The notes beneath the pieces are model-generated. The model searched no databases, was not told the origin of the DNA, and saw only the letters and a program-made list of their open reading frames with translations. DNA of 64,000 nt from Saprospiraceae bacterium (GTDB taxonomy: Bacteria; Bacteroidota; Bacteroidia; Chitinophagales; Saprospiraceae), in the NCBI GenBank assembly GCA_020628095.1, contig JAHDFP010000002.1, positions 62,001 to 126,000 of the forward strand, in the 5' to 3' direction. Position 1 is the first letter of the stretch. Every line of letters starts with the position of its first letter. The translations under genes and the position numbers were made by a program. This document shows positions 1-64,000 of this stretch, piece by piece.

Positions 1-166
1 TTTCTTCCTTTCTATCCTAGGGATCAACGCTCATGCATGATCCACTCTTGTGAAACCTCGAAATAAGAATATTTAGAAATATTATTTGTTAAGGATTCAG
101 CATCTGATGGAATACATGTGCCGTCAGAAGCTAATTTTTATTTGCTAACGAAATAAGAAAACTACG

Positions 167-3100
167 ATGAGGAACTTGGTTACTCACATTTTTGACATGT
201 TCAAATCTCAGGTTATGACACCTGTGATTTTGTGTTGTTTCATGATGCATGTCTTACCGCAATCATCCTTGGCACAAACTACATTGGGCTTAGGAGATGT
301 TGCTATTACAGGATATCAATCTGATAATCCTGATAAGATTTCATTTGTTCTTCTGACCTGCGTAGAAAGCGGAACGGAAATTCACTTTACGGATTTCGGG
401 TGGTTATCCACTGGTGGATTTAGGATTGCTGGTTCAGGCACGACTAAGGAGGGTGTTCTTACCTGGACATCCGATACGGACTTATCCTGTGGAGCAGTGA
501 TAACAATGCTGCCAGGATCTAACGAGGTCAATAGTGGAACGATATCTAGTGGGTCTCTCTGGCCTAATAGTATATCATTAGAAGTAGCTGGTGATCAGGT
601 ATTTGTGTTTCAGGGTTCCTTGGCCAGTCCTACTCTTTTGACTGGGATACAAATGAATGGAGCGTGGGATGCAGATGCAGTAGATAGAATGACCTCTGCC
701 CAGCCAAGTGCCTTCACAGATGGAGTTAACTCTGTTTCCTTTACACCAGAAAGAATGAACGCAGTATTCAACGGATGTCCTCTTTCTGGAGAATTAGTCG
801 GTAGTGCTGCCATGATATCCCAGACTATATATACAGCGAGCAGTTGGATTCTATCTAACTCTAGAACACTAACAATTCCTGGTGATTGCACATATAACCC
901 ATGTCCAGGAGAGCCTGTCGTTAGTATATCGGAAGCGTGTGATGCTGTCCAGATCGGTAGATGTCAATATAGTCTTACGCCAGCTAATGCAGGTGATATA
1001 ATATCTCCAAGTGTGGTTATGGATCAGGTGGATGGATATACAGGAGGTATGCAAACTTTTTCTGTAACAGGGACAGATGGTTGTACACAATCTTATGATG
1101 TCGTTATCCCTGCATGTCACTGTACGGTATTCGTACCAGTTGTAGGGTCATTTGTTATTTCTGATCCATGTAGTTGTAACGAAGATCAGACAAGTAATGG
1201 TTCTAACGATGGGACATTTTCTGAGACCGTGAGTATAAGCGGACAGAGCGGTTACGATGTAGTAGGTAATTTTTCTACACCATCGGGCATGCCTAATTTA
1301 ATGTTTACAGAAAGTCCAGCAGGTTCAGGTAATTATTCGGCGACATTTAATCATAGAGACGGCCAAGGATATGTGATGTGTCTGGAGGATATGATGGGTA
1401 ATGCACTGACTGATGCTGATGGAGTACAACTTTGTATAAGTAATGTCTGCGAGTATCCAGAAATCACAGAACCAGATTTCGGTGGACCTCTCTGTGCAGA
1501 AGATAATCCTATCGATTTATCCGCTTTGATTACAATGCCTGTAGAAGGTGGAACGATAACAACTGTGGTTAATGGTGTTACAACTAACATTTTTGATCCT
1601 TCGGCATTAGGACCAGGTATGCATCATGTGATGTGGATGTTTGATGGCAACTTCGTGGATAATATGAATGGGACTGTAAGCGACCCTGCTTTTCCAGGTT
1701 GTATGTCTTTTTACGAAACTACAGTAGAGATTCACCCATGTGATTGTTCTTGCGAGTTGCAGTGTATAGGACAAGTTAACGTATCACTAGACGAAAACTG
1801 TTCTGCCGAGATTAATCCTGCTATGGGTGGCGTAGGTATTACGCCTGCTTGTAACAACTATTATTCTATACAGGTCTATGACGATCATGGCGAAATAATT
1901 GCTGGCAACTTAGTAGACTACTCTCATGTAGATCAAGAACTAACTTATAAAATTACAGAACCAGTATGTGGCAATAAGTGCTGGGGATCATTAAATGTGG
2001 AATACAAGTTACCACCTCGGATCGAATGTCCTGATGACATTACGATACCATGTAACGCATTACAGTTTCTATGTTATCCTCCAGCGACGGCAGGTTGTTT
2101 AGATTTTTCTATCAACTTAGTCGATGAGGTCGTTGATAAATTAACTTGCGATACGAATTATACGGCGATAATAACAAGAACATATAAGGCTTGTGACGAT
2201 TTAGGCAATTGCTCTTCTTGTACGCATAAGATTACATTGGAAAGAATAGACTTTGATAATATTAAATTTCCAGAATCCTTTGTAGCGGATGACGCAATAT
2301 CATGCACGGATACTATTATTCAGTTTGACGAAAATGGATTTCCGTTACCTTGGTTATTTGATCCGCTTACAGGATCAGGTTCTGGAGTGCCTATCTTATG
2401 CACTAACCCTTTCACTGGCAGTGGATCTAGTGGTGATCCATATCCGATTTGCCTTAATGGTGGTGATACCCGATTCGACGGGATGGGACATTTTCCTTTG
2501 ACTGGTTCTGGATCTATGATGATACCTCTTATACCATCTGATATTACAGGTGTAGAAACCCCAGTCTTAAAAGCATGCAATACTCTTGTAACATATACGG
2601 ATGTAGAATTACCTGTGCCAGGTGATTGCAAGAGAAAAATTGTGCGTACATGGGAAGTAAGAGAGTGGTGGTGCTCTGATGAGATTACATTAGGCAATGT
2701 ACAGCTGATAGAGATAAGAGATGACGAAGCACCAGAAATAATCTGTCCTAGTGATTACACGATATCTACAGATTATGACTGCGCGGGTAGGGTGGACTTA
2801 CCTAGGGCGTATGTTGCGGATCAGTGCAGTGATGAGGTGACGGTAGCCATTGACTATGGTACTGGATTGATACAGGGTAATGGTGGTTTTGTCGATTTAG
2901 AAAAAGGCGTTAATCATATTACATATATCGCCATGGATGGTTGCCATAATCAGAGATCCTGTCATTTTTATGTAACGGTGGTAGATGATACGGAGCCTGT
3001 TGCGGTATGTGAGACTAATAAGGTGGTATCCTTGAGTCAGTCATCGACGACCGTTGTATTTGCGGAACCATTTGATAATGGTAGTTGGGATGAGTGTGCA

Positions 3101-5695
3101 TTGGATCGTTTTGAGGTACGTAGAATGGTTAATGACTACTGCGAACCGTCAGACACTATTTTTGGACCATCGGTTAATTTCTGTTGTACGGATGTCGGTA
3201 CAGATGATGTGATGGTGGTAATGCGTGCTTATGATCATGCGGGCAATTATAATGATTGTATGGTCAGAGTAGAAGTACAAGACAAATCTGTACCAGCCTT
3301 ATACTGTCCATCAGATACAACGGTGTTATGTATTGAGCCTTACGATATGAATAATTTGGCATTGACATTTGGACACCCCGATATGGAAGGGGCATGTACT
3401 GGGCCTAATCTAGAGGAGGTCATCTTAGATGATCTAGATCAATGCGGATCAGGTAACATTATCAGAAAATACCAGATAAGAAACGCGAGTGGAGATGTGG
3501 TAAGCTCTTGTATTCAGGAAATATACATTATCAATGATAGACCATTATATGGACATGATATTGTATGGCCTCTTAACTACCAGACTAATTCGACTTGTAG
3601 CATACAAGACCTTGACCCAGAAAACTTAGATCATCCTTATGCTTATCCGACTTTCTCTGGTGATGATCACTGTAACTTAATAGGTTATGATTATACAGAT
3701 AAGGTTTTCGAAAGCACAGGTACATTTGGATCATGTACACATGTAGAGAGAACTTGGAAAGTTATTAATTGGTGTGGTGATGTGGATAATAATGGTCAGT
3801 TTGACCAGTGGACAATTCCTACACCTCAGATAATAGAAATAATCAATGATATAAATCCGACAATCAATGAGACAGGACCATTGTCATTTAGCTCTCAGAG
3901 TATAGATTGCCTTTCTGGACCGATCAATTTTACAATGTCAGGTAATGATGATTGTAATGATCTATTCTGGAAATATGATATCGTCGATGCTCAAGGTCTG
4001 ACAGTATATCATGGAGAAACCAATGTCGTAGACACTAAGCTCAGAGTAGGAGAGTACATTATAAGATGGACTCTATCTGATGGATGTGCCAATTTTGATT
4101 ATTACGAGCAACCAGTATCGGTTATTAATACCAAGTTACCGACGCCTGTATGTCTCAATGGATTAAGTGCCAATCTTGTACTTATGGATACAGATAGTGA
4201 CGGCACTCCAGATAATGAAATGGTCGAGCTATGGGCTAGCGATTTTAACGGAGGAAGCTCTCATAGTTGTGGTAACCCTGTAGTCTTGTCATTCACTCAG
4301 GATACAACTGATAAAGTAAGAATATATAATTGTGATCATATAGGTCTTAACCCTGTGACAATATGGGTGACAGATGTTATCACTGGATTGCAAGATTACT
4401 GCTCTACATTCATAGATGTACAAGATAATAATGGAGATAACTTCTGTCCTTCTATACCTAAGAACAGAGTAGATGTAAGAGGAGAAATCCATACAGAGGA
4501 TGTCAGAATGGTTGAGAAAGTAGAGGTATCATTAATAAAAGATGTTCTACTAGATACGACACTGACGGACGGATTATATGCGTTTGATGATATGCCACCG
4601 GGTGGATCTTATCAGGTGACTCCAGCGAAAGATATCGATTATCTTAACGGTGTCAGTACATTAGATTTGATCTATATACAAAAACATATTTTGGGTATAG
4701 AACTATTAGATAGTCCTTACAAAATGATTGCTGCTGATGCTGATAATAGTGAGAGTATAACAGCGATAGACCTTATAGAGCTAAGAAAGTTGATACTCGG
4801 AATATATGACGAACTACCAGCAAACACCAGTTGGAGGTTTGTGGACGAAGCACATACTTTTGTTGATCCTAATAACCCATGGCTCTATGATATTCCAGAG
4901 AAGTATGCGATCACTAATCTGGGGTCGGATATGGATATAGATTTCATAGGAGTCAAAATAGGAGATGTCAATAATAGTGTTATTGCGCAGGCACAAGAAG
5001 AGATAGCCATCGAGAAGAGAAGTTCGGTTTCATTGGATCTAATCATAGAAGGAGTGGAGATGAGTGATAATGATATTGTAACGATTCCTGTGTATGCTGA
5101 TAACTATCAAGACATCTATGGTTGGCAGACGACATTAGATTATGATGCTGGTCAATTAGAAATTATTGATATAGTATCAGGAAGTCTCGCTATGACTAAC
5201 GGAATAAACTATAATCTGCTGAATAATGCTGAAGGTAATGTGGTAATGAGTTACTCTAACAAGTCTCCGGAAACATTCGAAGCAAATGATGTATTATTTG
5301 AGTTAGTTGTTAAGGCGAAAGTCGATTTAGCTAATGACTGGGCAATAGATTTAAGTTCTGATCAAATCAGATCGGAAGCCTATACAGAGAATTACGAAAT
5401 TATAGGAATGCAATCTGCTTCCGAGCAAGTTGTCTCTATTTCTGATATCGTCAATGTCAAACCAAATCCTTGGATGCAAAGGGCAAACATTTCCTTTAAT
5501 ATGTCTAAGGGCGGAGATGCGCAGTTTGATTTTTATGATGTAGATGGAAAGCTATTGCATTCTGTTAATGGTGTATATAGTTCAGGTCAGAATATGATAG
5601 AAGTTACAAGATCAGACATTGGTATCAAAGGCGTTATATATATCAAACTAACGACCGAAGATGCAATCACAGAATATAAAATGATTGTTTTGTAG
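167..5695 (+). CDS. Secreted multidomain surface protein with HYR, dockerin-like, cohesin-like and T9SS sorting domains
   Basis: 1842 aa. Residues 1-37 are a signal peptide (hydrophobic core ILCCFMMHVL, cleavage near SLAQ); Met11 is an alternative start. Residues ~38-245 resemble the unnamed beta-sandwich seen at the N-terminus of many exported Bacteroidota proteins (GDVAITGYQSDNPDKISF, later GDQVFVFQG). Cys-rich Ig-like segments follow. From residue 529 (nt 1751) begins the ~1300-aa block shared with the three genes downstream: Cys-paired Ig/HYR-like modules, a linker with three TGSGS motifs (nt ~2365-2520), an HYR-like module (APEIICPSDYTIS), a dockerin-like pair (NGVSTLDLIYIQKHILG and DADNSESITAIDLIELRKL, residues ~1492-1545), a cohesin-like beta-sandwich (~1619-1757) and a T9SS type A tail (~1760-1842, VNVKPNPW...IYIKL). 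It is probably exported through T9SS and displayed on the surface. The binding partner is unknown. No catalytic domain was recognised. Confidence 0.85.
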   Translation: MRNLVTHIFDMFKSQVMTPVILCCFMMHVLPQSSLAQTTLGLGDVAITGYQSDNPDKISFVLLTCVESGTEIHFTDFGWLSTGGFRIAGSGTTKEGVLTWTSDTDLSCGAVITMLPGSNEVNSGTISSGSLWPNSISLEVAGDQVFVFQGSLASPTLLTGIQMNGAWDADAVDRMTSAQPSAFTDGVNSVSFTPERMNAVFNGCPLSGELVGSAAMISQTIYTASSWILSNSRTLTIPGDCTYNPCPGEPVVSISEACDAVQIGRCQYSLTPANAGDIISPSVVMDQVDGYTGGMQTFSVTGTDGCTQSYDVVIPACHCTVFVPVVGSFVISDPCSCNEDQTSNGSNDGTFSETVSISGQSGYDVVGNFSTPSGMPNLMFTESPAGSGNYSATFNHRDGQGYVMCLEDMMGNALTDADGVQLCISNVCEYPEITEPDFGGPLCAEDNPIDLSALITMPVEGGTITTVVNGVTTNIFDPSALGPGMHHVMWMFDGNFVDNMNGTVSDPAFPGCMSFYETTVEIHPCDCSCELQCIGQVNVSLDENCSAEINPAMGGVGITPACNNYYSIQVYDDHGEIIAGNLVDYSHVDQELTYKITEPVCGNKCWGSLNVEYKLPPRIECPDDITIPCNALQFLCYPPATAGCLDFSINLVDEVVDKLTCDTNYTAIITRTYKACDDLGNCSSCTHKITLERIDFDNIKFPESFVADDAISCTDTIIQFDENGFPLPWLFDPLTGSGSGVPILCTNPFTGSGSSGDPYPICLNGGDTRFDGMGHFPLTGSGSMMIPLIPSDITGVETPVLKACNTLVTYTDVELPVPGDCKRKIVRTWEVREWWCSDEITLGNVQLIEIRDDEAPEIICPSDYTISTDYDCAGRVDLPRAYVADQCSDEVTVAIDYGTGLIQGNGGFVDLEKGVNHITYIAMDGCHNQRSCHFYVTVVDDTEPVAVCETNKVVSLSQSSTTVVFAEPFDNGSWDECALDRFEVRRMVNDYCEPSDTIFGPSVNFCCTDVGTDDVMVVMRAYDHAGNYNDCMVRVEVQDKSVPALYCPSDTTVLCIEPYDMNNLALTFGHPDMEGACTGPNLEEVILDDLDQCGSGNIIRKYQIRNASGDVVSSCIQEIYIINDRPLYGHDIVWPLNYQTNSTCSIQDLDPENLDHPYAYPTFSGDDHCNLIGYDYTDKVFESTGTFGSCTHVERTWKVINWCGDVDNNGQFDQWTIPTPQIIEIINDINPTINETGPLSFSSQSIDCLSGPINFTMSGNDDCNDLFWKYDIVDAQGLTVYHGETNVVDTKLRVGEYIIRWTLSDGCANFDYYEQPVSVINTKLPTPVCLNGLSANLVLMDTDSDGTPDNEMVELWASDFNGGSSHSCGNPVVLSFTQDTTDKVRIYNCDHIGLNPVTIWVTDVITGLQDYCSTFIDVQDNNGDNFCPSIPKNRVDVRGEIHTEDVRMVEKVEVSLIKDVLLDTTLTDGLYAFDDMPPGGSYQVTPAKDIDYLNGVSTLDLIYIQKHILGIELLDSPYKMIAADADNSESITAIDLIELRKLILGIYDELPANTSWRFVDEAHTFVDPNNPWLYDIPEKYAITNLGSDMDIDFIGVKIGDVNNSVIAQAQEEIAIEKRSSVSLDLIIEGVEMSDNDIVTIPVYADNYQDIYGWQTTLDYDAGQLEIIDIVSGSLAMTNGINYNLLNNAEGNVVMSYSNKSPETFEANDVLFELVVKAKVDLANDWAIDLSSDQIRSEAYTENYEIIGMQSASEQVVSISDIVNVKPNPWMQRANISFNMSKGGDAQFDFYDVDGKLLHSVNGVYSSGQNMIEVTRSDIGIKGVIYIKLTTEDAITEYKMIVL

Positions 5696-5721
5696 CAATT
5701 AAGTTTTCAATATTTCTAAGA

Positions 5722-5752
5722 AAGCTCAAGGTTTTTCCTTGGGCTTTTTTTT
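5722..5752 (+). terminator. Rho-independent terminator of the first surface-protein gene
   Basis: A 10-bp stem (AAGCTCAAGG, nt 5722-5731, with CCTTGGGCTT, nt 5737-5746, one G-U pair) closes a five-T loop and runs into eight Ts. It begins 26 nt after the stop codon, so the first giant gene is probably transcribed separately from the second. Confidence 0.85.
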
Positions 5753-5849
5753 ATGCTCGTAATTATCTTCTGATTCCTTATCTAGGTGCCAATATAGCAG
5801 TCAATGCCTTGGTTAGTAGGTGGTTATATATAGAGAAATGGAAATGTAT

Positions 5850-5877
5850 AACATATTATGATTTTTAATAATATGTT
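5850..5877 (+). promoter_or_regulatory. AT-rich inverted repeat in the leader of the second surface-protein gene
   Basis: A perfect 10-bp inverted repeat, AACATATTAT (5850-5859) and ATAATATGTT (5868-5877), has an 8-nt loop and is followed by a short T run. A nearly identical element (25 of 28 positions) lies before the fourth giant gene at 49594-49621, and a related 12-bp version lies before the third. Conservation in otherwise diverged leaders suggests a regulator-binding site or RNA structure. It is not obviously the terminator, because a stronger one lies at 5722-5752. Confidence 0.5.
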
Positions 5878-5891
5878 TTTAACTTTAGAGC

Positions 5892-6010
5892 GCAGAAAAG
5901 AATCTGCATATTAAATAATAGAATAAGTTAAGGGTGATATTCTCATCTAATTAGCTTACCCTTTTTGTTTTTTAAAGTCACCTCCCACACCGATTATCCC
6001 TTATAACAGT
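5892..6010 (+). promoter_or_regulatory. Conserved leader block, second surface-protein gene
   Basis: A small hairpin (GCAGA, loop AAAGAA, TCTGC; 5892-5907) is followed by a block at 5919-6010 whose landmarks recur in the same order before the third giant gene (28803-28893): TAGAATAAGT, AAGGGT, CTTACCC, AAAGTCAC, CCGATT and AACAGT. AAGGGT and ACCCTT (5930-5962) can pair ahead of a T-rich run (TTTTTGTTTTTT), which would look like an attenuator. Apart from this block and the inverted repeat, I see no gene in the 465-bp interval 5696-6160. Confidence 0.4.
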
Positions 6011-6160
6011 ATGTCCCTAGGACATATATCCTTTTGAGACAGTACTCCCATCTGTCCGATTTAGTCTTAGCGTATATAGGTAAGTTACCTCTGCGGCTAG
6101 ATGCACTCCTGTATGTATGATAAAAAGACCAGCGATTCTATAGTGTAACAAAGCTATAGG

Positions 6161-9100
6161 ATGTACAACATCAAGCGTTCTTCTAAATTCTTAATTAAAG
6201 CATGTGAAAACATGAAACGTTTTAATCTATTTTCTAGATTAATCAGGTTGCTTGCGATTGTGATTATTTTGGGAGCATCACAGTCCACACTTTTATCACA
6301 ACAATATTGTGATGTCAATCTGATAGAGGTTGCTCTAGTCGATGTGACTGGACTTAACGGACAACCTGATTACAATAATGCCCATCTCTGTTCTATTGGA
6401 GATACCATACGCGTAGAATTTGGTACGCCGGGTATAACTTGCAATCCGACGGCTACACTTACGTTAAACGAGCTAAGGATGATCTTATTCGATGGTTTTG
6501 TTGTGGAGGATGTTATAATATCTGGAGGCGTAGGTGGACCGTTTGCATTAGAAGCAGATTATGCTTATCAGGAGATTGGTGGTGTGACATCAGTAGATAT
6601 GAACTCTGGTCTGGCAATACAGATGGATCAGAATAACCCAGTTATCGTAGATTTTGTTTTAGAGCCTAATTGCACTGTAGCAGGAATATCGACTGCGACG
6701 CCGCAATTCGAGTTAGACTATTCCCTTCCTGGTAATATACCTGCTCAGACGACAGGTGACGGAGTGATAGAGTTGAGAGGTTTTGTATTTGAGCCTTTTA
6801 TCAATATCGTTAGTAGTAGTACGACGCCTATGGCGGCGTTACCCGGAGAAGAAGTCTGTAGAGAGGTCCGTATAATAAATAACGGACAATTTTCTTTATT
6901 AGATTCTATGTATTACAAGGATGTGCCTGACTTTTCCTTTGGCTCTTTGACTAGCTTTGATTTATATCCTATAGAATCTGGAGTAGAGGGTTCAGCCATT
7001 GACATGATGCCTTTGCTTGCTGGGATGACCACCGTAGATAGTATTGAGTTACTATTAGATGGTTCAACTTATGGTGGTGGTAATGGCCTTTTTGAGGTTG
7101 ATGGTGGTGTGAGATTGGAATATTGTATGGAGACGATGTGTCCTGCCAGTGTCAATAATAGTATGTTGTCGGCATGGTATGGTTGCGATGGAGATATCTG
7201 TCAACAATCGGATCAGTTAGAATCTATGGTGGTTGTATTCAACGGTATTCCAGATCTTATTGCAGAGAGGCGTCCTGTTATTCCTGATGATCCATGTGTA
7301 GATCCGCTTATGTGGGAATTCCGCATAGTCAATGATTCCATCAATGGAGGAGCGCTAGAAAGCCTGGATGGAGAAGCTGATGCACAAGATATAAATGCCT
7401 GTATATATAGGAATGAATGCGAAATATTTGAATGGACTAATTACGAGATTGGAATTGCACATTTTGACGGTACATTTGAAGACTTCAGTGGCTCAGTTGT
7501 TATTACCGACTTACAAGACTCTGTGTGTTTTTCTAGTCTACCAGATTTGGGTGTTAATGATACATTGATTTTTAGAATCAACCTGACATCCCCTCCTGAT
7601 GAGGGTACTCCCGTAGTGTGCGAGGAATTAGTCAATCAAGATAATCCAAGTTGTTTTGATCCTTGGATTAATATCAATTATGAAGATCGGTGTGATGATA
7701 TGAAGAACGAAGAGTTACCTAAACCATTGAGTAGCACCTTACCACCAAGTGATGGTAATCCCATTATATCATTTACAGAAGTAGATTATACTGAGCCATC
7801 GTATTGTGCGCCAGGTAAGATAGTATTCGAAATGCAAAATTTGGCACCTTTAGTATCTCCTACAACGGTGGCCAACGATATTCAGTTTTATATAAAGAAA
7901 GAGTATTGTTCCACTTTCAACTTAGGTAGTTATCAATATGGTAGTGATGTAAGTACGGGTAATGATAACGGTATAGTTGTAGACAAGACGACGCTGGATA
8001 GTTTTTATGTGATATCTATTCCTAATTCTTTAGCAGCTAACGATAATTTATTTTTCTCATTTGAGATCGAGCTAGATTGTAGAGATAGTGATGTATGCGT
8101 ACATCCGAATGCTGAATGCTTCATGCCAGATGTCAAGGCAACTTGGAAGAATTGTTACAACCTTAGATGGTTTACAGAGTACGAATTCGGATATAAGATT
8201 ATAGACTATAAGCCAGACCCGAAGAACAGTCTTGAAAATAATAGTGGCGGTGCTGGTCCAGTATCTTTTTTAGGATCTAATTGTAGTACTCGTAATTATT
8301 GGTACAGATATCAATTTGGAGGTATCAATCATGATGACTGTAGAGTGTTCTTAAGATATAAAGTTGCTCAGATAAATGCTGACGGGACTGCCGGCTCAGT
8401 CATGAGTGCCAATGAAATGGCGGCAGGTGTTGCATCTACTACAGGAGCAACGACACATTCTATTATTTCTGGTATAGGCGGTGCGCCTGATACGTTAGTG
8501 GTGGAAGTAGAAAGTGATTTTATAGAGTCATGTATAGAAGACGAAGAAATATTGATCAATGTGCAGCATGCATCCAGATGCACATCTACAGTAGAGTCAG
8601 TTTTATATTATGAATCTTTCGAGGTGATTTTTGAATGCAATAATGGTGCTGAGTGTTGTGCCTTTAAGAGGTCTTGTTATGAGAACATTAAGCAATGTCG
8701 TTGTGGTCAGCCTGGTACCGTTCCGATATGTTATCTGTACTGTATCGAGAATACAAGTGCAGATGTATGTCGAGTAACTAACGGCTGTACTGCACCAGAT
8801 GCTAGTTTTTCCCAAGAGCCAGATCCAAAAAATTTCGCTCTGCCGTGCGATACGATGCGATTGTCTACGACGGCACAGTTCATAAGGCAATCTACACTAC
8901 CAGCTAATCCACCTTGCGATGTTATAGATATGATTTTTGCCAAGGTTGATCCTGGACCTTATTTGGATTATTGTCCAGAGACGGCTAGTTTCTCAGTCAT
9001 GAACGGCGGAACAGTTTTGACTAGTAGCTGCAATCCAGTTCCTTATGATAGCAATACTGGAGAATTTGATCTTTCTGACTGTATAGATTGGTCCAATGTC

Positions 9101-12100
9101 AGAGATGGTTGGTCTATTAGCTTCGAGGCTGACTGGAAGGTAAAGGAAGATGTTCCACTTTGTGCTGATGGATTTATAATGGAGGAGATGGAAGTGGAGT
9201 TCAGTGGAAAATTTATTGACGGAGGCGCAATTACTAATTGTGGTAGCCCTAGGACTCAGAAGACAGAATATTTTGTTGGCGATCCATTCGTGGCTAAGAT
9301 GCAGGCCAATTTAGAATTCGAAAACGATTGTCAGGTCAGTGCTAATGTGGTGATGCTAGACGATTGTGGTATAGGAAATCCTTTCTTGGATTATAGGCCT
9401 GGATATATTATAGACTCAATAGTATATAGTGTCAGTGGCGCGGATTTGAGTTATGTGCCTAATAGTGCTGTTCTGACCAGAAATGGATTCAATGGAGAGC
9501 AAGTATATAGTCTACCTACTTCTAATATAACCATCGATAATACTAACGGATTCAATATCGTATTTGAGAATGACGGTTCTTGGCCTGAGGAGTTCGGAAG
9601 AACGGCTAATAGTGATTCTTTGTTCAACTTGTTTTTCGATCTAGAATTTACAGAGTGTTATGCCTACTCTTCTAGTATACAAGCAAGCTCTAAGATATAT
9701 TATCACTCCTGTGGCGGTTGTGGTCAGAAGGAAATCGAATCACCAGGTGGCATTGCCCTCAATAATCCTCCTGAGCCGATACTTAATTGTTTGGGAGCAC
9801 CGATTGTCCAGACTAATTCGGATGATGTGCAGTGGAATATACAAGTAGGACATACGCCTTCTGCTAATTTGCATTGGGTTGCTTTTGACCTACCGTCAGA
9901 TATTAGTTTTGTAGAAATATTAGATCAGAATGGAGATGACTTGCTTCCTGCGGGACAGACTGATGGCTCTTTGACTTATCTGGAGCTAGGTAATAATAAT
10001 CTAGATGATCTTACGATTAATGCGACTTTTACTGGGTGTGATACCACGTACATTCCTGTATATGTGGGTTGGGCATGTAATGATTTTCCTACAGAATTTA
10101 TAACGGGAACTTACCAAAACGGAGAATCTTGTAGTGTTATACAAAAGCAGTTGGCTGTGGTAAGAAGTGAAACGGGTTTGCAAGCATCTTTTGTCAATCA
10201 GATAATGGGTACTGTTGACCTTTGCGCTGAATTACCTTTTGAGGTAGTTGTCAAAAATGTTGGTACGGCTTCTCATTTTATGCAGGAGATTTGCTTGTAT
10301 CTTCCTAAGGACGGTATGACTATCGTGCCAGGTTCTGTATGCTTTGCGCATCCAGACACCTTACAGTCCTTGGCTAATCCAGGTAACTTTATGGTCATAT
10401 CCGATGACCATTGGTCCATAACTAATCCTGATACTATTGTTAACGGTCAGCCAAGTCAAAAAATGACCATTGACCTATCCGCCTTTGCTTCTTCTTTAGG
10501 AATGGATTTGGAATTACCAGGAGCTTCCTTTCCAGAGACTAATGATAATAAATATAGATTTAAGTGGAAGGCGACAACGGATTGTGATTATATATCTGGT
10601 AGTAGATTGTTTGCACAGGCCATGTCCGTAGATAGATGCAATCAAAATTTATTAACAACTGCAGAGTCGTCAGATATAATTGCTATAGATGGATTAGACC
10701 CAAGAGATTATAATAGAAATCAGGTTGTACTCCTTGATACCATGATAGGGTCATGCGTAGAAAATCAAATTATCACAGCCAATATAATCTCGTTCCCTAA
10801 TCCGATCGGACCTAACGAACAGATGTGCGTCGTTTTACCATCAGAAATTACACTTAATGGTGTAACACCATTCAATCCAGTTAATTGGGACTTGTCAAGT
10901 CCTACCATTACACCAGTAACCAATGGAAACGAATACTGTTGGGCAATTCCTGCTGGTACGCCTCCTGGGGTGTTAGCTTTTAATATGGATATTACTGCTG
11001 ACGCCAATACAGAATGTGGTATGCTCAATTTTGGAACCTTTACCAAGGTCTCGGCTGATGCTGTATGTGTCACTAACGGCCAATCTTGTACATTGGAGAT
11101 ATTCACTAGTGAGTTAGAAGAGAGTGGCGTAGAGTTAATTCCATCAATAAAACTTATAGAACCACAGTTTGAGTATCAAGCAGAATGTGGAGACTCAGAT
11201 ATGCTTAATGTCACCGCTAGCATAGCCATACAGAATCAAGGGCAGGATATTATGGCAGGTACGGCAGTGGAAGTGACAATTTTTGAGGATGCAAATAATA
11301 ATAACGTATTAGATACAGGTGAAGCCTTGAGTACTGGTAGTTATACAGGTGGGGTGGCAACAAGTCAGATCGTCTATGTAGATGCGGAATTTCAGGCCAG
11401 TATTGGGCAGTTGTGTAATATAAAAGTTATTGCAGGAGGTGATGACTGCGCATGCACGACAGATGCGGAGCATCTTGACCCAGCAAAGGTGAATTTGGAT
11501 ATATGCGGTGACTTACCGGTAGTATGCGAAGGAAACCAGGCAAATCTATTATGTACTTCATTTGATCCGTCTGGTTTGTTTTTGCAGTGGTCTTCCACTC
11601 AAGATCCAGATCTAGATTACATCAATGAGTCAACGGGTGTTTTCGGTCCGGCACCAGTAGGAACCTATATATATGAGCTTACTGTAGATGCAGGAAATGG
11701 ATGTAAGTTTTCTGGCGATTGCGCAATGCAAGTTATCGGTGCGCTGGGAGAGTTTACAATTACGGGAGAACCGTCTTGCCCTAATGAAATATCAAAATGT
11801 ACCATAGAACTAGAGCCAATCTGTTATCGCGAAGCTACAAAAGCTGAAAGTACGACATCCTGCGAAATCTTATTTCTCGGTGCTGGTGCATATACAGATG
11901 TGTCTTTCCAGATACAAGGTAATAATGGTTTGATATCTATTCCAGGTCCGACAACTCCTGATGGTTATTCCGATTGGTTAGTAGATATTAATGATACACT
12001 TTCCTATGATTATCAAAATTTTGGTAAAGAAATATGTATTCAGAATAGTTTTGGGATAGAGCAATCGGCTTATGTCATTCCACGGATTGTAGATAACGGT

Positions 12101-15100
12101 ATATCTGCATCTTTAGAGTCTTGTAGATTAGTGCGTCCTTGTGGCGTAAGGAATATTATCCAGAAATTACAGAGTTCGGGAGTATTTATAATGACGATGG
12201 AAACACCTTGTGGAACATTCTCTAATACCTTTAACTACAGCTCTTACGGTGACTTGGAAAAATTAATAAACGATTGGGTTCTAAGTGCTGTACTACCTAA
12301 TACTGGAGGTTATTTCTATTATAATGTGGCAGGAACAGGTGTATTTCTTAATCTTGAAACTTCTGTAATAGATAGTCAATGTACAGGTGATTATAGTATA
12401 ACGATACAAGCTGGAATTCAACTTCCAAGGACTTATAATTATATAACCGATTGTATTGTGACGTGTGAGGGTGGTTCAGTCACCGCCACAAGTGTAGTGT
12501 TAGATGTTAACGGAAATGAAATAGACGACCCAGAGAGATTTTGTTGTATTAAGCAAGATGGTGCATTCAGCTTTAGGGCGTTCACTATAAACGTCAATCC
12601 GCTTAATTGTTTTCTAGGAGCCAATGGAGAGTATGAAAATGTGGGGTTAATAATAAGCGATGACCAGCAATTAGTTGATAATCCTCTTAATGAAATATTA
12701 TTATATTCTTGGAATGCGGAAAATGGAGATGTCATCTCGCAAGAAGGAAATTGCGCTTATCTCCGTTGGTCAGAGGAAGGCACTTATGAAGTATGTGCGA
12801 CGCCATTGTTATCTCCTGATTCTGGATTAGATTGTGATATTCCACCGGTATGTAAAGATCACTTAGTACGCACAGACGATCTACGTGCTAGTGTAAGTGT
12901 CAATGCCGCTCAGACCTGCAATGATATTTCTTCTGTAACGGTGACTTTTAATAATCCTGATGATATAGGAGAGGTTACGGTATGCGATGAAGATGGCGAT
13001 ATTGTATATCAAGATTCGCCAACGGGCTGTAAGGGAATAAGCTCTAATATGCAGGTTATTTCTGGTGACTGTGATTTTGGAAGATTTTGCAGTGGTATAG
13101 ATCCATCTAGCTTGACTTTTGTGACGGATGTCAGATTTAATGGTATTATATTTTTAGAGGAAGGCACACCGGCCTGTTTTACCCCAGATGGCGGTATTGA
13201 TTTGACAGAAGTAGAGGACTCCGACTTAGGTGGTCAGTGTCCTAGTGGATTGGCTTTTGACTTACAATCTAATAATTGGAGTGCTGGGTCGGGTACAGCT
13301 TTTGATGAGTGGTTGCAAAAGATATTTGAACAAAATGCAAGTAACTTCTTTAATGAAACCGAGTGTTCTCCAAGTGCCGTGCAGTTCGAAAATTGTATGG
13401 ATTATCTCAGCCTGATTGGATTACCAGATAATTCCTTCTTAGTTTTTGAATTAAGATACTCTACTGCTGCCTCAGAAAAAAATAGGGGATATTTGATCTT
13501 TACGCCTAAGGGTGGTGCTATCGATGAGACTTTCACAGAGATATTTGATCCAGGTGATTATATAGTAAAGGTAGAAGGATTCAATTGTGGTGAGACAGAG
13601 GAATATCCTTTCGAATTACCAGAACCTCCTTCTGATGAAGTTGTGTTATCCATGCTATGCGAAAATGCCTCCTCTTGCTCTGCACTAGATGGTAGTATCT
13701 CTGTGACGGGTTCTACTAATGGGGTAGTGGACTCTTTAGTATTGATAGATGCGGATGGCATCGTTGAGCTTGTAGATTATACGGCTCTTGTCCCTCCATT
13801 GTTTGATATTAATCACAGTTTTTCTAATCAAGGCGTAGGCTCATATACCGTTAGATTGTATACGGAGTGCGGCATAGAAGAGATGAGCTGTGATATTAAC
13901 AGTGATTCTGACGAGTTAGCGATAACGGATATGCAAGTTATACCTTATACAGATTGTATGTCTGATGACGCGGAGATCAGTATAACAGTGACAAGTGATA
14001 ACCCCATAGATAGTATCCTATGGTGTGGACCGATGGGTTCTATAATAAATGATATAGGCCCACATGCATCTCCTTATGATGCCACGACAGATACTGGAAT
14101 AATCTGGGGAGATTGGACAGCCAAGATATTTACGGCTTGCGGAAATATTCAGGAAGTATTTAATATTCCGACACCACCACCTGCCGCATCCATACAGATT
14201 GACTGTGAGGGCGTTGCACCTGCAAATTGTCTAGAGACTTTCGGATCATTGAATATTGATGTTTCTTCGATACCGACTGGTTTCGCACCTGACTCCATCG
14301 TATTGACTAATGGGGCTGGATATAGATTAGTGGATAATAGTGGTTCTCTTTCAGTAAGTTTTGCACCACTAGTCCCAGGTACTTATGAGGTTATGGTATA
14401 TGTATGGGAGGCTTGTAATATTCAGAGCACACAATGTGTGGTGCCAGATGCCGAAAACGAATTAATTATTAGTTCAGTACAGAATGAGGACTTGCCTTGC
14501 CAAAAGTTATCTCCTGATTCTTTGACGACCGCGACCATTTTCTATTCAGTAGAACCAAGTTCTTTACCTATTACCAGAGTTGACTGGTATAAGGGGTCGT
14601 CTGTTGCTTCTGGCATATTAGTAAATAGTAATAGTAGTCCTGCAGCACTTTCGGATTCTTACGACATACCTTCTGGAGAGTCAGGTAATTATTGCGTGGT
14701 CGTAATAGCAGGAGATGATGGCGTCTTAAGTTCTTGTCCGAGAGATACATTCTGCTTTGAAGTATTATCGACGGAATGTCCACCTGATTGCGCTCTGGAA
14801 ATAGATACGCTCAATGTGATTTCTACTGTAGATTGCGACGAAGGAATTTCGTACAGCTTTGAGGTAGAATATAATGCGTCCGGTTGTGTGGTAGAAGAGG
14901 GGCTTGAAACTGGAGAAGGCAAGATAGAAATTAGGGTAGTAAATATGCTATCAGCCAGTGCTAAGGCATTAGGCGAGTCTAATAATACAAGTGACAAATT
15001 TGTCTGTCCTGATGCGGAGCCAGGAATGTATCAGCTAATAGTATCTTATGTGGAAGATGAATTTTCTACATGCGCAGATACTATGATAATGGAATTGCCT

Positions 15101-18100
15101 GATGTTACAGGAATAGAATATACTTTGGTGACAGAAGTGACTCCTACACCTTGTAATGAAAGCAATGGTACCATAACGGTAGTTAGCATTAAAGACGACT
15201 TAGGAAATATATATGATCTCACGAATTTTGATTATATCTTATATAATGGATTCACACCTATTGCTTCTATCACAAGTCCATTAGCACCTGTGTTTAGTAA
15301 TTTGATGACGGGTTTGTATACGGTAGAGATAGTAGATGTAGTCGGTGGGTGCCCTGTAGGTATGGTGGGTGCCATTGTTCCTAATGATGATGCACCAAGA
15401 ATATGTCCTAATTCTGTTATAGCCAGTAATAATTGCGGTCCTTGTGATGGTACTATTATTATGCCTGATAGCCTGGGCATTATATATAGGTTGCAAGATC
15501 CAGAAGGTAACATCGTCTTTCCTCAAGATGCACCTAACGATCATATCTTTATAGATGTATGCTCTGGTATGTATCAGATTATAGCTTATGACTTATCCTT
15601 GTCTGATCCTAGTGAATGTCCAGCGATATGTGATGCGCTAGTACCTATTTCGGATGAGGGTTTCACGATTAAGCTGGATACGCTATCTGGAAGCCCTTGT
15701 GAGCTCAATGATGGTCGTATTACTGTTATGGCTCAAAACGGAAACTGTAATTATACTTATGAATTATACGATCTCAATGATAATCTAATTTCTGATGCGC
15801 CTGTACCAGATCCGTCAGCGGCCGTATGTTCTGATAAGTCTGATATGATGATGTTTTTGGGATTAGCGCCTGGTGACTATAAGGTTGTAGGGTTTGCTAC
15901 TGATAATATGGGCAACCCAATGTCATGTATGGATATGGATGTCATCACACTACGAGATAATGACATAGATATAAGTATAGATGATGTTGCCATAGAGGAT
16001 GTAAGTTGTGAGATGAGTAGTGATGGTTCGTTTTGTATTACCAAGTCCCTTGATATCGGTGAGACAATGGTCATCATGGATTTGGATATGAATGTATTGG
16101 CTTCATATAGTAGTGCAGATGTGATGCCTTATTGTATTTCAGAACTTAAGGCAGGGAACTATCAGATTAGAATATCAGCAGGTCAAGGATTATTTGCCTG
16201 CACAGAAATAATAGATGTAGTGATAGAGGAGCCAGATCCTCTTATGTGTGTTGCTCGTACTACAGACCCTACGGGTTGTAATACTGATGATGGCAGCGTT
16301 AGTATACAAGTCAGCGGTGGTACGTCGGATTATAGTATTGTATGGGATGATGGGTCGGTTGTAGGATTTAAACCTAACGGATTATCTGTAGGTGTTTACT
16401 CTTTTGTTATAACAGATGCTAATGGATGCCAGAAACAAGATAGTGTAGAATTGTCTTTTCCAATATGTAACGAACCATGTCCCGATATAGTGGAAGAGTT
16501 TGCTGTGGTAAATGCGGAGTGCGGAGAAAGCAATGGCAATATATATGTGACTGTACAAGGAGGTGGAAACTACACGTATCTCTGGGACACCGGTGATACA
16601 GGACAAGAATTATCAGGTCTATCAGCAGGATTATACTGTGTTACAATAACATCTTTGTCTGATCCTGATTGTGTATATGAGGCTTGCCAGGAAGTCGACG
16701 AATTTGATGGACCACTAGCAAGTGCTGTGTCCACATCAGCAACCTGCGATGAAGACGGAAAAATAAGACTAACATTTTCTGGTGGAACACCGGACTATAT
16801 GATAACCTGGGATGGTCCAGGTGCCAATGATGGAGGACCAATGACGGGTAATTCGCCATTTAATATCAGAGGACCAGAGGGTCAATATGGAATTACAGTA
16901 ACAGATAGTGAGGGTTGTCAGAATGTGGTATATGCAATCATAGATAAGGAGCCGGGTCTACAAATAACAGCGAGTGCGACGCAATTCCCTAGTTGTACTG
17001 AGAATATAGGTCAAATTACTATCAATGTAATCGGCGGAGAATTACCATATCAATATTATGTGAACGATGTACTATACACGTCATCTAACTCTTCGTCAAT
17101 AGTGGTCTCCGAGCTAGGAGCAGGAAGTTATTTTTTGCGCGTCTCAGATGGTGCGGATTGTCAAGGAGAAGCGGCAATTACTTTGGAGACTGGCGGTGCG
17201 CCGATGTCTGACCCTGATGACTGGGTAGCTGTGCCTGCGATATGCTCAGGCGATAATGGAAAAATTCAATTTTTGGGAGGCGGTAGTGCAGATATAATTT
17301 GCAGAATATATGCTGAAAATTCTACAGTACCTATTGGAGAAACGACGGCAGATTCTGCTGTGACATTTGATGCTCCTGTCGGAAATTATTCTGTGGTATG
17401 TGAAGATATTGCAACAGGATGTAAGGATGTATTGGATGGCATTGTTGTCACTGCGCCAGAGCCATTAGATTTTGTTGTACAATATTATGACAGTACATGT
17501 GATGATAATATGGATGGTGCCATCATAGAAATAGTCGAAATAACTGGAGGATATCTGGCGGAGGATTTGATTATCGAAATAATCAATAATTCTAATAATG
17601 AGATAATATCTACATCTATGACAACAACCAGTCTTAACAGTGGTACATATACAGTATCGGTATCCTATGTAGGAACAGATGGTGAGACAAATTGTAGTAA
17701 GTCTAGAGTAGTGTCTGTCGTCAATGAAATATGTGTGACACAATGCCCTCATGTCGATATAGAAGTGGCAGTCAGGGATGCCAATTGCAAAATGTCTGAT
17801 GCAACGGCCTTTGTAACTGTCCAAGACGATAATACCGATTATAGTTTTGAATGGAGTCATGGTCCTACAACTCAATTTGTAGATGAACTGTCAGCGGGGA
17901 TTTATTATGTCACCGTGACCTCTACAATTGATACGGATTGCCAATATGTTAAGTCTGTACCTGTAGGTGAAATAGGTGGACCGATTATTACCTATGAGGT
18001 GATAGACCCTACCTGCTCTACGGATGGCAGTATTACGGTATTCGCTAATGGTGGTAATGAAGATTACGTAATAAGTTGGAACGGTCCTGATGGAACGGAT

Positions 18101-21100
18101 ACATTGACTATGGCTAATGCAACAACGACCATATCAGGCGGACAAGGAGTCTACGAAATAGAAGTTACTGACCAACAAGGGTGTAATGACTATATCGTAG
18201 TAGAGCTAAGTGCAACGATGGGCTTAGATTTGACTGTAGATATGATGGTGGATGCAAGTTGTAATTCTTATGATGGTTCGGCATCATTAAATATCGGTGG
18301 TGGCGTCGCAGATTATGTGATTATGCTAAATGGTCAAACATTAGCGACTCAATCAAGTAATAATTACAATTTTAACAATCTGCCATCTGGCAATTATCTC
18401 GTAGAGGTTATTGATAGCAACGGATGCTCTAATGAAATCACTTTCACAATAGAAGATGATAACTCTACACCTATAGATCCCGACTTTATAGAAGTAACTA
18501 GTCCAGATTGCAGTGGTGACGAAGGGGTCATTCGATTTACAGGTAATGGACTATCATCGACTGTGTATAATTTATATAGAGAAGGTGCAACAGTACCTAT
18601 TGCGACTACTAGTGGAGATGAAACCGCAATTTGGTTTGTGCAAGAAGGTATCTATTACATATCTGCGACGTTGGCAAATGGATGTACAGCCATCTTAGAT
18701 GATATAGAGATAAAAGGGCCAGAGGTATTGGACTTTTGGGTACAGTATTATAATCCGACCTGTGAAGGTAGCGATGGAAGAATAGAAATAGTAGAAATAG
18801 AAAACTATCTATCAAGTGATGTAAGTATCATAATCAATGATGGTACTTCGGATACGCAGATCGATCCTGATACGACCATAACTGGATTAGATGCAGGGTC
18901 GTATACGATTACAGTAATATACGAAGGTAATCAAACAGGCGACTGTAGTAAGTCCGTGCAGCTTGATATAGAAGATCCAATATGTAATTTGCCATGCCCT
19001 GATATAATACCAGAATTTGCCGTCCTAGATGCAAAATGTAGAGAAGATGACGGTAGTATAGCTGTCACGGTGCAAGGTGACGGAGACTATTCTTACCTCT
19101 GGGATACTGGCGCTACATTTTCTGAGATAACAGGTCTCTCGGGAGGGATATATTGCGTGACTATCACCTCAGCGGATAACCCGGAATGTATTATAGAAGC
19201 TTGCCAGGAAGTCGATGAAATATTAGGGCCTTCGATATCCAGTGTTGTGGAAGATGCCACTTGTCAAGAAGATGGTACGATCACCATCTCTATGATTAAT
19301 GCAGGCTCACTTGGTCAAAGAGAAATTACTTGGGATGGTCCAGGTGATAATGATGGAGGCCCTGTGGTGGCTACAGATGGATACATGATAACTGGTCCTG
19401 CTGGAGAGTATCAGATTATAGTACAAGATAATAGTGGCTGTAATAATTATTTGTTAGCGACTATTGGGCAAGTGCCGGACCTTACTTTGATAACTGAAGT
19501 AGATATGTATCCTGACTGTGATAGCAACACAGGTGAGGTAAGTATATCCGTGTCAGGTGCTATGATGCCATATCAATTTTTTGTCAATGATGTATTATCT
19601 GGATCACAATCTGATTCTACATTTAATTTATTCGGGTTGGCACCAGGAATCTATAATGTTGAAGTTATAGATGCTCAAGGTTGCCTAGGAGAGACAATGA
19701 TCGTTCTTGATACCCAAGATGGTCCGACAATTGATCCGAGTCAGTGGACGACAGTTGACGGGATATGTTCGGCTGATTTCGGCACTATAATGTATGATGG
19801 TAACGGACCAGAGACTATCGTATATAAAGTTTTTGCAGATGGTGCTAGTGTCCCGCTCGCTCAGACCTTAGCCAATCAATCACTTAATGTACAGGTGTCT
19901 ATGGGAGAATATTTTATTACTTGTGAGGAGACGACAACAGGTTGTACAGATATACTATCAGGAATAAAAGTTGAGTCTCCAGAAGAACTTGATTTTGTTG
20001 TACAATATATCGATCCTACCTGTCCAGGCGGAATGCAAGACGGGATTATAAGGATAGTCGAAATTACAGGAGGATATGATTTGTCAGAATTGGATATAGA
20101 AATAACTGGCGAGGGCCAGATCTTCTCAGGAGAATTATCTACTGGCTTTACATTAACTCAAGGAAGTTATTCTGTTTCTGTTTGTTATACTGGATTTGAC
20201 GATGAGACAACTTGTTGCAAATCTATTGATGTCAATTTGGCTGATAGAAATTGTGTGGAGTGTCCTGATTTTGTAGCAGAAGTCGCGGTACTAGAACCAC
20301 ATTGTAATCAAGCCGATGGTTATGCCTACGCTGTTGTGCAAGGTAATCCTACCTTGTATACATTTGAGTGGAGTAATGGCGCTTATGGACAATATGCTTA
20401 TGGTCTTAGTGGTGGGCAATATTATGTAACGATAACTAACACCTTCGCGCCTGATTGCCCTCAGGTCAAAGAATTTACCGTTGGAGAGATAGGTGCTCCA
20501 TTATTATACCCAGAAGTGATACACCCTACATGTGAAGTCAAAGGTTCTATAACAATTCCTATTTCTGGTAACACACAGACTTATACCGTTACCTGGACTG
20601 GACCTGAAGGAACTCAATCGGCAACAGTAGGAAATGGAGATTTTATTATCGATGATCTTATGGATGGCATCTATATGATAGAAGTTTCTGATGCCATTGG
20701 ATGTATGGATTTTGCTGAGGTAGAATTGATTACAGAAGAGTCATTGGACTTAATGCCGATGGATATGTCCATGGCGGAATGTGGAACAGCCAGTGGGCAG
20801 ATATCCATAGATGTGTCAGGAGGAACACCAGATTATACTTTCAGTATAAATAATGCAGTTGTTCCGCCACAGGCGAGCAGCATGTATACGTTTACTGATC
20901 TGGAGGCTGGAACATATATTATAGAAGTGATAGACGCTAACGGATGCCGTGGAGACACCCTAGTGACTGTTCAGAATTTTGAAGTCTACCCTGATAATAT
21001 TCCATTTACTAATTACATGCATGCGGAATGTGGAACGGACACAGGCACTATAACCGTCAATGGTCGTGGCGATGCCGAAAACTTATACGAAATTTTTGCC

Positions 21101-24100
21101 TTGGGTAGTGATGTACCTGTTGGGGCGTTGTATGGAGATCAGACTGATTTCTTTACAGTTATTCCGGGAGAATATTATCTATTATGTACCGACCCTAATG
21201 GTTGCAAGACTGTTGTATATAATTTCGACGTGCTCTCGCCACCTATATTAGATTTTTGGGTTCAGTACGAATGTTCTACTTGTGAAGGTGGACTTAATGA
21301 TGGTGTCATCAGTGTAGTCGATATAACGGGTTATCCTACATCAGAGCTAGAAATAATAATAGGAGGAGATATTCCAGATACTCATATCGAACCTAATACG
21401 ACTATGACAGGGTTAGCCCCAGGGCATTATACCGTTTCAGTTATTTATACTTCTCTTAATGGAATAAGAAAATGTCCTAAAACAGTTGAACTAGAAATAT
21501 GCGAACCTGTATGCTCTGATGTATGTCCAGACATAGAGGCGGAAGTGGCTGTAGTCGATGCAGAGTGCGGCTCTGATAATGGCAACGCTATAATTATAGT
21601 CCAAGATGATCCTGATGGATACCAATACGAGTGGAGTCATGGCTTGACTTCTCAGGATGCAACAGATTTGTCACCAGGAATCTATTATGTGACAATTACT
21701 TCTGTGCAGGATTCCGATTGTCAGTATGTACGTGAGGTTATTATAGGAGAAATAGGCGGACCAATAGCTGAGGCAAACGTAACTAATGCACCATGTGGTG
21801 GAACAGGTGGCATAGACGTCTTTTGGACAAATGGTCAAGCAGATTATACGATTACTTGGGATGGTCCTGATGCCAATGATGGTTCTATTACCACTAGTAA
21901 TTCATTTACTCAGATTAGCGGTCCTAAAGGAACTTATACAATAGAAATAGAAGATGGTAGACAATGTAGTGATTTCTTAATAGTTGAAATAGAAGAAGAT
22001 CCATTACTTGATATTATTGTCGATAATGTGACGGATGCGAATTGCTCTACCGCCAATGGAGTGGTAAGCCTCTCGGTGTCAGGTGGAACCTCACCATATA
22101 CTTTTGTATTAAATAACGATATTTCCTTAACTGGTAACAGCGTTACTTTTGAAGGATTGAACGTGGGTATGTACTCTATAGAAGTTATAGATGCTGAGGG
22201 CTGTGTTGGTAATGGAATTGTTATTGTCGAGTCGATTACGCCTCCTGAGATTGATTTATCTAGGTGGTCCGTGGTTGATGCCAACTGTAGCGAAGATCAG
22301 GGAGTAATTTCTTATAGTGGTAATGGCGATGTAGGTATTATTTATAATGTCTTTGCAGTAGGAAGTACAACGCCATTTACTAGTACGGTAGGTAATCAAG
22401 CCATGACTGTAGAAGTGCCAGCAGGGGAGTACTATATTTCTAGCCAATCATCTAACGGCTGTATAGGTGTATCAGATCCATTAAGTATAGAGTCGTCTAA
22501 TGTATTAGATTTTACCGTCCAGTATTACGACCCTCTATGTGAGGATAGTAATGATGGAATCATCGAGATAGTAGAAATAACAGGAGGCTATCAGTCATCG
22601 GATTATGATATAGAGATAACTGATATGTCTAATACGGTGATAAGTACTACTGAAATAACCAATGGATTGTCAGAGGGGATGTACTTTATTAAGGTCAGCT
22701 ATACCGGACTATTAGGAGAGTCATGTACTAAGACTCGTTCTGTCGAATTAACGGTCGACTACTGTTGCCAGGATTTATCAGGTGAGGTCTTTTATGATTG
22801 GGATTCTGACGGCTGTCAGGACGAATCAGAAGAGCTAGGTGTAGCTGATGTAGACGTATACATTTATGATTGCGCTGAAGATAATCCAACGGCAGAAAAT
22901 GCGCTAGGTCATGCCATAACCAACGATGATGGAGAATATACATTCGGACCGCATGGAGATGGATTGGCACAATTATGTCTACATCCTGATAGCTCATATT
23001 ATGTAGTTTTCGACCTACCTAATGGTCTCAATGAAGAGTTAGAAGGTTTTGAATTTAGTCCTGATCAATCGGGTGCTTGTGATATGGCTTACCAGTCTGA
23101 TAATGTGAATAGTAATAATGGTCAAAGTGATTGTCACGATCCAGAAGATGATGATGACGAGGATGGAGATGAAGATAACCATGTGGATGCGGGTATTACG
23201 CCTTGTGAGAGTTTAGGGGGGCAGGTGTTTTTTGATTGGGATCAGAATGGATGTCAGGATAGTAATGGTGAGACGGGCGTAGAAGATGTGATCGTCTATT
23301 TATACAGCTGTAATGAAGATAATCCAACCGTGGACAATGCACTGGCTCAGGATACAACGGATATGAACGGCGATTATGGATTCGGAGGTCGAGAAGAAGG
23401 TAGTGCTCAGATATGTCTGCACCCAGATAGTTCATACTACGTCGTATTTGATATACCTAATGGTGAAGGAGAGACCCTTTTCGGTTATGATATAACGCCA
23501 GGTGATGGTATGACGTGTGATGGTGAGGATAATCAAAGTGACTTAGATGATAATATTGGTCAAAGTGATTGTCATGATCCAGAAGATGACGACGATGATG
23601 ATGGTGATGAAGATGAGCATATAGATCTTGGTCTTGTTCCAATTGTGGATGTGGCATTGGTCAAGACGACTGAGGACGAAGGTCCATTTAGATACGGTGA
23701 TCAGATTACATTTGATATAGAAGTATTCAATCAAGGCATGATGGATCTGCACAATGTCAAGGTTAATGATTTTATACCTTGTGGATACAAATACCTATCA
23801 AGCAACAATGATATTTGGGGTTATGATCCGTTTAATTCTATAGCGACGACTACAGTACCGTTTGTACCCGTTGATTCTAGCGTCATCGTCAGTATAGATC
23901 TTCAAATATTTGCTTGTAACCAAGACGATCCTTGGCTCAATATAGCGGAGGTCGAAAGTTTTACTGATATGGATGGTCGGGATATAACCATAAATGATAT
24001 AGATAGTAATGGAGATGATGATCCAGATAATGATGAGGTGAAAGATGATGAATATAACGAAGACGGAAGAAATGGTGGTGATGAAGATGATCATGATCCA

Positions 24101-27100
24101 GAGAACATAGACATATTTGATTTAGCCTTGATTAAGACAATTCAGACAGAAGGCCCTTATTTTGACGGCGACACTGTAGAATTTAAAATAACGGTAGTCA
24201 ATCAAGGAAACATCTCAGCTGCAAATATTATGATAGCGGATCATCTACCATCAGGTTATGCCTATAATTCTAGTCTTAATCCTGATTGGGTCGATGATAA
24301 TGCACCACTTTATATTTATACAATACCAGAAGTACTGCATCCTGAGGATACCATTTGTGTTTCTCACTACGCTATTGTTTCTTATGATGTAGAAAGGATA
24401 GTAGAGAACTATACTAATATAGCAGAGATCAGCTCTAATACTGATGAAGATGGTAATCCTGTAGTAGATGCAGATTCTGATCCAGACAATGATCCAGATA
24501 ATGACGGTGATCCGATAGATGACCAACTTAATGATAGGGGAGATGAGGACGATCATGATCCAGCCTCTCTTGACCTATTGGATGATTTTCCACCTGATTG
24601 TGTCTTTGAGTGCCAGATCGCTTGTGTCCATGCTATTAATTTGTCACTGGATAATACCGATTGTATGACCACATTGACACCTTCGTTATTGATAGCAGGG
24701 TTAGACCCATCTTGTGATGAGGATGATTTTTATACGCTAACCTTAATGGACGAACATGGGAACGTGATCTCACCACCGACGATTACTGCGGAGCACATTG
24801 GTATGCAGCTAACATATAAAATAGAAAACGAGTGCGGAAATAGTTGCTGGGGTTATGTTAATGTAGAGTATAAGCAGAGTCCTACAATAGATTGTTCTAC
24901 GGTAACGACGAGCTGCTTAGCTTACGAGTTTGATTGTCCAGCAGTCATGCCACCAGTTGATTCAGGATGTTTGTCCGATAGTGCAAGAGTAGAGTTAATA
25001 GGAGAGACTTATGACTTTATAGATTGTGGAAGTTCTACTATGACTATAGAGCGTGTATATCAGGCGACTGATGTATTCGGCAATCAAAGTTCATGTACAC
25101 AGACCATAGAGCTGGAGCCGATCGACACATCTAATATTACATATCCGATGGATATAATTATAGGATGTGAAGATTTACGATTTGAGTATGATGATAATAA
25201 TGTGCCTTTACCGTGGTTGCCAGATTATACATCGGGTCTACTAGCGGGTGTGCCATTATATAGACTGGATACACGACCTGCGCCTATATGTACGTCAGAT
25301 AGAATTTTCCCTAATGCCGACAGCACGCAATGGCTTGTTACTATGCAGGCAGAATCTGGCATACCGTGTAACTCTATTATTACATACTCAGATGTAGAAG
25401 TGTCTACAACGGATTGTCACAGAAAGATAATGAGGACATGGGAATATCTTCATTGGGCTTGTAATACATCAGTATCTGATAATCGAGTGCAGGTAATTGA
25501 GATAAGAGACAATCGAGGACCGACGATTACTTGTCCTGAAGATCAAACGATATCTGCAGTACTAGAATGTAGTGTAGATGTTACATTCGGAGAAGCGGTA
25601 GCTGATGATGATTGCAATGGAGTATTGGATTATACATTAAGTTACCCTGATGGATTCAATTATGAAAATGGAGGTCGTGCAGAGTTACCTTTGGGAGAAT
25701 CAATTCTTACTTATAGGGTCTACGATAATTGTGGCAATAGTAGCTCTTGCGATACAAAGATTTTGATAACTGATAGTACCGTGCCAGTTGCCGTCTGTGA
25801 TCAGCATACAGTCATCACGTTATCATCTAGTGGTCGTTCTCGAGTGCCAGCACATGTATTCGATGATGGCAGTTATGATGGTTGTGATGATCTGACAGAA
25901 TGTGTTATGAGGATGGATGAGCTGGAAGCTTTCAGAGCTTTACAGGCAGACCTTATAGAGGATGGAATCAAGTACGTGGAAAAATCCAAATTATTTATAG
26001 ACTGTAAGCAGGATGATATAGAGGGTCAAGTTATCGACGGTGTTACATATATATCAGAATCCGACCTTTGCAGACCTTATGTCCATTTTTGTTGTGAGGA
26101 TATGGGTGGAGAAACGATGCTTGTTTTTAGAGTGACCGACGTATCGGGTAATTCTAACCAGTGCATGGTGTCAGCTCAGATAAAAGATCTGGGATCACCT
26201 GATATCAATTGTCCAGATGACATAACTGTGGACTGCGAGGCAGATGTCAATAGTCTTCCTTCAGATATGTCCGAGGCGATCTTAGTAGGAAATTGTAATA
26301 TACCTTATCCTGTTTCGATGGAGATAGAAGACCTTCGCAATAGTTGCAATCTAGGCGATGCAATACGAGAGTTTTCTGTGAGAGATAATGATGGAAATAT
26401 ATTAGGGACTTGTACTCAGAGAGTTCACTTTGATCCAGTACAAGTATTTGATCCATCTATGATTGTATGGCCACAAGACTTTGAGACAGACTGTGCGGCG
26501 GGCATTGCTAATCTAGAACCAGAATTGCTTGCAACAGAATACGGTGCACCTGACTTGCCATTGCTGGCGTGCTCTAATCTAGGCATTGAGCATGAAGACG
26601 AGTATTTCACCGTTAGGCCAGAAGATGGCGATTGTGCTAAGATATTACGTACATGGAAAGTGATAGATTGGTGTCGAGATACAGGTGATCCATTGCAAGT
26701 ATTTACAAGAACGCAAACTATTAAACTAAATAATCACACAGGCCCTACGCTAGTAAGTAAGCCAGACACCGTTATGTATTCCAATGTGAATGATTGCGCA
26801 GATGTCGCAATTACATTGACTTGTGAGGCCACTGATGATTGTACACCATCTGATAGATTGTTATATGCTTATACATTGATATACCCTAGTGGACAAGAAA
26901 TTGATGGTAATACATCGAGCCTAACTACTTCTTTGCCAGAAGGTGCATATAATATTATATGGACTGTAACGGATGCATGTGGCAATAGATCATCTGATAC
27001 ACAACACTTTACGATAGTCAATCAAAAAGTTCCTTTGGCTTATTGTAAGAGTGGTATTAGTGTCACTATAGAAGAAGAATGGAAAAATACGATGATAACT

Positions 27101-28552
27101 GTGGCACACTTAGACTCTGGTAGTGAAGGCGGTTGTCCAGGTCAGGATATAGATTTGAGCTTCTCACTTACAGAAGATATTGATTCACTTATTTTGGATT
27201 GTAGTCATGTGGGTATGCAGAACATCAGACTTTATGTGATATCGACTTTGTCTGATGATCTATATGCGAGCTGTGTTACGGAGGTCACTGTAGACGACCA
27301 TCACAGTGTATGTACGGCCGAAGGAGGTATGGTCGATGTAGGTGGTTCTATCTATACAGAAGATATTAGGTATGTGGAAAATGTCAATGTTGGTCTAAGC
27401 GCTACTAATATGAACGATATGACTAATGCAGAGGGCGATTACGCATTCCCTAATATGCCACAAGGAGGCCAGTACGAAATCTTACCGCACAAAGATGATC
27501 ATCATCTTAACGGAGTGAGTACACTCGACCTTGTTATTATACAAAGACATATTTTGGGTATAGATAGATTAGATTCTCCTTATCAGATGATTGCGGCTGA
27601 TGTGGATAATAATGAGGCCATCACGGCAACCGATTTGATTGAACTAAGAAAATTGATTCTTGGAGTCTATAATGTATTCCCCGACAATACCAGTTGGAGG
27701 TTTGTGGATGAGGGCATGGAATTCTCTGATGAGCAGTATCCTTGGTTAAGTACATTGGAGGAATCGTACCGTATCTATAATCTTCAGTCTGATATGGATA
27801 TAGATTTTATAGGAATTAAAGTAGGTGATGTCAATGGATCAGTAACACCTAACTTATTAGAGAAGGATTTATCTGATAGATCCCAGAGGTGGTCATTGAG
27901 ATTTGAGGTCGTAGACAGGGAATTAGAGCGTGGTGATGGTCAATGGATTGATGTGCTAGTAAATAATTACGAGAGAATAAGTGGTTGGCAAGGGACATTG
28001 ATATTTGATCCTAAGTCTATTGATATCAAGAGCATAGAATCTGATAAGATTGATTTTTCTACAGAAAATGTTAATTATAAAAATGCGCAACAAGGTAAGA
28101 TTACATTCAGTTTTGCGGATAACGAGATCAGAGATATCAAGGATGGAACTATATTATTAAAACTAGGTGTAGATGTAAAGAGTCAGGCTAATGTATCTGA
28201 TATATTAAGTCTCTCGTCTGCGTTGACACCATCAGAGGCGTATAGAGGTTATGGAGAAGTTGTTCCGCTATTATTAGAATATGGCGATATAACTAAGGAT
28301 AGAATCGTATCTGTCAATCCTAACCCATGGGTGAAAGAAACGGAAATAGCGTTTTCTGTGGCGCAAGATGGTGAAGTAAGATTTGACTTCTTTGATGTGA
28401 CAGGTAGGAAGATATTTACTCATAATGCGGTGTATGACCAAGGTGATAATAAACTGCGTATAGACAAGAATGATATAACAACACTTGGCCTAATTTATAT
28501 TAATATGATTACCTCAGAGGGCGTATCAGAGTATAAGATGGTGAAGTTGTAA
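6161..28552 (+). CDS. Giant SprB-repeat surface adhesin with SdrD_B, DUF11, HYR, dockerin-like, cohesin-like and T9SS domains
   Basis: 7463 aa in one uninterrupted frame. Met18 (nt 6212) gives a shorter, more typical signal peptide (MKRFNLFSRLIRLLAIVIIL) and may be the true start. Residues ~48-3435 are Cys-rich beta-domains, some DUF11/CARDB-like, with distant similarity to the N-terminal half of the next giant protein. Residues ~3357-3435 are a classic SprB repeat (GSVSIQVSGGTSDYSIVWDD...ITDANGC). Residues 3436-5534 are five tandem SprB-rich super-modules of 417-423 aa. Residues 5536-5827 are two SdrD_B-like units with acidic, putatively Ca-binding ends; 5828-6146 are two DUF11 domains; 6147-7463 are the shared C-terminal block (HYR ~6450-6547, dockerin-like ~7114-7175, cohesin-like ~7244-7377, T9SS tail ~7382-7463). 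SprB of Flavobacterium johnsoniae, a gliding adhesin of similar size, is the closest named relative by architecture. A gliding role here is inference only. The TGSGS linker of the other three paralogues is absent. Confidence 0.85.
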   Translation: MYNIKRSSKFLIKACENMKRFNLFSRLIRLLAIVIILGASQSTLLSQQYCDVNLIEVALVDVTGLNGQPDYNNAHLCSIGDTIRVEFGTPGITCNPTATLTLNELRMILFDGFVVEDVIISGGVGGPFALEADYAYQEIGGVTSVDMNSGLAIQMDQNNPVIVDFVLEPNCTVAGISTATPQFELDYSLPGNIPAQTTGDGVIELRGFVFEPFINIVSSSTTPMAALPGEEVCREVRIINNGQFSLLDSMYYKDVPDFSFGSLTSFDLYPIESGVEGSAIDMMPLLAGMTTVDSIELLLDGSTYGGGNGLFEVDGGVRLEYCMETMCPASVNNSMLSAWYGCDGDICQQSDQLESMVVVFNGIPDLIAERRPVIPDDPCVDPLMWEFRIVNDSINGGALESLDGEADAQDINACIYRNECEIFEWTNYEIGIAHFDGTFEDFSGSVVITDLQDSVCFSSLPDLGVNDTLIFRINLTSPPDEGTPVVCEELVNQDNPSCFDPWININYEDRCDDMKNEELPKPLSSTLPPSDGNPIISFTEVDYTEPSYCAPGKIVFEMQNLAPLVSPTTVANDIQFYIKKEYCSTFNLGSYQYGSDVSTGNDNGIVVDKTTLDSFYVISIPNSLAANDNLFFSFEIELDCRDSDVCVHPNAECFMPDVKATWKNCYNLRWFTEYEFGYKIIDYKPDPKNSLENNSGGAGPVSFLGSNCSTRNYWYRYQFGGINHDDCRVFLRYKVAQINADGTAGSVMSANEMAAGVASTTGATTHSIISGIGGAPDTLVVEVESDFIESCIEDEEILINVQHASRCTSTVESVLYYESFEVIFECNNGAECCAFKRSCYENIKQCRCGQPGTVPICYLYCIENTSADVCRVTNGCTAPDASFSQEPDPKNFALPCDTMRLSTTAQFIRQSTLPANPPCDVIDMIFAKVDPGPYLDYCPETASFSVMNGGTVLTSSCNPVPYDSNTGEFDLSDCIDWSNVRDGWSISFEADWKVKEDVPLCADGFIMEEMEVEFSGKFIDGGAITNCGSPRTQKTEYFVGDPFVAKMQANLEFENDCQVSANVVMLDDCGIGNPFLDYRPGYIIDSIVYSVSGADLSYVPNSAVLTRNGFNGEQVYSLPTSNITIDNTNGFNIVFENDGSWPEEFGRTANSDSLFNLFFDLEFTECYAYSSSIQASSKIYYHSCGGCGQKEIESPGGIALNNPPEPILNCLGAPIVQTNSDDVQWNIQVGHTPSANLHWVAFDLPSDISFVEILDQNGDDLLPAGQTDGSLTYLELGNNNLDDLTINATFTGCDTTYIPVYVGWACNDFPTEFITGTYQNGESCSVIQKQLAVVRSETGLQASFVNQIMGTVDLCAELPFEVVVKNVGTASHFMQEICLYLPKDGMTIVPGSVCFAHPDTLQSLANPGNFMVISDDHWSITNPDTIVNGQPSQKMTIDLSAFASSLGMDLELPGASFPETNDNKYRFKWKATTDCDYISGSRLFAQAMSVDRCNQNLLTTAESSDIIAIDGLDPRDYNRNQVVLLDTMIGSCVENQIITANIISFPNPIGPNEQMCVVLPSEITLNGVTPFNPVNWDLSSPTITPVTNGNEYCWAIPAGTPPGVLAFNMDITADANTECGMLNFGTFTKVSADAVCVTNGQSCTLEIFTSELEESGVELIPSIKLIEPQFEYQAECGDSDMLNVTASIAIQNQGQDIMAGTAVEVTIFEDANNNNVLDTGEALSTGSYTGGVATSQIVYVDAEFQASIGQLCNIKVIAGGDDCACTTDAEHLDPAKVNLDICGDLPVVCEGNQANLLCTSFDPSGLFLQWSSTQDPDLDYINESTGVFGPAPVGTYIYELTVDAGNGCKFSGDCAMQVIGALGEFTITGEPSCPNEISKCTIELEPICYREATKAESTTSCEILFLGAGAYTDVSFQIQGNNGLISIPGPTTPDGYSDWLVDINDTLSYDYQNFGKEICIQNSFGIEQSAYVIPRIVDNGISASLESCRLVRPCGVRNIIQKLQSSGVFIMTMETPCGTFSNTFNYSSYGDLEKLINDWVLSAVLPNTGGYFYYNVAGTGVFLNLETSVIDSQCTGDYSITIQAGIQLPRTYNYITDCIVTCEGGSVTATSVVLDVNGNEIDDPERFCCIKQDGAFSFRAFTINVNPLNCFLGANGEYENVGLIISDDQQLVDNPLNEILLYSWNAENGDVISQEGNCAYLRWSEEGTYEVCATPLLSPDSGLDCDIPPVCKDHLVRTDDLRASVSVNAAQTCNDISSVTVTFNNPDDIGEVTVCDEDGDIVYQDSPTGCKGISSNMQVISGDCDFGRFCSGIDPSSLTFVTDVRFNGIIFLEEGTPACFTPDGGIDLTEVEDSDLGGQCPSGLAFDLQSNNWSAGSGTAFDEWLQKIFEQNASNFFNETECSPSAVQFENCMDYLSLIGLPDNSFLVFELRYSTAASEKNRGYLIFTPKGGAIDETFTEIFDPGDYIVKVEGFNCGETEEYPFELPEPPSDEVVLSMLCENASSCSALDGSISVTGSTNGVVDSLVLIDADGIVELVDYTALVPPLFDINHSFSNQGVGSYTVRLYTECGIEEMSCDINSDSDELAITDMQVIPYTDCMSDDAEISITVTSDNPIDSILWCGPMGSIINDIGPHASPYDATTDTGIIWGDWTAKIFTACGNIQEVFNIPTPPPAASIQIDCEGVAPANCLETFGSLNIDVSSIPTGFAPDSIVLTNGAGYRLVDNSGSLSVSFAPLVPGTYEVMVYVWEACNIQSTQCVVPDAENELIISSVQNEDLPCQKLSPDSLTTATIFYSVEPSSLPITRVDWYKGSSVASGILVNSNSSPAALSDSYDIPSGESGNYCVVVIAGDDGVLSSCPRDTFCFEVLSTECPPDCALEIDTLNVISTVDCDEGISYSFEVEYNASGCVVEEGLETGEGKIEIRVVNMLSASAKALGESNNTSDKFVCPDAEPGMYQLIVSYVEDEFSTCADTMIMELPDVTGIEYTLVTEVTPTPCNESNGTITVVSIKDDLGNIYDLTNFDYILYNGFTPIASITSPLAPVFSNLMTGLYTVEIVDVVGGCPVGMVGAIVPNDDAPRICPNSVIASNNCGPCDGTIIMPDSLGIIYRLQDPEGNIVFPQDAPNDHIFIDVCSGMYQIIAYDLSLSDPSECPAICDALVPISDEGFTIKLDTLSGSPCELNDGRITVMAQNGNCNYTYELYDLNDNLISDAPVPDPSAAVCSDKSDMMMFLGLAPGDYKVVGFATDNMGNPMSCMDMDVITLRDNDIDISIDDVAIEDVSCEMSSDGSFCITKSLDIGETMVIMDLDMNVLASYSSADVMPYCISELKAGNYQIRISAGQGLFACTEIIDVVIEEPDPLMCVARTTDPTGCNTDDGSVSIQVSGGTSDYSIVWDDGSVVGFKPNGLSVGVYSFVITDANGCQKQDSVELSFPICNEPCPDIVEEFAVVNAECGESNGNIYVTVQGGGNYTYLWDTGDTGQELSGLSAGLYCVTITSLSDPDCVYEACQEVDEFDGPLASAVSTSATCDEDGKIRLTFSGGTPDYMITWDGPGANDGGPMTGNSPFNIRGPEGQYGITVTDSEGCQNVVYAIIDKEPGLQITASATQFPSCTENIGQITINVIGGELPYQYYVNDVLYTSSNSSSIVVSELGAGSYFLRVSDGADCQGEAAITLETGGAPMSDPDDWVAVPAICSGDNGKIQFLGGGSADIICRIYAENSTVPIGETTADSAVTFDAPVGNYSVVCEDIATGCKDVLDGIVVTAPEPLDFVVQYYDSTCDDNMDGAIIEIVEITGGYLAEDLIIEIINNSNNEIISTSMTTTSLNSGTYTVSVSYVGTDGETNCSKSRVVSVVNEICVTQCPHVDIEVAVRDANCKMSDATAFVTVQDDNTDYSFEWSHGPTTQFVDELSAGIYYVTVTSTIDTDCQYVKSVPVGEIGGPIITYEVIDPTCSTDGSITVFANGGNEDYVISWNGPDGTDTLTMANATTTISGGQGVYEIEVTDQQGCNDYIVVELSATMGLDLTVDMMVDASCNSYDGSASLNIGGGVADYVIMLNGQTLATQSSNNYNFNNLPSGNYLVEVIDSNGCSNEITFTIEDDNSTPIDPDFIEVTSPDCSGDEGVIRFTGNGLSSTVYNLYREGATVPIATTSGDETAIWFVQEGIYYISATLANGCTAILDDIEIKGPEVLDFWVQYYNPTCEGSDGRIEIVEIENYLSSDVSIIINDGTSDTQIDPDTTITGLDAGSYTITVIYEGNQTGDCSKSVQLDIEDPICNLPCPDIIPEFAVLDAKCREDDGSIAVTVQGDGDYSYLWDTGATFSEITGLSGGIYCVTITSADNPECIIEACQEVDEILGPSISSVVEDATCQEDGTITISMINAGSLGQREITWDGPGDNDGGPVVATDGYMITGPAGEYQIIVQDNSGCNNYLLATIGQVPDLTLITEVDMYPDCDSNTGEVSISVSGAMMPYQFFVNDVLSGSQSDSTFNLFGLAPGIYNVEVIDAQGCLGETMIVLDTQDGPTIDPSQWTTVDGICSADFGTIMYDGNGPETIVYKVFADGASVPLAQTLANQSLNVQVSMGEYFITCEETTTGCTDILSGIKVESPEELDFVVQYIDPTCPGGMQDGIIRIVEITGGYDLSELDIEITGEGQIFSGELSTGFTLTQGSYSVSVCYTGFDDETTCCKSIDVNLADRNCVECPDFVAEVAVLEPHCNQADGYAYAVVQGNPTLYTFEWSNGAYGQYAYGLSGGQYYVTITNTFAPDCPQVKEFTVGEIGAPLLYPEVIHPTCEVKGSITIPISGNTQTYTVTWTGPEGTQSATVGNGDFIIDDLMDGIYMIEVSDAIGCMDFAEVELITEESLDLMPMDMSMAECGTASGQISIDVSGGTPDYTFSINNAVVPPQASSMYTFTDLEAGTYIIEVIDANGCRGDTLVTVQNFEVYPDNIPFTNYMHAECGTDTGTITVNGRGDAENLYEIFALGSDVPVGALYGDQTDFFTVIPGEYYLLCTDPNGCKTVVYNFDVLSPPILDFWVQYECSTCEGGLNDGVISVVDITGYPTSELEIIIGGDIPDTHIEPNTTMTGLAPGHYTVSVIYTSLNGIRKCPKTVELEICEPVCSDVCPDIEAEVAVVDAECGSDNGNAIIIVQDDPDGYQYEWSHGLTSQDATDLSPGIYYVTITSVQDSDCQYVREVIIGEIGGPIAEANVTNAPCGGTGGIDVFWTNGQADYTITWDGPDANDGSITTSNSFTQISGPKGTYTIEIEDGRQCSDFLIVEIEEDPLLDIIVDNVTDANCSTANGVVSLSVSGGTSPYTFVLNNDISLTGNSVTFEGLNVGMYSIEVIDAEGCVGNGIVIVESITPPEIDLSRWSVVDANCSEDQGVISYSGNGDVGIIYNVFAVGSTTPFTSTVGNQAMTVEVPAGEYYISSQSSNGCIGVSDPLSIESSNVLDFTVQYYDPLCEDSNDGIIEIVEITGGYQSSDYDIEITDMSNTVISTTEITNGLSEGMYFIKVSYTGLLGESCTKTRSVELTVDYCCQDLSGEVFYDWDSDGCQDESEELGVADVDVYIYDCAEDNPTAENALGHAITNDDGEYTFGPHGDGLAQLCLHPDSSYYVVFDLPNGLNEELEGFEFSPDQSGACDMAYQSDNVNSNNGQSDCHDPEDDDDEDGDEDNHVDAGITPCESLGGQVFFDWDQNGCQDSNGETGVEDVIVYLYSCNEDNPTVDNALAQDTTDMNGDYGFGGREEGSAQICLHPDSSYYVVFDIPNGEGETLFGYDITPGDGMTCDGEDNQSDLDDNIGQSDCHDPEDDDDDDGDEDEHIDLGLVPIVDVALVKTTEDEGPFRYGDQITFDIEVFNQGMMDLHNVKVNDFIPCGYKYLSSNNDIWGYDPFNSIATTTVPFVPVDSSVIVSIDLQIFACNQDDPWLNIAEVESFTDMDGRDITINDIDSNGDDDPDNDEVKDDEYNEDGRNGGDEDDHDPENIDIFDLALIKTIQTEGPYFDGDTVEFKITVVNQGNISAANIMIADHLPSGYAYNSSLNPDWVDDNAPLYIYTIPEVLHPEDTICVSHYAIVSYDVERIVENYTNIAEISSNTDEDGNPVVDADSDPDNDPDNDGDPIDDQLNDRGDEDDHDPASLDLLDDFPPDCVFECQIACVHAINLSLDNTDCMTTLTPSLLIAGLDPSCDEDDFYTLTLMDEHGNVISPPTITAEHIGMQLTYKIENECGNSCWGYVNVEYKQSPTIDCSTVTTSCLAYEFDCPAVMPPVDSGCLSDSARVELIGETYDFIDCGSSTMTIERVYQATDVFGNQSSCTQTIELEPIDTSNITYPMDIIIGCEDLRFEYDDNNVPLPWLPDYTSGLLAGVPLYRLDTRPAPICTSDRIFPNADSTQWLVTMQAESGIPCNSIITYSDVEVSTTDCHRKIMRTWEYLHWACNTSVSDNRVQVIEIRDNRGPTITCPEDQTISAVLECSVDVTFGEAVADDDCNGVLDYTLSYPDGFNYENGGRAELPLGESILTYRVYDNCGNSSSCDTKILITDSTVPVAVCDQHTVITLSSSGRSRVPAHVFDDGSYDGCDDLTECVMRMDELEAFRALQADLIEDGIKYVEKSKLFIDCKQDDIEGQVIDGVTYISESDLCRPYVHFCCEDMGGETMLVFRVTDVSGNSNQCMVSAQIKDLGSPDINCPDDITVDCEADVNSLPSDMSEAILVGNCNIPYPVSMEIEDLRNSCNLGDAIREFSVRDNDGNILGTCTQRVHFDPVQVFDPSMIVWPQDFETDCAAGIANLEPELLATEYGAPDLPLLACSNLGIEHEDEYFTVRPEDGDCAKILRTWKVIDWCRDTGDPLQVFTRTQTIKLNNHTGPTLVSKPDTVMYSNVNDCADVAITLTCEATDDCTPSDRLLYAYTLIYPSGQEIDGNTSSLTTSLPEGAYNIIWTVTDACGNRSSDTQHFTIVNQKVPLAYCKSGISVTIEEEWKNTMITVAHLDSGSEGGCPGQDIDLSFSLTEDIDSLILDCSHVGMQNIRLYVISTLSDDLYASCVTEVTVDDHHSVCTAEGGMVDVGGSIYTEDIRYVENVNVGLSATNMNDMTNAEGDYAFPNMPQGGQYEILPHKDDHHLNGVSTLDLVIIQRHILGIDRLDSPYQMIAADVDNNEAITATDLIELRKLILGVYNVFPDNTSWRFVDEGMEFSDEQYPWLSTLEESYRIYNLQSDMDIDFIGIKVGDVNGSVTPNLLEKDLSDRSQRWSLRFEVVDRELERGDGQWIDVLVNNYERISGWQGTLIFDPKSIDIKSIESDKIDFSTENVNYKNAQQGKITFSFADNEIRDIKDGTILLKLGVDVKSQANVSDILSLSSALTPSEAYRGYGEVVPLLLEYGDITKDRIVSVNPNPWVKETEIAFSVAQDGEVRFDFFDVTGRKIFTHNAVYDQGDNKLRIDKNDITTLGLIYINMITSEGVSEYKMVKL
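16466..22762 (+). repeat. Five tandem ~1.26-kb SprB-type super-modules
   Basis: Units begin at 16466, 17732, 18983, 20252 and 21512 (spacings 1266, 1251, 1269, 1260 and 1251 bp). Each opens with a CPDI/CPHV-type motif and carries the same five sub-modules in order: a repeat with W-x-G and LSAGxYCVTITS; a repeat with ITWDGP; one with YQYYVND or an equivalent; one with CSxDxGxI and GNG; and one beginning LDFxVQY. Odd and even units form two sequence classes. The repeats are diverged at DNA level and lie within one reading frame. Confidence 0.85.
22766..23640 (+). repeat. Two tandem SdrD_B-like modules
   Basis: The modules start at 22766 and 23204 (438 bp, 146 aa). Each has the pattern SGEVFYDW.SDGCQD, YTFGP, LCLHPDSSYYVVFDLPNG, then an Asp/Glu-rich tail ending in HVDAGI or HIDLGL. 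They match the last three 141-aa units of the third giant protein more closely than its 147-aa units. Confidence 0.8.
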
Positions 28553-28600
28553 TCATATAAAATGATAATTAGACATAAAGATAGACCACTGTTTTTGCAG

Positions 28601-28629
28601 CCTAAGTCTTCCTTATTGGGGGATTTAGG
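28601..28629 (+). terminator. Weak hairpin after the second surface-protein gene
   Basis: An 8-bp stem (CCTAAGTC, 28601-28608; GATTTAGG, 28622-28629; one G-U) lies 49 nt after the stop codon but has no T tract. It is the only candidate terminator seen in the 502-bp interval 28553-29054. The rest of that interval holds the leader elements listed separately and no gene. Confidence 0.25.
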
Positions 28630-28746
28630 AGGCAATTTATAGAAGTCGAATGAAGAATTTTTTGTGGTGAGCAGAGTTTCGATTAAGAATTTTTAAATTA
28701 TGAATCTTCTTTTATTAAATACAATTTTTCTATATATGTTAAAAAA

Positions 28747-28774
28747 TACATATTATAATATTTTATAATATGTA
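28747..28774 (+). promoter_or_regulatory. AT-rich inverted repeat in the leader of the third surface-protein gene
   Basis: A perfect 12-bp inverted repeat, TACATATTATAA (28747-28758) and TTATAATATGTA (28763-28774), has a 4-nt loop and lies 280 nt before the start codon. The ACATATTAT/ATAATATGT core is the one found before the second and fourth giant genes. An upstream ATATGTT (28734-28740) could pair with the left arm instead. Confidence 0.5.
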
Positions 28775-28802
28775 TGCGTATATTTGCTACATCCTAAATA
28801 GG

Positions 28803-28893
28803 TAGAATAAGTAAAGGGTTGTCTTTTCTTATAACTTACCCAACAGTAAAGTCACTTTCCCGATTTCCGATTTATCATCCGATAAATAACAGT
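28803..28893 (+). promoter_or_regulatory. Conserved leader block, third surface-protein gene
   Basis: This is the counterpart of 5919-6010. TAGAATAAGT, AAGGGT, CTTACCC, AAAGTCAC, CCGATT and AACAGT occur in the same order over nearly the same length (91 against 92 nt) and at a similar distance behind the AT-rich inverted repeat. The 3' part can fold as ATTTATC-ATCC-GATAAAT. Its function is unknown; a promoter region or structured 5' leader is likely. Confidence 0.4.
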
Positions 28894-29054
28894 TACACTT
28901 TTATTACTAAGAGCCATTGGGTCGAACCGCCTATTGGTATCCTTAATTGCTGAAAACATTTGTTGTCGATACATTATCGACCACTATTTGTATTTGCACC
29001 TACCTGAGATTATTTAATGATCATCTTACTGATGTTAAAAATTAGTGTGCTAAC

Positions 29055-32000
29055 ATGAAAAGACATGTATTGATCTCGGGTTTAATGGTTTGTACAATCA
29101 TTTTATCATCATTTTCTTTTTTGGATTTATTTAATTCTAAAAAAGAAAATACGTCAAAGAACGAAACACAGATTCTGATTGATAAGGCGAATCAGCTATA
29201 TCATCAATTTTCTGTAGCTTCTTGTGAAGAAGAAAAGGCAAGTTGGAGTGCATATCAAGATGCCAAGTCAGAATTGATAACCTATGTCAAATCTTTCTCC
29301 AAATCAAGCAGTTCCTCAGTAGAAGTAGCAATGGCTGCACCTATGATGAATGGAATAAAATGTCCAGAAATACAAGTCATAGAGTTGACAGATGTGCCTG
29401 GGTTCTCTCAGACGGATTTGCTTATGAAGTGTGGAGAAGCTGATACATTATCTTTTCTCATTTTTATAGAAGAGCCAGGAAGTATTAGTGGAACTCAAAT
29501 GAGTTTGGCATTTGATCAGGGGATGGAATATGCTGGATTTGAGTTAACACACTATGGTGATCCTACCCAAATAAGCAACGTCAATCCATCCACCAGTAAT
29601 CCAAAGTTTTTATTAGAAGGTATTACTGAGGGTATATTCGTCGCATATATCGGAACAAGAATAAATTGCGAGGCCGATATTACAGCCTTAGATTATCAGA
29701 TAGATGCGCAGTTTAATTTTATATATGAAGATACTTTGGGCCAGTTTATATCTTGTAGACAGGATACTGAGATAGATAAATCCTATGACGACTTTATCAA
29801 AGAACCAGATCTGGCAATGATCGGTCGTAACTTAACGCTTAATACTCTTGGACAGCAAAGATGTGTACAAATAGATATGGTTCAGGGTGGCTTACCTCCG
29901 ACCTATTGGGATAGTTTGTTTTTCCAGGTTTGTAATATAGATCTTACAGGGATATTACAATTTAACGAATACCGGATTTGGAATAATGATACTGGATGGT
30001 CAGGATATATGCCTGCATCTGATTTTACTTATGATGCAACAACCCAAAATCTTTCATTAGGTATTGGATCGGAATTCATGGGTCCAGATGGAAGAACTAC
30101 TTCTAATCATCAGGTAAGTATACAATTATGTTATCAAGCGGATTCGTGTCCCGACATACCGTCGCAGAATATTACATACAAAGCAAGTTATGGTTGCGCA
30201 GGGTCTATCTGTAAAGAGGCAAGAAAAGATCAGGTTATCTCTGTGGCGCCTACAGCAAGAATAAAACCTATTGCGACCGCCGAGTTAAGTGAAATAGCTT
30301 CTGTATGTGGTGCACCTGCAGAAATAGATGTTAGCGTTTTCAGTGGACTAGATAATGCTGGAGCAACGCTTGTTTTTCCGCAGGATTCAGCTCTTGGTCT
30401 TTATACTGATGTGAAGTTTAGATTTGAGGCATGTGGTGCTTCTTCTATGGAAATAACAGAAGTCGTTTTTTCTGAGGCTTCTTTGGGTCAAGAACATTTT
30501 GAGTGGAATACGGATGATATCGTCGTAGACTTATCAGCTAATACAGTGGATATAGATGGTCCAGGTGGAATTATCGATGCGGATGGTGATGGGTTTTTTG
30601 ACGACTTAGCTGGAGGAACTGGAGTCGATTTTACTATACTTTTGGATTTTATTTGTCCAGATTCTGTAGATGATCCTTCTGAGTTAATCTGTAATAATCT
30701 GGACTGTTCTTTTGCACAGATAATAGTAGAAGGTAAGAGAGATTGTGGGCAAGCATTTAAGGAAGAGCCCGCAGTGGGTCCATTTGATATACTATATGGT
30801 GCTACGTATGCAGCCGCGGATTCTAGTTTGTTCCATTCCGCGACTAACAGAAGGATATTTATGGGAACCGTAGGACGTAATGATAATTGTAATGACCGTC
30901 CTGTAGGAAGAAAGACTGTAGAGTTTAAGTATGTCTTCGAAAGCAATGATAATGTGAATGGTTGCGCGAATGCAGATAATTATATGCAAATATTATTTGA
31001 TGGAAGTCCGCTTATTGTATATGATGTACAACTTAATCCAGCGGATGACATTACGGTGAGTAATGATGCGACTGGTGCGACCACTACTATACCATCTTCT
31101 TCTGCCACATGGACTGATATAAGCCAGACATCCAGAATGTTGCGCATACCTCTCGGAGATGCCACAGTAGGTGATACTGTAAGGTACAAGTATACGTTAG
31201 AGGCAGATACGGCACAATGTGCGCCTTGGCAATATATGACGGGTACACATCAGGTCTTTGAGGATTGTAATGATTGTGATTGTACGATATTAAAAGCATG
31301 TGGATCCATTAATTTCTTTTCTGATCCAGCCGATTGTGATTGCGAATGCGAATGGAGAGACTCGATTGTGGTCCTGAAGAGACTCAATCTTGGATACTCA
31401 GATAAGGACAGAACAATGATTGCTGACGAGGCAGACGTTGCTGCGGCGGGAGATTTAGATAAGTTTATGGCTGGTGATACTATGTTTATCAAAACAGCAC
31501 ATATTCCAAGAACAGAAACGGTATTACGTGATGCTTGGTACTGGCACTGGGAGTTTGGTCTATTCAATGGAACGCTTAATGGTTGGGATACGAGAAGACT
31601 TGAGTTAGATATGGATGCCTTGAATTCTGAACTAATCGGTCTATACTTTAAAAAACAAGGAAGTACTACGGAGACATTCATAGACTTTTCTTTGCTGGCG
31701 CAATGCCAAGGTGGAAACAATCCAGATAGGGGAGGTCTATTATTAGATTTTGGTACAACAGCTTATGATGGACTTGTTACTAATATGTATCAAGAGAATG
31801 TCTATAATGCCAATTCAACTTTTGAGCCTGCGGATAACACGCGATTGCGTATTAGATTTTATAATCCGGAATCTCGAGAGGCTTGTGCGAATGGTGCCGC
31901 AAAGCCAGGATGGATGAAATCTGATCCTGCTGATTGTATTTCAGAATTAATAGACTTCTATGGCATCGAACCTAATGATACCATATTTTCGAAAATTAAA

Positions 32001-35000
32001 TTTCCTTTAATCAAGAATCCTATACGTGCTGCTGATGATTATACGCAGCCATTGACTAATGCGACTCAAGCATGGGCTTGGTCTGATATTCAGGTCTTAG
32101 ATGAGAATGATGCGGATTGTGTGATCGGTGTTTTGGAATGTAGATCTCCGATGCCTTACAGTACGACCTGTCCAGATTCTATATTTGCTAAAACAGAAAT
32201 AGAATATACGGCTTGTGGTGGATCTGTTGAGCACATGTTCATCGTGCAACAGCCAGCACCTACTGGCTGGTTCAGCAGAGAGTGGAGACCATATTATGAG
32301 TTGCAGGATATAACCATTCCTATATATTCGCCGTTGGCATTTTGTGGTAATCTAAGAGGTGTGCTAACGGATGGAACGGAATTTCCTTTAACGGTAAAAG
32401 CCGTGGATAATCACGAATGTGTTCCTTTTAATGGAGAAGAATACTGTACAGTCACTTCTGGTAATTTTGGAACCATCACTTTCAATCCTTACGAAGATGG
32501 TTACGAAGGACTAGCCGTCGGTAAGACAAATTTGCCAGGATGTATAGACACACTAAGAATCCGATACGATCTATGTAAAATATGTGAAGTAGATATTAAT
32601 ACGGCAGGATACAGATTAGAATATGATTATAAGTTTCCTTACGAGCCACCGTTCTTTGATGTCTATAGATGTAATCAGAATAATACGACCTTGGCGGGTA
32701 TAGATATAGTTGCTTGTGAAGATTTAACCAATTGGGCGCGTTATTATCAGGAATACAATTTAGATACATTAGTATACAAGAATGATAGATTTAGTGAAGA
32801 TGCAATTAGTACACCACCTACTACTAATTTCCCTACGCTGACGACAGAAATAAGTCCAGACTGTGGTGTCAATGTAATATCTAGCGACGCTCCGGGAACA
32901 AGTGAAGAGATAAATTGTATAAGAGTGTGCGCTGACACTGATGGTACAGAAACACACATGGGTGTGGTTACTTCATTCGCGATATCTAATAGTGTACAAC
33001 TAGTAAACGTGTACGACAATAGTACACCGCCTAATGTATTGCCGACAACACTTATTAATAGTGGTTCGACTACAAATACTTATGCGATTAGCCTAGGCGA
33101 ATTAGATCCAGGTGAATGCATAGACATACAGATAGGTACGACCTTGTTATTTTGTCCAGAGCCACCAGAAATGCCAGATATTTGTATTACAACGACATCG
33201 GGTTGTTTAGACCCAGAGCTTCTTGCACTATTAGCTCCTAATACAAGTCCATGTAATAACTCAGGAATCTGTTATAACTATCTTGTAGGCAAGACTGGTA
33301 TACAAGGGACATTCCTGAACCCTAGTGCAGATAGTTATCCGCTTTGTGATACAGTCCCATTCGCGATACTTATAAAAAATACCAATGAGACAGACCTGAC
33401 GGATATAGTTGTTAACATGACTATACCTAATGGTATGACTTTGGTGACGACATCTTTTGAGGCATCATATCCTAACTGTGGAGAGGACTTTGATGCAGAT
33501 GGTGTGGTTATGGGTGACTTTTACTCAGTCGCACCGCCAGAGATCAATGGTAATATGCTCAGTTATCCAGAAGATGAAGTCTGGAGTACTGATATACATA
33601 CTAACGGCTTGCCTAATCTTATAGATAATCTTGACAACTGTAATTCTTATGCTGTAATAAGATTTAGAGCGACGACCAACTGTGACGAATTTGTATCGGG
33701 TAGTAGACCTAATCTTGAGATTTTAGCAAAAGATCCTTGTGGTCCAGACCCATTACAGAGTCAGGATATAGGAGAACAGATTGTAATAGATGGAGCTGAT
33801 CCAGAGGACTTTGCCCAGATACTTATGACAGCTAAACCAGCAGAGGCTTATTGTGATTCAGAAGTTCCAGAATTTACTGTAACAGGTCAGAATATATCAG
33901 AAGTTGCAGCAGGAGATTCTGTACAGATCTGCCTTACTTTTCCTTCTAATCTAAGTTATCATTCTGGAAGTGCATACTATGCGATACCAGCAGGGCTTTC
34001 TACCGGTACTGAGACTATAACGATGATCGGAGATGATACGCAGGTGTGTTTTACGGGCGTAGATAACCTTCCTGTAGGCGGTGCTTTCACTTTAAAGTTT
34101 AATGCGGACTTTGATATAGATAGTGATTGTGGAGATTATAAAATAGGTGTAGATATTAAAGACTTAGTTGCGGATTTAACATGTACACCTGGACCACCAG
34201 ATGATTGCGACGTATTCGTTCAGACATCGGTCAATCCAGACTTTACCGTTTCACTACTCGCACCGATGGAGATAGAAGAACTATCCTTGTACAAAACGTG
34301 TACTGATCCGTTAGATCCTTGCGTGCTTAAGTATAGTGTTCTACTTGTCAATCATGGACCAGATTATAATACAGATATCGTATTAGACCTTCATGATGAT
34401 ATATTAGGAGATGGTGTATTCGATTATTATGATCCGATACTGGCGACAATGTCCCATCCAGTAACCCTGCAATCGGGAGATACATTATTATTGGAGGGGA
34501 CATTTACAGTAGACGCGATCAATGCATGTCCATCTTTACTCAACGTTACTTTTGCATCAGAGTGTGTTTGTAATGCGACAAATATGGCATTTAGTACCAT
34601 AGAACCAGAATGGATAGCCGATTTGCCACCGACTATATTTTTATGTCCTGGCGAAGAATTGGGTGTGGAGACTTGTGGGGATTTTGAAATCACCTATGAA
34701 CCCGTTGATAATATGAATGAAAGAGTTGTAGGTGATAGTATATACTTGAGCCCAGTTGATCCAAGTGCACTAACATCCATTAAGGTGACAGGAATGGTAG
34801 GAGAATGTGAGTATGAGGTTATCAAATTTATGAGAGGTTTTGTTGACTTTGATATGGACCTACTGGTAGATGAAGGCTGCGAAAATCAAGATTTATTATT
34901 GGAATTAAATATTCCAGCAGAATATAGAGAGGGTACATCAGTGAGATGGACTCCGACGACGGATTTGGATGACCCTAATCGTTTCGATCCTATATTTAAT

Positions 35001-38000
35001 GGTGCAGCAGGAAATTACTGCTATACAGTAGATTTCACCCTTAGCGAAACTTGTAGTAAATCAGAACAGGTTTGTTTCGAAATATTCGCTAATGGTTTCA
35101 TGCTTATAGATGGAGATGAAGATTTTTGTTATGGATATGCACCGGGTACCTTAACTGCGAGTGGTGGTTATGATTATTACGAATGGTATAGGTTAGATGG
35201 TGGATTCGAAATCCTACAGGCATCAACTCCTACTAATTCATGGAATGGCCCAACAGAAGGTGGAGACTACATAGTCAAGGGATTCAATAATGATGAACTC
35301 TGCCCAGCAATATCTGGACCGTTTACGATAGAAGCAAAAGAATGTGTTGATTTAGAGCTCACTAAAAATATAGTGAATGTACCAGACCCTGTATCACCAG
35401 GTAGTACAATTACTTATGAGTTAGAAGTGTGTAACATCAATGATTCATCTATTGGAATGATATACGATGCCACTGGAGTGGTAATCTCTGATCAGATGCC
35501 AGGAGCTGTTACTTATGTGACGCATACACAGACGTCAGGCAATTACAGCCCTAACAATAATGAATGGGAGATTAGCCTGATAGAAAATGGAACTTGTGAT
35601 ACTTTATGGATAGATGTCATTATAGATCAGGTGGGTACAATAACTAATACGGCTCAGATTACGGAATCAGACAAAGAGGATATTGACTCCGAAGAAAACA
35701 ATGATGATGGAGACCAATCAGAGGATGATGAAGATGGTGAAGAAATCGAGGTAGCCTGCGAATCTATTTCAGGAGAAATATTCTACGATAACGATGGTGA
35801 TGGTTGTCAGGCTGATGACGAAGGCTTGGTGATGGAAGCGATTAATGTGAGTATTTTCGAGTGTGGAGATGTGCCTGGTACAGATCCAGCCGTTGCAGTG
35901 ACACAGACTACAGATGGTATGTACGAATTTGGCTTAGATAGTGACGACCCTGGAGCGGACGTGTGCTTAGATCCTGGTACAGAATATTTTGTTGTCTTTG
36001 ATCTTCCTAATTCTACTAACCAAGCATTAGAGGACTACACGTTCTCCCAAATGGAAGCAACAGGAGCTTGTGCAACTGATGGCAATGGTGATGATGTAGA
36101 TGGTACTACAGGTCAATCAGATTGTCATAATCCTACCGACGATGATGCAGGTGATGGCGATGCTGATAACAATATAGATGCAGGTATTACACCACCATGT
36201 TACTCCATGTCAGGAGAAATTTTCTATGATGATAATGACAATGGTTGTCAGGATATGGGAGAGAATCTTGTGGATGTCGCAGTTAATGTCAGTGTCTATG
36301 AGTGTGGCGACGTACCTGGAGTAGACCAACCAGCAGCGACCACCACTATAAGTGATGGTATGTACGAATTTGGTCCAGACAGTGATGATCCTAATGCCGA
36401 TGTCTGCCTTAAAAATGATAAAGAATATTTCATAGTATTTGATCTTCCTAATGCTGATGGTGAGGACCTGGAGGGATATACTTTCTCTTCTATGGACCCA
36501 GATCCGATGTGTGCGGTTACAGGAGAATCAGATAACGTAGATCCTATGACGGGGGCATCAGGATGTTATGATCCAGATGATGACGATGACAGTGATGGAG
36601 ACGATGACGAAGATGTAGATGCGGGTATTGTACCTCCGTGTGAAAGTGTAGGAGGAGAGATATTCTATGATAATAATGATAATGGCTGTCAAGATGCTGG
36701 CGAAAGTCTAGTAACAGAAACAGTTAATGTATTCATATTCGAATGTGGAGATAATCCTGCTACAGATACACCTGTGGCATCTACTGTGACTAATGATGGT
36801 ATGTATGAGTTTGGTCCAGACAGTGATGATCCAGGTGCTGATGTATGCTTAGAATCAGGAAGACCTTATTTCATTTACTTTGATATACCTAATGACTCTG
36901 GAGAAGCATTAGATGGTTACGAGTTCTCCAGTATGGAAGGTGATAAGGCTTGTGCAGCACTTGGAGAAGATGATAATGTTGATCCAGCTACGGGAGAATC
37001 TGGGTGCTTTGATCCTAATGATAGTGATCCTAAAGGTGGTGATGATGACAATCACGTAGATGCAGGAATCATTCCTCCTTGTCATTCATTATCAGGAGAG
37101 ATATTCTATGATGGAAATGATAACGGTTGTCAGGATGCTATGGAAATGCTCGTCATGGAAACAATCGGCGTATCATTATTCGAATGTGGAGATAATCCTG
37201 CGGTAGATCCACCAGTGGCAAGTACTACTGTCAATGATGGTATGTATGAGTTTAGCGAGACAAGTGATGATGATGGTGCAGATGTATGCTTAGAAGCAGG
37301 AAAAGAATATTTCGTAGTATTCGATATTCCTAATGGGCCAGGACAGTCTTTAGATGGATATAGCTTCTCATCGATGACAACTTCTGGCACATGTGCCACG
37401 GATGGCAATGGAGACGATGTAGATGCTTCTACGGGGGCTTCTGGCTGTTATGATCCAGATAATAGTGATGACGGAGATGGTGATGGTGACGAGCATGTAG
37501 ACGGTGGTATTGTTCCACCATGTGAGCAAATCTCAGGAGAGATATTCTATGATAACAATAACAATGGATGTCAGGATGATGGAGAAGACTTGGTGATGGA
37601 AGATATAGAAGTATCTCTATACGAGTGTGGTGATACACCGGGTGTCGATGCACCAGCCGCTTCTACAACTGTCAACGATGGTATGTATGCCTTTGGCGAA
37701 ACAAGTGATGATGCAGGCGCTAATATCTGTCTGGAAGCCGGAACAGAATATTTTGTTGTCTTCGATATTCCTAGTGCTGTAGGACAAGTCTTAGAAGATC
37801 ATACTTTTTCTACTGCAACACCTGATCCAGCTTGTGTGGCTGATGGTGATGCGAGTGATGTTGATTCTATGACGGGAGCGTCGGATTGTGTTGATCCAGA
37901 TAATGATGAGGATGATGGTGACGAAGATGTTGATGCGGGCGTTGTTCCGCCATGCGAAACCTTATCAGGAGAAATATTCTATGATAACAATGATAATGGT

Positions 38001-41000
38001 TGCCAGGATATGGGTGAGTCTCTAGTCGACGACGCCAGTATAGAAGTATCTATCTACGAATGTGGCGATACGCCAGGTGTAGACCAACCGTTAGCTTCTA
38101 CAACGGTAAGTGATGGTATGTATGAGTTTGGTGAGGATAGCGATGATGCCGGTGCAGATATTTGCTTGATGGCTGGAACAGAATATTTTGTTGTATTCGA
38201 TATTCCTAATGATTCTCGTGAGGCATTGGAGGATTATTCTTTCTCTAATAATGATGCGAGTGGTGCATGTGCTACTTCTGGCGAGTCAGATAATGTAGAC
38301 CCTATGACAGGCGCATCAGGCTGCTATGATCCTAATGATGACGATGATAGTGATGGTGACGATGACGAAAATGTAGATGCTGGTATTACATCACCATGCT
38401 ACGAAGTTTCGGGAGAGATATTCTATGATAATGACAATAATGGTTGTGAGGATACGGGAGAAAGTCTAGTCATGGAACCGATCAACGTGTCCATCTTCGA
38501 GTGCGGTGCAGACCCAGCGAGCGATGCACCTGTGGCTTCTACCACGGTGACCGATGGTATGTATGAGTTTGGTGCAGACAGTGATGATCCTGATGCGGAT
38601 GTTTGTTTAGAAAATGATAAAGAATACTTTGTTGTCTTTGATATACCTAATGGAGAAGACGAAGAATTAGAAGGATATACATTCTCATCTGGAACAGCAA
38701 GTGCGGCTTGCGAAAATACAGGTGAGTCCAGTGATGTGGATAGTATGTCAGGAACATCAGATTGTGTTGATCCAGATAATGATGACAGCACTGATGGTGA
38801 CGATGATGAAAATGTAGATGCTGGTATTGTACCGCCTTGTGAGTCTTTGGCAGGAGAGATATTCTATGATGGTAATGACAATGGTTGTCAGGACAATATG
38901 GAAGCCTTGGTTATGGAGACAATTGGTGTAACTCTGTACGAATGTGGAGATACACCTGGCGTTGACCCTCCAGTGGCTAGCACAACAGTAAGTGATGGTA
39001 TGTACGAGTTTGGAGAAGATAGTGATGATCCAGATGCCGATGTTTGTCTAGAGGCTGGTACAGAATACTTTGTTGTATTTGATATTCCAAGTGATATTGG
39101 AGAAGCCTTAGCAGGTTATGAATTCTCATCTCAGGCGGCTTCAGGCGCATGTGCTACTGATGGGAATGGTGATGACGTCGATCCTAATACAGGCGCATCA
39201 GGATGTTATGATCCAGACGATGATGACAGCGGAGATGGTGAGGGTGACGATAGTATAGATGCCGGTATTGTTCCACCTTGCGAACAAATCTCAGGAGAGA
39301 TCTTCTATGATAATAACGAAAATGGATGCCAAGATCCAGGAGAGAGCTTGGTGATGGAAGATATAGATGTAACCTTGTATGAATGTGGCGACACGCCAGG
39401 TGTAGATGCACCGGTGGCCTCCACCACAGTTAACGATGGTATGTATGCCTTTGGTGAGACGAGTGATGATGCAGGTGCGGATGTTTGCTTAGAGGCTGGT
39501 ACGGATTACTTTGTTGTATTCGATTTCCCTTCCAATGATGGTGCGCCATTAGAAGACCATACATTTACATCTGGTACAGCAGATCCGGCATGTATAGCGG
39601 ATGGAGAATCTAGTGATGTAGATTCAGTCACAGGAGAGTCGGATTGTGTCGATCCAGATAATGATGATGGAGATGGAGACGAGGATGTCGATGCAGGTAT
39701 TGTGCCTCCATGCGAATCCATCTCAGGAGAAATTTTCTATGACGAAAATGAAAATGGATGTCAGGATATGGGAGAAGGTCTAGTCATGGAAGATATTAAT
39801 GTAACACTATACGAATGTGGTGAAACACCAGGCGTCGATCCACCAGTGGCGGCAACAACGGTTTCTGATGGTATGTACACCTTCGGAGAGGGTAGTGACG
39901 ATATGGGTGCGGATGTATGTTTGGATGCAGGAGCACAATATTTTGTTGTATTCGATATTCCTAATGATGTTGGTGAAGCCTTACAGGATTACCAATTCTC
40001 TACAGGTACAGCATCTCCGTCATGCTCTACCTCTGGAAACAGTGATGATGTCAATCCATCTACCGGGGCATCTAGTTGTGTTGATCCAGATAATGATGAC
40101 GATGATGATGGTGACAGTGATAATAATGTGGATGCAGGTATCACACCTCCATGTTACGAGATGGCTGGTGAAATTTTCTATGACGATAACGGTAATGGTT
40201 GTGAGGATGCAGACGAAGACCTAGTGACAGGAACAGTTATGGTATCTCTCTACGAGTGTGGTTCTACCCCTGGTGTAGATGCGCCAGTTTCCATAACCTC
40301 TGTCGTAGATGGCATGTACGAATTTGGACCAGATAGTGATGATCCTAGTGCCGATGTATGCTTAGAGCAAGACAAGCAATATTTCGTAGTATTTGATATA
40401 CCTAATGGCAATGGAGAATCATTGGATGGATATATGTTCTCTATGGGAATGGCAGATGCATCTTGTACGCAGGCTGGAGAATCTATGGACGTAAATCCAG
40501 TGACAGGAGCCTCTGATTGTTTTGATCCAGATGACAATGATGACGAAGATGGTGATGATGATCAAAATGTGGATGCTGGTATTACACCAGAATGTCAGAG
40601 CCTTGGTGGAGAAATATTTGTAGATACTGATGGCAATGGATGTCAGGATTCAGGAGAAGGATTATTGATGTCTGATGTCAATGTAACTCTATACGAATGT
40701 GGAGATGACCCAGCGGTAGATCCGCCAGTGGCAACGACCACAGTAAGTGATGGTATGTACGAGTTTGGAGAAGATAGTGATGATGATGGGGCTGATGTGT
40801 GTCTAGAGGCAGGTAAAGAATATTTTGTAGTATTCGATATTCCTAATGGTCCAGGTGAGGCCTTAGAAGAGCATACATTCTCTATGAGTACGGCAGATCC
40901 ATCATGTGTGATTGCTGGAGAATCTGATGATGTGAATCCTAGTACAGGAGCGTCAGGATGTTATGATCCAAGTGATATGGATGACGGTGATGGAGACGAT

Positions 41001-44000
41001 GATGGTGATATAGATGCTGGTGTTGTTCCACCATGTGAGTCTATCTCAGGAGAAATCTTCTATGATAATAATGCCAATGGTTGTCAGGACATAGGAGAGG
41101 ATTTAGTTACAGAAATTATTGATATACAATTATACGAGTGCGGAGATACACCAGGTGTGGACGCACCTGTATCATCGACCACGACTAATGATGGTAGGTA
41201 TGAGTTCGGAGAGGATAGTGATGATCCAGGAGCGGATGTTTGCTTGATGCCAGGTACAGAGTACTTCGTAGTATTTGATATACCAAATGGATCAGGAGAG
41301 GCTCTTGATGGCTACTCTTTTACTGACGGTATGGCTTCGGCTAGTTGCGAAGCGTTAGGTGAGTCGAGTGATGTAGATCCTATGACAGGTACTTCTTCTT
41401 GCTATGACCCTAATGACGATGATGATGGCGATGGAGATAGCGATGAGAATGTAGATGCGGGTATAACGCCACCATGTGAGTCTATCTCAGGAGAGATATT
41501 CTATGACTATAATATGAATGGTTGTCAAGATGATTCTGAGTCATTAGTGATGGAAGAGGTTGCAGTTACATTATACGAGTGCGGAGATACACCGGGAGTA
41601 GACCAGCCAGTATCCAGTACAACGGTTAATAATGGAGAATACGAATTTGGTGTGGATAGTGATGATCCAGATGCTGATGTGTGTCTAGAGGCAGGACAAG
41701 AATATTTTGTAGTATTTGATTTACCTAATGATGAAGGAGAAAGTCTGGAAGGATTTTCTTTCACAAGTGGAGTGGCTACGGGTGCATGCGCTACGTCAGG
41801 TGACTCAGATAATGTCGATCCATCTACAGGAGCTTCTGGCTGTGTAGATCCGGATGACGATGATGATAGTGATGGAGACGATGATGAGAACGTGGATGCT
41901 GGGATCACTCCGCCATGCGAAAATATAGCAGGAGAGATATTCTATGATGGAAACGAGAATGGCTGTCAAGACGGTAATGAGAGTCTTGTGATGGAAGTCA
42001 TCAATGTGACTCTCTACGAATGTGGCGCCACGCCAGGTGTGGATATGCCAGTAGCTTCTACGAGTGTGTCCGATGGTATGTACGAGTTTGGCGAGGATAG
42101 CGATGATCCAGGTGCTGCAGTCTGTCTGGAGGCAGGCAAAGAGTATTTTGTAGTATTCGATGTGCCTATGGGAGATGGAGAAGTGCTGGATGGATATGAG
42201 TTTACTCAAGGTGTCGCCAGTGCAGGTTGTATGAATGCAGGTATGTCTAGTGATGTAGATCCTACGACGGGCATGTCTGATTGCGTAGATCCAGACGAAG
42301 ATGACGGCGATGGTGACGATGATGTAGATGCAGGTATCAAACCACCTTGTGAGCAAATCGCAGGAGAGATATTCTATGATGATAATAATAATGGCTGTCA
42401 GGATGATGAAGAGCCACTCGTGGATGACCAAGCTATAGAAGTTGTTCTTTATCAGTGTGGTGATGTCCCTGGTTTAGATCAGCCAGCGGCATTTACAACA
42501 GTTACAGATGGTCAATATGTCTTTGGTGTAGATAGTGATGATCCAGGTGCGGATATATGTTTAGATGCAGGAGATGAGTATTTCGTTATGTTCCATATAC
42601 CTAATGGACCTGGCGAACCACTAGAAGACTATTACTTCTCAGAGAATATTGCTTCGCCAAGTTGCTTGTTCTCGGGAGAGGGAGATAACATTGATCCTAA
42701 TACGGGAATGTCGGGTTGCCATGATCCATCTAATGATGATGATGAAGACGGCGATGCAGATGAAAACATAGATGCAGGTATAATGCACCCATGCGAAATC
42801 CTTGCAGGAGAAATCTATTATGATAATAATAATGATGGTTGTCAGGATGCGGACGAAGGTCTGGTTATGGAGGCTATCAATGTGACGCTTTACCAGTGTG
42901 GTGATGATCCAGCTTCAGCGACACCAGTGGCTAGTACGACGACAACTGATGGTACATATCAGTTCGGGGATCAGTATAGCTTAGATTATACAGATGATCC
43001 ATGTCTCAATCCAAGGTTTGAATATTTCGTAGCCTTTGATTTTGATAACGGAGCAGGGGACGCTTTAGAGGATTATTATTATTCTGATGGTGATAGTGCC
43101 TCTTGTCCGATGGGTGGTAATGCAGATGATACAGATCGCTACACTGGCGAAACTTCTTGTTACGGTCCGGACAATGATGACGATGATATGCATATAGATA
43201 TGGGTATCACACCATGCGAAGAAATATCAGGAGAAGTATTTGTTGATTGGAATGCGGATGGCTGTCAGGGTGGACCTATGGAAGGACCGGCATCAGGAGT
43301 TAATGTATATATTTTCTCTTGTAATGAGTCTAATCCTAATCCAGATAACGCCATTGCATCTGATATAACAGATGACAACGGAGAGTATGCATTCGGTCCA
43401 GAAGAAGAAGGTACTGCAGAAGCTTGTCTGCATCCAGATAGTAGCTACTATGTAACATTCCAAGTGCCAAATGCTACGGGAGAACAACATGATGATTTCT
43501 ACCTTACGCATGGTGATGGTGCGAGCTGTGCCGGAGGAGAGGACGCGGATGACGTGAGTCAAGGTGATGGTAGATCAGACTGTTTAGACCCAGATGATGA
43601 CGATGACGATGATGACGTCGATGCGGGTATTACTCCATGCGAGGAAATGGGCGGAGAAGTTTTCTTTGATATGAATGGAGATGGATGTCAAGATTCGATG
43701 ACTGATGGTCCTGTGACTGGCGTAACTGCTTACATCTATAGTTGTAACGAAGCTAATCCAACTCCCGAAAATGCTCTTGCATCAGACGTTACTGATGCTA
43801 ATGGTGAGTATGATTTTGGTCCAGAGGAAGAGGGTGATGCTAACGTATGTCTGCATCCAGATAGTTCATACTATGTTGTATATGACCTGCCTAATAATGA
43901 TGGTGAGGCATTAGATAATTACGGATTGACAGAAGGCGATGGCAGTACTTGTACTGGCGGCGATAATGGCAATGATGCTGATCCGATAACTGATAGATCA

Positions 44001-47000
44001 GAATGCTATGATCCTGATGATGACGACGATGATAGTCACGTCAATACAGGGCTTATACCTTGTGAAGAAATTTCTGGTGAAGTATTCTATGATGATAATG
44101 CAGATGGCTGTCAGGAAGAGGGCGAAGAAGAAGGTGTAGAAGGAATGAATGTCTATGTGTTTGAGTGTGGAACAACAGATCTATCACCAGGTAATGCTGT
44201 GGCATCAGATGTAACAGACGAAAACGGCGAATACAAGTTTGGTCCAGCAGAAGAGGGCAGTGCCAAAGTGTGCCTAGATGCAGATAAAGAATACTTTGTG
44301 TTGTTTGATCTTCCTAATGGGGACAACGAAGCCTTCGAAGGATTTGAGTTTACTGATGGTGACGGTGCGACATGCGCTGGCGCAGAAAATGCAGATGATG
44401 TAGATCCTCTTACAGGAACTTCTTCTTGTGTAGATCCAGAAGGTGATGATGACGATAACGATATAGATGCTGGTATAAAGAGACCTGTCGATATTGCACT
44501 AAGAAAAGTTACGATGACCGAAGGTCCATACCAATATGGTCAGGAGGTGATTTTCGGAATTGAAATTATCAATCAAGGTTCGTTAGACTTATATAATGTA
44601 AAAGTTAATGATTTTGTCTCTTGCGGCTTTAAGTATCTATCATCTAATGATGGCACATGGTCTTATGATCCATTTAGCGAAGTAGCGACGACGACTTATG
44701 CTGGTCCATTAGAAGGTCAGTCAAGTGATACGATATTTATTACTATGGAGTTAGTGCCTTGTAGTGACGATGATGCATATACTAATACTGCTGAGGTAGA
44801 AAGTATGGAAGACGAGGATGGTGAGGATGTCACAGATGATGATGTAGATAGTACTGGTGATGATGATCCTACTAATGATGGAGATATGGATGATGACAAT
44901 GTAGATGGAGATGGTCAGAATGGAGAAGATGAAGATGATAGTGATTTCGAGGATCTGGAAATATTCGATCTGGCACTTATCAAAGAATTGATTACGCCAC
45001 CTATGTTTGAGGAAGGCGATACGATAGAGTTCAGACATACGATTGTCAATCAAGGTAATGTAACCGCAGCGAACATTCAGATTGTTGATTACTTACCATC
45101 TGGATATACTTTCGTACCAAGTCTTAACTCAGGATGGAGTTCTGCAACGGCACCGACATATTCTTACAATGTGTCTGGTACATTGACTCCAGGTGCAACA
45201 GCATACGTTTCTATTTTCGTGACAGTTAATTATGTTGCACAGCTACAAGAGAATTACACTAACTACGGTGAAATCTCTGATGCCACTGATGAAGATGGAA
45301 ACGAAAGAACGGATGCAGACAGTACGCCTGATAATAATCCAGATAATGATGGTACGCCTGTAGACGATGCTCTTAATGATAGAGGTGACGAGGATGATCA
45401 TGATCCTGCGGGCATTGACCTACTAGAAGAGTTTATTCCACCTTGTAGTGTTTCATGTGATCTACCTTGTAGAGACCAAATCAATCTGTCACTAGGAATG
45501 GATTGTACAGGAGCAGTGACGCCAGCAATGGTGTTGGTAGGATTAGACCCAGGGTGTAATACGGCAACAGGTTTATTAGAGATTACTCTCAAGGATGAGC
45601 ATGGCAATGAGTTACCTGACAGTATTGTGGGTATAGAGTATTTAGGTCAGAATCTGACTTATGAATTCACTAATCTCGATCCTAACTGTAATAATACGTG
45701 CTGGGGTAATGTATTAGTTGAGTATAAGTTCTTGCCACAAATAGACTGCCCGGGAATAGATACATTAAGTTGTGGTGCCTTAGACATCTTGGGACTACCA
45801 AGAGCGACAGGATCAGGATGTATGGATATTCCCTATACTATTAGATTAGTGGATGAGGTGCGTGAGCAATTAGACTGTGATTCTTTAGTGACTCAAAAAG
45901 TGACTAGAACTTACAGAGCAGAAGATGACTTTGGTAACTTCTCAGAATGTGAGCATGAGATATATGTAAGACGTGTAGATCTGAGTGGATTAATGTTCCC
46001 TGATAACGCGACCTTATCATGTGCGGATACTAGATTCTCATTTTATGAAAATAATGGTTGTTCTATTCCTATTCCTTGGATACTTACTGGATCTGGATCA
46101 AGTTGTCCAGCGTCAGGTCACGGATATGGTGTACCTGTAGTATGTGATCAAAATGATCCAAGTGGATTGGTTTGTCCGCTGACAGGAAGTGGAAGTGCAG
46201 TACCATTAATACCGCTTACTGGAGCAAGTACTATAGATACGACGTGTAACATTCAGGTAATAGAAGGTACAACACAAGCCATCTGTAATACCATGGTTAG
46301 CTATACAGATGTTGTGTTGCCAGGTACACCATGTCATAAGAAAGTGATGCGTACATGGGAAGTTAGAGAATGGTGGTGTAGTGGAGAATTCACTATGGGA
46401 AGCGTCCAGATGATAGAAATCAAAGATGATCAAGCACCGGACATTGTATGTCCAGCGGATATGACGGTGACAACTGATGATGATTGTGCGGGTAGCATAG
46501 ACTTACCTGCCATAACTGCGCAAGATAACTGTGGTGATAATGGTATAATAGTAAGTGTAGATTATCCTACAGGATTCTTATACAGTAATGGTGGTGCTGC
46601 AGAGCTAGAGGTCGGATCTAATCAGATTAAGTATATCGTATCAGATTCTTGCTATAACGATACCATGTGTGTTATGAACGTTATGGTCAGAGATCTCACT
46701 GAGCCAGTAGCAATATGTGAGCAGCATACAGTTGTGAGTTTGACCACCACAGATTACAGTTACATATTAGCGGAAAGCCTAGATGATGGCAGTTGGGATG
46801 AGTGTGGTTTAGACAGATTTGAGGTCAGAAGAATGGATACGACTTGTGTCAGTACAGATATTGAATTTAGTGATAAGGTGGCATTCTGCTGTAGTGACGC
46901 TGGTAGTGAGGTGATGGTTATATTCAGAGCTTATGATAAGGGTGGCAACTATAATGACTGTATGGTCACTGTGGAGGTCCAGGATAAGCAAGTGCCTTTA

Positions 47001-49406
47001 CTATCATGTCCAGAAAATGATACGATAGATTGTCGAGTGGCTTATGATATTAATAATCTCTCATTGACTTTTGGTGGACCAGATATCAATGATAACTGTC
47101 CTACACATGCCAATATAGAAGAGGACATCGTAAGTGATGTCAACCAATGTGGAATAGGTCAGATAATCAGAACGTTAAGAGTGCTGGGTGATGATGATCA
47201 GACTGTATTACGTAAGTGTACTCAGTTGATTACCATAATCAACGAAGCACCTTTCGTAGCGAGTAATATTCAGTGGCCATTAGATTATGAGACTAATGGA
47301 GCATGCTTATTATCAGATCTTGATCCAGAAGACTTGAGCGAAATCAGTAGCGTATACGGATTCCCAATCTTTACATCAGGGGACGATCAGTGTAGTCTCT
47401 TAGGATGGGATTATGAGGATAAAGTCTACACCAGCAACCAAGGTAGTGGCGAATGTGCGCACATAGAGCGTTACTGGACAGTCATAGATTGGTGTGGAGT
47501 AGATAGTGATGGCAATTTTGCAAGATACTCACAAGGGAGACCGCAGGTTATCAAACTGACTAATAACGTAAGTCCACAGATAGTTGCTCAGGGTCCTGTC
47601 GAGATTGTATCTGGCAATGTAGATTGCGAGAGTGGGTTGATAGAGTTTACTCGAGAAGCCACGGATGATTGTATGAATGCTCTTAACTGGAGATATACTA
47701 TAAGAAGCACTGCGGGTGTCGTTGTAGGTAGTGGTAATAGTGCTACATTATTGGATACTCTTGTTGCTGGAGATTACACGGTAGAGTGGGTTGTAGAAGA
47801 TCTGTGTGGAAACTTTGATTCTGATAATCAAGTCATCCGTGTGATAAACAATAAGGCACCGAGTCCGGTCTGTCTCAATGGATTGAGCGCAAGCCTTACT
47901 GGTGAAGATACTGATGGAGATGGCGCAATAGACACAGAGACATTCGAGCTATGGGCTGTGGATATAGACGGTGGAAGTTTCCATACTTGTGATAATGATA
48001 TCGTACTAAGTTTCTCTTCTGATACAACGGATCGTGTAAGATTATATGATTGCAGTAATATAGGTATCCAAACTGTTGAGTTATGGGTAACTGACGTTGT
48101 CACAGGCGTACAAGATTTCTGTTCTACATTCATTGATATACAGGACGAAGGCTTATGTCCTGATGCCAATATGGTATCTGTTATCGGAGAAGTATACACA
48201 GAGAGATTGGAAATGGTCGGTGATGTCGAGGTGAAATTGGGCGATACGGGTATAGAAGACATGACAGATGATGCTGGTTCGTACGCCTTTGAAAATATGC
48301 CGATGGGTGGTAGTTATGAGATAGTGCCTAAGAAAGATGTAGACTACCTCAATGGTGTTAGTACGCTAGATTTGATATACATACAGAAACATATTCTGGG
48401 TATTGATTTACTGGATAGTGGTTATCAGATGATTGCAGCAGATGCCAATAGTAGCGAAGACATTACTGCTCTGGACTTGATAGAATTGAGGAAATTAATC
48501 TTGGGTGTTTATGATGATTTACCAGAGAACGAGAGTTGGAGATTTGTTGATAAAGCGCATGACTTTGTCCAGGAAAATAATCCGTGGGTACAGGATGTAC
48601 CAGAGACGTATAACATCTTAGGGTTAGATCAAGACATGGATATTGATTTCATAGGTGTCAAGGTCGGTGATGTCAATGGTAGTGTCACTCTTAATGCGAC
48701 AGATAGTAAGATAGAAAAGCGTAGTGCTTCTAGATTATTACTGAATGTCAAAGAAGTAGAAATCAAAGATGGATTATACGCTGCTGAAATCAGATCATCA
48801 GGATACACAGATATCAATGGATGGCAAGGAACTCTAGAGTTTGATAGTAATATAATGGAGATAGTGGGTCTATCAGGTCAGGCGCTTCCTATCGAAGAGT
48901 CACATTATAACACCAATAGTCAGTCAGAAGCTTGGATGGCTATAAGTTATCATGAGAAAACTGGAAAGAGTAGGACTGTAAAATCTGGAGATGTATTACT
49001 AGAGATACTCTATAGAAAATCGAGTAATGCGGCTGAGACATCAGTACAGGATTTATTCAAGTTGAGTTCTCTCAAGGCAAGCAAAGAAGCCTATAATGCC
49101 AATAATGAGGTGATGGATGTCGAGTTAAGAGGAGCAAAGGAAGATGGAATAGAAATCGTCAATGTCAGTCCGAATCCGTGGATAGATCAGACGACTATCG
49201 AGTTCTACATCCCAGAAAGTGGAGAAGGCAGATGGGAGTTCTATGATGTCAATGGTAGAACATTACATACTATGAAGAATAGCTATACTGCTGGATATCA
49301 CAGTATGGAAGTGAAACGTGTGGATATACAGGCTTCTGGTATTGTGTACGTGAAGCTGATCACGGATAGCTCCACGACAGAATATAAGATGATGTTGATC
49401 AACTAA
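29055..49406 (+). CDS. Giant surface protein with 20 SdrD_B-like repeats, DUF11, dockerin-like, cohesin-like and T9SS domains
   Basis: 6783 aa in one frame. The N-terminus has a hydrophobic export segment (VLISGLMVCTIILSSFSFL) without a clear AxA/AxQ cleavage site, followed by a predicted helical stretch (~36-85). Residues ~95-2096 are Cys-rich beta-domains distantly related to the previous giant protein (both have a KATTDCD/RATTNCD...SGSR segment followed by IDGxDP). Residues 2097-2234 are a DUF11 domain ending in an acidic stretch. Residues 2235-~5142 are twenty SdrD_B-like modules. Two more DUF11 domains follow (~5145-5463), then the shared C-terminal block from 5464: HYR-like modules, a linker with two TGSGS motifs, a dockerin-like pair (~6430-6490), a cohesin-like domain (~6561-6690) and a T9SS type A tail (~6701-6783). 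The architecture suggests a long, Ca-stiffened surface stalk with an attachment or interaction base. The very acidic repeats make Ca binding likely but unproven. Confidence 0.85.
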   Translation: MKRHVLISGLMVCTIILSSFSFLDLFNSKKENTSKNETQILIDKANQLYHQFSVASCEEEKASWSAYQDAKSELITYVKSFSKSSSSSVEVAMAAPMMNGIKCPEIQVIELTDVPGFSQTDLLMKCGEADTLSFLIFIEEPGSISGTQMSLAFDQGMEYAGFELTHYGDPTQISNVNPSTSNPKFLLEGITEGIFVAYIGTRINCEADITALDYQIDAQFNFIYEDTLGQFISCRQDTEIDKSYDDFIKEPDLAMIGRNLTLNTLGQQRCVQIDMVQGGLPPTYWDSLFFQVCNIDLTGILQFNEYRIWNNDTGWSGYMPASDFTYDATTQNLSLGIGSEFMGPDGRTTSNHQVSIQLCYQADSCPDIPSQNITYKASYGCAGSICKEARKDQVISVAPTARIKPIATAELSEIASVCGAPAEIDVSVFSGLDNAGATLVFPQDSALGLYTDVKFRFEACGASSMEITEVVFSEASLGQEHFEWNTDDIVVDLSANTVDIDGPGGIIDADGDGFFDDLAGGTGVDFTILLDFICPDSVDDPSELICNNLDCSFAQIIVEGKRDCGQAFKEEPAVGPFDILYGATYAAADSSLFHSATNRRIFMGTVGRNDNCNDRPVGRKTVEFKYVFESNDNVNGCANADNYMQILFDGSPLIVYDVQLNPADDITVSNDATGATTTIPSSSATWTDISQTSRMLRIPLGDATVGDTVRYKYTLEADTAQCAPWQYMTGTHQVFEDCNDCDCTILKACGSINFFSDPADCDCECEWRDSIVVLKRLNLGYSDKDRTMIADEADVAAAGDLDKFMAGDTMFIKTAHIPRTETVLRDAWYWHWEFGLFNGTLNGWDTRRLELDMDALNSELIGLYFKKQGSTTETFIDFSLLAQCQGGNNPDRGGLLLDFGTTAYDGLVTNMYQENVYNANSTFEPADNTRLRIRFYNPESREACANGAAKPGWMKSDPADCISELIDFYGIEPNDTIFSKIKFPLIKNPIRAADDYTQPLTNATQAWAWSDIQVLDENDADCVIGVLECRSPMPYSTTCPDSIFAKTEIEYTACGGSVEHMFIVQQPAPTGWFSREWRPYYELQDITIPIYSPLAFCGNLRGVLTDGTEFPLTVKAVDNHECVPFNGEEYCTVTSGNFGTITFNPYEDGYEGLAVGKTNLPGCIDTLRIRYDLCKICEVDINTAGYRLEYDYKFPYEPPFFDVYRCNQNNTTLAGIDIVACEDLTNWARYYQEYNLDTLVYKNDRFSEDAISTPPTTNFPTLTTEISPDCGVNVISSDAPGTSEEINCIRVCADTDGTETHMGVVTSFAISNSVQLVNVYDNSTPPNVLPTTLINSGSTTNTYAISLGELDPGECIDIQIGTTLLFCPEPPEMPDICITTTSGCLDPELLALLAPNTSPCNNSGICYNYLVGKTGIQGTFLNPSADSYPLCDTVPFAILIKNTNETDLTDIVVNMTIPNGMTLVTTSFEASYPNCGEDFDADGVVMGDFYSVAPPEINGNMLSYPEDEVWSTDIHTNGLPNLIDNLDNCNSYAVIRFRATTNCDEFVSGSRPNLEILAKDPCGPDPLQSQDIGEQIVIDGADPEDFAQILMTAKPAEAYCDSEVPEFTVTGQNISEVAAGDSVQICLTFPSNLSYHSGSAYYAIPAGLSTGTETITMIGDDTQVCFTGVDNLPVGGAFTLKFNADFDIDSDCGDYKIGVDIKDLVADLTCTPGPPDDCDVFVQTSVNPDFTVSLLAPMEIEELSLYKTCTDPLDPCVLKYSVLLVNHGPDYNTDIVLDLHDDILGDGVFDYYDPILATMSHPVTLQSGDTLLLEGTFTVDAINACPSLLNVTFASECVCNATNMAFSTIEPEWIADLPPTIFLCPGEELGVETCGDFEITYEPVDNMNERVVGDSIYLSPVDPSALTSIKVTGMVGECEYEVIKFMRGFVDFDMDLLVDEGCENQDLLLELNIPAEYREGTSVRWTPTTDLDDPNRFDPIFNGAAGNYCYTVDFTLSETCSKSEQVCFEIFANGFMLIDGDEDFCYGYAPGTLTASGGYDYYEWYRLDGGFEILQASTPTNSWNGPTEGGDYIVKGFNNDELCPAISGPFTIEAKECVDLELTKNIVNVPDPVSPGSTITYELEVCNINDSSIGMIYDATGVVISDQMPGAVTYVTHTQTSGNYSPNNNEWEISLIENGTCDTLWIDVIIDQVGTITNTAQITESDKEDIDSEENNDDGDQSEDDEDGEEIEVACESISGEIFYDNDGDGCQADDEGLVMEAINVSIFECGDVPGTDPAVAVTQTTDGMYEFGLDSDDPGADVCLDPGTEYFVVFDLPNSTNQALEDYTFSQMEATGACATDGNGDDVDGTTGQSDCHNPTDDDAGDGDADNNIDAGITPPCYSMSGEIFYDDNDNGCQDMGENLVDVAVNVSVYECGDVPGVDQPAATTTISDGMYEFGPDSDDPNADVCLKNDKEYFIVFDLPNADGEDLEGYTFSSMDPDPMCAVTGESDNVDPMTGASGCYDPDDDDDSDGDDDEDVDAGIVPPCESVGGEIFYDNNDNGCQDAGESLVTETVNVFIFECGDNPATDTPVASTVTNDGMYEFGPDSDDPGADVCLESGRPYFIYFDIPNDSGEALDGYEFSSMEGDKACAALGEDDNVDPATGESGCFDPNDSDPKGGDDDNHVDAGIIPPCHSLSGEIFYDGNDNGCQDAMEMLVMETIGVSLFECGDNPAVDPPVASTTVNDGMYEFSETSDDDGADVCLEAGKEYFVVFDIPNGPGQSLDGYSFSSMTTSGTCATDGNGDDVDASTGASGCYDPDNSDDGDGDGDEHVDGGIVPPCEQISGEIFYDNNNNGCQDDGEDLVMEDIEVSLYECGDTPGVDAPAASTTVNDGMYAFGETSDDAGANICLEAGTEYFVVFDIPSAVGQVLEDHTFSTATPDPACVADGDASDVDSMTGASDCVDPDNDEDDGDEDVDAGVVPPCETLSGEIFYDNNDNGCQDMGESLVDDASIEVSIYECGDTPGVDQPLASTTVSDGMYEFGEDSDDAGADICLMAGTEYFVVFDIPNDSREALEDYSFSNNDASGACATSGESDNVDPMTGASGCYDPNDDDDSDGDDDENVDAGITSPCYEVSGEIFYDNDNNGCEDTGESLVMEPINVSIFECGADPASDAPVASTTVTDGMYEFGADSDDPDADVCLENDKEYFVVFDIPNGEDEELEGYTFSSGTASAACENTGESSDVDSMSGTSDCVDPDNDDSTDGDDDENVDAGIVPPCESLAGEIFYDGNDNGCQDNMEALVMETIGVTLYECGDTPGVDPPVASTTVSDGMYEFGEDSDDPDADVCLEAGTEYFVVFDIPSDIGEALAGYEFSSQAASGACATDGNGDDVDPNTGASGCYDPDDDDSGDGEGDDSIDAGIVPPCEQISGEIFYDNNENGCQDPGESLVMEDIDVTLYECGDTPGVDAPVASTTVNDGMYAFGETSDDAGADVCLEAGTDYFVVFDFPSNDGAPLEDHTFTSGTADPACIADGESSDVDSVTGESDCVDPDNDDGDGDEDVDAGIVPPCESISGEIFYDENENGCQDMGEGLVMEDINVTLYECGETPGVDPPVAATTVSDGMYTFGEGSDDMGADVCLDAGAQYFVVFDIPNDVGEALQDYQFSTGTASPSCSTSGNSDDVNPSTGASSCVDPDNDDDDDGDSDNNVDAGITPPCYEMAGEIFYDDNGNGCEDADEDLVTGTVMVSLYECGSTPGVDAPVSITSVVDGMYEFGPDSDDPSADVCLEQDKQYFVVFDIPNGNGESLDGYMFSMGMADASCTQAGESMDVNPVTGASDCFDPDDNDDEDGDDDQNVDAGITPECQSLGGEIFVDTDGNGCQDSGEGLLMSDVNVTLYECGDDPAVDPPVATTTVSDGMYEFGEDSDDDGADVCLEAGKEYFVVFDIPNGPGEALEEHTFSMSTADPSCVIAGESDDVNPSTGASGCYDPSDMDDGDGDDDGDIDAGVVPPCESISGEIFYDNNANGCQDIGEDLVTEIIDIQLYECGDTPGVDAPVSSTTTNDGRYEFGEDSDDPGADVCLMPGTEYFVVFDIPNGSGEALDGYSFTDGMASASCEALGESSDVDPMTGTSSCYDPNDDDDGDGDSDENVDAGITPPCESISGEIFYDYNMNGCQDDSESLVMEEVAVTLYECGDTPGVDQPVSSTTVNNGEYEFGVDSDDPDADVCLEAGQEYFVVFDLPNDEGESLEGFSFTSGVATGACATSGDSDNVDPSTGASGCVDPDDDDDSDGDDDENVDAGITPPCENIAGEIFYDGNENGCQDGNESLVMEVINVTLYECGATPGVDMPVASTSVSDGMYEFGEDSDDPGAAVCLEAGKEYFVVFDVPMGDGEVLDGYEFTQGVASAGCMNAGMSSDVDPTTGMSDCVDPDEDDGDGDDDVDAGIKPPCEQIAGEIFYDDNNNGCQDDEEPLVDDQAIEVVLYQCGDVPGLDQPAAFTTVTDGQYVFGVDSDDPGADICLDAGDEYFVMFHIPNGPGEPLEDYYFSENIASPSCLFSGEGDNIDPNTGMSGCHDPSNDDDEDGDADENIDAGIMHPCEILAGEIYYDNNNDGCQDADEGLVMEAINVTLYQCGDDPASATPVASTTTTDGTYQFGDQYSLDYTDDPCLNPRFEYFVAFDFDNGAGDALEDYYYSDGDSASCPMGGNADDTDRYTGETSCYGPDNDDDDMHIDMGITPCEEISGEVFVDWNADGCQGGPMEGPASGVNVYIFSCNESNPNPDNAIASDITDDNGEYAFGPEEEGTAEACLHPDSSYYVTFQVPNATGEQHDDFYLTHGDGASCAGGEDADDVSQGDGRSDCLDPDDDDDDDDVDAGITPCEEMGGEVFFDMNGDGCQDSMTDGPVTGVTAYIYSCNEANPTPENALASDVTDANGEYDFGPEEEGDANVCLHPDSSYYVVYDLPNNDGEALDNYGLTEGDGSTCTGGDNGNDADPITDRSECYDPDDDDDDSHVNTGLIPCEEISGEVFYDDNADGCQEEGEEEGVEGMNVYVFECGTTDLSPGNAVASDVTDENGEYKFGPAEEGSAKVCLDADKEYFVLFDLPNGDNEAFEGFEFTDGDGATCAGAENADDVDPLTGTSSCVDPEGDDDDNDIDAGIKRPVDIALRKVTMTEGPYQYGQEVIFGIEIINQGSLDLYNVKVNDFVSCGFKYLSSNDGTWSYDPFSEVATTTYAGPLEGQSSDTIFITMELVPCSDDDAYTNTAEVESMEDEDGEDVTDDDVDSTGDDDPTNDGDMDDDNVDGDGQNGEDEDDSDFEDLEIFDLALIKELITPPMFEEGDTIEFRHTIVNQGNVTAANIQIVDYLPSGYTFVPSLNSGWSSATAPTYSYNVSGTLTPGATAYVSIFVTVNYVAQLQENYTNYGEISDATDEDGNERTDADSTPDNNPDNDGTPVDDALNDRGDEDDHDPAGIDLLEEFIPPCSVSCDLPCRDQINLSLGMDCTGAVTPAMVLVGLDPGCNTATGLLEITLKDEHGNELPDSIVGIEYLGQNLTYEFTNLDPNCNNTCWGNVLVEYKFLPQIDCPGIDTLSCGALDILGLPRATGSGCMDIPYTIRLVDEVREQLDCDSLVTQKVTRTYRAEDDFGNFSECEHEIYVRRVDLSGLMFPDNATLSCADTRFSFYENNGCSIPIPWILTGSGSSCPASGHGYGVPVVCDQNDPSGLVCPLTGSGSAVPLIPLTGASTIDTTCNIQVIEGTTQAICNTMVSYTDVVLPGTPCHKKVMRTWEVREWWCSGEFTMGSVQMIEIKDDQAPDIVCPADMTVTTDDDCAGSIDLPAITAQDNCGDNGIIVSVDYPTGFLYSNGGAAELEVGSNQIKYIVSDSCYNDTMCVMNVMVRDLTEPVAICEQHTVVSLTTTDYSYILAESLDDGSWDECGLDRFEVRRMDTTCVSTDIEFSDKVAFCCSDAGSEVMVIFRAYDKGGNYNDCMVTVEVQDKQVPLLSCPENDTIDCRVAYDINNLSLTFGGPDINDNCPTHANIEEDIVSDVNQCGIGQIIRTLRVLGDDDQTVLRKCTQLITIINEAPFVASNIQWPLDYETNGACLLSDLDPEDLSEISSVYGFPIFTSGDDQCSLLGWDYEDKVYTSNQGSGECAHIERYWTVIDWCGVDSDGNFARYSQGRPQVIKLTNNVSPQIVAQGPVEIVSGNVDCESGLIEFTREATDDCMNALNWRYTIRSTAGVVVGSGNSATLLDTLVAGDYTVEWVVEDLCGNFDSDNQVIRVINNKAPSPVCLNGLSASLTGEDTDGDGAIDTETFELWAVDIDGGSFHTCDNDIVLSFSSDTTDRVRLYDCSNIGIQTVELWVTDVVTGVQDFCSTFIDIQDEGLCPDANMVSVIGEVYTERLEMVGDVEVKLGDTGIEDMTDDAGSYAFENMPMGGSYEIVPKKDVDYLNGVSTLDLIYIQKHILGIDLLDSGYQMIAADANSSEDITALDLIELRKLILGVYDDLPENESWRFVDKAHDFVQENNPWVQDVPETYNILGLDQDMDIDFIGVKVGDVNGSVTLNATDSKIEKRSASRLLLNVKEVEIKDGLYAAEIRSSGYTDINGWQGTLEFDSNIMEIVGLSGQALPIEESHYNTNSQSEAWMAISYHEKTGKSRTVKSGDVLLEILYRKSSNAAETSVQDLFKLSSLKASKEAYNANNEVMDVELRGAKEDGIEIVNVSPNPWIDQTTIEFYIPESGEGRWEFYDVNGRTLHTMKNSYTAGYHSMEVKRVDIQASGIVYVKLITDSSTTEYKMMLIN
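35757..44480 (+). repeat. Array of 20 SdrD_B-like modules
   Basis: Module starts are 35757, 36198, 36639, 37080, 37521, 37953, 38397, 38838, 39279, 39711, 40152, 40593, 41034, 41475, 41916, 42348, 42792, 43215, 43638 and 44061. Most spacings are exactly 441 bp, with some of 432 or 444 bp. The last three modules are a 423-bp subtype. Each module reads CES.SGEIFYDNN.NGCQD, YECGD, DGMYEFG.DSDDPGADVCL, EYFVVFDIPN, an Asp-rich DPDDDDD stretch and VDAGI. Six cysteines per module are conserved. Confidence 0.9.
37080..40592 (+). repeat. Four-module higher-order duplication inside the SdrD_B-like array
   Basis: Modules 4-5-6-7 (37080-38837, ~1758 bp) and 8-9-10-11 (38838-40592, ~1755 bp) correspond one to one. 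In each set the first has FYDGNDNGCQ and METIGV, the second begins CEQISGEIFYDNN, has MYAFGETSDDAGA and is the 432-bp short form, the third has NGCQDMGE and IPND, and the fourth begins CYE with NGCED. This indicates duplication of a four-module block. Confidence 0.65.
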
Positions 49407-49428
49407 TAAGGATCAACTTACGACAAGT

Positions 49429-49443
49429 AATTCGTTAGCACTA
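49429..49443 (+). repeat. 15-nt 3' untranslated motif, copy 1
   Basis: AATTCGTTAGCACTA lies between the stop codon of the third giant gene and its terminator. The identical 15 nt lies in the same place after the fourth giant gene (53792-53806). It is either a relic of the duplication that made the two gene ends or a retained 3' RNA element. Confidence 0.6.
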
Positions 49444-49453
49444 AATATTTCGG

Positions 49454-49485
49454 ACTCCGGCAGTGATACTGTCGGAGTTTTTTTT
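49454..49485 (+). terminator. Rho-independent terminator of the third surface-protein gene
   Basis: An 11-bp stem (ACTCCGGCAGT, 49454-49464; ACTGTCGGAGT, 49468-49478; one G-U) with a GAT loop is followed by eight Ts. It is the strongest terminator in the window. Confidence 0.9.
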
Positions 49486-49580
49486 ATTCCTTCGAGAAAA
49501 AAATAAATTCAGAAAACTCTCATTAGTTTCTTATCGCACAGGTCCTAACATATTAGAATGACACTTATATAAGGTTTCGT

Positions 49581-49655
49581 AATATGTTAATTTAACATAT
49601 TATGATTTTTTATAATATGAATTATCATAGATTTGTATTTCAGAACGAATTCTGA
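49581..49655 (+). promoter_or_regulatory. AT-rich inverted repeats and hairpin in the leader of the fourth surface-protein gene
   Basis: Two overlapping inverted repeats share one arm. AATATGTTAA/TTAACATATT (49581-49601) is a perfect 10-bp palindrome, and CATATTAT/ATAATATG (49596-49603, 49612-49619) is the counterpart of the element before the second giant gene. They cannot both fold. A third hairpin, TCAGAA-CGAA-TTCTGA (49640-49655), resembles the small hairpin at 5892-5907. The interval 49407-49770 otherwise holds only the terminator and the 15-nt motif. Confidence 0.5.
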
Positions 49656-49770
49656 CTACATTTCCATAGCCTACACACGTCCTTTTTTTGGAAGGAATTT
49701 ATTTCTTGAATTACAAATGTTTAATGTGATTTAGTACAGGAAGAATTAGTTAAGTGTAGATTAAGATAAG

Positions 49771-52700
49771 ATGAACAAAAACCGATTTTGGCCAATGTGG
49801 ATCTCCCAATCCATAGGTCAACACATTCTAAGAGCGACCGTGGTATGCATGGTCATAATGTCCGTGTCTGTAAGGATCGACGCGCAATGCTCAGTACAAT
49901 GCATAGATCAGATTAACGTCAGTCTAGATCAAAATTGTATGGCGACCATAACGCCACTTATGGTAGGAGCCACAAGTGACGCCCCAGCACCAAACCTTCA
50001 ACTTTCATTGACTTACAATGGAAATGCTGTAGCATCTAATCAAGTGGATCTGAGTCATGTCAATCAGATTTTGGGCTTTACCGTTACAGATTTGTCGTGT
50101 GGTAATTCTTGCTGGGGAAATATTACGGTAGAATACAAACTGGCACCGAGAATACAATGTCCGCCAAACGATACCTTGCCATGTGCAGCTATAGATGATC
50201 TACCTTTGCCGTCGGCAAGTGCTCAATGTGGTCAATCGAGTTTTGAAGTTTTTTTACTCAACGAAGAAAGAGTTGCGCTCGACTGTGATGATGATTATAC
50301 GCATATTGTAACACGGACCTATCGTGCCGTGGCAGATATAGGAGAACCAGTTGATTGTAGACAGACGATACACGTGGAGCGTCTAGAAATAGATTCCATC
50401 AGATTTCCTCAGAATCTTAGTGTCTCTTGTGACGACCCTAATCTTATATTCAACTCAGATGGTTTTCCGTACCCTTGGATATCGGATAATGTCATGACAG
50501 GATCTGGCTCTGTAGGAGTGCCGTATATATGCTTACCGTCACCACTGACAGGATCTGGATCGGGCTTGGGATTCCCACTGACAGGATCTGGGTCAGCTGG
50601 ATTTTTTCATCCACTGTGTGGTCCTGGCAATACTTTGATACCTATTGTGCCACAGTTTGATACGACAACAGTAATCGACACCTCTGGTCAAGTTATTATA
50701 GTAGATCCTCTAGATGCAAGCTATTGCAATGCCTCTATTACCTATACGGATGTTATTATGCCATCGGGTCCATGCGTAAGAAAAGCGGTGAGGACATGGG
50801 AAATAAGAGAGTGGTGGTGTTCTGGAGAAGAAACCAGAGTAGGTTTTCATACCATAGAGGTGAAAGATACAACACCTCCTAGTATTGTCTGTCCAGCAGA
50901 TTTTACAGTAAGTTCTTTAGATGATTGTTCGGTGTTGGTAGATTTTCCTTCTATATCTGCAACCGATCAGTGTAATAATGAGGTTATAGTCAGTATCGAT
51001 CCAGAAGGTTTTCCATTGATAAATTCTAATGGTGGAACTGGAATGCTAATTGCAGGTGATAACAAAGTGACATATAATGTGCGAGATGTGTGTCATAATC
51101 GGACATCATGCGATATGACGATTACAGTACAGGATCGTGTAGAACCCGTGGCAATCTGTGAGAGGGACATTGTGGTCTCGATATCCCCATCTGGCGGAAC
51201 ATTTTTGTCTGCTCAGTCATTGGATGATGGATCGTGGGATGGATGCGGTATAGATTCTATGCGTGTGCGTAGGATGACATCTGAGTGTAATAGTCAAGAT
51301 TTGGAATTTGGAGAAACGGTGGAGATATGCTGCATGGATGCAGGGTCGGAGATTATGGTCATATTCAGAGTGTATGATACGAGCGGTAATTTTAATGATT
51401 GTATGGTGCGCGTAACTGCTCAAGACAAAACCACTCCTTCTATCGCGTGTCCTGATAGAGATACCATAGATTGCAGGACGAGCTATGATATAAATAATCT
51501 AAGTTTGACATTCGGCGAAGCTACGGCGATGACGCAATGTGCCGCTAGTAATACGATACAAGAAGAAGTAACACCAGATCTAAACCAATGCGGTAAAGGC
51601 AAAATAGAACGTAAGTTTACCATGTTATCTCCAGATGGTATTGCTCTGGTTTCTTGCCAGCAGGTAATATGTATAGTGGATAGCATGTTGTTTGACGCCT
51701 CTATGATTATCTGGCCAGAAGACCTGGCTCTGACTACTGGCACATGTAGTATAGCAGATGCAGATCCAGAAGATCTAGGTATTCCTTACGGAACACCAAG
51801 GTTTACATCTGGTGATGATCAGTGTAGCTTACTTGGATTTAATTATACAGATCAGGTGCTGACTGGGTCTGGATCAGGAGGGTGTTTTATAATAGAGAGG
51901 ACTTGGAGTGTGATAAATTGGTGCGATCAGTCGCAAGGTGCATTCGCAAGATTTAATGATCCTAATGGACCACAGATTATTAGCTCTCAAGGTAACACAG
52001 CACCGACAATAAACGACTTATCGGATATTAATGTAGGCACTAATAATCTAGATTGTACGAGTGGATTATTATCCATAAGCCAATCGGCCTCAGATGATTG
52101 TAATACTAATAATCTCGTCTGGAGTTTTGTACTATTGGATTCCTCTTTGGATACAGTAAGTTCAGGTGCAACTGATAATTTTGAGACAATACTTTCTGTC
52201 GGTCAGTATGTCATCCATTGGCGTGTGTCTGATGGTTGTGGACATACGACGTTCGGAGCACAAAATGTCATTGTGAGTAATAATAAGCCACCGAGCCCTG
52301 TATGTCTGACTAATCTAGTCTTTCCTCTGGATGCTGCAAACGATGAGTTAGAACTATGGGCAAGCGACTTTGATGGTGGTAGTCAGCAAATATGCGGCAA
52401 CCCATTCTCCGTGAGTATAGGTCCAGATGTCAATAATACCACGATCACATACACTTGTGATAGTATAGGAATGAGAGAGGTAAGATTATATGTTACCGAT
52501 AATGTAACAGGCAATCAAGATTTCTGCGTTTCTAATATTACGATCACGGATGAAGGAAGCTGTCCTACTAACAGAGTCAGTATCCAAGGAGACATCGTTA
52601 CCGAAGAACTACAGAAAGTCTATGAGGTAGAAGTCCATCTAGACGATATATCTATGCAGATGACTGATGTAAGTGGTAATTATGCTTTTGGAGAAATGCC

Positions 52701-53790
52701 TATGGGTGGGTCATATACTATAAGACCTTATAAGAACGATGATTATCTCAATGGTGTAAGTACCCTAGACTTGGTGCTTATCCAAAAACATATTCTAGGA
52801 CAGGAAATATTTGATTCGCCTTATGATATAATTGCGTCAGATGTCAACAACGATGAGCAGATAACATCAGTCGATCTAGTAGAACTGAGAAAACTCATCT
52901 TGGGCATCTATGACGAACTGCCAGAAAATATGAGTTGGAGATTTGTAGATAAAGATTATCGTTTTGCTGATGAGAATAACCCTTGGTCCAGAGATATATC
53001 AGAAACATATAGCATCCTGCATCTAGATAGTGATATGGATATAGACTTTGTAGGAGTCAAGATAGGAGATGTTAACGGTAGTGTCGTCGCTAACCTGAAC
53101 GAAACACAGATAGATCAAAGGCAACACAGATGGCCAGTGGTCTTTGAGATGGAAGATATGAAGTTATCCGATGGTATCGAATATAGAATTCCAGTCTACG
53201 GAAAGAATTACGAACGTGTCACAGGTTTCCAAGGAACTATAAATTTTGATAATAGTCAAGTTGCCAGTTTGGCGATCGAAGATGGTAGTCTTCTTTTGGA
53301 TCAAGAAAACTATTATCTAGATGCAGACAGAGGAATCATGACTTTCAGCTATCATGGCAACGCAGTTGATATATCAGAGAATACAATCTTATTTGAGTTG
53401 GTGATAAAAACTGATAAAAGCGAGGAGTTGTCTGATTTGATTTCCCTAGGGTCTAACTTTACAAGATCAGAGGCTTATAGGGGACATCACGAAATTGTCA
53501 ATATTGAATTTGATTTCAAATCTCAAGGTGGTATAGACATCGTAAAAGCTAAGCCTAATCCTTGGAAAAATAATACAACGATAGAGTTTGAGATTGTTCA
53601 ACCAGGATTAGTTGAGTGGGAGATATATGATGCCAAGGGTCAGCTTGTCTTTAAGTCTGCTGGATCCTTTGAGTCAGGCAAGAATACAATACCTCTAAGA
53701 GAAAATGATCTAGGAGAGGCGGGAATGTATTTTATAAAAATGAAAACTGCGGAATATACAGATGATTATAAGATCATCTTATTAAAATAA
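49771..53790 (+). CDS. Minimal paralogue: signal peptide plus shared HYR/dockerin-like/cohesin-like/T9SS block
   Basis: 1339 aa. Residues 1-39 are a signal peptide with a long n-region (core ATVVCMVIMSVSV, cleavage near RIDAQ). The shared C-terminal block then starts at once at Cys40, so this protein is essentially that block without an N-terminal extension: Ig-like CSVQCIDQINVSLDQNC, an HYR-like pair, a linker with three TGSGS motifs (nt ~50495-50620), EIREWWCSGEE, HYR-like PPSIVCPADFTVS, DDGSWDGCGID, a dockerin-like pair (~990-1055: NGVSTLDLVLIQKHILG, DVNNDEQITSVDLVELRKL), a cohesin-like domain (~1119-1247) and a T9SS type A tail (~1257-1339, KAKPNPW...MYFIKMKT). A fourth TGSGS replaces unrelated residues just before the IERTWSVINWC motif. 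Its size makes it a candidate ancestor, partner or anchor for the giants; which of these is unknown. Confidence 0.85.
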   Translation: MNKNRFWPMWISQSIGQHILRATVVCMVIMSVSVRIDAQCSVQCIDQINVSLDQNCMATITPLMVGATSDAPAPNLQLSLTYNGNAVASNQVDLSHVNQILGFTVTDLSCGNSCWGNITVEYKLAPRIQCPPNDTLPCAAIDDLPLPSASAQCGQSSFEVFLLNEERVALDCDDDYTHIVTRTYRAVADIGEPVDCRQTIHVERLEIDSIRFPQNLSVSCDDPNLIFNSDGFPYPWISDNVMTGSGSVGVPYICLPSPLTGSGSGLGFPLTGSGSAGFFHPLCGPGNTLIPIVPQFDTTTVIDTSGQVIIVDPLDASYCNASITYTDVIMPSGPCVRKAVRTWEIREWWCSGEETRVGFHTIEVKDTTPPSIVCPADFTVSSLDDCSVLVDFPSISATDQCNNEVIVSIDPEGFPLINSNGGTGMLIAGDNKVTYNVRDVCHNRTSCDMTITVQDRVEPVAICERDIVVSISPSGGTFLSAQSLDDGSWDGCGIDSMRVRRMTSECNSQDLEFGETVEICCMDAGSEIMVIFRVYDTSGNFNDCMVRVTAQDKTTPSIACPDRDTIDCRTSYDINNLSLTFGEATAMTQCAASNTIQEEVTPDLNQCGKGKIERKFTMLSPDGIALVSCQQVICIVDSMLFDASMIIWPEDLALTTGTCSIADADPEDLGIPYGTPRFTSGDDQCSLLGFNYTDQVLTGSGSGGCFIIERTWSVINWCDQSQGAFARFNDPNGPQIISSQGNTAPTINDLSDINVGTNNLDCTSGLLSISQSASDDCNTNNLVWSFVLLDSSLDTVSSGATDNFETILSVGQYVIHWRVSDGCGHTTFGAQNVIVSNNKPPSPVCLTNLVFPLDAANDELELWASDFDGGSQQICGNPFSVSIGPDVNNTTITYTCDSIGMREVRLYVTDNVTGNQDFCVSNITITDEGSCPTNRVSIQGDIVTEELQKVYEVEVHLDDISMQMTDVSGNYAFGEMPMGGSYTIRPYKNDDYLNGVSTLDLVLIQKHILGQEIFDSPYDIIASDVNNDEQITSVDLVELRKLILGIYDELPENMSWRFVDKDYRFADENNPWSRDISETYSILHLDSDMDIDFVGVKIGDVNGSVVANLNETQIDQRQHRWPVVFEMEDMKLSDGIEYRIPVYGKNYERVTGFQGTINFDNSQVASLAIEDGSLLLDQENYYLDADRGIMTFSYHGNAVDISENTILFELVIKTDKSEELSDLISLGSNFTRSEAYRGHHEIVNIEFDFKSQGGIDIVKAKPNPWKNNTTIEFEIVQPGLVEWEIYDAKGQLVFKSAGSFESGKNTIPLRENDLGEAGMYFIKMKTAEYTDDYKIILLK

Positions 53791-53791
53791 A

Positions 53792-53806
53792 AATTCGTTA
53801 GCACTA
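53792..53806 (+). repeat. 15-nt 3' untranslated motif, copy 2
   Basis: An identical copy of the motif at 49429-49443, again directly between stop codon and terminator. Confidence 0.6.
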
Positions 53807-53817
53807 GTATTTGTATG

Positions 53818-53847
53818 GAGGTCTTCGATCAGGAGACCTCTTTTTTT
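53818..53847 (+). terminator. Rho-independent terminator of the fourth surface-protein gene
   Basis: A 7-bp perfect stem (GAGGTCT, 53818-53824; AGACCTC, 53834-53840) with a 9-nt loop is followed by seven Ts. It separates the surface-protein cluster from the OmpH genes. Confidence 0.85.
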
Positions 53848-53942
53848 GTGTTTAAAATAAGTAAATTCGCAGCCTAATTGTTATGCTTTTTTGCAATCTG
53901 GTTAAACAATAGTTAAATCAAATGTCAGTGGAATGAATATAA

Positions 53943-53972
53943 TTGCAAAAGGCATTTTTAAAGTATAATTTG
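53943..53972 (+). promoter_or_regulatory. Possible Bacteroidota-type promoter of the ompH pair
   Basis: TTG (53943-53945) and TATAATTTG (53964-53972), 18 nt apart, approximate the -33 TTG and -7 TAnnTTTG boxes of Bacteroidota sigma-70. The start codon is at 53989, which would leave a very short leader. The -7 match is imperfect. Confidence 0.35.
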
Positions 53973-53988
53973 TAATAAAAATAGACTA

Positions 53989-54504
53989 ATGTCCAAAAAA
54001 GTATTTCTTACCATATTTAGTTTTGTGGTCTTAATTACATCCATAAGTGCACAGCGAGTTGCTATCGTAGATGTGTCATCTATTCTGGAGCTTATGCCAG
54101 CATATCAACAGGCACAAAACGAATTGGATAAAACTTCTGCTAAGTGGAGACAGGATATATCGCAGGAGTATGATAAGATCAAAAGTATGTATAACAAATA
54201 TCAAGCAGAGATGGTCTTACTCAGTGAAGAGGTCAAAATAGAAAGAGAAGACGAAATCATGGAGAAGGAAAAAGAGGTCAGAGAAATGCAAAAGAGAAGA
54301 TTCGGACCTGAAGGTGATTTATTTAGAAAGCGTCAGGAACTTATTACACCGATTCAAGATGAGGTGTTCAAAGCCATAGAGGATTATGCTCAGATCAAAG
54401 GTTACGATATTATTTTTGATAAGGCAGGAGCTGCAGGATTATTGTATGCCAATGAAGAATATGATAAGACGGCTGAGATAAAGAGAGAATTAGGGATCAA
54501 ATAA
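53989..54504 (+). CDS. OmpH/Skp family periplasmic chaperone (first copy)
   Basis: 171 aa. A signal peptide (~1-21, VFLTIFSFVVLITSISAQ) precedes the family's opening strand RVAIVDVSSILELMPAYQQA, a long charged coiled-coil (~40-125, rich in Lys/Glu) and the closing strand YDIIFDKAGAAGLLYA. Length and layout fit OmpH/Skp, a trimeric chaperone that carries unfolded outer-membrane proteins through the periplasm. It is the first gene of a probable three-gene unit, 13 nt before the next copy. In many Bacteroidota such pairs follow bamA; no bamA is seen here. The specific clients are unknown. Confidence 0.85.
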   Translation: MSKKVFLTIFSFVVLITSISAQRVAIVDVSSILELMPAYQQAQNELDKTSAKWRQDISQEYDKIKSMYNKYQAEMVLLSEEVKIEREDEIMEKEKEVREMQKRRFGPEGDLFRKRQELITPIQDEVFKAIEDYAQIKGYDIIFDKAGAAGLLYANEEYDKTAEIKRELGIK

Positions 54505-54517
54505 AAAGAAAATTACA

Positions 54518-55027
54518 ATGAAAAAATTCTATTCAATATTATTAGTCGCAGCGCTTTTTTTTACTAGTGGCGAACTATTAAGTCAAAAATTCGGGTATGT
54601 AGATACAGCTAATCTGCTTGCGCAAATACCTGATGTCAAAGAAGCTAATTCCAACATAGAAACTTTCACTGCACAGTTCCAAAAGAAGGGTCAGGATATG
54701 ATCAAGGCATTACAAGCCAAATATGTTGAGCTAGAGCAAAAGCAAAAAACGGGTTCTATTTCTCCACAACAGTTAGAGCAGGAAGCCCAGATACTAAAAC
54801 AGGAGGAAGCGGCCATAATAAAATTTGAGCAAGATAGTCAGCAGAAAATCCTGAAGAAGCAGGATGATCTCATGACGCCGCTGAGAGAAAAAATACAAAA
54901 AGCAATCAGTGATGTCGCTACTGAGAACGGTTACGATTACATCTTCGATCTTAGTACTGGTGTTGTGTTATATGCTGATGAGGGAACAGATGTCAGCCCA
55001 CTTGTCAAGTCTAAGCTCAATCTCTAA
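54518..55027 (+). CDS. OmpH/Skp family periplasmic chaperone (second copy)
   Basis: 169 aa. It has a signal peptide (~1-22, ILLVAALFFTSGELLSQ), then KFGYVDTANLLAQIPDVKEA, a Gln/Lys/Glu-rich coiled-coil (~45-130), and YDYIFDLSTGVVLYADEG at the end. It is clearly the same family as the gene just upstream but strongly diverged, so this is an old duplication and the two may form mixed or separate trimers. It is probably co-transcribed with its neighbour (13-nt gap). Confidence 0.85.
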   Translation: MKKFYSILLVAALFFTSGELLSQKFGYVDTANLLAQIPDVKEANSNIETFTAQFQKKGQDMIKALQAKYVELEQKQKTGSISPQQLEQEAQILKQEEAAIIKFEQDSQQKILKKQDDLMTPLREKIQKAISDVATENGYDYIFDLSTGVVLYADEGTDVSPLVKSKLNL

Positions 55028-55060
55028 TAAAAGGTAGTATCCTAAAACAAGATTATAATC

Positions 55061-55561
55061 ATGAAGTATAGTATTGGTATTTTATTGATTCTATTTTTTT
55101 CTTCATTACATGGTCAGGAGATAATAAAAGAAAAAGCGCAAGCCTACGCGGACGCTTATGTCAATAGTAGTTTCCTGGAAGTTGCAGAAATGACACACCC
55201 TTCTTTAGTAGAAATGAGCGGTGGGTCGGAGTATGTTATAGAGGATCTCAAAGCAGAAAGAAATATAACAACCGAACAAGGTCTGGTATATACAAAAGCG
55301 GTCGTCGGCGAGCCAGCCAAAATCATTGCCCATGAAGGTGAGCTCCAAGCCGTGGTACCTGTTGTCTATCATATGCAACAGCAGGACAAAGAGTACACTA
55401 ATGCATCCAGTATACTTGCAGTATCTAAGGACGAGGGCAAAACCTATAGTTTTGTCAACTTATTACAACATGACAAAGAAAGTATCAATTTCTTTATCAA
55501 GAATCTAAGTCCAGAGATAGAATTTAGTAATCCAAGTTCGTTTGATACTATAGAGAAGTAA
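55061..55561 (+). CDS. Small exported protein of unknown function
   Basis: 166 aa. The signal peptide is MKYSIGILLILFFSSLHGQ (~1-19). The mature part begins with an amphipathic helix (EKAQAYADAYVNSSFLEVAEMTHPSLVEMSGG) and continues as alternating strands (VVGEPAKIIAHEGELQAVVPVVYHM, then SSILAVSKDEGKTYSFVNL). The helix followed by a curved sheet is reminiscent of NTF2/SnoaL-like folds, but I cannot confirm this. It lies 33 nt after the second ompH gene on the same strand, so it may be co-transcribed. No catalytic motif is evident. Confidence 0.65.
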   Translation: MKYSIGILLILFFSSLHGQEIIKEKAQAYADAYVNSSFLEVAEMTHPSLVEMSGGSEYVIEDLKAERNITTEQGLVYTKAVVGEPAKIIAHEGELQAVVPVVYHMQQQDKEYTNASSILAVSKDEGKTYSFVNLLQHDKESINFFIKNLSPEIEFSNPSSFDTIEK

Positions 55562-55572
55562 TCCTGGGATTA
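55559..55572. terminator. Possible shared hairpin between convergent genes
   Basis: TAATCC-TG-GGATTA spans the stop codon of the small exported protein and the 16-nt gap to the GH31 stop codon. It is short, and no good T tract follows on the plus strand, so it is only a weak candidate for a bidirectional terminator. Confidence 0.2.
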
Positions 55573-55577
55573 ATATT

Positions 55578-57953
55578 TCATTTTATCTCTATTGTTTCAA
55601 AATCGAATGGAATAAGATCGTTACGACTTAGTTCTTTACCATCGACGGATAGGCTTACATGAGAATCGAATCCATGTAATACAGATTTATAGCTTTTGAC
55701 AGATCCAGAATAAGAATTCAAATCTGATTTTATTTGTTGGATGGAATACTTGTCAGAATCCGTTGTTGTTCGGAATGTAGTGAATGTGCACAATTCTTCT
55801 TTTTCGTAATCATATCCATCAAAGTCGTCAAGGTAAAGATGACTTTCACTATTACGAAGAGACTTATAAATATGTAGATCTATAGTCTCGATAGATTTTT
55901 CTCCGACATACTGCTGCACTGGAAAGTAAGGAATGATAGATCCTGCTTGTATAAATATGGCCGCCTTATCGATAGGTGTGTCGATATCATACTCGTTTTG
56001 ACCTTCGTATGATTCTTTTGTCCAGAAATTATACCATCTACCTCGTGGAAGATATATTCGCTGACTTAGCTCATGTTCCCTTGTACTTGGAAACATCAAG
56101 ATATGATCACCGCACATAAAGCCGTGATCATAATCGATGAGCTTTTGGTCGCCCTGATCTACAAATACTAATGGCCTCATCATCGGAGTACCATATTTAT
56201 AATACTGATAAAAACAGGTATATAGATAGGGTAGTAACTGATATCTTAATTCTACATATTGTCGGAAGATATTGGTACACTCGTCACCAAATACCCAAGG
56301 CTCTTGATCGCCATGGTCTCCTGACGAATGTACACGACAGAATGGATGAAATATGCCTAACTGAATCCAGCGGATCATCATCTCAGGAGTAGGCTGTCCT
56401 ATAAATCCTCCTATATCAGACCCGCAGAAAGAAACACCTGATATAGCTAATCTCTGTGCTTGTACGCTAGCAAGATATATGTGTGACCAATCCGCTATAT
56501 TGTCTCCTGTCCATACGGAAGAATAACGTTGCATACCAGCATACCCTGATCTAGTAATGATCAGCGTACGCTTATCTCCACGATATTTTTTGACACCGTC
56601 GGCCGTAGCTCGCGCCATCTGCATTCCGTAGATATTATGCGCTTTCCTATGACTTGTCAGATCACCATCATGATCATGCAATACATCCATCGGAAAAGTT
56701 TTGCTTTCTACTTCGAACAAGGCGGGTTCGTTCATGTCATTCCATACACCAGCGATACCGATATCTTCTATAAGTTCTTTATATAGACCACTCCACCAAC
56801 TGCGGACTTCGGCCTTAGTAAAGTCTGGGAAGTAGCACTCACCTGGCCAAACTTTACCTTCTACATAAGGTCCGTCAATTCTCTTGCAGAAGTAATCATT
56901 CTCTAAGCCCTCTTTGAACACATGATACTCTGGATCTTTTTTGATGCCAGGATCAATGATAACCATAGTTTGATATCCCATGGCCTTTAGATTATCGACC
57001 ATGTTTTTGGGGTTGGGAAATTTTTCTTCGTCCCAAGTAAAACATCGAAAGCCATCCATATAATCTATATCAAGATAGAGCGCGTCACAAGGAATGCGAT
57101 ATTCTCTCATCTTTTGGGCTATGTCCATTACTTTTGATTCTGGATAATAGCTCCACTTGCATTGCTGATAACCTAAGGCCCAGAGAGGAGGCATTTCTGC
57201 CGTTCCTGTAAGTTGGGTATAGCGTTGTGCCACGTCTATTAGCTGTGGTCCTGCGATGAAGTAATAATTCATTTCTCCACCTTGCGACCAGAAGCTCATC
57301 ACATTACTTCTTTCTTTACCAAAGTCAAAAAATGACTTGAAAGAATTATCAAAAAAGATTCCATAAGCTCCATGATCGTGCAGACCATAGAATAGAGGAA
57401 TGCTCTTATATAATGGATCCGTATTCTTATGATAGCCGTACTCATCGGTACCCCAATTGACAAATCTCTTGCCTTTCAGATTCAGCTCCGTTGCTTTGTC
57501 CCCAAGTCCGAAATAGTTTTCTCCATACTGCTGCATCTTACTGTTCTGTACGATATAACCACCATATTTGAGATTTTTCTCCCAGTGAAACCCTTTCTCA
57601 TCGTCACTTAATATTCTTCCCTGCTTATCATAGATACTTATCATTAAGTTTTGCTTGCTTATATGGCAGTCTAGATGTAAGGTAGATATTTTGAGTGAGG
57701 TGTCGCTTTCTGCAACCTGCACTTTTTCTGTAGAAGGTATGAAATCAGGGTCAAGACCATAAGAAAAATCCCTATCAAATCTTCCCTCTATGGCATATCT
57801 AAATCGCAGTATGTGTTCTGATATAACATGTACCCTAAGCCTGAGATTTTGACTATCTACTATTTCAATATATCCAGGTTCTGATCGGTAAATCACATAT
57901 TGACCAGGATGTGATTCTACATCAGAGTAGTTAATAGACTTCATGCCTGCCAT
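55578..57953 (-). CDS. Glycoside hydrolase family 31 alpha-glucosidase
   Basis: 791 aa without a signal peptide, so probably cytoplasmic. The GH31 (beta/alpha)8 signatures are present: ALYLDIDYMDGFRCFTWD, GVWNDMNEPALFE with the catalytic nucleophile Asp406, and SFCGSDIGGF with the acid/base Asp513. An N-terminal beta-sandwich (~1-230) and C-terminal beta-domains flank the barrel, as usual for the family. It releases glucose from non-reducing alpha-linked ends; alpha-1,4 maltooligosaccharide is the likely substrate from context, although xylosidase or glucan-lyase activities exist in GH31. It is the last gene of the glg operon, 79 nt after glgC, and may recycle glycogen fragments. Met4 is an alternative start. 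Confidence 0.88.
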   Translation of the reverse strand: MAGMKSINYSDVESHPGQYVIYRSEPGYIEIVDSQNLRLRVHVISEHILRFRYAIEGRFDRDFSYGLDPDFIPSTEKVQVAESDTSLKISTLHLDCHISKQNLMISIYDKQGRILSDDEKGFHWEKNLKYGGYIVQNSKMQQYGENYFGLGDKATELNLKGKRFVNWGTDEYGYHKNTDPLYKSIPLFYGLHDHGAYGIFFDNSFKSFFDFGKERSNVMSFWSQGGEMNYYFIAGPQLIDVAQRYTQLTGTAEMPPLWALGYQQCKWSYYPESKVMDIAQKMREYRIPCDALYLDIDYMDGFRCFTWDEEKFPNPKNMVDNLKAMGYQTMVIIDPGIKKDPEYHVFKEGLENDYFCKRIDGPYVEGKVWPGECYFPDFTKAEVRSWWSGLYKELIEDIGIAGVWNDMNEPALFEVESKTFPMDVLHDHDGDLTSHRKAHNIYGMQMARATADGVKKYRGDKRTLIITRSGYAGMQRYSSVWTGDNIADWSHIYLASVQAQRLAISGVSFCGSDIGGFIGQPTPEMMIRWIQLGIFHPFCRVHSSGDHGDQEPWVFGDECTNIFRQYVELRYQLLPYLYTCFYQYYKYGTPMMRPLVFVDQGDQKLIDYDHGFMCGDHILMFPSTREHELSQRIYLPRGRWYNFWTKESYEGQNEYDIDTPIDKAAIFIQAGSIIPYFPVQQYVGEKSIETIDLHIYKSLRNSESHLYLDDFDGYDYEKEELCTFTTFRTTTDSDKYSIQQIKSDLNSYSGSVKSYKSVLHGFDSHVSLSVDGKELSRNDLIPFDFETIEIK

Positions 57954-58032
57954 AATTCTTCTTTGTATAAAAATTTGCTAATATATAAGAAAACCCTATT
58001 CTGTCTAGAGCAGATACAAGTTCTATCTTTCT

Positions 58033-59325
58033 TTATTCTATTCTTGTTCCTTTTTTGATGTAGGCTCCCTTTTTGACCACGACTATCCCTTGTCGGACAC
58101 AATAGGTTTCTGTCTCTACATCTTCGAGATCTTCATGTCCTCGTATATAGACGTTATCACCTATTTTGACATTTTTATCGAGGATAGCATTTTCTATATA
58201 ACAATTATTTCCTATTCCAAGTAATTGATTATCTGGTAACTCACTGAGGTCGTTAACGGTTTGGTAATAGTTGTTGCCCATAACAATGCTATTGATAATA
58301 CTTGTTTTCTGACCTATCCTTGACCGCACACCGATGATACTTTTTTGTATAAGTTCTGCGTGGCATATACAACCTTCTGATAATAAGCCATGACTTATCT
58401 GAGTTCCAAATATTTTGGTCGGAGCAAGCATTCTGGAATGCGTATATATCTTATTGTCGTTGTCATAGATATGAAATGGTGGTAAGAAATCTGTGAGCAT
58501 GATATTAGCTTCTAAGAAAGAAGGTATATCACCGATATCTGCCCAGTAACCATCATATAAATAGCTGGCCACTTTATATTGGTCATGGTTGACAGCATAA
58601 GGAATTATTTCTTTACCAAAATCATTCGCATTACTTTTTTCTTGGAATAATTGATTGAGAATTTTTCTGTTGAAAACATAAATACCCATCGACGCCAAAT
58701 ACTCCTTTTTTTGATCTAAATGTTTATCTGGTAGTTCTGATTTCCAATCATCAACAATGTCTAAGCCCGGCTTTTCTATAAAGGCACTTATTATTCCTTC
58801 TTTATTGACCTTCATTATACCAAAACCAGTGGTATCTTTTTTTACTACAGGAATGGTGGCGATAGTAACATCGGCAGACTGGGATACGTGATAATTTACT
58901 ATGGATTCCAGATCCATACTATATAATTGGTCTCCTGAGAGTACCAGCACATAATCATAGTCGATGCGCTCTAGTCGTGGAATGGATTGTCTTACGGCAT
59001 CTGCTGTTCCTTGAAACCATTCCTTATTTTCCATAGTTTGCTCTGCCGCTAAGATATCTACGAATCCATTGGTAAATAGATCAAAACGGTATGTGTTTTT
59101 GATATGCTGGTTGAGGGAAGCCGAGTTGTACATTGTGAGTACAAACATTTTTTTTATGTTAGAATTGATACAGTTACTTATAGGTATATCTATGAGTCTG
59201 TATTTGCCAGCAAGTGGGACGGCTGGTTTAGATCTTGACTTAGTAAGGGGATATAGTCTTGATCCGACACCACCACCCAATATGACGGCTGCAGTTTTTT
59301 CTGTCAAGTTCTTTTTTGTGTTCAT
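58033..59325 (-). CDS. glgC: Glucose-1-phosphate adenylyltransferase (ADP-glucose pyrophosphorylase)
   Basis: 430 aa, close to the 431 aa of E. coli GlgC. It makes ADP-glucose from ATP and glucose-1-phosphate, the committed step of glycogen synthesis. Visible signatures are the nucleotide-binding GGGVGSRLYPLTKSRSKPAVPLAGKYRLIDIPISNC, the LSGDQLY segment, GFGIMKV...FIEKPG for the sugar-phosphate site, and MGIYVFN. The C-terminal third (from ~300) is a left-handed beta-helix with hexapeptide-type repeats (IGVRSRIGQKTSI, NAILDKNVKIGDNVYIRG). The gene lies 10 nt after glgA, so the two are surely in one transcript. The effector specificity cannot be read from the sequence. Confidence 0.93.
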   Translation of the reverse strand: MNTKKNLTEKTAAVILGGGVGSRLYPLTKSRSKPAVPLAGKYRLIDIPISNCINSNIKKMFVLTMYNSASLNQHIKNTYRFDLFTNGFVDILAAEQTMENKEWFQGTADAVRQSIPRLERIDYDYVLVLSGDQLYSMDLESIVNYHVSQSADVTIATIPVVKKDTTGFGIMKVNKEGIISAFIEKPGLDIVDDWKSELPDKHLDQKKEYLASMGIYVFNRKILNQLFQEKSNANDFGKEIIPYAVNHDQYKVASYLYDGYWADIGDIPSFLEANIMLTDFLPPFHIYDNDNKIYTHSRMLAPTKIFGTQISHGLLSEGCICHAELIQKSIIGVRSRIGQKTSIINSIVMGNNYYQTVNDLSELPDNQLLGIGNNCYIENAILDKNVKIGDNVYIRGHEDLEDVETETYCVRQGIVVVKKGAYIKKGTRIE

Positions 59326-59335
59326 TGTTCTTTTG

Positions 59336-60781
59336 TTAGGTGGTTACTTTTTTTAGGTATCTCTTATATAGCGATATATATTCTTGGGCTGATTTGTTCC
59401 AGGAATAGTTAAGTTGACTTATAAATTTAATTTGATTTTGTAATCGGGTCCTGTTTTGATAGAGTTCGGTAACACGTTTATAATTATATAGAAAATCTTC
59501 TGGTTTTAGTCCTTTCAGCACAAGGCCTTCTCCGCCATCATCTATATCTCTCACAGTATCTTTTAGGCCTCCTATCTCATGCACGATGGGAATGGTCCCA
59601 TATCGCATCGCGAACAGTTGGTTAAGCCCACAGGGTTCGAACCGTGATGGCATCATCATAAAATCACAGCCCGCATAGAGCTTTCTGGCGACGGATTCGT
59701 TATACATGATAAGTGCTATGACTTCTCTTGGATATTTGTCAGAGAGCCCTTTTACCTTTTGTTCGATAATCTTATCACCAGATCCAAGTATGATGAAATT
59801 AATTTTCAGGTTAGAACTCAGAGCTTCTTCGATACTATGACATAATAGGTCTGCTCCTTTCTGATGTGCAAAGCGACCAATAAATCCAATAAGGGGCCTT
59901 CTTCTTACAAGATTATATTCTTGTACGAGAGCATTTTTATTTTCTGATTTAAAATTTTTGAAATTACTTCCTTTAAGTTTAGAGTACGTCATTTCATCTG
60001 TGGCGGGATTCCAGATTTGATCGTCTATTCCATTTAGTATTCCACTACATTTTTCTTTTTCTTGGTGATACAAAGATTGAAGTGTGTCGGAATTTTCGAT
60101 GATCTCTTGCATATAATTGGGAGAGACCGTATTGACGTGCCAGGCACATTTAATGGCGGATGCCAAACTATGAATTTGATTATCCCAGTCAAGCAGACCG
60201 TTATGTTTTAGATCATAGTTAGGTAACTGATTTTTATGTTTCCAATCGAAGGCACCGTGATATTGTCCGTTGTGTATAGTAAATATTATTGGTTTGTCTT
60301 TGAGCTTATGATAGTCAGGCGAATATTGAGTCATAAAGGGTATGAGTCCGGTCATGTGATCATGGCAATGTATAACATCGGGAGAATACTTTTCGACGGA
60401 TAGCCATTGTAGCACAGATCTTTGAAAACTAATATTCCTCTCTACTTCATCAGCAAATCCTTTTCCGTCTGAATGCAGATATATGCTAGGCCTATCAAAT
60501 TTTCCTTTGATATCTGCAAAGTATAAGGCGTAGCCAAGAGTTTGGTCGATTACTTTATTAATACTGAAATGAATAGTCTCATTATCTACTGAGATGGAAG
60601 AGCTATAAACTTTCTCTTTGGTTTGTTCAGATATCCAAGGCAAGTTATACTGAGGAATAATAACTTCAGCCGAGAAGCCATTTTGATTTTGATATTTGGG
60701 TAGTGCGCCTACCACATCTCCTAGCCCACCGGCTTTAGCAGCGGGATAGCATTCAGTAGCTATATGTATGACTTTAGGCAT
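59336..60781 (-). CDS. glgA: Glycogen synthase (ADP-glucose type, GT5)
   Basis: 481 aa. It extends alpha-1,4-glucan from ADP-glucose. The N-terminal KxGGL motif is present (AKAGGLGDVVGALPK, residues 15-29), as are the substrate-loop HCHDHMTGLIPF, GILNGIDDQIWNP, the second-domain IGRFAHQKGADLL and the catalytic-site MMPSRFEPCGLNQLFAMRYGTIPIV. The length is typical. Its start codon lies inside the end of glgB (8-nt overlap, 60774-60781), which indicates translational coupling. It is followed 10 nt later by glgC. Confidence 0.93.
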   Translation of the reverse strand: MPKVIHIATECYPAAKAGGLGDVVGALPKYQNQNGFSAEVIIPQYNLPWISEQTKEKVYSSSISVDNETIHFSINKVIDQTLGYALYFADIKGKFDRPSIYLHSDGKGFADEVERNISFQRSVLQWLSVEKYSPDVIHCHDHMTGLIPFMTQYSPDYHKLKDKPIIFTIHNGQYHGAFDWKHKNQLPNYDLKHNGLLDWDNQIHSLASAIKCAWHVNTVSPNYMQEIIENSDTLQSLYHQEKEKCSGILNGIDDQIWNPATDEMTYSKLKGSNFKNFKSENKNALVQEYNLVRRRPLIGFIGRFAHQKGADLLCHSIEEALSSNLKINFIILGSGDKIIEQKVKGLSDKYPREVIALIMYNESVARKLYAGCDFMMMPSRFEPCGLNQLFAMRYGTIPIVHEIGGLKDTVRDIDDGGEGLVLKGLKPEDFLYNYKRVTELYQNRTRLQNQIKFISQLNYSWNKSAQEYISLYKRYLKKVTT

Positions 60782-62684
60782 CGGTATCAGAAGTTGGTTT
60801 TAGTACGAGGCCTCCGAGAGGAGGTAAGGTTAATACCACTGAATTGGCTCTGTTATGGAGAGGAATATTATCTGATAAGATGATGTTTTCTGGCTTTATA
60901 CCTGAGCCATAATATTGTTGATCATCACTAGATATTATGGATTGGTAATTGTCTTTGTCAGGTATACCTATTCTGTAATCCTGATGGACATTGGTAGAGA
61001 AATTAAGGACGATAAGCAAATGAGATTCATTTCCTTTCCTTATAAATGAGGTTACACAATTCTTAGCATCATTCCATTCTATCCACTCGAATCCATCGGT
61101 AGAATAATTCTTAGCATACAAAGATTCTTCTGCGCAGTAGATCCGATTTAAGTCGGCGACATACTTTTGGAGTCCCTTGTGCGGTTGGTATTGGAGTAAA
61201 TCCCAATCTAAAGAATAATCTACATTCCACTCTTGACTCTGACCAAATTCCCCTCCCATAAATAATAGCTTCTGCCCAGGGTGCGTGTACATACACAGGT
61301 ATAATAGCCTTAGGTTGGCAAATTTTTGCCATTCGTCGCCAGACATTTTATCTAGCAATGATTTTTTGCCATGCACAACCTCATCATGTGATAAGGGTAA
61401 CACATAATTTTCTGAGAATGCATAAGTAAGGCTTCTGCTTATATCATTGTGATGATAAGTTCTATGGATGGGATCTCTTTGAAAATATTCCAAGGCATCA
61501 TTCATCCAACCCATCATCCACTTCAGTCCAAATCCCAACCCCTTGTGATGGACTGGTGTTGTAACACCATAAAACGCAGTGGACTCTTCAGCGATCATTA
61601 GAATATGAGGATGTTCTTTGTAACAACTTACGTTGAGTTCTTTGAGAAAGTCAATGGCTGCTAGATATTCGTTGTTGCCATACTTGTTAGGAGTCCATTG
61701 TTCTTCTTCTCTACTATAGTCTAAGTATAACATGGAGGCCACAGCGTCTACACGTAATCCGTCAATCTTGTATTCTGATAACCAAAAGTGTGCACTGGAT
61801 AACAAAAAAGACCTTACTTCTGGTCTTTCATAATTAAATATGAGACTATTCCAATCGGGGTGAAATCCTTTGCTTTTATCTGGATGCTCATAGACGCAGC
61901 TACCATCGAAATCTGCCAAGGCGTGTTCATCATTGGGAAAGTGTGCGGGCACCCAATCTAAGATGACTCCTATATTGGCTTGGTGCAATCGATCTATTAG
62001 ATATCTAAGATCGTCAGGATTACCATATCTACTCGTCGGTGCAAAGTATCCTGTACATAGGTAACCCCAGGAAGGGTAGTAGGGATGTTCCATGAGTGGA
62101 AGAAACTCAACATGAGTAAAATTCATATTGACCAAATAGTCTACTAATTGGTCTGCAATTTCTCTATAATGTAATGAGCGGTTTTCTTGGACGTTTTTCT
62201 TCCAGCTACCGATATGTACCTCGTATATGGATATCGCTTGGTCAAGGGCATTTTCTTTTACTACTGTATTATTGAATTGCCAATCGTAGCTGTCTTTCCA
62301 TACGATGCTTGCTGACTTTGGTGGCATCTCATATCTTCTAGCGTATGGGTCTGCTTTCTCTCTGATTAGATCATCTTGGTGTGAGTATATTCTGTATTTG
62401 TATAATTCGCCTGGATAAATATCAGGTATAAATCCTTCCCATATTCCTGAGTCATCCCATCTTACTTTTAGACCATGTCGATCCCCAGACCAATTATTAA
62501 AATCTCCTATGACTTGAACCTCTTTGGCAGCAGGGGCATAGACAGCAAAATAAGCACCAGAACCGTACTCTGTCTGGAGCGGATGACTTCCTAATTTTTC
62601 ATATAGTCTATAATGCTTCCCACTTTTAAAAAGGTCAATATCAAATGTCGATAGGAGTGAAAAGTCTTTGACTAAGGATGCCAT
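60774..62684 (-). CDS. glgB: 1,4-alpha-glucan branching enzyme (GH13)
   Basis: 636 aa, the shorter form with a single N-terminal CBM48 (about 40-130: FAVYAPAAKEVQVIGDFNNW). The catalytic barrel carries DWVPAHFPNDEH, GLRVDAVASML with nucleophile Asp313, MIAEEST with acid/base Glu366, and LPLSHDEVVHGK with Asp434; LLFMGGEFGQSQEWN is also typical of GlgB. A C-terminal beta-domain ends with VVLTLPPLGGLVLKP. It introduces alpha-1,6 branches into glycogen. It is the first gene of the minus-strand operon; its 140-nt upstream region is shared with a divergent lipoprotein gene, and I could not place a convincing promoter there. Confidence 0.93.
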   Translation of the reverse strand: MASLVKDFSLLSTFDIDLFKSGKHYRLYEKLGSHPLQTEYGSGAYFAVYAPAAKEVQVIGDFNNWSGDRHGLKVRWDDSGIWEGFIPDIYPGELYKYRIYSHQDDLIREKADPYARRYEMPPKSASIVWKDSYDWQFNNTVVKENALDQAISIYEVHIGSWKKNVQENRSLHYREIADQLVDYLVNMNFTHVEFLPLMEHPYYPSWGYLCTGYFAPTSRYGNPDDLRYLIDRLHQANIGVILDWVPAHFPNDEHALADFDGSCVYEHPDKSKGFHPDWNSLIFNYERPEVRSFLLSSAHFWLSEYKIDGLRVDAVASMLYLDYSREEEQWTPNKYGNNEYLAAIDFLKELNVSCYKEHPHILMIAEESTAFYGVTTPVHHKGLGFGLKWMMGWMNDALEYFQRDPIHRTYHHNDISRSLTYAFSENYVLPLSHDEVVHGKKSLLDKMSGDEWQKFANLRLLYLCMYTHPGQKLLFMGGEFGQSQEWNVDYSLDWDLLQYQPHKGLQKYVADLNRIYCAEESLYAKNYSTDGFEWIEWNDAKNCVTSFIRKGNESHLLIVLNFSTNVHQDYRIGIPDKDNYQSIISSDDQQYYGSGIKPENIILSDNIPLHNRANSVVLTLPPLGGLVLKPTSDTDA

Positions 62685-62824
62685 GTTCGCCTCGGAATTT
62701 GTTCATAATATAATAAATATATTTATAGTGAATGGCGGACTATGGTTGATAAGAGTTATTGCTAACTATATGAATTAGAATGGAAAGGAAAATTGATGTC
62801 TTATTAAAGAAATAGTAAACTTCG

Positions 62825-63268
62825 ATGTATAAAATAAACATCTTAGTAATTCTCTTTTTAAGCGCATGTAATAATTACTATCCATGTCAAGATGAAAGAT
62901 TAACGGCGCTAGAGTTTAAGCAATTTAGACAAATTGGATTAAGCTATTATCATGACGACGAAACGCCTATTTATAGCCGTATAGATAAAAATCTTGACTC
63001 TGTTTATCTGGCCAAATTGGATAGAATCAAAGTCCCAGTCATTGCACTGAGAAAAGATACGATACGAAAAGTAGTGATAATTTTTCTTTCTGGTAAGCCA
63101 GAATTTCCTATGTCTGCCCATTCATTAAAAATGGTGATCCCAATCGATGGTTATGATATGAATCCATCTCTGTATGATAATGAAAAAGAGGATGATCGTT
63201 ATGAGCTAAATTGCTTTGAACAGGCGTTTGAGGAGATATGGTTACTCTCAGAAACCAGGTACAACTAA
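62825..63268 (+). CDS. Small putative lipoprotein of unknown function
   Basis: 147 aa. A short lipoprotein signal, MYKINILVILFLSAC, ends in an LSAC lipobox with the acylated cysteine at residue 15. The mature part alternates charged helices and strands (VPVIALRKDTIRKVVIIFLSG) and has an acidic end. I recognise no family. It is divergent from glgB and convergent with carB, with no obvious functional link to either. Confidence 0.6.
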   Translation: MYKINILVILFLSACNNYYPCQDERLTALEFKQFRQIGLSYYHDDETPIYSRIDKNLDSVYLAKLDRIKVPVIALRKDTIRKVVIIFLSGKPEFPMSAHSLKMVIPIDGYDMNPSLYDNEKEDDRYELNCFEQAFEEIWLLSETRYN

Positions 63269-63349
63269 TTTGATTTATTAGTTGACAAGTAGCAACGGAA
63301 TTTATTACAATGGAATAATTAGAAATGTAAAAATTAAATTACCGCTGTT

Positions 63350-64000
63350 TTACCTACTCAGATACATACTCCTTTCTTTATCTAACTTTCTAAAGAACGG
63401 ATCATTCAGATCTTTGATGAATTGTATTGCTTCGCCAGTAGATTTCATTTCTGGTCCTAGCTGTTTGTCGACATTAGGAAACTTATTAAATGAGAAAACA
63501 GGAACTTTGATGGCGTAGCCTTCGAGTTTTTTCTCAAATTCAAAGTCCTTAATTTTCTTGTTCCCAAGCATAACGTGCGTGGCTATTTTGAGGAAAGGCA
63601 CCTGATAGGCCTTCGCTATGAACGGTGTCGTACGCGAAGCTCTTGGATTGGCTTCTATGACGTATACAAAATCATCTTTGATGGCGAATTGTATATTGAT
63701 GAGTCCTTTTATATTAAGTGCCTTGGCTAACTTTTCTGTATACTCTTTCATTTTCTCGATCGCTTGATCAGAAAGCGAGTAGGTCGGTAGGACGGCAGAG
63801 CTATCACCCGAGTGAATGCCAGCAGGCTCTATGTGTTCCATGATACCCATAATGAGCACTTCGTCACCATCATATATGGCATCTACCTCAGCCTCCTTAG
63901 CACGTTCCAAAAACTGATCTACCAATACACGATTATCAGGCATGTGTTTGAATATACTTAGGACATGTCTTTCGAGTTCTGCGTCATTGATGACTATACG
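63350..64000 (-). CDS. carB: Carbamoyl-phosphate synthase large subunit, C-terminal part (5' end outside the window)
   Basis: The last 216 codons are visible; the reading frame stays open through 64000, where the residues are RIVINDAELERHVLSIFKH, so the gene starts beyond the window. Diagnostic of the second ATP-grasp half of CarB are DQFLERAKEAEVDAIYDGD, IMEHIEPAGIHSGDSSAVLP, GLINIQFAIKDDFVYVIEANPRASRT and LGPEMKSTGEA. It forms carbamoyl phosphate for arginine and pyrimidine synthesis. The protein ends ~23 residues after that last motif, so it lacks the C-terminal allosteric MGS-like domain of the E. coli enzyme, a form I recall from other Bacteroidota. Confidence 0.92.
   Translation of the reverse strand, partial: RIVINDAELERHVLSIFKHMPDNRVLVDQFLERAKEAEVDAIYDGDEVLIMGIMEHIEPAGIHSGDSSAVLPTYSLSDQAIEKMKEYTEKLAKALNIKGLINIQFAIKDDFVYVIEANPRASRTTPFIAKAYQVPFLKIATHVMLGNKKIKDFEFEKKLEGYAIKVPVFSFNKFPNVDKQLGPEMKSTGEAIQFIKDLNDPFFRKLDKERSMYLSR

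Follow-up and report, generated by a model that had tools for sequence, protein, structure and literature searches.

Four giant genes on a common base

The window analysed here, 64,000 nucleotides of contig JAHDFP010000002.1 (positions 62,001-126,000; assembly GCA_020628095.1), comes from the 98.7% complete genome of an environmental Saprospiraceae bacterium and holds a row of four very large open reading frames (A, B, C and D), all on the plus strand and flanked by an ABC transporter on one side and an OmpH/Skp pair on the other (Table 1). The preliminary description of this DNA had claimed four C-terminal blocks of 1300-1319 aa with the same modules in the same order, and this is confirmed: the blocks (hereafter, the chassis) measure 1314, 1317, 1320 and 1300 aa in A, B, C and D, their module order is identical, and MAFFT alignment gives B, C and D 37%, 49% and 45% identity to A. 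In BLASTP, the entire block of A aligns in one piece with each of the other three (E printed as 0.0), and hence the likeness is not due to chance. The module list first proposed was right in its order and incomplete in its content, the dockerin and cohesin being missing from it, and the notion of a family of four paralogues has to be abandoned, since the C-terminal tail of the chassis is common to about 16 genes of this genome and is present in relatives as well.

Everything in front of the chassis differs, as had also been claimed. The head of A has no match in Pfam and D is headless. B carries SprB repeats (PF13573, 3e-12 and 2e-21), found in B only among the window genes, followed by SdrD_B and DUF11 domains, and the head of C precedes 20 consecutive SdrD_B modules of ~147 aa each, a count derived from a phmmer search with a single module as query (25 hits, less five outside the row that were weak or only partial). 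Residues 2231-5140 of C are 25.8% D+E and 0.7% K+R. On the plus strand, no terminator-like hairpin was found directly 3' of A or B. The TAnnTTTG motif, a promoter motif of the Bacteroidota, was found twice upstream of the genes, against 1.57 occurrences expected from shuffles, and sigma-70-like sites in 49300-55700 stand at shuffle level (22 found, 22.7 expected).

Table 1. Features of the locus, in window coordinates
Feature	Position	Strand	Description
Gene A	167..5695	+	1842 aa: start resembling a signal peptide, head of 491 aa, chassis, T9SS type A signal (just under the TIGR04183 cut-off)
A head	278..1747	+	No Pfam family
A chassis	1748..5692	+	Breakpoint at start; nearest is headless G006 gene
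A stalk	1751..4453	+	About nine beta-domains
A tail	4454..5692	+	CnaB-like module, dockerin, extension, cohesin, T9SS signal
Gene B	6161..28552	+	7463 aa: SprB repeats, SdrD_B/DUF11 domains, divergent chassis
B chassis	24599..28549	+	HYR and dockerin matches
Gene C	29055..49406	+	6783 aa: 2.1-kaa head, 20 SdrD_B modules, DUF11 domains, chassis
SdrD_B array of C	35700..44387	+	20 modules; residues 2216-5111
C chassis	45444..49403	+	
Terminator-like hairpin directly 3' of C	49452..49480	+	Pattern match only
Gene D	49771..53790	+	1339 aa: signal-peptide-like start (by eye) and chassis, headless
D chassis	49888..53787	+	
Terminator-like hairpin directly 3' of D	53817..53841	+	Pattern match only
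OmpH/Skp-like protein	53989..54504	+	Downstream locus boundary
Second OmpH/Skp-like protein	54518..55027	+	

Architecture of stalk and tail

The stalk that opens the chassis, a run of about nine beta-domains, is marked by its cysteines: 40 are invariant across 21 aligned stalks, making up 40 of the 87 invariant columns, and each stalk holds 43-49. The predicted stalk model has a low pTM (0.36), and in A a low-confidence loop with TGSGS repeats lies between residues 203 and 273. Some divergent chassis contain a C-type lectin: it exceeds the cut-off in two of the 12 tail genes of the same genome outside the window, and in three of six chassis from relatives that were picked for scanning on account of an insert near the same point; Pfam gives no lectin match in the chassis of the four window genes.

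The tail is nearly cysteine-free (none in 31 of 35 tails, one in each of the remaining four) and comprises, in order, a CnaB-like module, a dockerin, a cohesin-like module and a T9SS type A signal. At E<=0.01, Pfam finds the dockerin in all 35 tails and cohesin PF00963 in 18 of them; among the window genes the cohesin is detected in A only, and genome-wide in four of about 16 tails. The dockerin is the most conserved module of the tail (66.5% mean identity) and the cohesin-like module the least (26.1%), the former being more alike in every one of the 595 row pairs, although these pairs are not mutually independent. When the PDB was searched with the tail profile, cellulosomal dockerins and cohesins were matched (best row 8zvk_A, 1.3e-7), and for the predicted A tail the Foldseek list contains cohesin structures, at target TM-scores of 0.50-0.67, together with many unrelated Ig-like folds, the query TM-scores being at most 0.26. 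Were the dockerin to bind the cohesin of its own chain, it would be surprising for the one to stay frozen while the other changes fast. Against TIGR04183, the model of the type A signal, D (43.4 bits) and C (25.5) score above the cut-off of 23 bits and A (21.0) just below it, B matching only related T9SS models; PF18962 is found in 29 of the 35 tails (E<=0.01), and the genome encodes a PorU sortase (1163 bits, cut-off 420).

Histories of heads and chassis

The address of the locus is conserved in relatives, where most genes at either end lack a head and those in the middle vary. The chassis gene that follows the ABC transporter, first in the row, is headless in all nine relatives in which it can be read, these stretches having been hand-picked from search listings rather than drawn at random, with several contigs ending inside genes; the copy numbers counted for relatives are minimum values, 16 or six candidates having been scored per genome. 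In a chassis tree of 32 rows, from which rows with a best domain below 840 bits were excluded save for one outgroup, A groups with a headless gene of G006 (100/100) and D with two headless relatives (100/100), and B forms a long branch of unsure placement.

The history of A can be read from a sharp break in identity at the start of the block, that is, at the border between head and chassis. Its head shares 240 of 422 aligned residues (57%) with the head of another protein of the same genome, on C4, whose chassis matches that of A at 24/86 residues in the first domain and 377/1175 in the rest (28-32%). Against the headless G006 gene at the same address, the corresponding figures are 54/90 and 688/1211 (~57%). 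These identities indicate that the A head came from another protein family and that head and chassis have separate histories. The same is probably true of C, whose head groups with that of G001 (98/99) and whose tail groups with those of G006 and G012 (98/96), the G001 tail being placed elsewhere in a tree of modest support (7 of 33 inner branches starred). Relatives of the C head sit on four different bases, one of them bearing a type B signal in G018. The case of C is weaker than that of A, since contigs end inside genes and the head and tails of G006 lie on different contigs. The disagreement between head and chassis histories, as traced in these comparisons, is founded on A and C, and not on B or D.

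In the three-part trees, which contain three rows fewer, the tails of G005_C188 and G013_C31 move beside those of G005_C90 and G013_C102 (92/84), which hints that tails were exchanged at an older date.

The preliminary description had proposed that heads are swapped onto a fixed base in the manner of a cassette, and had suggested comparing block and head trees and looking for the same block behind other heads in related genomes. Separate histories did emerge, in the breakpoint of A, the tree conflict of C and the several bases that carry C-like heads; a quick cassette system did not. Some heads have been inherited together with their chassis (the head shared by G005, G013 and G010, at 46-49%, and that shared by G001 and G009, at 56%), and conserved full-length orthologues, which had been named as speaking against exchange, do exist in relatives, in headless form, for D and for the first-position gene. 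The longest identical DNA words among the four blocks are 15-20 bp, and recent gene conversion between them is rejected on that ground. No inverted repeats of at least 20 bp (seed 14) were detected in positions 1-55600 of the window, and no recombinase among the neighbouring genes run through Pfam. Rapid head switching is thus not indicated. Given separate histories without cassette signs, some co-inherited pairs and conserved headless orthologues, the process that these sequences point to is vertical descent overlaid by a slow shuffling of domains.

Probable adhesins on a shared base and competing explanations

Taken as a whole, the locus is best explained as encoding T9SS-exported surface adhesins built on one base, a reading to which we assign a probability of about 0.62. 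Judging from their sequences, the proteins are probably located on the cell surface, and their most likely role is adhesion to surfaces, particles or other cells. They would be exported by Sec through the signal peptide and then by the T9SS through the type A signal, which would be cleaved at the surface, leaving the base near the membrane. A disulfide-stapled stalk would then give each head a fixed minimum height, the reach would be lengthened to differing extents by SprB or SdrD_B arrays, and headless members would occupy the same base layer. The paralogues may have arisen by tandem duplication, with the occasional gain of a new N-terminal head at the border with the first domain, and some divergent members may bear a lectin inside the stalk instead of a head. 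The near-invariant dockerin, for its part, would bind a cohesin of a single common type, carried by neighbouring chassis or by separate cohesin proteins, and so link the adhesins to each other or to an anchor.

Several known systems share parts of this design. T9SS type A cargo is recognised by PorV (PMC12618676), and the type A signal and PorU are present here as well, but these proteins are giants without a Pfam enzyme family and with a dockerin/cohesin-like base, and their export and anchorage are predicted from sequence. The SprB-type adhesins of Flavobacterium have SprB repeats and very large size in common with B, but here the signal is type A rather than type B and the stalk is common to paralogues. 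CshA/B-type fibrillar adhesins likewise shuffle binding domains among multi-domain surface proteins (PMC10952558); they differ from the locus-bound tandem array, single base and T9SS signal described here.

Plain vertical descent could produce the same locus if the ancestor of each chassis lineage had borne a head and most relatives had lost it. The co-inherited pairs of head and chassis agree with this, and headless genes could be reduced forms; we nonetheless consider it unlikely, since A, with its headless sister and nine headless first-position relatives, would need by our count about three losses against one gain on the chassis tree, and head loss gives no reason why its head should be nearest to one on a far more divergent chassis. 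Somewhat less probable again is that these are SprB-like gliding-motility adhesins. The SprB repeats of B, the 14 matches to the PorP/SprF family across the genome (12 of them exceeding the cut-off) and the type B signal of the C-head relative in G018 would fit such a role, but the tails are type A, and none of the 32 genome matches to the type B signal TIGR04131 (E<=0.001) falls inside the window.

Aureispira is a member of the Saprospiraceae, and its grappling hooks for ixotrophic predation suggest another role. The hook protein GhpA is a large beta-domain protein, itself T9SS-secreted (a route only predicted here), and ixotrophy is described as using a T6SS (PMC11205867). GhpA fragments rank 2nd, 3rd, 10th and 42nd for the stalk model in Foldseek, yet TM-scores of 0.11-0.22 and rmsd values of 40-105 A amount to the generic resemblance of tandem beta-domains. 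The stalk profile and the fronts of B and C have no PDB match at E<=0.01, GhpA is absent from the tail-profile matches at E<=0.1, and the T6SS sheath family VipB, the one family searched, is unmatched in the 98.7% complete genome; hook components are therefore very improbable. Hardly any credence can be given to a cellulosome-like complex, in which the chassis cohesins would gather dockerin-bearing enzymes. A dockerin and a cohesin-like module are indeed present, but each of the genome's 19 dockerin matches, 17 of which exceed the cut-off, overlaps a match to the block profile, and Pfam places no catalytic family on any of the window genes or the 12 other tail genes (E<=0.001; one of the latter cut at a contig end) or on a further dockerin protein on C26 (E<=0.01).

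To the preferred reading of adhesins on one base we tentatively add a second, more doubtful proposal, namely that the cellulosome lock has been reused for adhesin assembly. On this view, docking through the dockerin could join members of unequal reach, whether they bear a head, a lectin or no head at all, in one mixed surface layer, with heads renewable by N-terminal shuffling. Cohesin is also matched three times in a 1744-aa protein encoded on C26, with two of these matches exceeding the cut-off. Both modules are recognisable from known systems (PF00963, PF00404; Acetivibrio ScaB, C. thermocellum CipA), and the CnaB-like module before the dockerin recalls the X-dockerin unit of the cohesin-X-dockerin arrangement in CipA. 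In contrast to those systems, the two modules here share one chain, no dockerin-bearing enzyme is found among the scanned genes, and the dockerin is nearly frozen beside a divergent cohesin that often falls below Pfam detection. No title or abstract opening listed in searches of an open-access library describes this base of stalk and tail.

The locus offers a located example of how giant adhesins gain new tips on an unchanged base, and its single address allows comparison between species. Should it be true that dockerin and cohesin join these proteins, a lock known from cellulose digestion would have a second use, in building the cell surface.

A common base under four tandem genes

The window, which corresponds to positions 62001-126000 of contig C5 in the organism's own genome (G000), carries four tandem genes, A to D, whose C-terminal 1300-1320 residues (the block, or chassis) align from end to end with their order kept, at 37-49% identity to the block of A. 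The regions in front differ: A has a 491-residue head without a Pfam match, B carries SprB repeats with SdrD_B and DUF11 domains, C combines a head of 2.1 thousand residues with 20 SdrD_B modules and DUF11 domains, and D has only a signal-peptide-like start. The common order and differing fronts reported in a preliminary description are thus retained, and the length given there for the block of C has to be amended to 1320 residues. No terminator-like hairpin directly follows A or B, unlike C and D, each of which has one. The array is followed in the window by ordinary sugar and glycogen genes (GH31 family, GlgC-like, starch/glycogen synthase and CBM48 alpha-amylase family).

From predicted strands and alignment, the first 900 residues of the block can be read as an all-beta stalk of about nine domains (model pLDDT 80.1, pTM 0.36), with HYR matches that exceed the cut-off in B and fall slightly short of it in A, C and D. 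Cysteine accounts for 40 of the 87 invariant columns in 21 aligned stalks, and the last 410 residues of the block are cysteine-free in 31 of 35 rows. A DsbD gene and a separate DsbD_N protein lie a few genes upstream of the array, and DsbD relatives are also found upstream of it in four related genomes (G005, G006, G010 and G013); this placement suits a cysteine-rich product and proves nothing. The peptide TGSGS recurs three, two and four times in the chassis of A, C and D, with differing codons, at block residues ~200-260 (mostly a low-confidence loop) and also at residue 698 of D; at least one copy is present in 9 of 28 other chassis rows checked.

Positions of the genes and features discussed (L, sequence stretch; C, contig, of the own genome unless another is named)
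Feature	Location	Strand	Length or remark
Gene A	window, tandem ORF	+	1842 aa
Gene B	window, tandem ORF	+	7463 aa
Gene C	window, tandem ORF	+	6783 aa
Gene D	window, tandem ORF	+	1339 aa
Sugar/glycogen genes	window 55578-62684	-	
DsbD gene and DsbD_N protein	L112 2830-6066 (C5 52829-56065)		
ORF with distant C-head relative	L144 (C11 374957-393568)		6204 aa
Cohesin/SprB/type B protein	L105 6740-10687 (C4 38739-42689)		
Triple-cohesin protein	L115 4351-9582 (C26)		1744 aa
Chassis-like dockerin stretch	G000 C20 167457-167969		one internal stop
Transposase-like ORF	L084 15618-16262 (G013 C102)		
C-type lectin insert	L103, residues 508-595 of ORF 3935-8302	-	Pfam, divergent chassis
C-type lectin insert	L108, residues 483-570 of ORF 6821-12841	-	Pfam, divergent chassis

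Array position and exchange of heads

The array occupies a conserved address, with an ABC transporter upstream (57-71% identity in relatives) and two OmpH/Skp-like proteins downstream (51-79%). The first gene after the transporter is headless in all nine readable relatives, its block beginning at residue 27-35 (four of these genes have an insertion inside the block and one is cut at the far end), and the last gene before OmpH is headless in five of six, the exception being G010, with a head of at least 1319 residues. The middle genes of the array differ among relatives in number and head. In G013, a small ORF that by eye resembles a REP-associated transposase separates the last chassis gene from OmpH.

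The headless state of the first gene bears on A, which pairs in the chassis tree (32 rows) with a headless G006 gene at a support of 100/100; by parts of the block, the pairing is recovered at 99/99 and 100/100 in two stalk parts and more weakly (86/72) in the tail. The head of A, in turn, is identical at 240 of 422 positions to that of a protein encoded on contig C4 of the own genome. From residue 528 of A (window nt ~1748) these two proteins drop to 24/86 identical positions over the first chassis domain and 377/1175 over the remainder, against 54/90 and 688/1211 between A and the G006 gene. A single gain of a head in A is a simpler account than some three losses, and the transfer would have run from a C4-like gene to A. 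A partial relative of the A head sits on another divergent chassis in G010.

Relatives of the C head are likewise found on different bases: the full chassis in C, a short chassis without most of the stalk in G001, a type B signal in G018, and SdrD_B domains with a type A signal on contig C11. The C11 ORF, which carries a distant relative of the C head, has these domains and signal in its last 600 residues, where a dockerin match is absent. In the head tree, C groups with G001 (98/99), and the G006 head with that of G022, from another genus (100/100); in the tail tree, C groups with two tails from G006 and one from G012 (98/96), and the G001 tail falls elsewhere with weak support (81/77). This conflict between sequence trees points to an exchange of heads. 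The G006 head and G006 tails are located on separate contigs, so replacement of the whole gene at C might also account for it. Whatever its route, head exchange does not appear to have been rapid, as a system of swapped cassettes would suggest: the four blocks have no DNA word longer than 20 bp in common, inverted repeats of at least 20 bp were not found in window positions 1-55600, and several heads have been co-inherited with their chassis (G005/G013/G010, 46-49%; G001/G009, 56%).

A conserved dockerin in the tail

In the tail, a CnaB/carboxypeptidase-regulatory-like module is followed by a type I dockerin, an extension, then a cohesin-like module and finally the T9SS type A signal. Pfam (E<=0.01) detects the dockerin in all 35 tails, the signal in 29, PF13620 in 22 and cohesin in 18, with A providing the only cohesin match among the four window genes. 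The predicted model of the A tail (pLDDT 87.5, pTM 0.68) resembles cohesin structures at target TM-scores of 0.50-0.67, amid many generic Ig-like folds, and the tail profile has sequence matches to cellulosomal dockerins and cohesins. Averaged over tail pairs, identity declines from 66.5% in the dockerin through 50.8% (extension), 40.5% (CnaB-like module) and 29.3% (signal) to 26.1% in the cohesin, and the dockerin exceeds the cohesin in 595 of 595 non-independent tail pairs. Some of its conserved positions, Q76, R/K77, H78, R111 and K112, probably correspond to cohesin-contact sites of cellulosomal dockerins. That the dockerin is frozen and the neighboring cohesin changes fast fits recognition of one common partner by the dockerin, instead of private pairing within each chain, and is also compatible with a purely structural dockerin.

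A candidate for such a partner is a C4 protein in which a cohesin is combined with an SprB repeat and a type B T9SS signal; a PorP/SprF-family gene follows it, and the protein lies between two chassis genes. On contig C26, a further protein matches cohesin three times and also has a weak dockerin and a type A signal. Dockerin matches in the own genome number 19 at E<=0.01, 17 of them over the cut-off, and every one overlaps a match to the block profile; cohesin matches total 10 and are present in 4 of the 16 tails. The 16 tail genes of this genome gave no catalytic Pfam family at E<=0.001. A chassis-like dockerin stretch on contig C20 may be decayed.

Distribution and probable role

About 16 full-tail genes are recognized by the block profile in the own genome, four in the window and the rest on contigs C3, C4, C5, C19, C21 and C31. 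Of 40 genomes searched, 20 match the block at E<=1e-100; besides the own genome they comprise 12 of 13 congeneric genomes and 7 of 11 placed in the family, and no match came from the 15 that represent other families of the order. The tail was found at E<=1e-25 in seven of 296 sampled genomes of the phylum, of which five belong to the family (counting the own genome) and two to the same class; one family genome listed in this sample had no tail at that threshold. In a separate scan, all 26 named loci came from Saprospiraceae metagenome assemblies.

Modular T9SS adhesins, SprB repeats and SdrD_B repeats are already known, and the base described here is apparently undescribed in the open-access literature searched, no description of it being found in titles and abstract openings. 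Domain shuffling is described for adhesins (PMC10952558), and PorV is reported to recognize type A signals (PMC12618676).

The base itself also accepts additions. In the own genome, two divergent chassis (C19 and C3) carry a C-type lectin over the cut-off, inserted at block position ~455. Six chassis of relatives, picked for an insert near that position, were scanned as well: the lectin is over the cut-off in L046, L053 and L054 and below it in L048, and the inserts of L037 and L040, from the window's genus, have no Pfam match. Pfam gives no lectin match in the four window chassis, and a P-domain precedes one C4 chassis. Variable modules can thus occupy the interior of the stalk as well as its end, and the lectins speak for binding over catalysis. 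Judging from the families involved, these proteins would be exported by Sec and then by the T9SS and retained at the surface, where a stapled stalk would provide a constant height and the heads would act at differing reach, presumably in adhesion.
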